DNA from: Lachnospiraceae bacterium
Lineage (GTDB): Bacteria; Bacillota; Clostridia; Lachnospirales; Lachnospiraceae
Direction of reading: 5' to 3'
Assembly (NCBI GenBank): GCA_029063085.1
Contig: JAIDOW010000068.1
Span: 32,001-71,032, forward strand
Length of the DNA stretch: 39,032 nt
Shown here: piece by piece, positions 1-39,032 of the stretch
Numbering within the stretch: the first letter of the stretch is position 1
How the letters are laid out: each line of letters begins with the position of its first letter
Translations under genes and position numbers: made by a program
The notes under the pieces: generated by a model
What the model saw: only the letters and a program-made list of their open reading frames with translations
What the model was told of the DNA's origin: nothing
Database searches by the model: none

Positions 1-8
1 TTCCTCTC

Positions 9-37
9 TTGATAAAAGGAAAAAAATTAACTATAAT
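9..37 (+). promoter_or_regulatory. Candidate SigA promoter of the treR-like gene
   Basis: TTGATA at 9-14, a 17-nt spacer, and TATAAT at 32-37. It lies about 60 nt upstream of the GntR-family start. Downstream of the -10, at 41-68, arms TATAGA and TCTATA flank an inner palindrome TGTTTAAACA (48-57), which could be an autoregulatory operator. This is read by eye; the operator is inference. Confidence 0.6.
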
Positions 38-98
38 CAATATAGATGTTTAAACAAGTATTTCTATATAATAACCCTATTCAGAAAGAAGTGTGACT

Positions 99-824
99 AT
101 GCCCAAATCAAAATTCGAACAAATATATAAGGATCTAAAAAGAAAAATTGAATCACAGGAATATCAGTTCCAGGAACTTCTTCCATCCGAAAATACGATG
201 GTGGGTATCTATGACTGCTCCCGCAATACCGTTCGCCGTGCCATCGCCAGCCTGATAGAACAAGGCTATGTACAATCCCAGCAGGGCAAAGGCGTACGCA
301 TTATTTACCAGCCTGCCGATCAGACTTCTTTTACCATTGCAGGTATTGAATCTTTCAAGGAATCAGCTGCCAGAAACAACCGGAAAGCAAAAACAGAAGT
401 TATTCAGTTTACGGAAATAATTGCAGATGCCAGAATTACTGCAAGAACCGGATTTCCAGCAGGAAGTGAACTTTATTATATCCAACGGGTTCGCTATTTA
501 GACGGAAAGGCTTTAATTTTAGATATCAATTTGTTTCTAAAATCCGTTGTTCCCGGACTAACCAAACAGATTGCAAAGCAATCCATCTACGAATATATTG
601 AAAAAGAGCTGAACATGGCAATTATAACCAGCAAGCGGAAAATGACGGTGGAACATACCACAGAAATTGACGAAAAATATCTGGAATTAAATGATTACAA
701 TTGTCTTGCCGTTATCACAGGACAGACCTACAATGCGGACGGAATCATGTTTGAATACACACAATCCAGACACCATCCGGATCATTTCTGTTTTCAGGAT
801 ACAGCTGTACGAAAACACGAATAA
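99..824 (+). CDS. treR: GntR-family transcriptional regulator, TreR-like
   Basis: Sugar-responsive repressor of the GntR/HutC (UTRA) type, 241 residues. The N-terminal winged helix-turn-helix is clear (LLPSENTMVG, then SRNTVRRAIASLIEQGYVQ and the wing QGKGVRI), followed by a UTRA ligand-binding domain from about residue 75. The end, YTQSRHHPDHFCFQDTA, resembles the C-terminus of trehalose operon repressors, which sense trehalose-6-phosphate. A GTG codon 6 nt upstream (93) is also in frame; ATG 99 is chosen because the AGAAAGAAG ribosome binding site at 83-91 is then well spaced. No trehalose enzyme or PTS gene lies in the window, so the target operon would be off the left edge. GntR/UTRA membership is near certain; the TreR identity is moderate. 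Confidence 0.75.
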   Translation: MPKSKFEQIYKDLKRKIESQEYQFQELLPSENTMVGIYDCSRNTVRRAIASLIEQGYVQSQQGKGVRIIYQPADQTSFTIAGIESFKESAARNNRKAKTEVIQFTEIIADARITARTGFPAGSELYYIQRVRYLDGKALILDINLFLKSVVPGLTKQIAKQSIYEYIEKELNMAIITSKRKMTVEHTTEIDEKYLELNDYNCLAVITGQTYNADGIMFEYTQSRHHPDHFCFQDTAVRKHE

Positions 825-870
825 TCATGCAAACATTTCTGCTTGGTTTATGTTTTCTACACAAAAAGAA

Positions 871-903
871 CTGCCGCACTAAGAAAATTTCTTAGTGCGG
901 CAG
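871..903. terminator. Bidirectional intrinsic terminator
   Basis: A perfect 16-bp inverted repeat (871-886 with 888-903; CTGCCGCACTAAGAAA and its complement). It is followed by CCCTTTTT on the + strand and by TTCTTTTTGT on the - strand. It sits between the convergent ends of the treR-like gene and pckA, and should stop transcription from both sides. Confidence 0.9.
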
Positions 904-987
904 CCCTTTTTCCGCAGGCAGTCAACCATGCACAAACATTGTGTACATATTAGGAGAATGCTGCGAGAATATACCATATAATATTAA

Positions 988-2676
988 TTAAAGTGCATTT
1001 ACCAGCTTCTCTAATGCAGCTAATGCTTCATCCGGAAGCTTATCATAACCATCTTTCTTGGTAGAGAAATCTTTTACTGCATTTACACGTGTCTGCATAG
1101 CATTCTTTAACTGAGACTTGTAATCTGCATCGTTAAGATCTGGTGCAAATCCTTCCCAATCCATAATCTCAATATCCTCGAAAGGTCCCCACTGTGTGAA
1201 GCTTCCCTTTCCTTCTACGATTGTCTCAAGAATTCCCAATGTATCCTTAGGCTGAACCTTCTTGCCCATGAAATCACCAGTATTAATGATGTAGCAGTCT
1301 ACATTCTTCTCTTCTACTAACTTCTTGAACTTCTCATAGTCATTTACCAATGGATAAGTTCTAAATGGGTTTGCATATGGAACGATACGGATAGCATTCA
1401 TATCTGTTCCTGCTGCCACACGCTCTGCGGAAGAAGTCTTGGTTGCCAAAGTTGCTCCCATAACAGATGCCAGGGCAGAACCTTTTAACTTAACTACTGG
1501 CGGAATAGTCGGGTCTTTCATAATCCAGAAGATTGCATTAACCGGTGCGTCAATCTTATCTACACGGTTTGGAGACCATAACTTAGACTTGATTGCACGT
1601 CCGTTACCATTACGGATATCCTCTGTTACTAACTGAATCTTACCCTCTTCATCCTTTGTTGCAGAACAGTTCTGGGTTGTCAATAAATACTTGTTATCCG
1701 GACATCCTGTCGGATAATCTGCTGTCTTATCAAAATAAGAAGGCTCTAATGCGATAGATGCACAGGTATCTGTATTGATGATAAATGCATCATCATGTAA
1801 AACCTTAATCTCGTATTTGCCGTCATGCTTAGCATGGGTAAGTGTAGATTTACCAGAACCTGACAAGCCGTAAACAGAAGCAACATACTTAGAACCATCT
1901 GGTAATAAATATTCTTTCTGTCCACCATGACAAGAAGCATAACCGTTGCGGTTTGCCAGTGCCCATGCCATTGTCAGAGTACCCTTCTTGTGCTCGCCAA
2001 AGTATCTCATACCAAGGATTGCTGCACAGTTCTCATCCGTATCAAAATAGCAAAGTGTCAACGGATCGCTTAAGCAGCTGTAATCCACATCAGGTCTTTC
2101 CTGTGGGAACCACTGAGGATCAGAGAAGATATAAATATCAGCTTCCTTACCGTCACCAACTGCCTTTGACTCCTTATACATCTTGATATATTCATCTGAC
2201 ATATACTGGAAATTAAGCATCCAGTTATAAAGAATATTCTCTTCTCCTTCCGGAATCAATAAATGAGCCTTTACCATGAACTCCGGATCCAGACCAATAA
2301 ATACCTCTGCATGATACATCGTTTTCCAACGAGTCTCATAAACAGCATCCATAACTACTTTATCTAACTTAACATCATCTACACCCGGCTCACCCTTGAT
2401 ACGGCGAGCAGCTGCATAACGTCCGGTTACGGCACCATCATTAAATAATAATACCTTTGCATCCTCGTCTAATCCGACTTCCTCTGCACGGAATACCGGC
2501 ATATCTGTTACGATGGTTCCCGGAGAATTCTTAGCTAATTCATAAGCTTCTCTTAATGTGTTAACCTTTACCACATTGTTTCCGTAAAATGCTGCCTCGA
2601 TGATGGAACGGGTCTTGGAAAAACCAACTTTACCAGCACCGATTTCGTCAAGTTTGTAATTTGCTTTTGTTGACAT
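988..2676 (-). CDS. pckA: Phosphoenolpyruvate carboxykinase (ATP)
   Basis: Interconverts oxaloacetate + ATP and PEP + CO2 + ADP in the cytoplasm, for gluconeogenesis or, in many gut anaerobes, CO2-fixing succinate formation. The translated protein has 562 residues, near the usual family length of about 540. The PEPCK P-loop GLSGSGKST has its lysine at about residue 276, and the metal-binding kinase-2 motif HDDAF follows. An in-frame ATG exists 39 nt upstream (2715), but ATG 2676 is preferred: CCTCCT on the + strand at 2687-2692 gives AGGAGG with a 10-nt spacer. The gene is monocistronic, with its own consensus promoter (2775-2803) and terminator (871-903). Nothing looks truncated. Confidence 0.95.
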   Translation of the reverse strand: MSTKANYKLDEIGAGKVGFSKTRSIIEAAFYGNNVVKVNTLREAYELAKNSPGTIVTDMPVFRAEEVGLDEDAKVLLFNDGAVTGRYAAARRIKGEPGVDDVKLDKVVMDAVYETRWKTMYHAEVFIGLDPEFMVKAHLLIPEGEENILYNWMLNFQYMSDEYIKMYKESKAVGDGKEADIYIFSDPQWFPQERPDVDYSCLSDPLTLCYFDTDENCAAILGMRYFGEHKKGTLTMAWALANRNGYASCHGGQKEYLLPDGSKYVASVYGLSGSGKSTLTHAKHDGKYEIKVLHDDAFIINTDTCASIALEPSYFDKTADYPTGCPDNKYLLTTQNCSATKDEEGKIQLVTEDIRNGNGRAIKSKLWSPNRVDKIDAPVNAIFWIMKDPTIPPVVKLKGSALASVMGATLATKTSSAERVAAGTDMNAIRIVPYANPFRTYPLVNDYEKFKKLVEEKNVDCYIINTGDFMGKKVQPKDTLGILETIVEGKGSFTQWGPFEDIEIMDWEGFAPDLNDADYKSQLKNAMQTRVNAVKDFSTKKDGYDKLPDEALAALEKLVNAL

Positions 2677-2774
2677 GTTTTCATATCCTCCTGCATTTTT
2701 ATTTTTCACATTCATTTAAATGATGAAATTTTTATTGCTATTAACCTTCGATTATTTAAAAGTTAACCACAATA

Positions 2775-2803
2775 AGTATATAATTATGGCGGATTGATGT
2801 CAA
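2775..2803 (-). promoter_or_regulatory. Candidate SigA promoter of pckA
   Basis: Read on the - strand: TTGACA (2803-2798), 17-nt spacer, TATACT (2780-2775). A near-consensus promoter about 100 nt upstream of the chosen pckA start. Confidence 0.75.
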
Positions 2804-2832
2804 TAGGATAAATGCCCAATTATTTAAAAAAA

Positions 2833-2898
2833 GAGACCACCGTATTCGGAAAATGTGCCCTTTGCTGCACTTCCTTAACTGCCGTGATCCCTTTTTAA
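2833..2898 (-). terminator. Intrinsic terminator after abrB
   Basis: On the - strand, GGGATCACGG pairs imperfectly (one G-G mismatch, two G-U pairs) with CGGTGGTCTC, then runs into seven or more T residues. The enclosed sequence holds a smaller GTGC/GCAC stem. It lies just after the abrB stop codon and upstream of the pckA promoter. Confidence 0.65.
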
Positions 2899-2909
2899 TG
2901 ATTCCGTTA

Positions 2910-3167
2910 CTACTCTGTGATTCCTGCAAGCTGGGCCAGTCTTTTAACGGTTTCTTTACTAATCATTTTTCCCTGATATTCAATTAAATCTTCCTGACTG
3001 CCTGTAAAAATATCGGCCGGTTCATACTTTTTTAATACAATCTTATCTCCGTCCACAAATATTTCTACCGGTTCCCTGATGTCCATATGCAACTTCCGTC
3101 TCAATTCAATTGGCAGAGTCACTCGTCCCAAACTATCCAGATTCCTGACAATTCCCGTTGATTTCAT
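2910..3167 (-). CDS. abrB: AbrB-family transition-state regulator
   Basis: Small DNA-binding regulator of 85 residues. The N-terminal swapped-hairpin AbrB domain is evident from MKSTGIVRNLDSLGRVTLP, followed by IELRRKL and VDGDKIVLKKYEP. This is close to B. subtilis AbrB, which represses post-exponential genes including biofilm and sporulation genes. The C-terminal segment (about residues 55-85) fits the AbrB/Abh multimerisation tail better than the larger SpoVT sensor domain. The start has AAAGGAG about 9 nt upstream. In B. subtilis abrB lies next to yabC/rsmI; here spmAB, on the opposite strand, separates them. It has its own promoter and terminator. Confidence 0.85.
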   Translation of the reverse strand: MKSTGIVRNLDSLGRVTLPIELRRKLHMDIREPVEIFVDGDKIVLKKYEPADIFTGSQEDLIEYQGKMISKETVKRLAQLAGITE

Positions 3168-3233
3168 TGGTATCTACTCCTTTCTTTATATTATTTGTTG
3201 CTGCCATACATTCATCACGTTATATCTTTTTTG

Positions 3234-3262
3234 AACATAGCATGAATATTCATTAAAGTCAA
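3234..3262 (-). promoter_or_regulatory. Candidate promoter of abrB with palindrome in the spacer
   Basis: On the - strand: TTGACT (3262-3257), 17-nt spacer, TATGTT (3239-3234). The spacer contains a perfect 12-bp palindrome ATGAATATTCAT (3242-3253), placed where a repressor could block RNA polymerase. The promoter call is moderate; the operator role is inference. Confidence 0.55.
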
Positions 3263-3317
3263 TCATCAAATAATGATTAACAAAAAATTCATAATTTCTT
3301 TTTTCTATGTCTATCTT

Positions 3318-3346
3318 TTGCACATTTGACATATATTTTATAAAAT
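3318..3346 (+). promoter_or_regulatory. Candidate promoter of spmAB
   Basis: TTGCAC (3318-3323), 17-nt spacer, TAAAAT (3341-3346), ending about 43 nt before the spmA start. It resembles a SigA promoter. In B. subtilis these genes are read in the sporulation programme, and I could not identify a convincing SigE or SigG site here. Confidence 0.4.
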
Positions 3347-3388
3347 TACTATTTACTCTTAACAGGTTCCAAACAGGGGTTATTTTCC

Positions 3389-3985
3389 ATGCTAAATTAT
3401 CTTTGGGCATTTATGATCATCATCGGAATATTTACTGCCGCCTTTACAGGCAACCTTGAGGCTGTCTGTAACAGCGTCTTAGATTCTGCAAAAGATGCTG
3501 TTGACCTGCTTATCGTTATGTTAGGGGTCATCGGCATGTGGAACGGCTTCCTTGCCATTGCAGAAGGCTCCGGACTTACCGGACAACTGACCAAAAAAAT
3601 GCAGCCTTTTATCCGTTTCCTGTTTCCCAGGCTTCCCTCCGGACATCCGGCAGGCTCCTACATATGTGCCAATTTTATTGCCAATATATTAGGGCTGGGC
3701 TGGGCCTGTACTCCTACCGGTATAGAAGCAATGAAGGCATTAAAAAATCTTGAACAGGAGCGGGGAAACCCGGAAGGGATTGCCAGCAATGAGATGTGCA
3801 CTTTTCTCATTTTAAATATTTCCTCTTTACAGCTTATCCCCATTAATATGATCGCCTATCGAAGCCAGTATGGCAGTACCATGCCCATGGCTGTTGTCGG
3901 ACCTGCCCTTATCGCAACTTCTTTTACTACTATATCTGCTGTTATCATCTGCAAATTAATCTGTCATAAAAAGGAGAAGCTATGA
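3389..3985 (+). CDS. spmA: Spore maturation protein A
   Basis: Integral membrane protein of 198 residues in the nucleoside-recognition (Gate) domain family. SpmA and SpmB are needed for normal spore core dehydration and heat resistance in B. subtilis and Clostridium. The sequence shows the family pattern: hydrophobic N-terminus (residues 1-20), a second membrane segment near LLIVMLGVIGMWNGF, PSGHPAGSYICANFIANILGLG and ACTPTGIEAM in the core, and a C-terminal membrane helix before a basic tail. It overlaps spmB by an ATGA junction, so the two are translationally coupled. An AGGGGT stretch about 12 nt upstream serves as a weak ribosome binding site. Confidence 0.88.
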   Translation: MLNYLWAFMIIIGIFTAAFTGNLEAVCNSVLDSAKDAVDLLIVMLGVIGMWNGFLAIAEGSGLTGQLTKKMQPFIRFLFPRLPSGHPAGSYICANFIANILGLGWACTPTGIEAMKALKNLEQERGNPEGIASNEMCTFLILNISSLQLIPINMIAYRSQYGSTMPMAVVGPALIATSFTTISAVIICKLICHKKEKL

Positions 3986-4509
3986 AACTGCTTAATTTTT
4001 TATCCGTGTTTCTAATACCCTTTGTTCTTTTTTATATTTTAATTTACGGACTGTTTCAAAAAAAACCCGTTTTTGAACTGTTCATCAAGGGCGGAAAACA
4101 AGGACTTCACACGGTATTTGAAATCGCACCGACCATCATCGGCCTTTTAATCGCTGTAGGGGTGTTCCGCAGCTCCGGTGCACTTGATATTCTATGTAAC
4201 CTCATTAATCCCATCGGCACGCTGCTCCACATTCCAACTCCGGTACTGCCGCTTTCCCTTCTTAAAATGTTTTCTGCATCCGGTGCAAACGGTCTTTTAT
4301 TTGATTTGTTTAAAACCTATGGAACCGATTCTTATATCGGATTTACTGCTTCCATTTTATTAAGCTGTACGGAAACCCTGTTTTATACTGTTTCCGTCTA
4401 TTATATGAGTGCGGATATCAAAAAAACAAAATGGACAATACCTGTGGGATTATGTGTAGCTCTGCTCTCCCTGTTCGCCAGCACATTCATTGCGAATCTC
4501 TGCATCTAA
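3982..4509 (+). CDS. spmB: Spore maturation protein B
   Basis: Partner of SpmA, 175 residues, multi-pass membrane protein with the same Gate-type core. Recognisable segments include GGKQGLHTVFEIAPTIIGLL and the GAN motif in MFSASGANGLLFDLF, followed by SCTETLFYTVSVYY. It starts at 3982 inside the last codons of spmA (overlapping ATGA). Its 3' end runs 60 bp into the oppositely oriented rsmI gene, so both genes share coding sequence antisense to each other, and no separate terminator is visible. Confidence 0.87.
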   Translation: MKLLNFLSVFLIPFVLFYILIYGLFQKKPVFELFIKGGKQGLHTVFEIAPTIIGLLIAVGVFRSSGALDILCNLINPIGTLLHIPTPVLPLSLLKMFSASGANGLLFDLFKTYGTDSYIGFTASILLSCTETLFYTVSVYYMSADIKKTKWTIPVGLCVALLSLFASTFIANLCI

Positions 4510-5340
4510 AAGAGCCTGATAGACATCCCTTTTCCCGATCCCCCGGTCCTTTGCGGTCTTTTTCATGGCATCTTTTTTATCTATTCCCTGCTCCATGTAA
4601 TATTGTACATGATCGGGAATGCTCATGGAAAGAAGACCTTCCAAGGCCTGCTCTTTCAACTCTTTCCTGTCCGCACCCTCGATCACCAGAACAAATTCTC
4701 CCCTCGGCTCCTCTGCATCGTAATGGATGACCGCCCCCGCAAGCGTTGTACAAAAATTTGTTTCATGTTTTTTTGTAAGTTCCCTGCACAACGATATCTT
4801 CCTGTCACCTAATGCTTCATACAAATCTTTTAAGGTTCTTTTTAATTTATGCGGTGCCTCATACAAAATTATGGTTCTTGTCTCTGTCTTTAATTCCTGT
4901 AAAATTTCTTCCCGATCCTTTTTATCATAGGGCAAAAATGCCTCAAAGCAGAAACGTCTGGTGGACCTGCCAGACAAAGTCAAAGCCGTGACAAATGCTG
5001 AAGGTCCGGGTAAAGAAGTTACGGTAATTCCTGCTTCCAGACACTGTTTTACCAGCTCTTCTCCCGGATCGGATATAGCAGGCGTACCTGCATCCGTAAT
5101 CAATGCAATATTCATCCCTGCTGCCATCTTATCTACCAAAAGCTTTGCTTTATCATATTTGTTATATTCGTGATAGCTGGTCATTGGTGTCTTGATCTCA
5201 AAATGATTCAAAAGCTTAATACTGTGCCTTGTATCCTCTGCCGCAATTAAATCTGCTTCTTTCAAAATCCTTATCGTTCTAAACGTGATATCCTCTAAAT
5301 TCCCTATCGGTGTTGCACATATATATAACATTCCCGCCAT
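4450..5340 (-). CDS. rsmI: 16S rRNA (cytidine-1402-2'-O)-methyltransferase
   Basis: SAM-dependent methyltransferase acting on C1402 in the decoding centre of 16S rRNA; 296 residues, normal for RsmI. It shows the tetrapyrrole-methylase-fold landmarks: YICATPIGNLEDITFR at the N-terminus, AAEDTRHSIKLLNHF, ITDAGTPAISDPGEEL, and LPGPSAFVTALTLSG. The C-terminal part contains the usual helical tail. ATG 5340 is supported by an upstream GAGG about 9 nt away. It is the last gene of the yaaO-tmk-yaaR-holB-ricT-yabB-rsmI run, as yabC is near the end of the same run in B. subtilis. It converges and overlaps with spmB. Confidence 0.93.
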   Translation of the reverse strand: MAGMLYICATPIGNLEDITFRTIRILKEADLIAAEDTRHSIKLLNHFEIKTPMTSYHEYNKYDKAKLLVDKMAAGMNIALITDAGTPAISDPGEELVKQCLEAGITVTSLPGPSAFVTALTLSGRSTRRFCFEAFLPYDKKDREEILQELKTETRTIILYEAPHKLKRTLKDLYEALGDRKISLCRELTKKHETNFCTTLAGAVIHYDAEEPRGEFVLVIEGADRKELKEQALEGLLSMSIPDHVQYYMEQGIDKKDAMKKTAKDRGIGKRDVYQALLDAEIRNECAGEQGEQSYT

Positions 5341-5378
5341 CAGCTTGTTCCTCTTTCCTACAGATATTCCGTGTCCGT

Positions 5379-6143
5379 TTACCGGTCGACGCTTCCATTA
5401 TTCTTAATTGACTGTGTCTTCCCATATATCCGGCTTATCTCATCATGGTATACACCCTGTTCTTTATATATTATAAGTGGCGGTTCTACCGTAATCCTCT
5501 CCCTGCCGCCTTTTAATCCTTCGATTAATACCATGGTCGGCTCTTTGTCTACACTGGGATGCACCAGTCTCATTCTTTTGGGCTCTAAATGGTATTCTTT
5601 CATTATTTTAAAAATCTCAGCAAGCCGGAACGGTTTATGTATCATAAAAAAGCTTCCACTTTCCGGCAGTACATATCCTGCCGCTGCAACTACATCTTCC
5701 AGCGACACCATTACCTCATGTCTCGCAATCATCTTTGGCTCATATAAATTAGTCAGACCATGATGCTCCGTCATATAAGGCGGATTTACCGTTACAACCT
5801 GAAAAGAAGCTGGGGCAAACAGCTTCTTTATATTTTTTACATCTCCACATATAATATTTATCTTTTCTTCCAGTCCATTCATCTGCACACTACGGCTTGC
5901 CATATCCGCATATCCCTCCTGTAGCTCCAAACCGGAAAAATAATCTCCCTCTGTTTTCGCTGCAAGCAGAATCGGTATCACGCCGCTTCCGGTACAAAGA
6001 TCCAGTACCCTTTGTTTTTTCTTTACCCTGACAAAATCTGACAGCAGAACTGCATCTACCCCGAAACAAAATCCTTTCGGTTTTTGAATCAGCCTGTAGC
6101 CCTTACACTGTAAATCATCTATTCTCTCATCTCCCAGAATCAT
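5379..6143 (-). CDS. yabB: YabB/TrmN6-like SAM-dependent methyltransferase
   Basis: Class I methyltransferase of 254 residues, related to E. coli TrmN6, which makes m6A37 in tRNA-Val. The SAM-binding motif VLDLCTGSGVIPILLA and the N6-adenine methyltransferase catalytic motif NPPY (within VVTVNPPYMTEHHG) are present. The N-terminal FCFGVDAVLLSDF is typical of the family. GGAG with a 6-nt spacer supports ATG 6143. It follows ricT by a few bases, the position yabB holds in B. subtilis; yabA, which lies between them there, is absent here. The exact RNA substrate is not known from sequence. Confidence 0.85.
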   Translation of the reverse strand: MILGDERIDDLQCKGYRLIQKPKGFCFGVDAVLLSDFVRVKKKQRVLDLCTGSGVIPILLAAKTEGDYFSGLELQEGYADMASRSVQMNGLEEKINIICGDVKNIKKLFAPASFQVVTVNPPYMTEHHGLTNLYEPKMIARHEVMVSLEDVVAAAGYVLPESGSFFMIHKPFRLAEIFKIMKEYHLEPKRMRLVHPSVDKEPTMVLIEGLKGGRERITVEPPLIIYKEQGVYHDEISRIYGKTQSIKNNGSVDR

Positions 6144-6156
6144 ATTTTTCTCCTGC

Positions 6157-7062
6157 CTAATCGATTTTGGAACCGCCCTCTTTTTTCTCCAATGCCTCTA
6201 ACGCCTTTAATTCTTCATCATTCACCTTTTCATTATTACGGCGTTTCTTCGGTTTAAATTTCAACTCATCTGTTTTGTATTCCCGGATTTCTTTTTCTCC
6301 GTCTTCCAGTTCCACGATAACCTTAACCTTCTGTCTCAATACACTGACGCTGTTCACTTCACCCTTAAAACCATCCACTGTCCTTACAAAATCCCCTACG
6401 CTTGGAAGCCTGTCATTCAGATACTCATACGTTTCCTGTTCATTCTTAAGACAACACATTAACCGCCCGCAGACTCCGGAAATCTTAGTGGGATTAAGGG
6501 ACAGATTCTGCTCTTTTGCCATCTTAATGGAAACCGGAACAAAATCCGACAAATGCTTATGACAGCAGAGTTCCAACCCACATATCCCGATTCCTCCAAG
6601 AATCTTAGTCTCATCTCTGACGCCAATCTGACGAAGCTCTATTCTCGTCTTAAAAACAGATGCCAGATCTTTTACCAGCTCACGAAAATCGATTCTTCCG
6701 TCTGCCGTAAAATAAAATAAAACTTTATTGTTATCAAATGTATATTCTGCATCGATCAGTTTCATCTCCAGACCATGCTTTGCAATTTTTTCAAGGCAGA
6801 TCTTAAATGCATCCTTACACTTTTCTTTGTTCTCCTCATTCTTTTTATCATCTTCCGCCGTTGCTTTACGGATTACCGGCTTTAAAGCTGAAGTAATACT
6901 TCCCTCGTCAATTTCCCTCTTGCTTAAAACCACCTTGCCATATTCCACGCCTCTCACCGTCTCCACAATCACAGCATCGCCGACTTCCAAGTCGATACCG
7001 GATGGGTCAAAAAAATATATTTTTCCGTTCGGTCTGAAACGCACTCCTATTACCTCTATCAT
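6157..7062 (-). CDS. ricT: PSP1-domain protein RicT (YaaT)
   Basis: In B. subtilis RicT forms a complex with RicA and RicF that carries Fe-S clusters and directs RNase Y mRNA processing, affecting sporulation and biofilm formation. This protein has 301 residues. The N-terminus GVRFRPNGKIYFFDP and GDAVIVETVRGVEYGKV are typical, and the PSP1 domain spans roughly residues 60-150. The cysteine-rich motifs CGLELCC and CGRLMCC, the likely cluster ligands, are intact. The start overlaps the holB stop by ATGA. ricA and ricF homologs are not in this window. Confidence 0.92.
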   Translation of the reverse strand: MIEVIGVRFRPNGKIYFFDPSGIDLEVGDAVIVETVRGVEYGKVVLSKREIDEGSITSALKPVIRKATAEDDKKNEENKEKCKDAFKICLEKIAKHGLEMKLIDAEYTFDNNKVLFYFTADGRIDFRELVKDLASVFKTRIELRQIGVRDETKILGGIGICGLELCCHKHLSDFVPVSIKMAKEQNLSLNPTKISGVCGRLMCCLKNEQETYEYLNDRLPSVGDFVRTVDGFKGEVNSVSVLRQKVKVIVELEDGEKEIREYKTDELKFKPKKRRNNEKVNDEELKALEALEKKEGGSKID

Positions 7063-8054
7063 TTCAAATTCTCCTTTATCGTTAACAGTGTAAGCTCCAT
7101 GGCAATATCAAAATTAACATTTGCCTCAAGCCGCACCTTTAACTTGTCCATTGCTTCCAGAATCTGTTCCAATCCTTCATAGGAAGCCTTGCTTGCCTGC
7201 TTTTTCATCACCGAAAATTCTTTTTTAAATATTATCTTATTCGGTGAATTGGATATTTTTACCATCAGAATATCCCGGAACCACATTGCCATAATATCAA
7301 TATAATCGGTAATGTCCAATTTGTATTTACCCATGTTTTTAACTGCCAGAATTACTTCATCCAGCTCCATATCCTGAATGCGGCGGAGCAGACGTATACT
7401 GTCTTCTCTGATTTCATTATAATCCGTAGAAATAGCAAGCCGCACTGCTTTTCCCAGATTCCCCTGGGCAAAATCCGTACAAAATCTTGCCTTGTCCTGA
7501 TCCACACCAAGCTGAGTCACAAGATATTCCATCATCTGTAACGGTTGTACCGGTTTAAAATTCAGCACGATGCACCGGCTTAAAATTGTTGGCAGAAACT
7601 TATCCATATTATTGGTAAGCAGCATAATGATCACATACTCCGGTGGCTCCTCTAAAGTCTTAAGCAGAGCATTCTGAGCCTGAGGATTCATCATTTGTGC
7701 ATCGGGTACAATATAAATCTTATACTTACTGCTATATGGCTTTAAATCAATATCATTTACAATCTGTGAACGAATCTCATCCACTGAAATCACATTTGGT
7801 TTTTCATGGTTCACCCATATAATATCAGGCTGGTTACCCGATTCTGCCTGCAAACAGGATTTACAGGTACCACATGGATCCGGATCTCCACTTTCACATT
7901 GCAGGGATTTGACTACGATTCCTGCTAACGTCTTTTTTCCCGAACCTTTTTCTCCATTCAAAATATATGCATGGGATACTTTGCCCAATTCAATACTGCT
8001 TTTAAAATGTTTTACAATATCCTCATGTCCTATTATATCACTAAAATTTGCCAT
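7059..8054 (-). CDS. holB: DNA polymerase III delta' subunit
   Basis: Clamp-loader subunit of the replicative polymerase, 331 residues. The AAA+ module has a degenerate P-loop GEKGSGKKT (residues 34-42), a four-cysteine zinc site (C53, C61, C64, C67), the sensor region ALLKTLEEPPE, and the clamp-loader SRC motif in LSRCIVLNF. An ATG 15 nt upstream (8069) is in frame, but ATG 8054 is preferred because the codons between them contain the ribosome binding site AGAGGTGG. It overlaps ricT by four bases and follows yaaR by 20 nt, matching the conserved tmk-yaaR-holB-yaaT order. Confidence 0.93.
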   Translation of the reverse strand: MANFSDIIGHEDIVKHFKSSIELGKVSHAYILNGEKGSGKKTLAGIVVKSLQCESGDPDPCGTCKSCLQAESGNQPDIIWVNHEKPNVISVDEIRSQIVNDIDLKPYSSKYKIYIVPDAQMMNPQAQNALLKTLEEPPEYVIIMLLTNNMDKFLPTILSRCIVLNFKPVQPLQMMEYLVTQLGVDQDKARFCTDFAQGNLGKAVRLAISTDYNEIREDSIRLLRRIQDMELDEVILAVKNMGKYKLDITDYIDIMAMWFRDILMVKISNSPNKIIFKKEFSVMKKQASKASYEGLEQILEAMDKLKVRLEANVNFDIAMELTLLTIKENLK

Positions 8055-8074
8055 ACAGCCACCTCTCACATCAA

Positions 8075-8515
8075 TCAGGTCGAAATATCCAACAGCATTC
8101 CCCTGATATCATCTATCGTATTAAGTATTGCCAGATTATCCTTTTCTTCTTTCAATAATTCCTGTGCCAGATCATCCAGTGATTTGTCCACCTCTTTAAT
8201 AATCCCATATACTCTGTGCCTTCCTCTTCTATCCAGAAAATTTTCTCTGGAAAATGCGTGGGAACCCGCAGTCACTTCATTCATAAACTCCTTTACAAGA
8301 TTGCGGTAACGTTTCATATCCTTAATATCCATATGTTTCGCAATCTTATTTCCCTGTTCCTCGATATCCTTCATAAGGCTGGAGAGTTTTTCCTGTAATT
8401 CATTATTTTCTATATGGCTTACCAGAGTAAATTTGAAGCTGTCATCACCCTTTGGTGCCTGAGTCTGCTGCTCTACTGGTGCCTGCCCAGTCAATTGATT
8501 GATTCTCATATCCAT
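8075..8515 (-). CDS. yaaR: YaaR family protein (DUF327)
   Basis: Small, mostly helical cytoplasmic protein of 146 residues. The conserved family core is visible in [17 protein letters not shown] and [20 protein letters not shown]. Its molecular role is not established in the literature I know; it is recognised mainly by sequence and by its constant position between tmk and holB. GGGGAG with a 7-nt spacer supports ATG 8515. The B. subtilis neighbour yaaQ (darA, c-di-AMP receptor) is missing from this cluster. Confidence 0.85.
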
Positions 8516-8529
8516 AACATTTCTCCCCT

Positions 8530-9156
8530 TTACTCACTAAAAAAACGCTTCTTTACCTCATTTACAATCATACTATGTATTTCCTCTATTGGCAATGTGG
8601 CATCTACTGGAAAAATACGCTCCGGATATAACTGCGCCAACTGCCTGTAACCCTCTACCACTCTCTTGTGAAAACTCAAATCCTCCAGCTCCATGCGATC
8701 CAGATCTGTTTGACTTTTCTTACGTCTGATACCATCTGCCGCATCCAGATCCATAAAAATTGTAAGTTCAGGCTTTACCTCACCCAAAGCATAATTATTG
8801 ATTTCATAAACGGTATCCACTCCCAATCCTCTTCCAATTCCCTGATACACAGCAGAGGATTCTACAAATCTGTCACAAATCACCGCTTTTCCGGACAATA
8901 ATGCCGGTTTAATCACCTGATTTACCAGCTGTGCCCTGGCAGATGCATATAGTAACAGTTCTGTCATATGGCTCATTTCCCTGTATTCAGGATTTAAAAT
9001 AATCTCACGGATTGCTTCACCAATTACCGTTCCTCCCGGTTCTCTGGCAATCACAATGTCATATCCCCTGCTCTCTAAATATTTTTTCAGCAGGTCAATC
9101 TGTGTTGTTTTTCCGGAACCGTCCGGTCCCTCCATTGTAATAAATATTCCTTCCAC
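8530..9156 (-). CDS. tmk: Thymidylate kinase
   Basis: Phosphorylates dTMP to dTDP for DNA synthesis; 208 residues, the standard length. The P-loop GPDGSGKTT is at residues 10-18, followed by the REPGGT and [12 protein letters not shown] substrate-binding motifs and an Arg-rich lid ([13 protein letters not shown]). The start is a GTG codon at 9154-9156 with AAGAGG eight nt upstream. It is part of the operon transcribed from the yaaO promoter. Confidence 0.96.
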
Positions 9157-9232
9157 AAATATATCCTCTTATCTTCCTTATTAAATCCCGTACCTTGCTT
9201 TAACCGGATTGGACTTTTTCCAGCCAACAAAT

Positions 9233-10771
9233 CTATCTATTGCGTTTTTTTCTCCGGGGCAGCCATTTATTCTCCTTAATAACTGCCACCCTGTAATCCC
9301 CATTCTCATCAGCAGCCACACCTTTTACATTCAAACCGCGCTCCAATGATTTTTGTATATCGTCTAAGAACTCCTTAGAAAACACCTCTCCGGGCGTAAC
9401 AATCGGAATACCTGGCGGATAGATATATATATATTCTCCGCTGATCCTTCCCGCTGCCTCAGATAAAGAAATCGGAATCTGCTTGCTCTCTTTTGCTGCT
9501 GCAATATCCATTCTTTTTTCGGGCAGTATCTTATATAATATAGTATCGGTTGTATCCTCTATATTTGTTAACTGATTATCAATTGTTTCCATGACCTGAT
9601 AAAGTGCTTCAAATGCTTCCTTCGAGTCTGCGACAGAGGTCATGGCTGTCACATAGCTTCCTCCCGCCATTTCCATCATCTGCCCGTACTCTCTAGCCAG
9701 TATATCTGCAAGCATAACTCCATTCATCGGCACAATCCTGTCTTCCTCCTGCAAACCACAATTCTTCACGGAAAACACCAGTTTCCCGTCATCATATCCG
9801 GCTACACCCTGTTTCTTAAAATCTGCCTCATCCACAAGATGGATATGGGCAAGCCTTCCGAAACGCTTCCTGTATTCCGTTAACAATTCTTTGTAAATAA
9901 TGAATAATCCGTCTCTTTCATAATCCATCTTCTCAATACAGGTTTCCATTGCCGCCATAAAAACATAAGATGGAGATGTGCTCTGATAAACTGATAAAAA
10001 TTCCTCTAACCGTTCCCTTGATATCATGCTGCTATTTTCATGCAAAATGGCACATTGCGTCATGGCGGGTAACGTTTTATGGAGACTCTCTATCACGATA
10101 TCCGCTCCTAATCGAATGGCAGGGGCCGGAATCTTTTTGTAATTCGTTGTAGAAATGGTCTCATTGGCATTTGCCATATATTCAAAATGTGCACCGTGGG
10201 CGGCATCTACAATCAAGGGAATCCCTGATTTATGAGCCAGCTTTGCTATTTTTTCCACATCACTCACAATGCCTTCATAGGTTGGTGATACCAATATGAC
10301 CGCTTTCGCTTCCGAATGTTCTTTTAACACCCGTTTTACAGCCTCTGGGGAAACCCCCGCGAACATTTCATATGTGTCATTCCATTCCGGCATGATATAA
10401 ACCGGTTTTAGTTTTAATAGACGAACCGCATCATACACTGATTTGTGACAGTTTCTTGCCAGTATCAGACTGTCTCCCTGGCTGCATACTGCTGAAATTG
10501 CGGCTAATATTCCACTGGTTGAACCGTTTACCAGATAATAGCTTTTGTGAGAGCCATAAATTTGTGCGGCTCTTTCAAATGCTTTCTTGATAATTCCTTC
10601 AGGGTGATGAAATTCATCCAAATTCCCAACCTCAGTTGCATCGATTAAAAATGGATTTTCCACCATATCCGGAAACACGGTATACAATCTTTTTTTATGC
10701 CCCGGCATATGCCAAGGATAACAGCCCTCCGTATTATATGCAATTAATCCGTTCAGTATTGACTGTTCCAT
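9233..10771 (-). CDS. Orn/Lys/Arg decarboxylase family protein, YaaO-like
   Basis: PLP-dependent fold-type I enzyme of 512 residues, in the short bacterial Orn/Lys/Arg decarboxylase group that includes B. subtilis SpeA and YaaO. The start PWHMPGHKKR, the strand YYLVNGSTSGILAAI, the pocket motif VDAAHGAHFEY and the Schiff-base motif SLHKTLPA (K232) are all present. The C-terminal domain has YIYPPGIPIVTPGE. Its substrate (arginine, lysine or other) cannot be decided from sequence. It is the first gene of the tmk-yaaR-holB operon, as yaaO is in B. subtilis. Confidence 0.88.
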   Translation of the reverse strand: MEQSILNGLIAYNTEGCYPWHMPGHKKRLYTVFPDMVENPFLIDATEVGNLDEFHHPEGIIKKAFERAAQIYGSHKSYYLVNGSTSGILAAISAVCSQGDSLILARNCHKSVYDAVRLLKLKPVYIMPEWNDTYEMFAGVSPEAVKRVLKEHSEAKAVILVSPTYEGIVSDVEKIAKLAHKSGIPLIVDAAHGAHFEYMANANETISTTNYKKIPAPAIRLGADIVIESLHKTLPAMTQCAILHENSSMISRERLEEFLSVYQSTSPSYVFMAAMETCIEKMDYERDGLFIIYKELLTEYRKRFGRLAHIHLVDEADFKKQGVAGYDDGKLVFSVKNCGLQEEDRIVPMNGVMLADILAREYGQMMEMAGGSYVTAMTSVADSKEAFEALYQVMETIDNQLTNIEDTTDTILYKILPEKRMDIAAAKESKQIPISLSEAAGRISGEYIYIYPPGIPIVTPGEVFSKEFLDDIQKSLERGLNVKGVAADENGDYRVAVIKENKWLPRRKKRNR

Positions 10772-10806
10772 AGCAAATATTTCCCCTATAGAATGAAATT
10801 ATTTTT

Positions 10807-10835
10807 ATTATATCAAAGATGACCTAAAATTGCAA
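10807..10835 (-). promoter_or_regulatory. Candidate SigA promoter of the yaaO-tmk-holB operon
   Basis: On the - strand: TTGCAA (10835-10830), 17-nt spacer, TATAAT (10812-10807), about 36 nt upstream of the decarboxylase ATG. Confidence 0.7.
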
Positions 10836-10870
10836 AATTTATCGAAGTTTCTTCTATAAAATTGCTTTAA

Positions 10871-11743
10871 TTATAATTTTTCTTTCATTATATTTTTATA
10901 ACCCTCGCCATATATTTCATTTGCACTGGTAACGATCATGAATGCCCGTTTATCCTCCTGTTTTACAATCTCTTCCAGCTTTGGCATTCCCCGTTTCTTA
11001 ATCACACACATAATGATATTTTTTTCATGTCTGCTGTATGCCCCCCGCCCTGTTAGTACGGTTGCGCCGATTTCTAATTCTTCCAGAATTCTGTTTAACA
11101 GCTCATCTATTCTATCTGACACAACATATACCATTCGTGCTTCATCTTTTCCATACAACACATAATCCAGAACCTGTCCGTTTAAGACCACTGAAATAAA
11201 GGCATACATAGCTATATTAAAATCCTTAAACACGAATCCAGATATCGCAACAATGATAATATCTATTGTCATAAAAAACGTACTGGTCTTAATTGACGGA
11301 TATTTTCTTCTTAAACTCTTGATGATAATATCCATCCCCCCAGTCGTTGCACCAACCCGTAATACCAGCCCGATACCGGTTCCCACCAGAAGACTTCCCG
11401 CAATACATGCCAGTAAAAGATTGTCCGTAACTGCGGGAAACAGCCCAAATATATTTGTAAAAATGGAATTAAATGAAATTGCACAGAAACTCACTATGAT
11501 AAATTTGCCACCGAACTTCCACCAGCCAAACAGAATGATCGGTATATTTAGAAGAAAATACCATGTTCCGGTATCCCCGCCTATAGAATGGCTGGCTATT
11601 ACAGAAAGACCCACAACGCCTCCGGGAGCCAGTTCATTTGGATCTAAGAAAAGACCAATGCCTGCGGAATATATACAAGTTCCCAGCATAATGACCAGTA
11701 GCTTTTTGATGATTCGTTTTATATTATCCAACTCCTTATACAT
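10871..11743 (-). CDS. YitT family membrane protein
   Basis: 290 residues with an N-terminal multi-pass membrane domain (YitT/DUF161, roughly residues 12-190; GLFLDPNELAPGGVVGLSVI and VGATTGGMDII are typical) and a C-terminal cytosolic DUF2179 domain (about 205-285; GATVLTGRGAYS). The function of this widespread Firmicute family is poorly defined; transport has been proposed. GGAGG six nt upstream supports ATG 11743. It is the last gene before the type VII locus and is not obviously part of it. Confidence 0.88.
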   Translation of the reverse strand: MYKELDNIKRIIKKLLVIMLGTCIYSAGIGLFLDPNELAPGGVVGLSVIASHSIGGDTGTWYFLLNIPIILFGWWKFGGKFIIVSFCAISFNSIFTNIFGLFPAVTDNLLLACIAGSLLVGTGIGLVLRVGATTGGMDIIIKSLRRKYPSIKTSTFFMTIDIIIVAISGFVFKDFNIAMYAFISVVLNGQVLDYVLYGKDEARMVYVVSDRIDELLNRILEELEIGATVLTGRGAYSRHEKNIIMCVIKKRGMPKLEEIVKQEDKRAFMIVTSANEIYGEGYKNIMKEKL

Positions 11744-11820
11744 AAAAAACCTCCAAACTACGTTTTCTTCTAGTTTGTACAGTTTTTAATTGATGTAAAC
11801 AGGTTTCTCTTATTTTGACT

Positions 11821-12279
11821 TTATATTCCGATAACCAACAGTACCAAACTTATTACCAGCATAACCACTCCAATAGGCACAAACACTATTCCGATTACAC
11901 TAAATATACTTTTTCCTATAAGCGATGCATCCTCTGGATTATCTAGATTATAATAAACCGTATGCGTCTGATTCATACTTCTCTTGATCTGTCCTCTATT
12001 TCTAGCCACATTATCCGCTCTTTTATACTCTACTCCATCTACATAATATAAAAAAATGGGACATTGTGTTTTTATACTTCGATTTCCAGTAGAAATACCA
12101 ATTGCCTGTTTTCCATTTCCACCATGATTATAGCTATACGCATTATAACACATGTCTATAATTTTTCCCTCTGTCCGACCACAGCGTTTCCATACAGCTT
12201 TACCAACAAAAAAGAAAATGATACCAAGTAAAATAAATAGTACACCAATTCCTAATACAATATATCCTGCTATTAACAT
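11821..12279 (-). CDS. Two-TM protein (DUF3592-like), candidate immunity protein A
   Basis: 152 residues with hydrophobic helices at about residues 5-27 and 127-150, and a roughly 90-residue extracytoplasmic or cytoplasmic domain between them (CPIFLYYVDGVEYKRAD, TVYYNLDNPEDASL). This domain pattern resembles DUF3592. It is a paralog of the protein at 13956-14411: both share the GxIID.CYN segment, P.F.Y.V.G.EY.RA and VYY..... It lies 47 nt downstream of the first effector candidate, the same arrangement as its paralog. Inference: a membrane protein protecting the producer from the upstream secreted protein. A housekeeping membrane role cannot be excluded. Confidence 0.6.
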   Translation of the reverse strand: MLIAGYIVLGIGVLFILLGIIFFFVGKAVWKRCGRTEGKIIDMCYNAYSYNHGGNGKQAIGISTGNRSIKTQCPIFLYYVDGVEYKRADNVARNRGQIKRSMNQTHTVYYNLDNPEDASLIGKSIFSVIGIVFVPIGVVMLVISLVLLVIGI

Positions 12280-12326
12280 AATAATTCCATCCTTATTTTT
12301 AAATATTATATAATTACTATCCTATG

Positions 12327-13328
12327 TTAAAACAGACTAAAATCAGACCAATCAATTTTAACATTTCCACCAATAGGACCAAGCCCTACCTCAAAATCTA
12401 CACCTGACGTACTGACTTCCCCTCCTGCTTTTGCTTCCACGCCAATTCCTCCTTCAATACCTAAGTCAACTTGAATACCAAAAATTGTAAAACCACCAGA
12501 AACCTCTCCTTTTGCCAAATAAGCTTCTGCTCCTGCCGATGCCTTTACAGATGCCGTACCATTTTCATTGATTGTTACACCTGCCTCAGCTTTTGCACCT
12601 GCTCCAACCGCAGATCCTTCTGCACTGATATGCACATTATTATTCTCAGAACCGGCACGTCCTTCCACTTTCGCATTTGCAACTGCAGCCTCAGCTGACG
12701 CTGACGCTTTTACCTCTCCAGATACTTTTCCATTTTCATACTGAATACCAGCAGATGCACTGGCTGCTGCGGTGGCTGCCAGTACACTTCCGCTCGCTTT
12801 AGCTTCTCCATACTTACCTGATATCTCAGCATTACCTTCTGCTGCGGAAGCAGATGCATTTGCTGCTGCACTAGCACTATAATTACCGTCTTCGGCAGTT
12901 ACCTGAGCACTGGCAGATGCATTTGCTGCTAATAGACTTCCACTTGCTTTAGCATTTCCTGATTCACTTGCCGTGCTACCTGATGATGCTGCTACTCCCG
13001 CTGAAACACTATTACTTACATTATAATTCTCTGCACTACTTTTCTCATTGATTGGAATGGCACATATTGCATTTTCTGCTACTTCATATAAATTTATAAT
13101 ATTAGTCAGACCCTCTGACAATTCTTTTGTCCTGTTTTTTATTTGATTGATATTTTCAATTGCATTTTGCAAACTTTTTTTAACTGAATCACCTGCACCA
13201 CCTGATAAAAGAAGGTTGGATGCTATGCCATTCATTTCCTCTTTTTCGTTCTCCAAAATTGCAATTATTGACAATAATATTTCTGATTCTGCTTTTATAT
13301 TTCCAATTTCTATTTTAAATAATGACAT
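12327..13328 (-). CDS. Candidate T7SS effector A, helical N-terminus plus Ala/Gly/Ser repeats
   Basis: 333 residues, no signal peptide. Residues 1-95 are predicted helical and end with YEVAE (81-85), a YxxxE motif of the kind used as an ESX secretion signal. From about residue 105 the protein is dominated by Ala, Ser and Gly; KASGS recurs at 127-131 and 177-181, and three approximately 50-residue units can be traced (starting near 124, 174 and 226). The last 70 residues, with GGFTIFGIQVDLGIEGG and KIDWSDF, match the end of the paralog at 14458-15459. No catalytic motif is seen, which points to a membrane-active or structural role rather than an enzyme. It is transcribed from its own LytTR-type promoter. 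Confidence 0.7.
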   Translation of the reverse strand: MSLFKIEIGNIKAESEILLSIIAILENEKEEMNGIASNLLLSGGAGDSVKKSLQNAIENINQIKNRTKELSEGLTNIINLYEVAENAICAIPINEKSSAENYNVSNSVSAGVAASSGSTASESGNAKASGSLLAANASASAQVTAEDGNYSASAAANASASAAEGNAEISGKYGEAKASGSVLAATAAASASAGIQYENGKVSGEVKASASAEAAVANAKVEGRAGSENNNVHISAEGSAVGAGAKAEAGVTINENGTASVKASAGAEAYLAKGEVSGGFTIFGIQVDLGIEGGIGVEAKAGGEVSTSGVDFEVGLGPIGGNVKIDWSDFSLF

Positions 13329-13419
13329 TTTCTTCCTCCCTTTTTAATCATCTCTGTATAAAACACTATACTCAACCATATTTATACATTATTGAAAATC
13401 TATTTTTAATATGTAAATT

Positions 13420-13428
13420 ACTATAACA
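13420..13428 (-). promoter_or_regulatory. Extended -10 promoter of effector A
   Basis: On the - strand TGTTATAGT: extended -10 (TG-N-TATAGT) with no recognisable -35. It lies 27 nt downstream of the 20-bp direct repeats. The sequence around it (AGGAAAATATATGTTATAGT) is nearly the same as that at 19147-19155. Confidence 0.7.
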
Positions 13429-13452
13429 TATATTTTCCTTTTTTTTCATTTT

Positions 13453-13492
13453 TCCGACGAATAACCAGTTTTGGCGATGAATAACCAGTTTT
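13453..13492 (-). promoter_or_regulatory. Tandem 20-bp direct repeats, candidate LytTR operator
   Basis: Two head-to-tail copies, 13453-13472 and 13473-13492, differing at three positions, with core CGA[CT]GAATAACCAG (+ strand). The same pair occurs at 19181-19220 with the same 20-bp period. Paired direct repeats about two helical turns apart, next to a weak -35, is the usual arrangement for LytTR-type activators. Confidence 0.75.
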
Positions 13493-13494
13493 AC

Positions 13495-13542
13495 ATTAAA
13501 ATAAAAAACTGACAGACTATATTTCTATAATCCGCCAGTTTT
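13495..13542 (-). terminator. Strong intrinsic terminator after the DUF4176 gene
   Basis: On the - strand a 17-bp stem (13542-13526 with 13521-13505), every position paired including four G-U pairs, closes a GAAA tetraloop and is followed by TTTTTTATTTT. It ends the transcription unit from the WXG100 cluster, and is immediately followed by the next LytTR-type promoter. Confidence 0.85.
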
Positions 13543-13576
13543 ATACTTGATAAATTAATAAAAAAACTTTTTTAAA

Positions 13577-13861
13577 TCATTCTGTTTCGGAATCATTTGA
13601 GTCCATTTTTTCTTCAGCTTCAATTAATGCCTTACGAAATGCAAACTCTTCTTCATTTTGCATACCAACATAATATAAAATATCAACATCTTCATTATTG
13701 AAAACATAAAGCTGATCTTTTCCAAGATATCCTTCCGGAAACAAACATGCTGAATAATCATACAAAACATCGTTGCATACCTGACTACGCCCGATAATCA
13801 ACATTTTTCTTTCACTTTCCTTTAATGTAACTACTGATCCTAACGGTAAATATTTTTTCAT
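13577..13861 (-). CDS. DUF4176-like small protein of the T7SS effector locus
   Basis: 94 residues from ATG 13861 (MKKYLPLGSVVTL), which has GGAGG seven nt upstream; an in-frame ATG at 13900 lacks such a site. The start LPLGSVVTLKESERKMLIIGR and the middle YDYSACLFPEGYLG match DUF4176, a family seen repeatedly beside type VIIb effector genes in Firmicutes. The acidic C-terminus is soluble, so the protein probably stays in the cytoplasm, possibly helping an effector. Role is inference; family is fairly secure. Confidence 0.75.
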   Translation of the reverse strand: MKKYLPLGSVVTLKESERKMLIIGRSQVCNDVLYDYSACLFPEGYLGKDQLYVFNNEDVDILYYVGMQNEEEFAFRKALIEAEEKMDSNDSETE

Positions 13862-13955
13862 AAAAATCCTCCATTCTTGTATATATTTAATATGATACAT
13901 AATTTATTATTGTTTGTCCATAAACAATACTTTTCATATATACTATAAAAATAAA

Positions 13956-14411
13956 TCAATGGACAATCAATCCCACGCATAGCAAAACCACAGTAATAAT
14001 TAATAGTATATTCCTAACAAGCCTAAGAATACCACCATTAAAAATAGTGGCTATTTCCGGCTGACTGGCTTTATAATAAACTTTAACTCCTCTTTTTTTC
14101 TTTCTATTTATTGATGATCTGCTGATATATATATATTCTGCTCTTGTATATTCTTTCCCATTTACTGTATATGAAAAAATAGGATAGGCCGATGTCGTAT
14201 AAACTCTAACCCCATCTATATCAAAACGAGGATCTGCTCCCTTCCATGTATCTTCATGATTAAATTCTCCTGGATTGTAGCAACTATCAATAATCTGACC
14301 AGATACGACTGCATCAAATTTCTTTTTGCTACATAAATATATAGTGAAACTTATAACTATTATTCCTGTAATTCCAGCAAAAATAAGACACATTATTGTC
14401 CCAAATGACAT
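13956..14411 (-). CDS. Two-TM protein (DUF3592-like), candidate immunity protein B
   Basis: 151 residues. Hydrophobic helices at about residues 7-27 and 128-150 enclose a soluble domain with YPIFSYTVNGKEYTRAEY and VKVYYKASQPEIAT. It is a paralog of the protein at 11821-12279 and, like it, immediately follows an effector candidate (46 nt gap). The membrane location fits protection against a membrane-damaging partner. Alternative: an unrelated membrane protein carried along with the duplication. Confidence 0.6.
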   Translation of the reverse strand: MSFGTIMCLIFAGITGIIVISFTIYLCSKKKFDAVVSGQIIDSCYNPGEFNHEDTWKGADPRFDIDGVRVYTTSAYPIFSYTVNGKEYTRAEYIYISRSSINRKKKRGVKVYYKASQPEIATIFNGGILRLVRNILLIITVVLLCVGLIVH

Positions 14412-14457
14412 TTTATATTACCCTCCTATAACTATTCTGGCATTCAATAAAAATTTA

Positions 14458-15459
14458 TTAATCTTTAAATTTAGGTAGCTCAAAGTCTGACCAATCTACT
14501 GATATTTTTACACCAACCCCGAGACCTAACGAACCACCTACATCAACAGAAGCCTTTGAATTACTGACTTCTCCTCCTGCTTTTGCTCCAATTGCACCTG
14601 CTTTCCCTTCTACCGCAGCATCAATTTTTATACCAAAAACAGATATACCCCCTTTAACTTCACCTTTTGCAGCATATGCCTCTGCTCCTGCTTGAGCATA
14701 CGCTTTAAATTCGCCATTTGCATCCGCTCTTACCCCTGCTTTTACCTCTGCTTCTGCACCGCCTAAAGTACCACTGGCAGTTGCATGGACATTATTTTTA
14801 GAAGTACCTGCTCTTCCACTAACACTTCCTGTTAATCCTTTTGCTGACGCAGATGCTTTTACTTCAGCTCCTGCACGATATTTTCCATTCTCATCTTTTT
14901 TAGCATAAATTGAACCTGCTATCCCGGAAGATACCACTCCTGCTGCTGCTTCCGCAGATACTTCCCCATATTCCCCAGAAGCAGAGACCTTTCCCTTTAA
15001 TAAAGTTGCTTTAATACCAGCAGAAGCTTCTAACGCCCTCTTATCTTTCTCCAATTTAGCTTTTATCCCATAATCAGTTTCTATATTTGCAAAATCATAA
15101 CTACCTTTATATGTCACACCGTTCCTAGTATTATGAAAACTATCATTTTGCTGTGAATATGAATAATTGCCAGAACCATCTGTCTTTTTAGCTATCACTT
15201 TTCCTTCTGATAATTTATACTGATAGATAGCATTTAACAATACACTGCTTACACACGTTACATTACTTATTAATTTATTCATATTTTCTTCTACAGTTTT
15301 TAACTGCTTTTCAACATTGTATTTTGCCGTGCCTTCAATTGCCAAATTAAACAAAATATTGTCAACTGCACTTATATAGGTATTTAAAGAAGTTCCAATA
15401 TTATCAAGTACTTCTATTTGATTTTCTAATTCTTTAAATGTAATGCTAAATCCCGTCAT
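14458..15459 (-). CDS. Candidate T7SS effector B, paralog of effector A
   Basis: 333 residues, the same length as effector A. The N-terminal 95 residues are helical, share little identity with effector A, and end with YKLSE at exactly residues 81-85. The repeat region (about 140-260) is Ala/Gly/Lys-rich, for example SASGEYGEVSAEAAAG and GAEVKASASAKG. The C-terminal domain (about 255-333) aligns well with effector A through EAYAAKGEVKGGISVFGIK and KAGGEVS, ending VDWSDF. It has no own LytTR repeats and appears to be co-transcribed with the WXG100 cluster upstream. No enzymatic motif is seen. Confidence 0.7.
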   Translation of the reverse strand: MTGFSITFKELENQIEVLDNIGTSLNTYISAVDNILFNLAIEGTAKYNVEKQLKTVEENMNKLISNVTCVSSVLLNAIYQYKLSEGKVIAKKTDGSGNYSYSQQNDSFHNTRNGVTYKGSYDFANIETDYGIKAKLEKDKRALEASAGIKATLLKGKVSASGEYGEVSAEAAAGVVSSGIAGSIYAKKDENGKYRAGAEVKASASAKGLTGSVSGRAGTSKNNVHATASGTLGGAEAEVKAGVRADANGEFKAYAQAGAEAYAAKGEVKGGISVFGIKIDAAVEGKAGAIGAKAGGEVSNSKASVDVGGSLGLGVGVKISVDWSDFELPKFKD

Positions 15460-15511
15460 ATTTTCTCCCTTCTACCAAAATATCTAAATCTCCTATTACA
15501 TATTATTAATT

Positions 15512-16960
15512 TTACACCTCAAACCGAAAGCTGACATCTGATAGACGGATGATATCTCCTCCCTTGATTGGAACATATTCTCCAGGCATTGCCTGCTTCT
15601 CATTTACAAACGTATGGTTTGTGGAGTTATTATCCAATATAAAAAATTCATTTCCTTTTCGCATAATATCTGCATGGTGACGGCTCACGGACGTATTATC
15701 TGTAACTGCATAATCAATGTCTCCCAGATTTTGTCCAATGCGAAAAATTACATTGGATATGGGAATTTCCTGCATGGTATCCAATCGAATTAATTTTGCA
15801 TAAATAACCAGATTTTTTTCCTCTCCTATGCCAATATTTCCCTCTGTCTTCAGCCTTTTTATCTGCATTTTAATCCGAATGCTTAATAAAATAAAAACAA
15901 TAATTACTATACACATCCCGATTTGCAGCATGCGAACCGGATATTCCTTTTTTCGAAGCTTTCCTTTATATTTAAGCAGCTGTTCTACTGCCTGCTGGTA
16001 ATCATCATATGTTGCTTCCGCATTCACTGTAACTTCTATCGCTTGAGAAATGGCTGATTTCAAGCCTTGTACACTTTTTTTAGTGTAATTCGTTCCCTTC
16101 ATTACAAGATCTTCACATTCCAGCAAAAGCTGATTCAGCTCTATCCTGATTTCTTCCGTAACTTCGTTATAATGATTGCCTCCTTCCTCGCCCTGATACC
16201 GAATATTTAATACATCCAATATCTTTTTCACTTTATCGATTGGCTTTATATAAACTCCTGTTTCTTTCTCTGCGATAATACCCACAACATATCCTTCCGC
16301 ATTCAACACTGGTATACCGGGACTGATACCCTCCAAAGAATAATCTGTAACAATTTCATCCTCTCCTACGGAAGTCACTTGTGCCACATTTTTTTGCAGA
16401 TCAAAATCACTGATTTCTGTTCGTCCTAAAATATCACTGTTTCCACTGTAGCCTGAAATATATATTTTATCATTTTTTTTAACCGAAGAACTATTCCCCA
16501 AACCCAAACTCTTCACATTATTAATATTGTTTGCCAGATTTAATATTACAAAATCTTCCCCAGAACTTCCTGTCTCGGTTCGTATTCTTGTTCCAACCTG
16601 TAATACAATATCTGTTTCTATATTTAAATCTCCTTCCGCAGAAAGACCATATTGCCGTCGTATTTTATTTATTAATTCCTCATCTGTCTGAACAAACTGA
16701 TCATTTGATAATACAATTTTTTCACCATCACCGGTTTCTACCAATATACCGGTTCCCTGTTTCACATAATATTCATTCCCACTTTGGTCTACTGCATAAA
16801 GCAGCAGTTTAACGATACCCGGTTCTGCTTCCGTGACTTTTTGTGGCAGTTCGGATTCTGTACTTCCGGATGCTGCTGCCTGACTGCTTGTACCAATGAT
16901 CCATATGAAAATCAGCAGCCATACTATAATATTCTGAACGCATTTTTTATTTGTCTGCAT
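15512..16960 (-). CDS. Membrane pseudo-protease with C-terminal FHA domain
   Basis: 482 residues from ATG 16960 (MQTNKKCVQN), which has GGAG six nt upstream; frames further upstream start at TTG or at a poorly spaced ATG. Order: signal peptide or anchor (1-30), chymotrypsin/HtrA-like domain (about 45-255), helical linker, TM helix (about 345-365), cytoplasmic FHA domain (about 390-482; NTSVSRHHADI and NNSTNHTFVNE). Alignment with the paralog at 37339-38961 shows that the catalytic His is Gln (Q88), while Asp136 remains and the serine motif GNSGG has become GISPG (S213). It is therefore probably inactive. It follows the WXG100 genes after a hairpin. Confidence 0.8.
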   Translation of the reverse strand: MQTNKKCVQNIIVWLLIFIWIIGTSSQAAASGSTESELPQKVTEAEPGIVKLLLYAVDQSGNEYYVKQGTGILVETGDGEKIVLSNDQFVQTDEELINKIRRQYGLSAEGDLNIETDIVLQVGTRIRTETGSSGEDFVILNLANNINNVKSLGLGNSSSVKKNDKIYISGYSGNSDILGRTEISDFDLQKNVAQVTSVGEDEIVTDYSLEGISPGIPVLNAEGYVVGIIAEKETGVYIKPIDKVKKILDVLNIRYQGEEGGNHYNEVTEEIRIELNQLLLECEDLVMKGTNYTKKSVQGLKSAISQAIEVTVNAEATYDDYQQAVEQLLKYKGKLRKKEYPVRMLQIGMCIVIIVFILLSIRIKMQIKRLKTEGNIGIGEEKNLVIYAKLIRLDTMQEIPISNVIFRIGQNLGDIDYAVTDNTSVSRHHADIMRKGNEFFILDNNSTNHTFVNEKQAMPGEYVPIKGGDIIRLSDVSFRFEV

Positions 16961-16982
16961 ACCGTTCTCCATTCTTATGCAC

Positions 16983-17015
16983 AAATAGTACAGAGGCAAT
17001 GCCCCTGTACTATTT
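16983..17015 (-). other. Intercistronic hairpin after the last WXG100 gene
   Basis: Near-perfect inverted repeat: 16983-16997 pairs with 17001-17015 except one A-C mismatch (GTACAG/CTGTAC in the arms). It begins about 20 nt after the WXG100 stop codon, but no T-tract follows on the - strand. It suits mRNA end protection or partial attenuation better than full termination. Confidence 0.5.
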
Positions 17016-17035
17016 ACAATTACCTATTCTGTAAA

Positions 17036-17359
17036 TTATGCTATGACATCTGTTGCTAACGCACTTGCAATTGCTTCATTTGCCTTTTCGGTAGATTCAT
17101 ATTCTGCCGAAATTTGCTCTAAGTCAGTGGAATATTCTGTAATCATCCGATACATCTGATCCATATCTTCTTCCAGCTTTGCAAACTGCTTTTTATAGGC
17201 CTCTGCCGCATCACCAGACCATACTGCCCCGTTAATCTGCTTTATCAGGTTTAACATCCTGTCTGTCGTATTATGTACCTTTGACGCCTTAGTCTTAAAT
17301 TCTGAAGCTTTACTCTTTAACTCACTTGGTTTTACTTTTAACTCCGACATACCTGCCAT
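17036..17359 (-). CDS. WXG100 (ESAT-6-like) protein 5
   Basis: 107 residues, two-helix hairpin with the WxG turn WSG at residues 47-49 (INGAVWSGDAAEAYKKQF). Near the C-terminus, YESTE gives the YxxxE secretion motif. Such proteins are exported as dimers by type VII systems and are often needed for export of other substrates. Its end (ANEAIASALATDVIA) resembles the protein at 18092-18409 (SIKQIASALPVDVLS), suggesting a duplicated pair. It is the last of the five consecutive WXG100 genes. Confidence 0.92.
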   Translation of the reverse strand: MAGMSELKVKPSELKSKASEFKTKASKVHNTTDRMLNLIKQINGAVWSGDAAEAYKKQFAKLEEDMDQMYRMITEYSTDLEQISAEYESTEKANEAIASALATDVIA

Positions 17360-17393
17360 AATCTTTTACTTCCTTTCTTAATTAATTTTATTA

Positions 17394-17699
17394 TTAGTAT
17401 GAACGTTTCTTAGCTGTCTGGACATTCTTTTTCTCACCTTGTTCATACAGCTTCATAATGGATTCCAATGCCCCCACATATTTGGTAACCAGACTCGTAA
17501 ACTTGTCAAAGGATGCGCCATCCTTCTCGTAAGTAGTATTAAAAGCCTTTGCCGCATCACCTACCCACATCCCCATTAAAGATTTCTCTGTCTCATCCAA
17601 ATCTTTAATCTGCTTTTTTAAATCTGTGTTTAACTGTTCCAATTCGCCCTTCTTTTTATCAAGCGCACTTTCCGTTAACCTGATCTCTGAAACTGCCAT
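17394..17699 (-). CDS. WXG100 (ESAT-6-like) protein 4
   Basis: 101 residues with the WxG turn WVG at 45-47 (LMGMWVGDAAKAFNTTYE). The C-terminal helix carries YEQGE (YxxxE) and ends with a basic tail QTAKKRSY. AAGGAGG precedes the ATG. The sequence differs enough from its neighbours that it is probably a distinct partner rather than a recent copy. Confidence 0.92.
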   Translation of the reverse strand: MAVSEIRLTESALDKKKGELEQLNTDLKKQIKDLDETEKSLMGMWVGDAAKAFNTTYEKDGASFDKFTSLVTKYVGALESIMKLYEQGEKKNVQTAKKRSY

Positions 17700-17740
17700 A
17701 TCGTTTCCTCCTTAAAATAAATGATTAATTGTTTCTATAT

Positions 17741-17759
17741 ATATCTGCATTGCAGATAT
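17741..17759 (-). other. Short perfect hairpin at the stop codon of WXG100 protein 3
   Basis: ATATCTGCA (17741-17749) and TGCAGATAT (17751-17759) form a perfect 9-bp stem around one base. It overlaps the first base of the stop codon and has no T-tract. Candidate mRNA processing or stability element. Confidence 0.35.
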
Positions 17760-18079
17760 TATGACTTTTGATAAGACCGCATTTTTGCAATCCGGATACT
17801 TTCCATTTCGGCATCATAAATTTCCTTTGCCATCTTCTTGATTGCATCAGAAATCTTCCTGATATCATCTGCGGAATCTTCTACCTGATCCTTAAGCTTC
17901 TTGCTCTTGGCAAGAAACTTTTTGGAATTTTCCCCATCCCAGTTTTTATCAATTGCCTGTATACTGTCATTCAATTTATCTGTTGCAATCTTACGAATAT
18001 CATTAGATATATTTAATAAGCTGTTAGCCTGTTGAATCGCTTTATTATAATTAAACTGAATTGTCTGTTCACTTGCCAT
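17759..18079 (-). CDS. WXG100 (ESAT-6-like) protein 3
   Basis: 106 residues with WDG at 47-49 (IDKNWDGENSKKFLAKSK) between two long helices. Unlike its neighbours it lacks an exact YxxxE: the C-terminal helix has YDAEM in that place, and it ends RIAKMRSYQKS. The RSY ending is shared with protein 4. GGGAGGG precedes ATG 18079. It may be a partner that lacks its own signal and leaves as a heterodimer; this is inference. Confidence 0.9.
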   Translation of the reverse strand: MASEQTIQFNYNKAIQQANSLLNISNDIRKIATDKLNDSIQAIDKNWDGENSKKFLAKSKKLKDQVEDSADDIRKISDAIKKMAKEIYDAEMESIRIAKMRSYQKS

Positions 18080-18091
18080 AATTACCCTCCC

Positions 18092-18409
18092 TTAACTTAG
18101 TACATCTACTGGTAATGCCGATGCAATCTGCTTAATAGACTGTTCTGTCTCTTCATATACACCTGCCATTTCCTGTAAATCCTTAGGATGTTCCTTTAGA
18201 CGTTTGATTATGGTTTTTAAATCATCCTTCATCTTATTAAAGCTCTTAATATGCTGGTCACTGGCTTCTCCTTCCCAATACTTTTTCGTACCGGTCACCA
18301 GCTGCTCAATCTTTCCAAAATCTGTTTCAATTGCACTGATCTCCTTTGAAATCTCATCCGATTTCTTCTTCAATTCTTCCGGAGTTACTTTTAATGTTAT
18401 AGAAGCCAT
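18092..18409 (-). CDS. WXG100 (ESAT-6-like) protein 2
   Basis: 105 residues with WEG at 45-47 (GTKKYWEGEASDQHIKSF) and YEETE (YxxxE) in the C-terminal helix. The tail IASALPVDVLS matches the tail of protein 5. AGGAGG precedes the ATG. It lies 12 nt downstream of protein 1. Confidence 0.92.
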   Translation of the reverse strand: MASITLKVTPEELKKKSDEISKEISAIETDFGKIEQLVTGTKKYWEGEASDQHIKSFNKMKDDLKTIIKRLKEHPKDLQEMAGVYEETEQSIKQIASALPVDVLS

Positions 18410-18420
18410 CCCTTTACCTC

Positions 18421-18726
18421 CTAAATCGTAATACTATCAATCAAATCAGATACTTTCTGTTCACATGCGTCATATTCTTTCTTGGCATTCTTTTCATAAT
18501 TGATCACACTTTGAATATTGTCGCAAATTAACCCTAAATCCGTAATATCATCCTGAAATGCCTGGTTGAATGCCTCATTTGCTTCACCTGTCCACATCGC
18601 ATTTAATGCATTTACGTCTGCCTGCATCGCCTGAATCTTCTTTTTAATGTCATTTAATGCCTGAGAAATTGAATCCGTATCCCTTTTCAGTGTTGACGTA
18701 TTGATCTTAATCTTAGTAATTGCCAT
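18421..18726 (-). CDS. WXG100 (ESAT-6-like) protein 1
   Basis: 101 residues from ATG 18726 (MAITKIKIN); an in-frame ATG 18 nt upstream overlaps the GGAGG that probably serves as ribosome binding site, so the inner start is preferred. WTG is at 45-47 (NAMWTGEANEAFNQAF) and the C-terminal helix has YDACE (YxxxE). First of the five WXG100 genes. Confidence 0.9.
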   Translation of the reverse strand: MAITKIKINTSTLKRDTDSISQALNDIKKKIQAMQADVNALNAMWTGEANEAFNQAFQDDITDLGLICDNIQSVINYEKNAKKEYDACEQKVSDLIDSITI

Positions 18727-18749
18727 CCTAACTTGTACCTCCATCCTTT

Positions 18750-19106
18750 TCAGATAATATTAATATGAAACTTTCTTAATATTGCTTGTGTCTTTTCAAT
18801 ATCAATCCGTTTAAAAACCGGACTGCTTCCGGACGTATTAGAAATATTTTTTATGATTGCTTTTTCCGTATTATCGTATTCTCTTACAACCTCTGACAGT
18901 ACTTTCCTTAATTTCTTCATTGATTGGTATTCGCTATTCAAGTCATCAGAAATTTTTTTCAAAGTACGCTTATCATTCCCCTCTTTTTCCATACTCCGAT
19001 ATTCATAGACAATTCTTTCAAAAGCATCTAACTGCCTTTTATACGTCATCTCCGCAGCCTGCAATTCGTCTATGACCATTTTCACTTTGTTTATTGAAAT
19101 ATCCAT
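18750..19106 (-). CDS. Helical WXG100-like protein without the WxG turn
   Basis: 118 residues from ATG 19106 (MDISINKVKMV), with AAGGTGG just upstream. A longer frame to 19148 would begin at or upstream of the predicted transcription start, so it is rejected. The protein is two long helices with no tryptophan-glycine turn; the second ends with REYDNTE, a YxxxE motif as in the WXG100 proteins. A tail of about 35 residues follows. First gene of the transcription unit driven by the LytTR-type promoter at 19147. Possibly a diverged substrate or adaptor. Confidence 0.7.
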   Translation of the reverse strand: MDISINKVKMVIDELQAAEMTYKRQLDAFERIVYEYRSMEKEGNDKRTLKKISDDLNSEYQSMKKLRKVLSEVVREYDNTEKAIIKNISNTSGSSPVFKRIDIEKTQAILRKFHINII

Positions 19107-19146
19107 CATAACCACCTTGCCTGTCTGCTTTTCTTTCAATGTATGC

Positions 19147-19155
19147 ACTATAACA
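19147..19155 (-). promoter_or_regulatory. Extended -10 promoter of the WXG100 operon
   Basis: On the - strand TGTTATAGT, an extended -10, 28 nt downstream of the 20-bp repeats. The -35 position reads GAAAAA, far from consensus, so an activator is expected. The predicted transcript starts near 19140, giving a leader of about 35 nt before ATG 19106. Confidence 0.72.
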
Positions 19156-19180
19156 TATCTTTCCTGTTATTTTTCATTTT

Positions 19181-19220
19181 TGCGACGAATAACCAGTTTT
19201 TGCGACGAACGACCAGTTTT
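19181..19220 (-). promoter_or_regulatory. Tandem 20-bp direct repeats, candidate LytTR operator
   Basis: Two copies, TGCGACGAATAACCAGTTTT (19181-19200) and the same with C and G at unit positions 10 and 12... differing at two positions (19201-19220). Same repeat, period and distance to the -10 as at 13453-13492. The LytTR regulator gene lies about 950 bp upstream in the same direction. Confidence 0.78.
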
Positions 19221-19242
19221 ATCTAAAAAGAACCCCTCCTGA

Positions 19243-19491
19243 CTACACCATATATAATCTGCAACCATTTACAATTCCGTTTTCTTCTAATGTAGAATCC
19301 CCATTTAGTACAATACCCTGTTCCATAGAACATAAAAAGAATTTTTCCGATTTATCATTCAGCTCTGTCTTATATTTCTTACACATCATTTCACTGATTT
19401 CCTGAACAACATTCGTTACCTTTGCCGTCTCATCAATTCTAAAATCAAGAGTCTCATCCAACGAAGGAATATAAACATCAACTAATATCAT
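19243..19491 (-). CDS. YukD/EsaB-like ubiquitin-fold T7SS protein
   Basis: 82 residues. MILVDVYIPSLDETLDFRI at the start and the closing NGIVNGCRLYMV match the YukD/EsaB family, a ubiquitin-like fold found in Firmicute type VII loci, where EsaB influences secretion or substrate expression. It starts inside the end of the upstream gene (14-bp overlap) with GAGGAGG six nt before the ATG. It is the last gene before the WXG100 promoter; no clear terminator separates them. Confidence 0.82.
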   Translation of the reverse strand: MILVDVYIPSLDETLDFRIDETAKVTNVVQEISEMMCKKYKTELNDKSEKFFLCSMEQGIVLNGDSTLEENGIVNGCRLYMV

Positions 19492-20188
19492 ATAATGCCT
19501 CCTCTGCCACGTTTACTACCATATCTAAAAATGTCTCCTTTTTAAAAGAATTCATCTGCTCCTTCCCTTCTTTAAAACATAACTGCTTTTTTTCTTCCTG
19601 CCCCTGTTTTATAAGCATACGGCAGTCTACTTTACCATTTTTCAGATTCATTCTTTCTATCATGATAATGATATTCCCCAGGGAATCTATCGTCTCACTT
19701 TGCAATATATAAGGATATTCCATTATGACATCCGTTAAACGCTCTTCATCCAAGACCTGCTTATATTGCTTTTCCTTTTCCTTGATGTCCTCTTCCAGAA
19801 AATCACACAGTTCCTCTTTAGGAATCTCATATAACCGAATTGCATTCATATCCGTTTCTCTTCGTTCAGCAGCTATCAGTTTTTTTCCTATATAAATGAT
19901 CTTGGATTGCATTCTCCCCAAAAAACTACGTATCAGAAGAATTGTATGTGCCTGCGAAATAGCAGTCATCATTTCTTCTAAATCCTCATTTAAATAAAAA
20001 CCGTCCTGTGGTGCATTATATATAAACTGCTGTTCATAAAGATGGTTTAGTGCCTGAAAAACCGCCGCTTCTTCTATCTGTAACGACTCCTCCTCCAAAT
20101 CAAATATTCCATGAATGTTTTTACCTGCTGCAATTACATTCAATTCTACTGGGGTTAAAATGTAGACCGAATTAATATCCTTTTCCAT
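19478..20188 (-). CDS. Unknown T7SS-locus protein, EspG-like pattern
   Basis: 236 residues, soluble, not firmly recognised. The N-terminus (YILTPVELNVIAAGKNIHG, then about residues 40-56 AVFQALNHLYEQQFI) reads like a winged-helix segment and recalls the start of mycobacterial EspG chaperones (threonine/leucine-rich start, aligned helices, then L..L...G). The middle (70-170) is helical; the end has alternating strands. It overlaps the LytTR gene by 17 bp and the yukD-like gene by 14 bp, so it is tightly coupled to the secretion genes. The EspG link is inference only and needs a profile or structure comparison; other possibilities include a DUF5081-type protein. Confidence 0.5.
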   Translation of the reverse strand: MEKDINSVYILTPVELNVIAAGKNIHGIFDLEEESLQIEEAAVFQALNHLYEQQFIYNAPQDGFYLNEDLEEMMTAISQAHTILLIRSFLGRMQSKIIYIGKKLIAAERRETDMNAIRLYEIPKEELCDFLEEDIKEKEKQYKQVLDEERLTDVIMEYPYILQSETIDSLGNIIIMIERMNLKNGKVDCRMLIKQGQEEKKQLCFKEGKEQMNSFKKETFLDMVVNVAEEALYDIS

Positions 20189-20891
20189 TCTTAACCACCT
20201 CCTTGATCACCGGTTTATAACTTCGTGACAACGGAATCTCTATATTATTTTTTAAAACGATAAAATTCCTGGAATACCATATTTCATCCACATATGACAG
20301 GTTTACAATATAGCCTCTATGGCAGCGCTTAAAATTCTCCGGCAGCTGTTCTTCCAATGTATCCATTGTCCCGCATACTCCATATTCCCTGCTGGAAAGC
20401 CTTACATAAATTCTCTTGTTTCTCGCTTCAAAATACAGAATCTGGGAATACGGAATATGTCTCTGCTCCCTGCTGTCCTCAAAGGAAAAAAATTTTTCTT
20501 TATCTCCCTTATTCCGTTCCAATAAAGAAAATATACTTTTTAACCTTTTTTGAATCTCGTTGTATTGCAGCGGCTTTAACAACAATGAAACAGCCCGGAT
20601 ATCCGGAATCAGATAAAGAACCGGGGAAACTGTATTATCCGAAATAATAATAATCTCTGCTCTGCCAAAACGCTTTCTCAAATCCTTTGCAGCCTGTAAT
20701 CCACTATGTTCCGTAATATCAACAAAAGCAATATCTATAGTACCTATCTGCTGCTTTTCCATATCCTCTGGTGACTTAGCAACTATAGTCTCTATCCGGT
20801 CATCATAAAAGTATGCAACCATATCCCTTGAGATTTCCTGTAATAATTCAATTTCGTCCTGCTTACAACTATAAATAAGCATCGAAATCAT
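20172..20891 (-). CDS. LytTR-family regulator with degenerate receiver domain
   Basis: 239 residues. The N-terminal half is a receiver-like domain: the phosphoacceptor position is Asp58 (IDIAFVDITEH) and the lysine motif is LLKPLQ, but the Mg-binding acidic pair near the start is replaced by S8-C9 (MLIYSCKQDE). The C-terminal half (about 130-235) is a LytTR DNA-binding domain: SRNFIVLKNNIEIPLSRSYK and FKRCHRGYIVNL are typical. AGGAGG eight nt upstream supports ATG 20891. No histidine kinase lies nearby. It is the natural candidate for binding the 20-bp repeats at 13453 and 19181. Signal input may be non-phosphorylated. Confidence 0.9.
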   Translation of the reverse strand: MISMLIYSCKQDEIELLQEISRDMVAYFYDDRIETIVAKSPEDMEKQQIGTIDIAFVDITEHSGLQAAKDLRKRFGRAEIIIISDNTVSPVLYLIPDIRAVSLLLKPLQYNEIQKRLKSIFSLLERNKGDKEKFFSFEDSREQRHIPYSQILYFEARNKRIYVRLSSREYGVCGTMDTLEEQLPENFKRCHRGYIVNLSYVDEIWYSRNFIVLKNNIEIPLSRSYKPVIKEVVKNGKGY

Positions 20892-20896
20892 TGCTC

Positions 20897-23800
20897 TTAC
20901 CTCCTAGCAAGTGGAACGATAATTTTTTGTATTTCACCGTTTAATCTGCTTGAAATTAATCCAATACCCGGCTTTAACAGCATAGACTGTTCTTTATACG
21001 GTATCGCATCAAAATTATAAATACGATTTTCAGCAGTATTTCCACCAAAATGAATTCCTGTTTTATAGCTCACAAAAATCTCATAAATCCTTTGATAATC
21101 CACTGTCGAAATATTTTCCAGACCAATAATGCCAATAAAATAAATATTCAACAATCTTCCCTTTTCAAGAATATTTTCTAAAAATCCCCGCATATCCAGC
21201 TCTGCATTATAAATCAAATTGATGAACCATTCCAAATCTGAAATAAAGAAATAAATAGGCAGCTCCTCGCACATACGTTTAAAAATCTCTGATTCTTCTG
21301 CATCTTCATCCTGCATTTCTTTTCTTATCTGGCTTCGGTTCTTAAATTCCGGTATCACTTTGGAAAAACATTCAAAAATTCCTTTTTCATCCGTCACATA
21401 TTGTATTTCTTCTTTTTCTTCAAAAATTCTCATAGGCTTTGCTTCGCTGTCAAATATGTAAACATCTCCGGCTCTTTTTACCGCTGATTGAATCATAATC
21501 TTCATATAATTCTTTTTACCTGATCTTGCAAGACCGGTAATCATATAACAATAGGTATCACTTAAATCAATGCTGTAGACGGATGCATTTTCTGCATCAT
21601 ATGCAACAGGCAGATACTGCTTGTCCTCCAATACCCGTTCATAATCTTCCAATTCACTAAACTCAGACCAAACCGGCTTTTCCGGTATCTCCGGTATTGG
21701 ACGGGCTTTTTTCTTTGTCCAATGCTTGCGCATATCTTCACAAAGCAGTCCGATTTTCTTAATCCTCTGATAATCATCCTCTGCTTCACATGCCAATGCT
21801 GTCTGATACTCCAGAATCCGGTTTCCATAATATGCAAGTCCACGACCTTTGATATTTGCCTCCGGTACTACATCAAATGCCACTGTATGCATGATATCGC
21901 CATATGCATATTTATCTGCCATTTCTGTAGTAATAAACGTTTTAATATTCTCTGCTGCCCGGGACGGAATATCCGCAGGCCCGATTCCAGAACCGGTAAG
22001 TAACAGATAAATACCATGGCTGACACCTTCCTTTGATAAAGTGACAAGAAAATCAACATATTCTTCTTCTGTTTTTTCATTAAATGCTGATACATTATCT
22101 ATAATGATAAGAAGCATCGGAAGTATAACACCGTTTACCTGCACATACTGACTGTAATTACCACCTCTGAATAGCTTCTTTCTTTCCTCTAAAATAGACT
22201 GTATCATATTAAAGAATTTAGAGATTTTCTCATAATCTCCTTCATACATGACACCACCCACATGAGGTGCTTTTTCAAATGCGGTCATCATTTTACTGCT
22301 GAAATCAATTGCATATATATTGATATATGCCGGCGAATATTTATTGATCAGTGCATAAGTTATTGTTTGTACAGATGTACTGCGGCCACTGACCACCATA
22401 CCGCAGACCGCATGATGTCCACCCTCTGTAAAGTTTATTGTAACTGGCATTTGTGCCTGATTTTGCGGATCATCATAGAGTCCCAGAACAACTTCAATAT
22501 TCCATTCACTTTCTGCTTCAGTCCACCTGCCATCCTGATATCGGGAAGCAGTAAATTCATCAAATTCATCCAAATACATATGAGTGGGAAGTACTGGCAT
22601 CCATAGTTGCAATTCATGCGTATACCCATTTTCTTTCGCCATCTTTCCCAGATATTCTTTTACAGCATCTAATTGGGTTTTATCCTTTGCCTGCGGCAGC
22701 TTGATATTATTCTGCTCCGCACGGGAAATCATGGAAGCGATCACATTTTCTGTTCCCATACAATGATGATATAAATCAATATAATCCTCAAGACGTGCCG
22801 TATTATAAGCACTAATTGGATAATCAATCATATCTGCCTCAAGCATCTGATAAATATTATCTATTACCGCCTGCTGTTTTGACTTTACCTTCATACATTC
22901 TTCAAGAATGGTCTGCTCTTTATCCAATGCTGCCAATAAATACCCCTCTATAATAGACAGCCACTCTGCCTGGGCTTTTTCTTTCTGGGATATTTTTGCA
23001 AAATTACCTGTCATATCCGTCCTGCCATTCAGTGTAATTAATTTTGCAATATCTGTTTTGCTGTCTGTATCATCTTCGCTATATACCGCCCCGCTGAATC
23101 CTGACTGGAACAGTTCAAACACCTCGTCATTACCAACCTGCAGGTAACAGCGTCCTGCCTGCGTGATATACGCCGCATCCGGTTTATGAAGCATATCATT
23201 ACTGTCCTGCCTGTCCTGCACACGCAGACACAATCTGAACTTTGAATTACTCCAGATATTATCATCTACCGTTCCGCTTGGTTTTTGTGTAGCCAGAATT
23301 AAATGTACGCCCAGACTTCGTCCTACCTGTGCCACACTGACCAGTTCTTTCATGAAATCCGGCTCTTCTCTTTTTAATTCCGCAAACTCGTCAATAATGA
23401 TAAACAAATGCGGTACAGGGATACTTACTTCATTATTTTTATACAATTTTGTATATAGATTAATATTGTTAACACCACTTTCCGTAAAGATTCTCTGTCT
23501 TCTCCGGTTTTCGCTTTTAATGGATACCATCGCCCGGTGGACCTGATTCCCCGACAAATTGGAAATCTGACCAATCAAATGAGGAAGACCATTAAACAGA
23601 TTTGCCATTCCTCCTCCCTTATAATCAATAATGAAAAATCCAATATCATCCGGACTGTAGTTGACTGCCAGCGACAACATATATGTCTGAAGAGTTTCAC
23701 TCTTACCGGAACCTGTTGTACCTGCTACCAATCCATGGGGACCATGATATTTTTCATGAACATCCAGATAACTGGGGGCACCTCCGGCTTTGGCTCCGGT

Positions 23801-25882
23801 CATTCCCTTAATATTGTCATAGGTACGATTCTTCCTCCAACGATCCAAAACATTTAGTTCCTGCAGCTTATGTACTCCATACATCTCAAAAAAAGTAATG
23901 GCAGAAGGAATATCCCCACCGGATTCTGTTTCCTTTACATATATATTGGAAAGTCTTTTTGCAAACTGGTTTACTTTAGAATCAGAAACCTTATCAAATT
24001 CTACTTTTAATCTCTCTTCCTGACTGTCCTTAACATCGTAAACACCTTGAAAATTCTTGTCATTTTGAATAATGTATTCGCATTCATTTGGCAGTCCGGT
24101 ATATGAATCCGCAACAATAACAGTGGTCAAACCATAATTCATACTGGTATCAAAAACATATTTTGAAATCAGCTCTCCCTCTATCATCTCAGGATTTAAT
24201 AAAAACATGATAAAATATGGCTTTTGTATCATATCCATATTTTTGACGCTTCCCATTTCTTCTCTTTGCCGGAAGACCTTTGCCATACTATAAAATACAT
24301 CTCCTGCCTGCTGTTTATCTGCCGCAATATATCTTAACTTTTTATCCTCTGACCATACATGGGGAAACCATTTGATATAATCCCATTTATTCAGATTTGC
24401 AGCGGCCTTGCCATCATAAATAAACACCATTTTAACATCTGTATAGCAGTTATTCGCCGCAATCTGCGTAGCCAGCAATTTAATATTTTCTATTGCCCCT
24501 GTTAAATTTTCCCCTCCGATCATGCCTGCCAGACGATGCTTTTTCAGATCGATCCCTACCGGAACACCAAATAAAGTGCTATAGTTTTCTTTAATAAATT
24601 TAGGCTTTTGGGAAAGTCCGTCTTCATATAATTTAAACTTTTCTTTTGGAATATCAATTGCTGCCTGAAACGGAATATTCCCTGTCCCAAGGCGATAAAA
24701 CATAAAATCCGGATGGCGGAAATTACGATTCCAAAGTACGGCACTGTTTTCATCATAACCCGCACAAGTCTCCGCACTCTGGTACATGATATTTAATGAA
24801 CGGATATTATTCTCATATTTTTCTTTAATCATTTCTGTCCGTTTTGTGAGATAATTACCGTAAGCTTCAAAGCGATGGAGTTTTTGTTCATTCTCCTCCT
24901 TTTTTTGGAAATAGATGCTAAGAAGTGCCCAGACAATTCCGATCACTGCTGAAGACCCCGACATCACCAGACCGGAATACATATAAATGCCGGAATTACC
25001 GCCACTTGCTTTTGATGCATAAACCATTAACAAGCTTCCCATCAGCATCGGAAGCATCATTGTAAAAGACGGACCGATTGTCATGATTAAGGGCTGCTTT
25101 TTTGAATTATTTAATTCTGGAGGCTGCTCGATTTCTACCCTTTCCGTATCAATCTTTTCAATATTTCTCGGAGAACGCCTGAGCAGGATCATATTCTCTT
25201 TTTTATGCCCCCCTGACTTGTCCTGCAAGTCACCCTTTGATTCTCCATAATCGATCTGTTTCAGTTTTTTATCATTAATCTCCATCTGATGATTTGCCTG
25301 GTCAATTGCAAGACAATCTCCAAGCACCATCATATGCAATCCCATAAAACTGATCAAATCTCCAAAATTAAGACAGATTTCCTGCTGTACAAGAACAGAG
25401 TTTACATAGATACCATTTACACTTTTATTTTCAAGCATCCAGTTTCCCGAACCACTTCTGTATATTCTTGCATGAAATCTGGATACCATCCCCTCATAAT
25501 CATAGCGAATATCCATATCCTCATTCTTACCGATAGTAATCTCTTTGACATTACCCACTGCATATTTTGTAAATACTGAAATTGAATATTTTACCGCTTT
25601 TACAATAATGGTTATATTTTCTGATTCCTCTGTATAAATATGAAAAATATCCTGATCCTTTATTGGTTTTTCTACAAATTTTTCACTGTCTTTTAATACC
25701 GTGTACCAGGGATTTTCTACAAATGCCCATCTACCATCAATATTTTCCAAATGAATTTCTAAATCCTCAGTAATATTAAATATATTTTTATACAAGATAA
25801 ATGAATAGTCTGTATTTACCAAATTAGGTAACCTTATCTCTTTAAAAGACGTACTTGTAAAGACTGATAGAACGGTAACCAT
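20897..25882 (-). CDS. essC: EssC-type FtsK/SpoIIIE ATPase of type VII secretion
   Basis: 1661 residues, the motor and coupling protein of the secretion system. Order: FHA-like domain (1-90), second FHA domain (about 104-190; GMVSRFHARIYRS and ENKSVNGIYVN), two TM helices (about 270-325), then three FtsK/SpoIIIE ATPase domains. Domain 1 has an intact P-loop GTTGSGKSE (K727) and the Walker B FIIIDEFAEL. Domain 2 reads GMVVSGRSTS (Arg1167 in place of Lys) and domain 3 GLARSGKK (K1456, no Ser/Thr after it), so both are probably non-hydrolysing, as is usual in this family. AAGGAG is nine nt upstream. The domain layout is that of Firmicute EssC/YukBA. Confidence 0.95.
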   Translation of the reverse strand: MVTVLSVFTSTSFKEIRLPNLVNTDYSFILYKNIFNITEDLEIHLENIDGRWAFVENPWYTVLKDSEKFVEKPIKDQDIFHIYTEESENITIIVKAVKYSISVFTKYAVGNVKEITIGKNEDMDIRYDYEGMVSRFHARIYRSGSGNWMLENKSVNGIYVNSVLVQQEICLNFGDLISFMGLHMMVLGDCLAIDQANHQMEINDKKLKQIDYGESKGDLQDKSGGHKKENMILLRRSPRNIEKIDTERVEIEQPPELNNSKKQPLIMTIGPSFTMMLPMLMGSLLMVYASKASGGNSGIYMYSGLVMSGSSAVIGIVWALLSIYFQKKEENEQKLHRFEAYGNYLTKRTEMIKEKYENNIRSLNIMYQSAETCAGYDENSAVLWNRNFRHPDFMFYRLGTGNIPFQAAIDIPKEKFKLYEDGLSQKPKFIKENYSTLFGVPVGIDLKKHRLAGMIGGENLTGAIENIKLLATQIAANNCYTDVKMVFIYDGKAAANLNKWDYIKWFPHVWSEDKKLRYIAADKQQAGDVFYSMAKVFRQREEMGSVKNMDMIQKPYFIMFLLNPEMIEGELISKYVFDTSMNYGLTTVIVADSYTGLPNECEYIIQNDKNFQGVYDVKDSQEERLKVEFDKVSDSKVNQFAKRLSNIYVKETESGGDIPSAITFFEMYGVHKLQELNVLDRWRKNRTYDNIKGMTGAKAGGAPSYLDVHEKYHGPHGLVAGTTGSGKSETLQTYMLSLAVNYSPDDIGFFIIDYKGGGMANLFNGLPHLIGQISNLSGNQVHRAMVSIKSENRRRQRIFTESGVNNINLYTKLYKNNEVSIPVPHLFIIIDEFAELKREEPDFMKELVSVAQVGRSLGVHLILATQKPSGTVDDNIWSNSKFRLCLRVQDRQDSNDMLHKPDAAYITQAGRCYLQVGNDEVFELFQSGFSGAVYSEDDTDSKTDIAKLITLNGRTDMTGNFAKISQKEKAQAEWLSIIEGYLLAALDKEQTILEECMKVKSKQQAVIDNIYQMLEADMIDYPISAYNTARLEDYIDLYHHCMGTENVIASMISRAEQNNIKLPQAKDKTQLDAVKEYLGKMAKENGYTHELQLWMPVLPTHMYLDEFDEFTASRYQDGRWTEAESEWNIEVVLGLYDDPQNQAQMPVTINFTEGGHHAVCGMVVSGRSTSVQTITYALINKYSPAYINIYAIDFSSKMMTAFEKAPHVGGVMYEGDYEKISKFFNMIQSILEERKKLFRGGNYSQYVQVNGVILPMLLIIIDNVSAFNEKTEEEYVDFLVTLSKEGVSHGIYLLLTGSGIGPADIPSRAAENIKTFITTEMADKYAYGDIMHTVAFDVVPEANIKGRGLAYYGNRILEYQTALACEAEDDYQRIKKIGLLCEDMRKHWTKKKARPIPEIPEKPVWSEFSELEDYERVLEDKQYLPVAYDAENASVYSIDLSDTYCYMITGLARSGKKNYMKIMIQSAVKRAGDVYIFDSEAKPMRIFEEKEEIQYVTDEKGIFECFSKVIPEFKNRSQIRKEMQDEDAEESEIFKRMCEELPIYFFISDLEWFINLIYNAELDMRGFLENILEKGRLLNIYFIGIIGLENISTVDYQRIYEIFVSYKTGIHFGGNTAENRIYNFDAIPYKEQSMLLKPGIGLISSRLNGEIQKIIVPLARR

Positions 25883-25898
25883 GCGCCCCCACTCCTTT

Positions 25899-26492
25899 TT
25901 ATATAAAATGTATGTTCAATGTTGTTTCTCCCAGTTCAATCGTATCATTCTCCAAAAGCTTAACAGCATCTTTTCCCAACTGCATAACATTACGTTTACG
26001 CCGGACATGTACCGGATGGGTATCCTCCATCGTCTGAATGTATAAGCATTGTTCATGGCAGAATATTCTGCACTGCTCTTTTGCAATTTTTAAATCATTT
26101 AACACCAATGCATTATCTCCGCTTCTGCCAATCGTTATCATATCTGATATAAAAATTACATATTTTCTTGTTGACAACTTCCCCTTCTCGATAATCTGAA
26201 CAGCAATATTTTCATTTGTTCCCCTATTATTCTCTACTTCTTCATGAAAGCTGATTTCATAGGGAATATTGTTCTGGAAAGCTTTATCACTATTCCCCTG
26301 ATAAAGCCTGTTTCTTAATATCTGATCCAGTTTCTCTTCTCTGGCCTTTTCTTTTTGCAGCGTATTCATTTCCACTACTCGCTTTTTTTCTTTCTTCAAT
26401 CTAATAAAATAGACAAATAAAAATCCCAGAACAGCTGCTTCATAACAACAGACTGCCAGATTAGAAAATACAATTTCTATGATTTTATCCAT
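25899..26492 (-). CDS. Membrane-anchored FHA-domain protein
   Basis: 197 residues: an N-terminal membrane helix (about 10-31), a charged stretch, and a C-terminal FHA-like domain (about 105-197; MITIGRSGDNALVLND). The usual SxxH of FHA domains is KEQCR here, so phosphothreonine binding may be altered. It lies 16 nt upstream of essC and likely docks near it; the kinase and phosphatase in the same locus could control that contact. An unusual 31-nt palindrome precedes its ribosome binding site. Confidence 0.8.
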   Translation of the reverse strand: MDKIIEIVFSNLAVCCYEAAVLGFLFVYFIRLKKEKKRVVEMNTLQKEKAREEKLDQILRNRLYQGNSDKAFQNNIPYEISFHEEVENNRGTNENIAVQIIEKGKLSTRKYVIFISDMITIGRSGDNALVLNDLKIAKEQCRIFCHEQCLYIQTMEDTHPVHVRRKRNVMQLGKDAVKLLENDTIELGETTLNIHFI

Positions 26493-26509
26493 TCTTTATC
26501 CCCTTAATT

Positions 26510-26540
26510 GCAATCAATTTTGCAGTGCAAAATTGATTGC
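26510..26540 (-). repeat. 31-nt perfect palindrome upstream of the FHA gene
   Basis: Arms GCAATCAATTTTGCA (26510-26524) and TGCAAAATTGATTGC (26526-26540) around G26525. In the RNA this would be a long hairpin just 18 nt before ATG 26492. There is no T-tract, so it is not a typical terminator. Shares flanking sequence with the element at 34744-34808. Confidence 0.7.
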
Positions 26541-26606
26541 CTGCCTATCTGTTATTTATGACCAATTGATTCCACTATCTTTTTGTAACCAACTGCAAAA
26601 TAATAA
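26541..26606 (-). repeat. Intergenic repeat element copy 1
   Basis: Contains GCCTATCTG, then CCAATTG and TGTAACCAA, in the gap between the Ig-like gene and the FHA gene. The same words recur in the gap at 34735-34812. Function unknown. Confidence 0.45.
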
Positions 26607-26614
26607 ATGGTTTT

Positions 26615-29600
26615 TCACGTCTCCTGCTTTGTTTTGTTCTTCTTCAATATTATAAGAACCGTTCCCCCTGTAATGCAGACTATGATAAATAGTGCTAACA
26701 GAAGCAGCCATGGTGTATGGAAGAATCGTACTAACAAATTTCGGGTTACGATAATTCGAAAATCATCAAACACCTTATCGTATGTTCCACCTGCGTCCCT
26801 GCTTAATGTATTTCCGGCCATATCTATGGCCTTTATCTGAATTTTCTGCGTAGTAAAGGATTGTCCTACAACTATCGGAATGAAACCGTCTTCCATTTCT
26901 GCAATATCCTTTGCACTATAAGTTCCATATTCCTGATCATTTAAGTATACTGTTACCTGATTTATTGCCAGATTATCCTGAACGTCAATCAGCACTGTAT
27001 GCTCTTCTTCGTTATAAACAGTTCCGCTTGTTGCACCCGATATCACTGCACTTGGCGCCGTCTGATCCACTGCAAACTGCACCTGAAGGTTACTGTTAAT
27101 ATGCTTGTTGCTTACATTACTTGTATGGTTACCCGCTTTATCCGTAGAATCAATTTGTATCGTATATCTGCCTTCTTTTTCAAAATTCTCTGCATTTATC
27201 TCATATCTGTACTGGTACCATTGATTCTCTCCGTTTAACTTAGATGCCTCAAAATAGGTGCCGTTCATTTTTTCCTCTGCTGAACACTGACCAGCCTCCT
27301 GAATACTGATAGTAGACGCATCCACGCCTCCAGCAGTATACGAAATATTCTGCTCCACTACCTCATCCACATTTGTTTCTATGATCACAACAGGCTTTCC
27401 TTCTTTGATATATGCACATTCACCATTTGTCATCCATTCCCCGGTTTCTGTTCCTAATGTGTATACAGAACCATAACGGTTAACGGAAAACTCAATACTG
27501 CTCTCCTTTTCATTCCCTGCCCGATCCGCCATTTTTGCCGTCAATATATAGACATCATCCCGTTCTTCTGTCTTCGGAAAATCCATTACAAACTGCTGTC
27601 CATTTGTAATATCAGAAACCGCATATCCGATATCCCCCAAATCTACTTCACCGCTGTTTGCACCTCTCACAGTAATGGATACCTGCTCTTTATCATAATT
27701 TGTATCCGTACAGGTAACAATCGGCATCACCTCATCCTTATTAGCAGATTTATCCTCTACATTGGAGATTGTAAGCTCTGGTTCTGTGATATCAATCGTA
27801 AATGTATTCCCGTTAAACGGAACGGCCTGATTCCCTGCCTCATCCGTATAAGTAACATCCAAACCATATATCCCGTCCGTGCTGTACGGAACCGTTGCCG
27901 TGTGAATATCACCATTACTGCTAAACGCAGACACCCCCTGCACACCACTGTCGTTACTTCCGGCAGTATGTGTCTGAATATTAACTTTGCCTGCATTAAA
28001 ATTATGTTCCTTAATGGTGATTGTGGCAGTAATCGCCTCGTTATAGTAAGCATTCTGCTCCGGATTTCTTCCGTTATAGCTTACAGAAATCACCGGTACC
28101 GTAGTATCTAATGTAAACTTATCGGAAAAATTCTTTTTTGCTTTATTGCCTGCCATATCAACACAACTCACTAAAAATTCATAATCATCATCCTCAGAAA
28201 ATGTTACCTTACAGGTATGGATTGCATCATCCGATTTGCCAACATTGGAGCTGTGACTCCATTTTCCTATAGATGCCTTACTTCCATGTACACTTTTAAC
28301 AGATATTTTTACATCCTTTGTATCCAGATTACGTTCCTTAATGGTAATAGTAGCAGTTCGTTTGTGGTTGTAATATTTGTTACCCTGTTCGTCATTGTAT
28401 GTAACAGAAATTTCGGGTTTCTCTGTATCAATGCTGAACTTTTTCAAAACTTCTTCTTTGTTACCTGCATTGTCTACTGCCGTTACATACAATTTAACAT
28501 TGTTTTTATTGAATTTATCTGCTTTTATAATACCTTCCTTAATATCACAATTTTTCTTAGTAAAATCTTTATGATCCCTGGAATCTAATATTACTTTGGA
28601 ATCCATATTTTTATCATCTGCTTCAATACGATAAGACACATACTGCAAACCGGCACTTTCCGTACCTCCATCTGCAATTTTATCCTCTATAAATGCTGAA
28701 AATGGGATATCATCATGATAAAAATTATTTTTGTTCGCTTCTTTATTGACACTGATCTTAACTTCCGGTGCCTTATTATCCGTAATCATTCCCTCCGAAC
28801 AAAAATAACAAATGTTACCTGCCTGATCCATAATCTTCCCATATACAATATCCTTTTTGTTTACTGTAATTTTCGGGTTTTTATCCCCATCCCTGAAATA
28901 TTCTGTCCAGCTTTCATCATCCATACTATCCAGCTGTTCTTCTGTCATTACTGCATCTGTAATGTAATAATATAACGAAAATGGGGAAAGTCTGTCATTC
29001 CCTTCTAAAGTGACCTTTATCTCTTCCTGGCTGAAATTGTTAAAGATAGTATTCTTTAAGTTCTCCCATTTACCAGCCAATTCTTCAAAAATCAGTTCAA
29101 TTTTCCCTGTTTCTTTACTCTTATCTGTTTTTATATTGTGATAGCTGCCCGCTGCCAAAACAACTCCCTTATCCGGTTTTTCATTATCAACCGTAAATTG
29201 ATAAGTCTCTTCCTTTTTCAAGCCCACTCTATCTTCTGCCTCTATCCTAACTGTATAATTAGCACTTTGCGTAAATTCATATTCAGCAGTCTGTTCTTTT
29301 CCTTTTAAATACTGTTCAAGTTCATTCTTTATTGACGTTACATCTATGGTTTCTATTTTTTTTCCGTCTCTTTCTTCTGCTGTTATTGTAACCTCGACAT
29401 TCTCCAAATGAGGTTCCCTTATCATAAACTTCGCCTTTACTGTCTGATTTGTATAAACCCCTTCTTCTTTAAGGATAGGCTGTGTTATATCGTTTTCACC
29501 TGTTACAAAAACAGGCTGTATTTCCGGAGGCTCATTATCTACAAACAGCCCGTTAGAAATATATACATCTTCTCTTCCATCTGTATTCTTTAACTTCAGA

Positions 29601-32224
29601 TAAAGTACATAATCTCCATCATTATCCGGACAGTCAATTGTATACTGATTTTCTTCTTCTAAAGGAATACAAACATAATCCTCTAACTTTGGTATAGGGA
29701 TATCATCCACTTTAATAATCTTATTTTTAGAATCAAATTTGCAAAAAGAATAATGAATAGATTCCAATGCAAACCCTATATTATTAACTTCAAATCCTAT
29801 TTTTGACATATAATTTCCAGGTAGTATTTCCTTTTTACTTTGATCTCGCTCAAGATCTTCTTCATTGAAATTTATCTCTGCCGGATTAGAATCAACAAAA
29901 AGAGTGATAACAGGGTATTCTCTCCCTACACTATCGTTTATAATATTAGGCTCAGGAAATATTTCATTTTCATCGATAGGGTTTTTCGGTATAAGACAAA
30001 TAATTGCTGCTACTGAAGAATATTTCCATCCTGGATCCCCTCTTGTAAACATCATTTTATAGTAAGTTCTCTCTTTAATTTCGGAAATTATCAGTCTGGG
30101 CGCTCCTGCCTTTCCATTATCTTGTGCAATATCCTGTTTTTTTAAATCCTCATTATTTTTTATATTTTGCATCTCTATAAATGTAACAGTATCATACGCA
30201 TCATCATCTTTGTACTCCGAACTGATAATTTCTGCCGTAATATCGTTCTCATTACACCATTCCTTATTATTACGAATTACATCTTCTGTCGACGGAGCAT
30301 ACTTCTTCTGTTTAAGCGTAATTTTTCCAGCTATATCCTTATCCTGTATAATTTCGGAAGTATATTCCCATTGAAACATTCGATATTTTGTTTTTTGATT
30401 CATTTGTAAGCCTAGAAAACTGTATTTTGCATTTTTATCTTCTATAACTATTTCATCCTCATTCTCAGTATGATTTAAATTTTCAAAATCACAATAATCT
30501 TTCATTTCTTCATTAAAAATAACCTTTCCAAATAAGGTATTTAAATCTGTATCTACCCATCCATTGTTTCCTTCTCCCATGTTTTCATTTGTTTTTTTCA
30601 AATCAATAATATTAGATCTATATTGCAGAACAATCTTGGGATTTGTCACCTTTATAATGGCCTTATTAATAATTAATTTTTCACTACCAAGGTTTACTGC
30701 CTTTCCTTCCAGTTTTTCTTTTATCGCAGAAATATCATATTTCTCTTCATTTTTAGAAATATTGACTGTGACATCTTTTATTATTGAATATTTACCCACA
30801 TCAGCGGACTCTACATTACAAGTAATTTCTATTTTATCATCATCAGAAATATCGTAGGAATTTTTATTATCTAACACTATTGCCGGATCATTTTTAATAG
30901 ATAACTCTATCTTAAATTGGGGGGTATCATCATATATCTTTTCTGTAACAGGCATCTTACCCAAGTCAATATCCAGCTTAAGCCTTGATACTGTTACCTT
31001 TATAAAATTGCTGCTCCTAATATCATTATAGCCACAGGTAAGCTTATAAGTCCCATCTTCTGCATTCCTCAAATCAATTTTCCCAATCTTATCGCCTGTT
31101 TCCTTTATTATTGGCAGCTTTTTATTCGAATCTCCCTCTTTTACACATCTCCAATCCCAATCCCAATAACTGCCACGCTCAGGATAGCAATCCGTTTCAT
31201 CAATTTCTACATCATTGAGTAATATGTCTCCTCCACAATAACCCATCTTTTTTGATGTTGTTGTAATTTGGGGGACCACCATTTCTCCCGCTTCTATTGT
31301 AATGTCCGGTTCATAAGAATTAGGTGTTATCAAAACCCCTTTTACATCTGTAAATCCCTTTACAGAAACCGACACTTCATACTCTGATCCGGGTTCCATA
31401 TCTGTTTGATCTATTGTTTGATCCTCATCTGATTGAGCATCTTTCTTACTAATTACAAAATTGGGGTTTACTAGTTCAATCTGGTCATTTTCTGTTAAAT
31501 CATAAAATGCTTTTAATTTATAATTACTAAATGTAGTAATAGAAGAAGAAAAAACCGTGTTTTTATATTTTCCATACTCATAATTTATATTAAAAGAATC
31601 CCCAGTACATTTAATACTTATTGCATTTTTCAACCCTGCTTTTTTATCTTCACTTAATATGTATTTCCATTCCTCTTTTTTGTACAACTCATTATAATTT
31701 GTACAGACTAATGATATTATGCTGTCTTTTTTTAATTGCGTAATTTCTGTACAATCCTTGCCCTCTATGGTAAATGACGGCTCTATTAATTCAACAGGTA
31801 TAGTAATTTTTTGAGAATTCTCATCTATATATCGAGGTGCCGTAAAAGTCCCTTCTTTTGAGTCTTCCTCCATTCCCTGATCAGATATAATATATTGATA
31901 TTTCTGTTCTGGTATTAAGAGATAATTTCCGGATTCTTCAGGCATTACTGTATTACTTCCATCTTTTACCGTAACTTTCAATCCACTTAACGGCTCTTTA
32001 TCACTGCCAGACTTAACTACAAACTCCAGTTCACAATCCACTAGAGTTTTTGTGATTGACGATACATCTGTACTTTTGCTGATATCCTTTTGTCCTGCTT
32101 CAGGTATTTTCATCTCTTCTGCTTCTGTAACAGCTGCCATAACACCTGAATTACTAAAAACCATGCATATTATCATAAAAAACGCTATAAAACGCCTGTA
32201 TTTTTTAGACCACCTCTTATTCAT
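26615..32224 (-). CDS. Giant Ig-like repeat surface protein
   Basis: 1869 residues with a signal peptide (1-31; ends SGVMAAV) and a single C-terminal TM helix (about 1840-1862) followed by KKNKTKQET, so the bulk is outside the cell and the tail inside. At least six bacterial Ig-like modules are visible in the second half, marked by VDNEPPEI, VDNEKPD, IDTEKPEISV, LDTTVPVISV, IDITEPELTI and VDQTAPSAVI, many with a following DxAGN turn. The first half has no clear family but contains Cys residues and beta-rich segments. There is no LPxTG. It stands in the position where T7SSb loci encode large surface proteins such as EsaA/YueB but has a different architecture. Possible surface conduit, adhesin or receptor; function unknown. 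Confidence 0.75.
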   Translation of the reverse strand: MNKRWSKKYRRFIAFFMIICMVFSNSGVMAAVTEAEEMKIPEAGQKDISKSTDVSSITKTLVDCELEFVVKSGSDKEPLSGLKVTVKDGSNTVMPEESGNYLLIPEQKYQYIISDQGMEEDSKEGTFTAPRYIDENSQKITIPVELIEPSFTIEGKDCTEITQLKKDSIISLVCTNYNELYKKEEWKYILSEDKKAGLKNAISIKCTGDSFNINYEYGKYKNTVFSSSITTFSNYKLKAFYDLTENDQIELVNPNFVISKKDAQSDEDQTIDQTDMEPGSEYEVSVSVKGFTDVKGVLITPNSYEPDITIEAGEMVVPQITTTSKKMGYCGGDILLNDVEIDETDCYPERGSYWDWDWRCVKEGDSNKKLPIIKETGDKIGKIDLRNAEDGTYKLTCGYNDIRSSNFIKVTVSRLKLDIDLGKMPVTEKIYDDTPQFKIELSIKNDPAIVLDNKNSYDISDDDKIEITCNVESADVGKYSIIKDVTVNISKNEEKYDISAIKEKLEGKAVNLGSEKLIINKAIIKVTNPKIVLQYRSNIIDLKKTNENMGEGNNGWVDTDLNTLFGKVIFNEEMKDYCDFENLNHTENEDEIVIEDKNAKYSFLGLQMNQKTKYRMFQWEYTSEIIQDKDIAGKITLKQKKYAPSTEDVIRNNKEWCNENDITAEIISSEYKDDDAYDTVTFIEMQNIKNNEDLKKQDIAQDNGKAGAPRLIISEIKERTYYKMMFTRGDPGWKYSSVAAIICLIPKNPIDENEIFPEPNIINDSVGREYPVITLFVDSNPAEINFNEEDLERDQSKKEILPGNYMSKIGFEVNNIGFALESIHYSFCKFDSKNKIIKVDDIPIPKLEDYVCIPLEEENQYTIDCPDNDGDYVLYLKLKNTDGREDVYISNGLFVDNEPPEIQPVFVTGENDITQPILKEEGVYTNQTVKAKFMIREPHLENVEVTITAEERDGKKIETIDVTSIKNELEQYLKGKEQTAEYEFTQSANYTVRIEAEDRVGLKKEETYQFTVDNEKPDKGVVLAAGSYHNIKTDKSKETGKIELIFEELAGKWENLKNTIFNNFSQEEIKVTLEGNDRLSPFSLYYYITDAVMTEEQLDSMDDESWTEYFRDGDKNPKITVNKKDIVYGKIMDQAGNICYFCSEGMITDNKAPEVKISVNKEANKNNFYHDDIPFSAFIEDKIADGGTESAGLQYVSYRIEADDKNMDSKVILDSRDHKDFTKKNCDIKEGIIKADKFNKNNVKLYVTAVDNAGNKEEVLKKFSIDTEKPEISVTYNDEQGNKYYNHKRTATITIKERNLDTKDVKISVKSVHGSKASIGKWSHSSNVGKSDDAIHTCKVTFSEDDDYEFLVSCVDMAGNKAKKNFSDKFTLDTTVPVISVSYNGRNPEQNAYYNEAITATITIKEHNFNAGKVNIQTHTAGSNDSGVQGVSAFSSNGDIHTATVPYSTDGIYGLDVTYTDEAGNQAVPFNGNTFTIDITEPELTISNVEDKSANKDEVMPIVTCTDTNYDKEQVSITVRGANSGEVDLGDIGYAVSDITNGQQFVMDFPKTEERDDVYILTAKMADRAGNEKESSIEFSVNRYGSVYTLGTETGEWMTNGECAYIKEGKPVVIIETNVDEVVEQNISYTAGGVDASTISIQEAGQCSAEEKMNGTYFEASKLNGENQWYQYRYEINAENFEKEGRYTIQIDSTDKAGNHTSNVSNKHINSNLQVQFAVDQTAPSAVISGATSGTVYNEEEHTVLIDVQDNLAINQVTVYLNDQEYGTYSAKDIAEMEDGFIPIVVGQSFTTQKIQIKAIDMAGNTLSRDAGGTYDKVFDDFRIIVTRNLLVRFFHTPWLLLLALFIIVCITGGTVLIILKKNKTKQET

Positions 32225-32247
32225 GATCCCCTTCTCCTTATCCTGTA

Positions 32248-34155
32248 TTATTTTTTTACTCTCATAGTACTTTTATATCCTGTTTTCTTCTTTAAAAGCT
32301 TTTTATATGCCTTATATTTTTTTGCCGGAACATTAAATACCGCCCGTTTATATATTCCTTTAAATGCATTTTTCCCGATTGTCTTGACAGATGTACCTTT
32401 AAATGTAACTTTATTCAATTTCTTACATCCATAAAATGCATTTGCCTTAATTTCCTTTATATTTTTCCCGATGGTCACTTTTTCAAGCTTTTTATGGTTT
32501 TTAAATGCATTTTTTCCGATAACGGTTACCTTATAAGTTACCCCTTTACAGGAAACAGTAGCTGGTATTGTAACCTTTTTTATCGTCTTGCTTCCCGTCT
32601 TAAACGCTTTACAATATTCTACCGTTTTTGCAGAAGACGAAACCACCTTATATGTCACATTTTTTGACTTAAATGTCTCATTTTTGCTTAACTCCTTCTG
32701 TTTCCATCCTGCATATAAAATAGTGTCTGCTGACAAACCCTGTTCGAAATTATACGGTATCGTACACTTTTCATCCATAAACCATCCAGTAAAAACATAT
32801 CCCTCCTTCATCGGTGCTAACGGTTCTTCAGCAGGATTACCTTCAACGATAATCTGATCCTGTATTATGTCCCCGCTATTTGTCTGATATGATACTTTGA
32901 TATACGGTCTCCACTTGGCGTATAAAATAGTATCTGACGAAATCTTTTTATTAAATTCATATGGTACAGTACATGCTTTATCCATATACCAGCCTGAAAA
33001 AGCAAATCCCGTTTTCTTTGGCTCAGCTGGTTCTTTGGCATAATTACTTCCTAATAATATCTGACTCTCTATTTCTCCCGCCCCATTGGTATCAAAACTG
33101 ATTTTAATACAGTCTGAAGTTTTAAAAGATACATTACATGCCGGTGCTACACTTGTATTCAAATCATTATAATGCCATCCGGACATACTCATTCCCCCTC
33201 TGAGCCCCCCGCATGTCATCCAATAACCTGATGCTTCACCTCTTGTCCTCAACCAAAAATGATCTACCACCCGATCCCTATAAGGAGTTTTTAACGCTGT
33301 TGCATAATCTGTTCCCCACAAAGCAGCAGAATGGCAAACCCCTAAGTCCTCAAAACCCTTTCTGTCATCTATGGTATCACAAAATCCATACTCCCCATTT
33401 GAAATTTCAGAATAGCTTAAGAAAAATAATTTATCCTCTGTATCATTTCCCCCTATCAGCAGGCTGCCATCACTTGCCGTATAGTACGGATTTGCATCTT
33501 GAACCACATCTGTAGTCAATATTCTGCTCTGTTCCTCTTCACTAAATGCGAAGCACATAAACCCTTTGCTTTTGTACTCTTTAGGTAATTGGGGGTCCAC
33601 TTTTCCGTCATAATTTAACCACCTGCGCAAAGGACTGTTTTCCCACTCTGCGCTCATAAAAAATTGAACGTCTAAAATACTGTCCACAAAAAGAAATAAT
33701 TTTTCTCCATCATTGCTTAGAATCTTCCACTTAATCGGTTCATACTGATAATAACGGTAGCCATTATAGCTGGTCTCATCCCATGCTTCCTTACTCCTTC
33801 CAAAAATGGTTCCTGATGATGTCATAGTCTCCCATGACATCCTTCTATATTTTTTCCCATTAATAGAGGTATCATTATTTACATCATATTTTGCATTTTG
33901 TAATTGGTTTATAAGAGCAGTGTCGCTAACTTCTTTTTGAGGATATGATCCAAAATACACATAGCAATATTTCGTTTTATGTGGAGTACCTTCTTCATTC
34001 CTTTCATATTTCATAGAATGCGTTGGAACATCCCTCACTGGATTTGCCAAATCCTCACTGCTTACTGCAAATACCTGTCCTTTTAGCATAGCTATCATGA
34101 TTACTACAAAAATCATACCATTTAGTTTTTTCCTGATAATTTTCCTTAACTTCAT
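32248..34155 (-). CDS. Exported DUF6273-like / InlB-repeat / BspA-like protein
   Basis: 635 residues with an N-terminal signal peptide (about 1-30). The region at about 40-340 resembles DUF6273 (EPIKWKILSNDGEKLFLF, SPLRRWLNYD, FSEEEQSRIL). Two Listeria-Bacteroides (InlB B) repeats follow: FSGWYMDKACTVPYEF and FTGWFMDEKCTIPYNF, each with TILYAKW or TILYAGW. The C-terminal part is BspA-type leucine-rich (IGKNAF, IKANAFYGCKKL, IGKNAFKGI). It has no membrane anchor, so it is probably secreted or wall-associated. It lies 23 nt before the Ig-like gene. Role in the secretion system is unknown. Confidence 0.75.
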   Translation of the reverse strand: MKLRKIIRKKLNGMIFVVIMIAMLKGQVFAVSSEDLANPVRDVPTHSMKYERNEEGTPHKTKYCYVYFGSYPQKEVSDTALINQLQNAKYDVNNDTSINGKKYRRMSWETMTSSGTIFGRSKEAWDETSYNGYRYYQYEPIKWKILSNDGEKLFLFVDSILDVQFFMSAEWENSPLRRWLNYDGKVDPQLPKEYKSKGFMCFAFSEEEQSRILTTDVVQDANPYYTASDGSLLIGGNDTEDKLFFLSYSEISNGEYGFCDTIDDRKGFEDLGVCHSAALWGTDYATALKTPYRDRVVDHFWLRTRGEASGYWMTCGGLRGGMSMSGWHYNDLNTSVAPACNVSFKTSDCIKISFDTNGAGEIESQILLGSNYAKEPAEPKKTGFAFSGWYMDKACTVPYEFNKKISSDTILYAKWRPYIKVSYQTNSGDIIQDQIIVEGNPAEEPLAPMKEGYVFTGWFMDEKCTIPYNFEQGLSADTILYAGWKQKELSKNETFKSKNVTYKVVSSSAKTVEYCKAFKTGSKTIKKVTIPATVSCKGVTYKVTVIGKNAFKNHKKLEKVTIGKNIKEIKANAFYGCKKLNKVTFKGTSVKTIGKNAFKGIYKRAVFNVPAKKYKAYKKLLKKKTGYKSTMRVKK

Positions 34156-34189
34156 CCGCCAAATCCTCCTTCATTATTCTTATAATTTT

Positions 34190-34717
34190 TTATATTTCCG
34201 CTCTTACTTTCTTCTTCGTGATTATTTCATCTGAAAACATCACTATTTTTGTCTCAACAATATCAAAAGGTTCCTCTTCCTTACGTTTGTATTCCATATC
34301 TGGCTTTTTCTGCATTCTATGTGATTCCGTAAGTACCTTTAAAGGTACTGTTTCCTTGGCCTCCTGATCCAGTTTTACAGTAACCGAAACAATGGGCTGT
34401 ACTTCCATCTCCTGCAAAGCAGTATCCGATCCTTTCTTCTGTTCCTCCACTGTTTCTATCTTTTGCCCTGATACATCTTCATTTTGCTTTTTATACAAAG
34501 AAACCGAATGTGCTTTGTACTTTTTCCTCTTTGCATTATCCTCCTTCTGATTTATTCTATATAATTCCTTTACACTTTGTTTTACTGCCCAACCTGTCTT
34601 AATACTGATTATTCTCCGGATATCAAATACAAAGAAAAATACAAACAGCAAAACAAACAAAATAATTGTTATCACTAAAAATACTATGAACAATGTATGA
34701 TAAACCTCTAAAGTCAT
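34190..34717 (-). CDS. Single-TM hypothetical protein of the T7SS operon
   Basis: 175 residues, not recognised. A long hydrophobic helix (residues 9-31; TIILFVLLFVFFFVF) is followed by IRRIISIKTGWAVKQSVKELY and then a charged, Lys/Glu-rich, probably unstructured tail, with VSVTVKLDQEAKETVPL in the middle. The basic residues after the helix predict a cytoplasmic tail, rich in Thr and Ser that the neighbouring kinase could modify. It lies between the kinase and the exported proteins. Confidence 0.6.
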   Translation of the reverse strand: MTLEVYHTLFIVFLVITIILFVLLFVFFFVFDIRRIISIKTGWAVKQSVKELYRINQKEDNAKRKKYKAHSVSLYKKQNEDVSGQKIETVEEQKKGSDTALQEMEVQPIVSVTVKLDQEAKETVPLKVLTESHRMQKKPDMEYKRKEEEPFDIVETKIVMFSDEIITKKKVRAEI

Positions 34718-34734
34718 ACTACCTCTCCCCTATC

Positions 34735-34812
34735 GCTTGTAACCAATTTTTCTTTACAAAATTGACTGTCTGCTTGCCCGCCTATCTGCTTCTATAACCA
34801 ATTGCAAACCAA
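34735..34812 (-). repeat. Intergenic repeat element copy 2
   Basis: Holds an inverted repeat CAATTTT/AAAATTG (34744-34764), GCCTATCTG (34780-34788), CCAATTG (from 34798) and TGTAACCAA, words shared with 26510-26606. Both copies lie in the only two gaps over 100 nt inside the operon, each upstream of a gene for a membrane protein. Confidence 0.45.
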
Positions 34813-34831
34813 AATCTTGCCTGTATAAACA

Positions 34832-36526
34832 TTATTGCTTCACCTCATCAAAAGCAATTTGTATCATTTTCTCTGCCTGATTTAAATTATCCTGGAGTTT
34901 GTTATGTAATTCCTCTTCGTATGGGTTCTCTTTATCATACATTATAGCTTCCCTAACCAATGTCAGCTGCCGTTCCATATCTTCTTTCAGTACACCAGCA
35001 TCTTTGTAATCCTGTGTATGCAAAACCAGCTGGTTTGCCATAAAATTATACATAACCAAAGCCGTCACATTATTATCTTCTGCCGCTAAGTCCGGTGTTA
35101 TAACAGCCGACAAATCTTCCCACAACTTTGCATAACTGCCTTCATAATCCCCTTCTCTATTAACTGTATCCAGACTGCGGTAATACCGGATAATCTCATA
35201 CAAATGTCGGGCACGAAATGCTTTTTTTTCTCCAAGAATCTTATCAATATCCTCTTCCTGAATCCCTTCTATCGTATTTCCAATGGCAATATTTAACCAT
35301 TTTGATGCATTTTGTATATCCTCTGAGTTTTCAAAATAATAAAAATACATGATACCCAGCTCATAAGCGATCTGTATATAACTTTCTGTATTTTCCGCTA
35401 AGTCTTCCATATAAGCAGGCATAACTTTACGAATTTCCTGACTTTCGGATTCCGAAAATACACCGTCCGCCTGCATTGTTTCAAGTAATGCTTTATATGC
35501 CTCTCCTTTTATGGGAGACAGTTCAATGGCCTTTTCATAAAATTGATATTTTTCATCTATATCCAATGCCATGGATGCTGTGTTCAAATACTCTTCATAG
35601 GTACTAGAGGCTTTTTTGTTCATTCCTATATAGCATCCTATCGTAGCCAATACCATAAATATCATGAGAACTGCCGTTGATAAAAAGGTATACCATTTTA
35701 TTTCCTGAACTTTTTTGTACTCCTCCTCCTCTTCTTCATAATGCTCCAGAGCATATAATAATTCTGCGCATGTTTGGTAACGGTCATTCGGATTTTTCTG
35801 AGTGCATTTCAAAATAATTTTCTCTAATCCCGATGAAAAAGACGGGTTCCAATAACGGATAGGATACATCTCATATGGTGGGTCACTTGGGTTATGCCCT
35901 GTTACTAAATGATAAATTGTTGCCCCTAAACAATATATATCCGTTCTTGCGTCTGTCTGTCCCTTACCACCAAACTGTTCCGGTGCTGCATAACCACGGG
36001 TCCCCAGACAGCTTGTATCTTCTATATTTTGTTCTTTAAATTCTCTTGCAATTCCGAAATCTATCAGCATAACAGAACCATCCGATTTTAGCATTACATT
36101 AGATGGTTTCATATCACGATATATAATAGGCGGCTTTCTTGTATGAAGATATTCCAAAACATCACAGAGCTGCTTTGCCCATTCTATAACATCTTCACAT
36201 GGCAGACTTCCTTTTTCCTTCAGTGCATCGCTTAATGGATTTCCTTCAATATAATCCATAACAATCAAAAAAATGTCTTTTTGATCGATCACATCAATGA
36301 TACTTGGTAAATTAGGATGGTTAAGCTTTTTTAACAGTTTGGTCTCTACAATCTGACTTTGTTTAATCACTTCAAAATCTGTCTGTCCATCTTTTCTGAC
36401 TTCTTTAATTGCCCATGGTTTATTTGCCCGTTCATTTACTGCCAAATAAACAGTGCTCATTCCGCCCTTCCCGATCTTATTTAATATTTTATATTTTCCA
36501 TCAACAACAGTGCCGATTTCTAACAT
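34832..36526 (-). CDS. Transmembrane Ser/Thr protein kinase
   Basis: 564 residues. The Hanks-type kinase domain (about 1-262) is complete: glycine loop GKGGMSTVY (19-27), Lys41, Glu61, catalytic YRDMKPSN (Asp138), DFG (Asp156), and P+1 loop GTRGYAAPEQ. An acidic stretch (EEEEEE) and a TM helix (about 278-302) lead to an extracytoplasmic helical region with TPR-like repeats (EKAIELSPIKGEAYKALLE). It has no PASTA domains, so it is unlike PrkC. The order (cytoplasmic kinase, TM, outside helical domain) parallels T7SSb EssB, whose kinase domain is inactive. Its start overlaps the phosphatase stop by 7 nt. Likely targets are threonines read by the locus FHA domains. Confidence 0.9.
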   Translation of the reverse strand: MLEIGTVVDGKYKILNKIGKGGMSTVYLAVNERANKPWAIKEVRKDGQTDFEVIKQSQIVETKLLKKLNHPNLPSIIDVIDQKDIFLIVMDYIEGNPLSDALKEKGSLPCEDVIEWAKQLCDVLEYLHTRKPPIIYRDMKPSNVMLKSDGSVMLIDFGIAREFKEQNIEDTSCLGTRGYAAPEQFGGKGQTDARTDIYCLGATIYHLVTGHNPSDPPYEMYPIRYWNPSFSSGLEKIILKCTQKNPNDRYQTCAELLYALEHYEEEEEEYKKVQEIKWYTFLSTAVLMIFMVLATIGCYIGMNKKASSTYEEYLNTASMALDIDEKYQFYEKAIELSPIKGEAYKALLETMQADGVFSESESQEIRKVMPAYMEDLAENTESYIQIAYELGIMYFYYFENSEDIQNASKWLNIAIGNTIEGIQEEDIDKILGEKKAFRARHLYEIIRYYRSLDTVNREGDYEGSYAKLWEDLSAVITPDLAAEDNNVTALVMYNFMANQLVLHTQDYKDAGVLKEDMERQLTLVREAIMYDKENPYEEELHNKLQDNLNQAEKMIQIAFDEVKQ

Positions 36527-37302
36527 GCATCCTCCCGTATCGCCTGAACAAGTACAGCCGTAATGTTATCCTCTTCCTGCCGGCTTTTTACAAGTTCTAC
36601 AAGCCATTTTAATTTTTCTTCTATTATCTTTTCATCTGTTAATATATCTGGTTGGAGATTTTCCCATATTTCCTGATTTGAAATCACATGTCGAAATCCA
36701 TCTGAACACAAAAGAAATGTTGACGATGCCTCATATTCCCCCGTATAAAAATCTGGCATCACAGAATTCCCCACTCCAATACACTGTAATAACACATTGC
36801 GCTGATCGCTATGTAAAGCCTCCTCCTCTGTCATTCTTCCCATATCGATCTCTTGTTGAATAAATGACTGATCTCTTGTCATCTGTCTGATTTGATCCTT
36901 TAAATGATAAACCCTGGAATCTCCTATATTACAAATATAATATGCATCATCCACTAACAATAATGCAGCCAGTGTAGTCCCTAAATAAATGCCGTGCTCT
37001 TCCCCATAATCACAAATCATACTATTCAGTTCTGATACAGTTTGTAACCAGCTGTTTTTAATTGCCTGAAAATTGAAATCATGATATAACAAATCCGGAA
37101 AAGTCTGTTCAAACCACTTTGACATTTCCGATATTACAGTTGAACTTGCCAATTCCCCTTTTTCCAGTCCTCCCATTCCATCACACACAACAGCAAAAAA
37201 TACCTCACCCATTTTTGTTTTTGCCTTGCGAATCAATGCTGCATCCTGATTTACCTTTTTACTAATCCCAATATCTGAATATATACCGGATAAATATCTC
37301 AT
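36520..37302 (-). CDS. PP2C-family Ser/Thr phosphatase
   Basis: 260 residues from ATG 37302 (MRYLSGIYSDIG), which has GGGG six nt upstream; an ATG 12 nt earlier lacks a binding site. Metal-binding motifs are intact: NQDAA, VVCDGMGGLEKGE, NIGDSRVY, LLCSDGF and EDNITAVLV. It is directly upstream of and overlapping the kinase, the classic pairing that reverses the kinase's phosphorylation. Compare PppA with PpkA in type VI secretion, where FHA proteins read the phosphorylation (an analogy, not homology of the machines). Confidence 0.93.
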   Translation of the reverse strand: MRYLSGIYSDIGISKKVNQDAALIRKAKTKMGEVFFAVVCDGMGGLEKGELASSTVISEMSKWFEQTFPDLLYHDFNFQAIKNSWLQTVSELNSMICDYGEEHGIYLGTTLAALLLVDDAYYICNIGDSRVYHLKDQIRQMTRDQSFIQQEIDMGRMTEEEALHSDQRNVLLQCIGVGNSVMPDFYTGEYEASSTFLLCSDGFRHVISNQEIWENLQPDILTDEKIIEEKLKWLVELVKSRQEEDNITAVLVQAIREDAC

Positions 37303-37338
37303 ACTTTTCCCCATTCTGTTATACTACCTACTTCACTG

Positions 37339-38961
37339 CTACATAATCTCAAATATAAACTCCTCATCTGCTGCTTTAATATAATCTCCGCTTTTTATTA
37401 CTTTCTCCTGATTTGCCGGTATCTGTTCATTATTTAGATATGTATAATTCGTAGAGCCTAAATCCATCAGATAATAATTCATTCCCTTTTTAATAATTTT
37501 CATATGACACCTGCTAATGGTGTTACTGCCACTAACAAAATAATTCACCCTCGTCTCGTCTTTTCCAACTGTAAATTCTACTGTATCAATAAGCCTCTTT
37601 TCTCCTGTTTTCTTTCTAATAAGATATGCTTGAATTTGCGGTGGTGCTGCATTTAATACTGTAGTAGCATTATTATTGGTATTCTCATGAATCCCTGCCA
37701 TATTTAATAAGGTGGTTTCTCTGTTTATGTCTTCCTGTGTAGCAGTTGTCTGCTGTCTTGCAGGGTATCCCATTTGATTAAAATTAGGAATCTCATTATC
37801 AGAAAGAGACATAAATTTATTATTTTCCTTTTTTTGTTTATTTGTCTTGCATAAAATTATGATCATGATTACTATAGCTGCAACAACTACAGCAATCCCA
37901 ACTATAATACCAATGATTAAAACCCAGTTGGTTTTTTTCACCATCTCCAGATTATCCATACTCTGTTGTAAAATCTTTTTTGCATCATCTATTTCTGCCT
38001 GTGTTGCCTGTTCATCATATTGAACCTGCTGTGCTTGTTGTAAACACGACATTAAGATTAAATAACTGTCACTTTTATAAAGAGACTGATCCAGTTTTAA
38101 AGCCTTATCTATACACTCACTTAAAGCCGACTTATCTATCAGTATTTCTGCTGTCACTTCTTCCGTTACTTCTTCTGTTGCTGCCACACTATTATCACTG
38201 TAGGTAATCCCCTCAAGATAAGGAAATTTAATTTCATTGATTGGAATAGCCCTAAAACATTCTTTTTTTCCATCTTCTTTATCATATGTTAAAATGCCAA
38301 TTACTTCACCAGTATTACCATTAATTAAGGCACCCCCCGAATTACCGCTGGAAATAATTCCACTTACTTTTATATTCTGAGATTCAACCTCCGATACAAC
38401 TCCCGCAACCAAATTTACATCCGTATTCTTAAACAGCTTTGCTCCTTCTTTACTAAATGGTTTTGTAGAAGGATATCCTACTGCCATGACATTTTCCGCA
38501 ACTACAATTACGTCACTATTTCCTAAAACTGCCGGTAGACAATCCGTTTCTTCCTCTAACGATAGAATTGCAAAGTCTTTTTCTTCACTTTCCTGTGCGA
38601 TTCCGGCATATATTAAAACATCATCTTTCTTAACAATTGCAATCTGCATGCCTTCCTCTCCGGAAAAATCAGCAGCTCCTCCATTCTTTACTATATAATC
38701 TTTTGCCTTTTTCAAGTTTTTTTCATTCATATGCACCAAATGATAATTGGTTAAAACAGTATTACTGTTAATTACAACTCCGCTTCCACTTTGTAAAACT
38801 AATCTCTTACCATCTGCTGCAGTATAAGTCATGATTACCTGAACAACACTATTCTTATTATTATTCAAATATTCTCCGTTAGCATTTGCTGTACTTTTAA
38901 CTGTTATTAATAATATTAATGCAATCATACATATTACATATCTACTAATCTTATTCTCCAT
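37339..38961 (-). CDS. Membrane trypsin-like protease with cytoplasmic FHA domain
   Basis: 540 residues. Order: signal anchor (1-28), HtrA/trypsin-like protease domain (about 35-260), helical linker, TM helix (about 346-370), FHA domain (about 440-540; SGSNTISRCHMKI and LGSTNYTYLNNEQI). The catalytic triad is complete: His74 (VLTNYHLVH), Asp129 (KDFAIL), Ser208 (SSGNSGGAL). The protease sits outside and the FHA inside, so cytoplasmic phosphorylation could be linked to proteolysis outside. It could be this locus's counterpart of mycosin, but the fold is different. It is the first gene of the operon visible here; AGGAAGG precedes the ATG. Paralog of the inactive protein at 15512-16960. Confidence 0.88.
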   Translation of the reverse strand: MENKISRYVICMIALILLITVKSTANANGEYLNNNKNSVVQVIMTYTAADGKRLVLQSGSGVVINSNTVLTNYHLVHMNEKNLKKAKDYIVKNGGAADFSGEEGMQIAIVKKDDVLIYAGIAQESEEKDFAILSLEEETDCLPAVLGNSDVIVVAENVMAVGYPSTKPFSKEGAKLFKNTDVNLVAGVVSEVESQNIKVSGIISSGNSGGALINGNTGEVIGILTYDKEDGKKECFRAIPINEIKFPYLEGITYSDNSVAATEEVTEEVTAEILIDKSALSECIDKALKLDQSLYKSDSYLILMSCLQQAQQVQYDEQATQAEIDDAKKILQQSMDNLEMVKKTNWVLIIGIIVGIAVVVAAIVIMIIILCKTNKQKKENNKFMSLSDNEIPNFNQMGYPARQQTTATQEDINRETTLLNMAGIHENTNNNATTVLNAAPPQIQAYLIRKKTGEKRLIDTVEFTVGKDETRVNYFVSGSNTISRCHMKIIKKGMNYYLMDLGSTNYTYLNNEQIPANQEKVIKSGDYIKAADEEFIFEIM

Positions 38962-39022
38962 TTTTTACCTTCCTAATTTAATTTTCTCTAATGTTAGACT
39001 TAATATTTACTCTTAAAGTTAA

Positions 39023-39031
39023 ATTATAACA
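39023..39031 (-). promoter_or_regulatory. Extended -10 at window edge, upstream of the protease-FHA gene
   Basis: On the - strand TGTTATAAT, the same extended -10 as at 13420 and 19147 with a consensus last base. It lies 61 nt upstream of ATG 38961. The operator, if present, would be just beyond the right end of the window. Confidence 0.6.
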
Positions 39032-39032
39032 T

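Follow-up and report, generated by a model that had tools for sequence, protein, structure and literature searches.

The 39,032-nucleotide stretch of Lachnospiraceae DNA analysed here (the window) carries a type VII secretion (T7SS) locus outside the T7SSb type, whose kinase looks active and which also has a phosphatase and FHA proteins. We find that the cytoplasmic tails of the TM175 family, single-pass membrane proteins encoded beside the kinase, are rich in T-x-x-L, fitting the pTxx[ILV] consensus of FHA ligands, and it is this TxxL-rich tail of a kinase-adjacent protein that is new here. From these features we propose, at a probability of roughly one half, that a phosphothreonine (pThr) scaffold written by the kinase, read by FHA domains and erased by the PP2C phosphatase would gate the T7SS secretion complex.

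Our view of the locus (Table 1) stops at 38961, and genes upstream of that point are unseen because the contig ends at the last base of the window. The run from protFHA1 to YukD is closely spaced, with intergenic gaps of at most 122 bases; a promoter scan of the window, with 78 hits against 86.7 in shuffles, was uninformative. Open reading frames (ORFs) were called mechanically, transmembrane (TM) calls are Kyte-Doolittle averages, and family labels come from jackhmmer runs over fetched ORFs. A 200-genome sample of the family yielded 50 EssC-positive genomes, of which 35 were examined (32 fetched plus G000, G225 and G185; by coordinates, G225 is G001 and G185 is G008), with one EssC neighbourhood per fetched genome and two for G190; 15 EssC-positive genomes and the second EssC copies of some genomes were left out. 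A set of loci, L001-L038, was recruited via the kinase, so that whatever rests on it is biased. A reading of L010 as two T7SS copies gave way to one of a single locus whose WXG100 block lies upstream.

Table 1. Features of the T7SS locus, in window coordinates
Feature	Position	Strand	Evidence
T7SS locus	15512..38961	(-)	Lachnospiraceae genome, 96.45% complete
protFHA2: TM-like start, pseudo-trypsin, TM, FHA	15512..16999	(-)	Pfam Trypsin_2, FHA
Five consecutive WXG100 genes	17036..18744	(-)	PF06013
W6, small protein beside YukD in relatives too	18750..19148	(-)	no WXG100 match
YukD/TsxB ubiquitin-like protein	19243..19491	(-)	PF08817, 28.7 bits (cut-off 27)
p236, conserved protein	19478..20188	(-)	no family match; near EssC in 23/27 clade loci
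LytTR response regulator	20172..20891	(-)	Pfam LytTR, 83 bits; near EssC in 23/27 clade loci
EssC/TsxC ATPase, N-terminal FHA (SRFH...SVNG; K replaces usual R)	20897..25882	(-)	TIGR03928, FHA residues, tree
197-aa TM + FHA protein	25899..26492	(-)	Pfam FHA
1869-aa Ig-like protein, TM-like start, C-terminal TM (TseI-like)	26615..32224	(-)	Pfam Big_13 etc.
635-aa List_Bact-repeat/LRR_5/DUF6273 protein, probably exported	32248..34155	(-)	Pfam
TM175, single-pass membrane protein, TxxL tail; proposed pThr scaffold, TseH/TseK-like	34190..34717	(-)	kinase adjacency, family TxxL enrichment
TVPL motif (ETVPL) in TM175 tail	34340..34351	(-)	sequence
TVKL motif in TM175 tail	34370..34381	(-)	sequence
Hanks Ser/Thr kinase, one TM, helical TPR-like ectodomain	34832..36526	(-)	Pfam Pkinase 174 bits, catalytic residues
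PP2C/PPM phosphatase	36520..37314	(-)	Pfam PP2C_2, over cut-off
protFHA1: TM-like start, trypsin-like protease, TM, cytoplasmic linker with tandem TTLL/TTVL, FHA	37339..38961	(-)	Pfam Trypsin_2, FHA
TTVL motif (ATTVL), N-terminal to protFHA1 FHA	37654..37665	(-)	sequence
TTLL motif (ETTLL), N-terminal to protFHA1 FHA	37705..37716	(-)	sequence

All the motifs listed in a preliminary description of this DNA are present in the window, among them those of EssC, which matches TIGR03928 at 1076 bits (cut-off 778), a YukD-like protein and five WXG100 proteins, four over the Pfam cut-off and the one at 17759-18079 just below it (27.0 vs 27.3 bits). That description also reported no EsaA, EssA or EssB, and we find that this holds genome-wide: profiles for EssB (PF10140), EssA (PF10661) and EsaA (TIGR03929) give zero matches across the 96.45%-complete genome. 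In controls, PF10140 and PF10661 both exceed cut-off in B. subtilis, and TIGR03929 matches in four controls including B. subtilis, over cut-off in one; at T7SSb-type loci, YukC/EssB was found in 5 of 7 ORFs tested. A FastTree phylogeny of 61 rows places the window EssC in a 27-row clade (support 100), and a separate 8-row branch (support 100) consists of seven T7SSb-type rows and G012_C87. The FHA signature of EssC is carried by 24 of the 27 clade members, by 9 of 27 other rows and by none of the seven T7SSb-type rows. Among the 19 clade loci flanked on each side by 5 kb or more, a kinase is nearby in 17, PP2C in 11 and a further FHA protein in all 19, and no kinase, PP2C or FHA neighbour is seen at any of the seven T7SSb-type loci of the same family.

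LytTR and p236, lying between EssC and YukD, are this locus's own signature. We set aside p236 as a candidate EspG/EsaE protein: its 16 members give a single weak match to DUF5081 (E 0.0023) beside unrelated NCBIfam matches at 0.004-0.005, it has no PDB match, and its single-sequence model is unusable. DUF5081, which we take to be the EsaE family, is found in 0 of 249 genomes, a search that is uninformative since no control matched either. The Ig-like protein has TM-like stretches at residues 11-33 and 1829-1863, and the 635-aa protein is matched at the same place in a few close relatives.

The complete kinase, the PP2C phosphatase and the four FHA-bearing proteins (EssC, the 197-aa protein, protFHA1 and protFHA2) named in the preliminary description are borne out by profile matches, the kinase and the phosphatase also by conserved residues. 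Residues 276-294 of the kinase form a TM-like stretch, and its catalytic residues, conserved in 35 of 35 aligned sequences, are present; the PP2C gene overlaps the kinase gene, and its metal-binding residues, kept in 43-44 of 44 aligned sequences, are in place in the window protein. One protease had been claimed, and protFHA1 does retain the catalytic H-D-S, but a second trypsin-like protein, protFHA2, has lost the His, as in all four sequences aligned (window and three relatives); the start of protFHA2 is uncertain because its ORF opens at TTG. The window FHA domains have K or Q at the usual Arg position, and the pThr-binding signature SxxH...N was not found in the FHA domain of the 197-aa protein, both of which count against the scaffold mechanism.

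TM175 comes after the kinase in 28-30 of 38 loci, and in three further families of the class (L173, L174 and L176) kinase orthologues are likewise followed by a TM protein with TxxL. Thirty-three members were used for the tail survey (K007 and G017 were removed as fused, and K017, the same gene as G017, was kept), and enrichment was measured in those of at most 300 aa, one per 60%-identity cluster (n = 27). These 27 tails contain 87 TxxL motifs vs 18.6 expected (z 17; maximum of 500 shuffles, 32), the shuffles ignoring shared ancestry, and 73 vs 18.8 expected when each distinct 4-mer is counted once per tail; at least two motifs occur in 23 of the 27 tails vs 4.3 expected (maximum of 1000 shuffles, 9). 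Of all residue pairs at spacings 1-6, T-x-x-L ranks first (z 17; next 6.9), and E preceding T is also raised; SxxL (20 vs 14.3) and TxxxL (22 vs 18.8) are not clearly raised. This preference for Thr, not Ser, favours a pThr reading, and pTxx[I/L/V] is given in the available text of PMC8786283 as an ELM FHA motif, with a strict pThr requirement. A strict form of the motif, defined after the tails had been seen, occurs at least twice within 60 residues in 59 of 1846 distinct ORF products (19 TM175, 26 with trypsin/FHA profiles and 14 others). It is concentrated in TM-to-FHA linkers (33 vs 3.3 expected, n = 56, with 18 of the 56 having one) and is at expectation N-terminal to the TM (10 vs 9.8); full-length kinase and EssC sequences show a weaker excess of it (z 5.2 each). 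Of 17 protease-FHA proteins, 16 carry at least two TxxL within the 80 residues leading up to the FHA domain. In the window tail itself TxxL occurs just twice (0.28 expected, P 0.03), once in its strict form, and the L035 tail is devoid of it; we count both against the mechanism. An FHA-ligand-type motif co-occurs with intact kinase, phosphatase and FHA residues, with the reservation that Arg is replaced by Lys or Gln.

In the mechanism we propose, the TPR-like ectodomain of the kinase would sense an envelope or partner signal, and the active kinase would phosphorylate Thr of T-x-x-L in the TM175 tail and of the tandem TTxL motifs just N-terminal to the protFHA1 FHA domain, a targeting suggested by motif, position and the intact kinase. 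The pThr-x-x-L sites would be read by EssC and the TM-FHA proteins through their FHA domains, which retain S, H and N-G residues, and this reading would assemble EssC with its partners in the secretion complex; PP2C would remove the marks, and LytTR would probably govern transcription. Active kinase, pThr scaffold and pThr-competent EssC-FHA would in this way replace the phosphorylation-independent contact of EssB pseudokinase and EssC-FHA in T7SSb. TM175 looks like the docking strip of the signalling kit.

The distribution of the kinase bears on a different reading, that the kinase-PP2C-TM175-FHA cassette serves envelope signalling as a general module, merely happens to sit in this T7SS locus and acts chiefly on the protease, the Ig surface protein or transcription, which we consider rather unlikely. 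Among the 200 family genomes, 24 have both EssC and kinase, 26 EssC alone and 27 kinase alone (Fisher p 6e-5). The kinase set is not tied to EssC, nor is the kinase T7SS-exclusive: EssC is missing from 27 of 51 kinase-positive genomes, some of which match mainly in the kinase domain. Stand-alone FHA-PP2C-kinase-TM cassettes occur: that of L018, with a TxxL tail, lies among upp/rpiB/cell-wall-hydrolase and ABC-3 transporter genes, with EssC on a different contig; L020, L021, L023 and L037 have the same gene order in genomes without EssC over cut-off; and L003 retains PP2C-kinase-TM-Ig at a syntenic site with no adjoining EssC. All of these count against the scaffold mechanism and go part of the way toward what the earlier account had named as refuting, a kinase set that does not co-occur with essC in related genomes; so too counts the low share of EssC clade neighbourhoods with the TM175 family (9 of 27) or the window-type kinase (11 of 27), the others carrying another kinase. 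Against the general module stand the single tight run that joins cassette and EssC in the window, and the contrast of clade with T7SSb-type loci in both kinase neighbours and EssC FHA signature.

The available sections of Garrett et al. 2024 (PMC11217815) divide T7SS of the Lachnospiraceae kind into T7SSc-j, report kinases, phosphatases and FHA proteins at many of the new types, and already propose threonine-phosphorylation control and the T6SS analogy. The regulatory reading in the preliminary description was right about a non-T7SSb system with an active-looking set, but was in print and missed the TxxL tail. Judged by published features, the window locus is T7SSe/j-like, of the kinase/PPM/Ig class, and fits no subtype exactly. 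With T7SSe it shares an FHA-EssC with largely kept pThr residues, at least two WXG100 proteins, YukD, a membrane kinase, PPM, a single-TM short protein and a TseI-type large Ig-like protein with C-terminal TM, matched by domain type and hydropathy, not orthology; with T7SSj, a kinase with a putatively TPR-like ectodomain, PPM, the Ig giant, a single-TM protein and FHA-EssC. It is thus conceivable, though improbable, that this is an ordinary T7SSe/T7SSj locus whose extra genes are local decoration and whose TxxL is a phosphorylation-independent docking motif. The DUF6382-FHA protein (TseJ), stated in the same sections to be present at all T7SSe loci, is, however, not among the window genes (the contig edge being a caveat) and is matched in the genome only on C111 and C13, and PF19909 is unmatched in the fetched clade-EssC neighbourhoods of 26 other clade genomes. 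The window locus also adds LytTR, p236, TM-FHA and two (pseudo)trypsin-TM-FHA proteins to the T7SSe set, and has one clear candidate (TM175) for TseH plus TseK, its other single-TM short protein being FHA-bearing; the lack of a DUF6382-FHA protein sets the locus apart from T7SSj as well, and the T7SSj section available is silent on LytTR and p236. The recurrence of both genes across the clade and the choice of Thr over Ser likewise weigh against this reading. A plasmid collection was rejected as a source of named T7SSe EssC references (seven records, EssC distant, none useful).

Other known systems are likewise partial parallels. T7SSi (Vallitalea) shares FHA-EssC and a LytR-like regulator (TsiN), which the window LytTR matches by domain, but its FHA is said to have poor pThr motifs, its section as available in PMC11217815 is without PPM or Ig giant, and its EspG-like protein has no proven counterpart in the window, p236 being only putative. 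The T6SS PpkA-Fha-TssL pathway (PMC3953482) combines, within a secretion system, a membrane kinase, pThr on a membrane protein and an FHA reader, as proposed for the window locus, but is an unrelated machine with a single Thr14 and E at +3, whereas the window has several TxxL in a low-complexity tail. In GarA/OdhI, as described in the available text of PMC12321487, a kinase-targeted ETT motif (in GarA a phosphorylated ETTS) lies immediately N-terminal to FHA in a soluble metabolic regulator; in the window, it is membrane-anchored protease-FHA proteins that carry the motif, in tandem.

A structural role, in which the kinase takes the place of EssB and binds EssC-FHA with no phospho-switch, we regard as very unlikely: the two have the same topology, with a kinase fold in the cytoplasm, a single TM and a helical part outside, and T7SSb EssC FHA domains contact the EssB pseudokinase domain (PMC11217815, available sections), but the kinase keeps its active-site residues, a phosphatase gene overlaps its own, and the ectodomain was rejected as an EssB homologue, its good helical model (pLDDT 89.4) giving only weak matches (best E 0.027), led mostly by proteins of TPR type (BamD, CTPR, OGT), with no EssB/YukC in the best 50 of 658.

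The phosphorylated-scaffold reading extends, more tentatively, to a new T7SS subtype in which EssC would be recruited or gated by a multi-site pThr scaffold: the kinase would write on T-x-x-L in the TM175 tail and on FHA-adjacent tandem motifs, and FHA proteins whose external domains are interchangeable (protease, pseudoprotease, vWA) would read them, converting outside signals to complex assembly, the cassette working elsewhere too and having been acquired by the secretion locus. Single-TM proteins whose tails are short and unstructured are listed in the available sections of PMC11217815, which assign them no role; the TxxL result offers one of them a concrete job, as a predicted docking strip for FHA domains, and points to specific residues. 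If true, it would account for the targets of the kinase and for the switching of an FHA-bearing EssC, and would constitute a phospho-controlled counterpart of the EssB-EssC contact of T7SSb, where the contact of EssB pseudokinase and EssC FHA could be the frozen relic of such a switch.

The locus comprises 18 minus-strand genes running from position 15512 to the contig end, which coincides with the last base of the window (G000:C77:32001-71032), and the genes from protFHA1 to YukD are closely spaced or overlap, with gaps of 122 bases or fewer. We find that a T7SS gene set is accompanied by a kinase, a phosphatase and FHA proteins, as the preliminary description observed, and that the absence of EsaA, EssA and EssB claimed there holds genome-wide, with no match to any of the three in the source genome, where the window EssC is the sole copy above the cut-off. 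Downstream of protFHA2 lie two tandem units, each encoding a 333-aa protein together with a small one that has two TM-like stretches. The 333-aa proteins are Ala/Gly/Ser-rich past about 100 residues and gave no match above a cut-off, one small protein matches DUF3592, and the units are candidate T7SS substrates with membrane partners. In a close relative (L010), the W6-WXG100-protFHA2 block lies upstream of protFHA1 and not downstream of YukD; going by this order, the locus seems to be made of two movable blocks.

Genes of the window locus, in gene order from the contig end, and other features discussed
Feature	Coordinates	Strand	Remark
protFHA1	37339-38961	minus	protease-TM-FHA
PP2C		minus	phosphatase
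kinase		minus
TM175	34190-34717	minus	single-pass membrane protein
635-aa protein		minus	repeat protein
1869-aa protein		minus	Ig-like
197-aa protein		minus	TM-FHA
EssC		minus
LytTR		minus
p236	19478-20188	minus	conserved protein
YukD		minus
W6		minus	small protein beside YukD
WXG100		minus	five genes
protFHA2	15512-16999	minus	pseudotrypsin-TM-FHA
Tandem units	11821-15459
DUF3592 match	11821-12279		small protein
Rearranged locus	L010:1432-9183
Partial locus	L003:9115-17486
vWA-TM-FHA	L016:507-2045		Pfam VWA + FHA
vWA-TM-FHA	L121:6675-8315		Pfam VWA + FHA
vWA-TM-FHA	L132:12505-14067		Pfam VWA + FHA

EssC neighbourhoods come from two sources: 37 genomes recruited by way of the kinase, and 35 of the 50 EssC-positive genomes in a family sample of 200 picked regardless of kinase. 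A FastTree tree of 61 EssC sequences places the window within a 27-row clade (support 100; closest by identity G010, 81%) and the seven T7SSb-type rows on a separate eight-row branch; YukC/EssB, tested as a single ORF per T7SSb-type locus, is present in five of these seven. LytTR and p236 are both near EssC in 23/27 clade loci. Among the 19 clade loci with at least 5 kb of flank on each side, 17 have a kinase, 11 a PP2C and all 19 a further FHA protein; none of the seven T7SSb-type loci, five of which have flanks of at least 5 kb, has any of these neighbours, and the 27 remaining mixed rows have 13, 11 and 16, respectively. With family-sample loci only, a kinase or PP2C accompanies 9/14 clade loci vs 0/7 T7SSb-type loci (Fisher p = 0.007), and all five clade misses have a flank shorter than 5 kb on one or both sides. 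Kinase type varies within the clade: the window's own type is near EssC in 11/27 loci and any kinase in 19/27, some of the others being longer and, by eye, TPR-rich.

Kinase and EssC are linked but not exclusive. With each called at E up to 1e-60 in the 200 family genomes, EssC occurs in 50 and the kinase in 51, some of these 51 matching mainly within the kinase domain; 24 genomes have both, 26 EssC only, 27 the kinase only and 123 neither (odds ratio 4.2, p = 6e-5), and 26 of the 37 kinase-found genomes have EssC above the cut-off. The interpretation given in the preliminary description is supported in part. Stand-alone cassettes occur. The L018 cassette, made up of an FHA protein, PP2C, kinase and TM protein, is flanked by upp/rpiB/cell-wall hydrolase on one side and an ABC-3 transporter on the other, the EssC of that genome being on a different contig; the same order recurs in L020, L021, L023 and L037, whose genomes have no EssC above the cut-off. 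L003, from a genome also with no EssC above the cut-off, is a partial locus in nature, in which PP2C-kinase-TM-Ig directly precede the YitT and Orn/Lys/Arg decarboxylase genes that also flank the window locus.

The available text of Garrett et al. 2024 (PMC11217815) already reports kinases, PPM phosphatases, FHA proteins and Ig-like giants at the loci of T7SSc-T7SSj and suggests control by Thr phosphorylation, with T6SS as precedent, so neither the system nor the hypothesis of the preliminary description is new as a kind. Going by the gene content reported there, T7SSe and T7SSj are nearest to the window, but the DUF6382-FHA protein said in that text to be present at all T7SSe loci (PMC11217815) is missing from the window locus. 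The DUF6382 matches of the source genome, on C111 (L045) and C13 (L046), are both away from the T7SS. Two short ORFs adjoining the C111 match look, we presume, TadE-like. DUF6382 is found in 25 of the 26 other clade genomes, and in none of the 26 within the fetched neighbourhood of a clade EssC, short contigs being a caveat throughout these neighbourhood comparisons; three matches (G009:C135, G009:C81 and G203:C33) lie a few kb from an EssC, in each case a non-clade copy.

The gene 3' of the kinase encodes TM175, a single-pass membrane protein whose cytoplasmic tail is of low complexity. TM175 follows the kinase in 30 of the 38 kinase-recruited loci by manual reading and in 28 by a strict rule that drops L007 (overlapping start) and L034 (split kinase ORF). 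Of the other eight, L024, L027, L030 and L036 are on contigs that stop within the kinase gene or shortly past it, and L016, L019, L031 and L033 are without TM175. We find that these tails are rich in T-x-x-L (TxxL), in forms such as ETTVL, ATEVL and ETELL: 33 members have 115 vs 25.9 expected (1000 shuffles, maximum 41), with the motif in 32/33, and 27 cluster representatives have 87 vs 18.6 expected, SxxL and TxxxL being not clearly raised in the latter set. At least one TxxL is present in 26/27 tails (13.0 expected) and at least two in 23/27 (4.3 expected). Residue pairs at spacings 1-6 were scored to guard against a hand-picked motif, and T..L at +3 is the top pair (z 17; next pair 6.9); E immediately preceding T is enriched too (56 vs 27.5). 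The window tail has two TxxL (0.28 expected, P = 0.03). The window aside, the nine best loci in a search of 391 class genomes (L169-L177, all at E 3e-116 or better) include three from other families (L173, L174, L176), and all nine have a TxxL TM protein after the kinase; by tail, those of L176, L170 and L171 are the proteins of L029, L013 and L011, respectively. The other 20 loci examined (L178-L197; two without a kinase ORF), which reach only about 1.5 kb past the match, show no short TM protein with a TxxL-rich tail, and L184 has a 66-residue TM protein with zero TxxL. Seven of these distant kinases (L182, L186, L188, L190, L191, L193, L196) are followed, as far as each locus reaches, by a TM protein that is longer (258-286 residues), shows 0-3 TxxL and may be CpaB/RcpC-like (Tad pilus).

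A stricter form of the motif, framed only after the tails were seen, occurs at least twice within 60 residues in 59/1846 distinct ORF products, comprising 19 of the TM175 family, 26 with trypsin or FHA profiles, five EssC, one Ig, one kinase and seven unlabelled. In 56 TM-to-FHA linkers, the ends of which come from a crude hydropathy rule that cuts some wrongly, we count 33 strict motifs vs 3.3 expected, in 18/56, and in regions before the TM 10 vs 9.8 expected. Of 17 protease-FHA proteins with an SRxH signature, 16 have at least two TxxL in the 80-residue stretch N-terminal to the FHA domain, and protFHA1 of the window carries ETTLL and ATTVL, 17 residues apart. The strict motif is raised across the whole kinase and EssC families (z 5.2 each) and not in the PP2C, LytTR, p236, YukD, WXG100 or Ig families.

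FHA domains require pThr, with ELM motifs pTxx[I/L/V] and pTxx[E/D] (PMC8786283), a phosphorylated ETTS motif lies N-terminal to the FHA domain of GarA (PMC12321487), and Thr14 of TssL in the T6SS of A. tumefaciens is marked by a membrane kinase and bound by Fha (PMC3953482). Catalytic residues are in place in 35/35 kinases and 43-44/44 PP2C proteins, and the EssC FHA signature is kept in 24/27 clade rows, 9/27 other rows and 0/7 T7SSb-type rows, with two cut or split rows (G066, G184) gapped there. Because the pTxx[I/L/V] motif and the GarA and T6SS precedents coincide with these intact kinase and PP2C residues and this kept signature, we propose an FHA reading of TxxL; the evidence points to motifs that would be read by FHA domains as pThr. 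Counting against it, the window FHA domains have Lys or Gln at the position usually occupied by Arg, the 197-aa TM-FHA protein of the window is without the FHA signature, and the window tail has only two TxxL. The locus varies a published kind, to which we add a specific, testable substrate proposal; the literature searched, in which the motif was not a search term, and the available text of PMC11217815 contain no mention of a TxxL scaffold.

Among the outside domains, window protFHA1 keeps the trypsin triad, protFHA2 and three aligned relatives are without the histidine, and the serine motif is lost from the protease-FHA proteins of G011, G013 and G190. The place after the WXG100 genes, held in the window by the pseudotrypsin-TM-FHA protein, is taken in sister loci by a vWA-TM-FHA protein (three checked), and the model of the kinase ectodomain is helical and TPR-like. 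We infer that these outside domains would act as exchangeable sensors tied to a common FHA/pThr interior.
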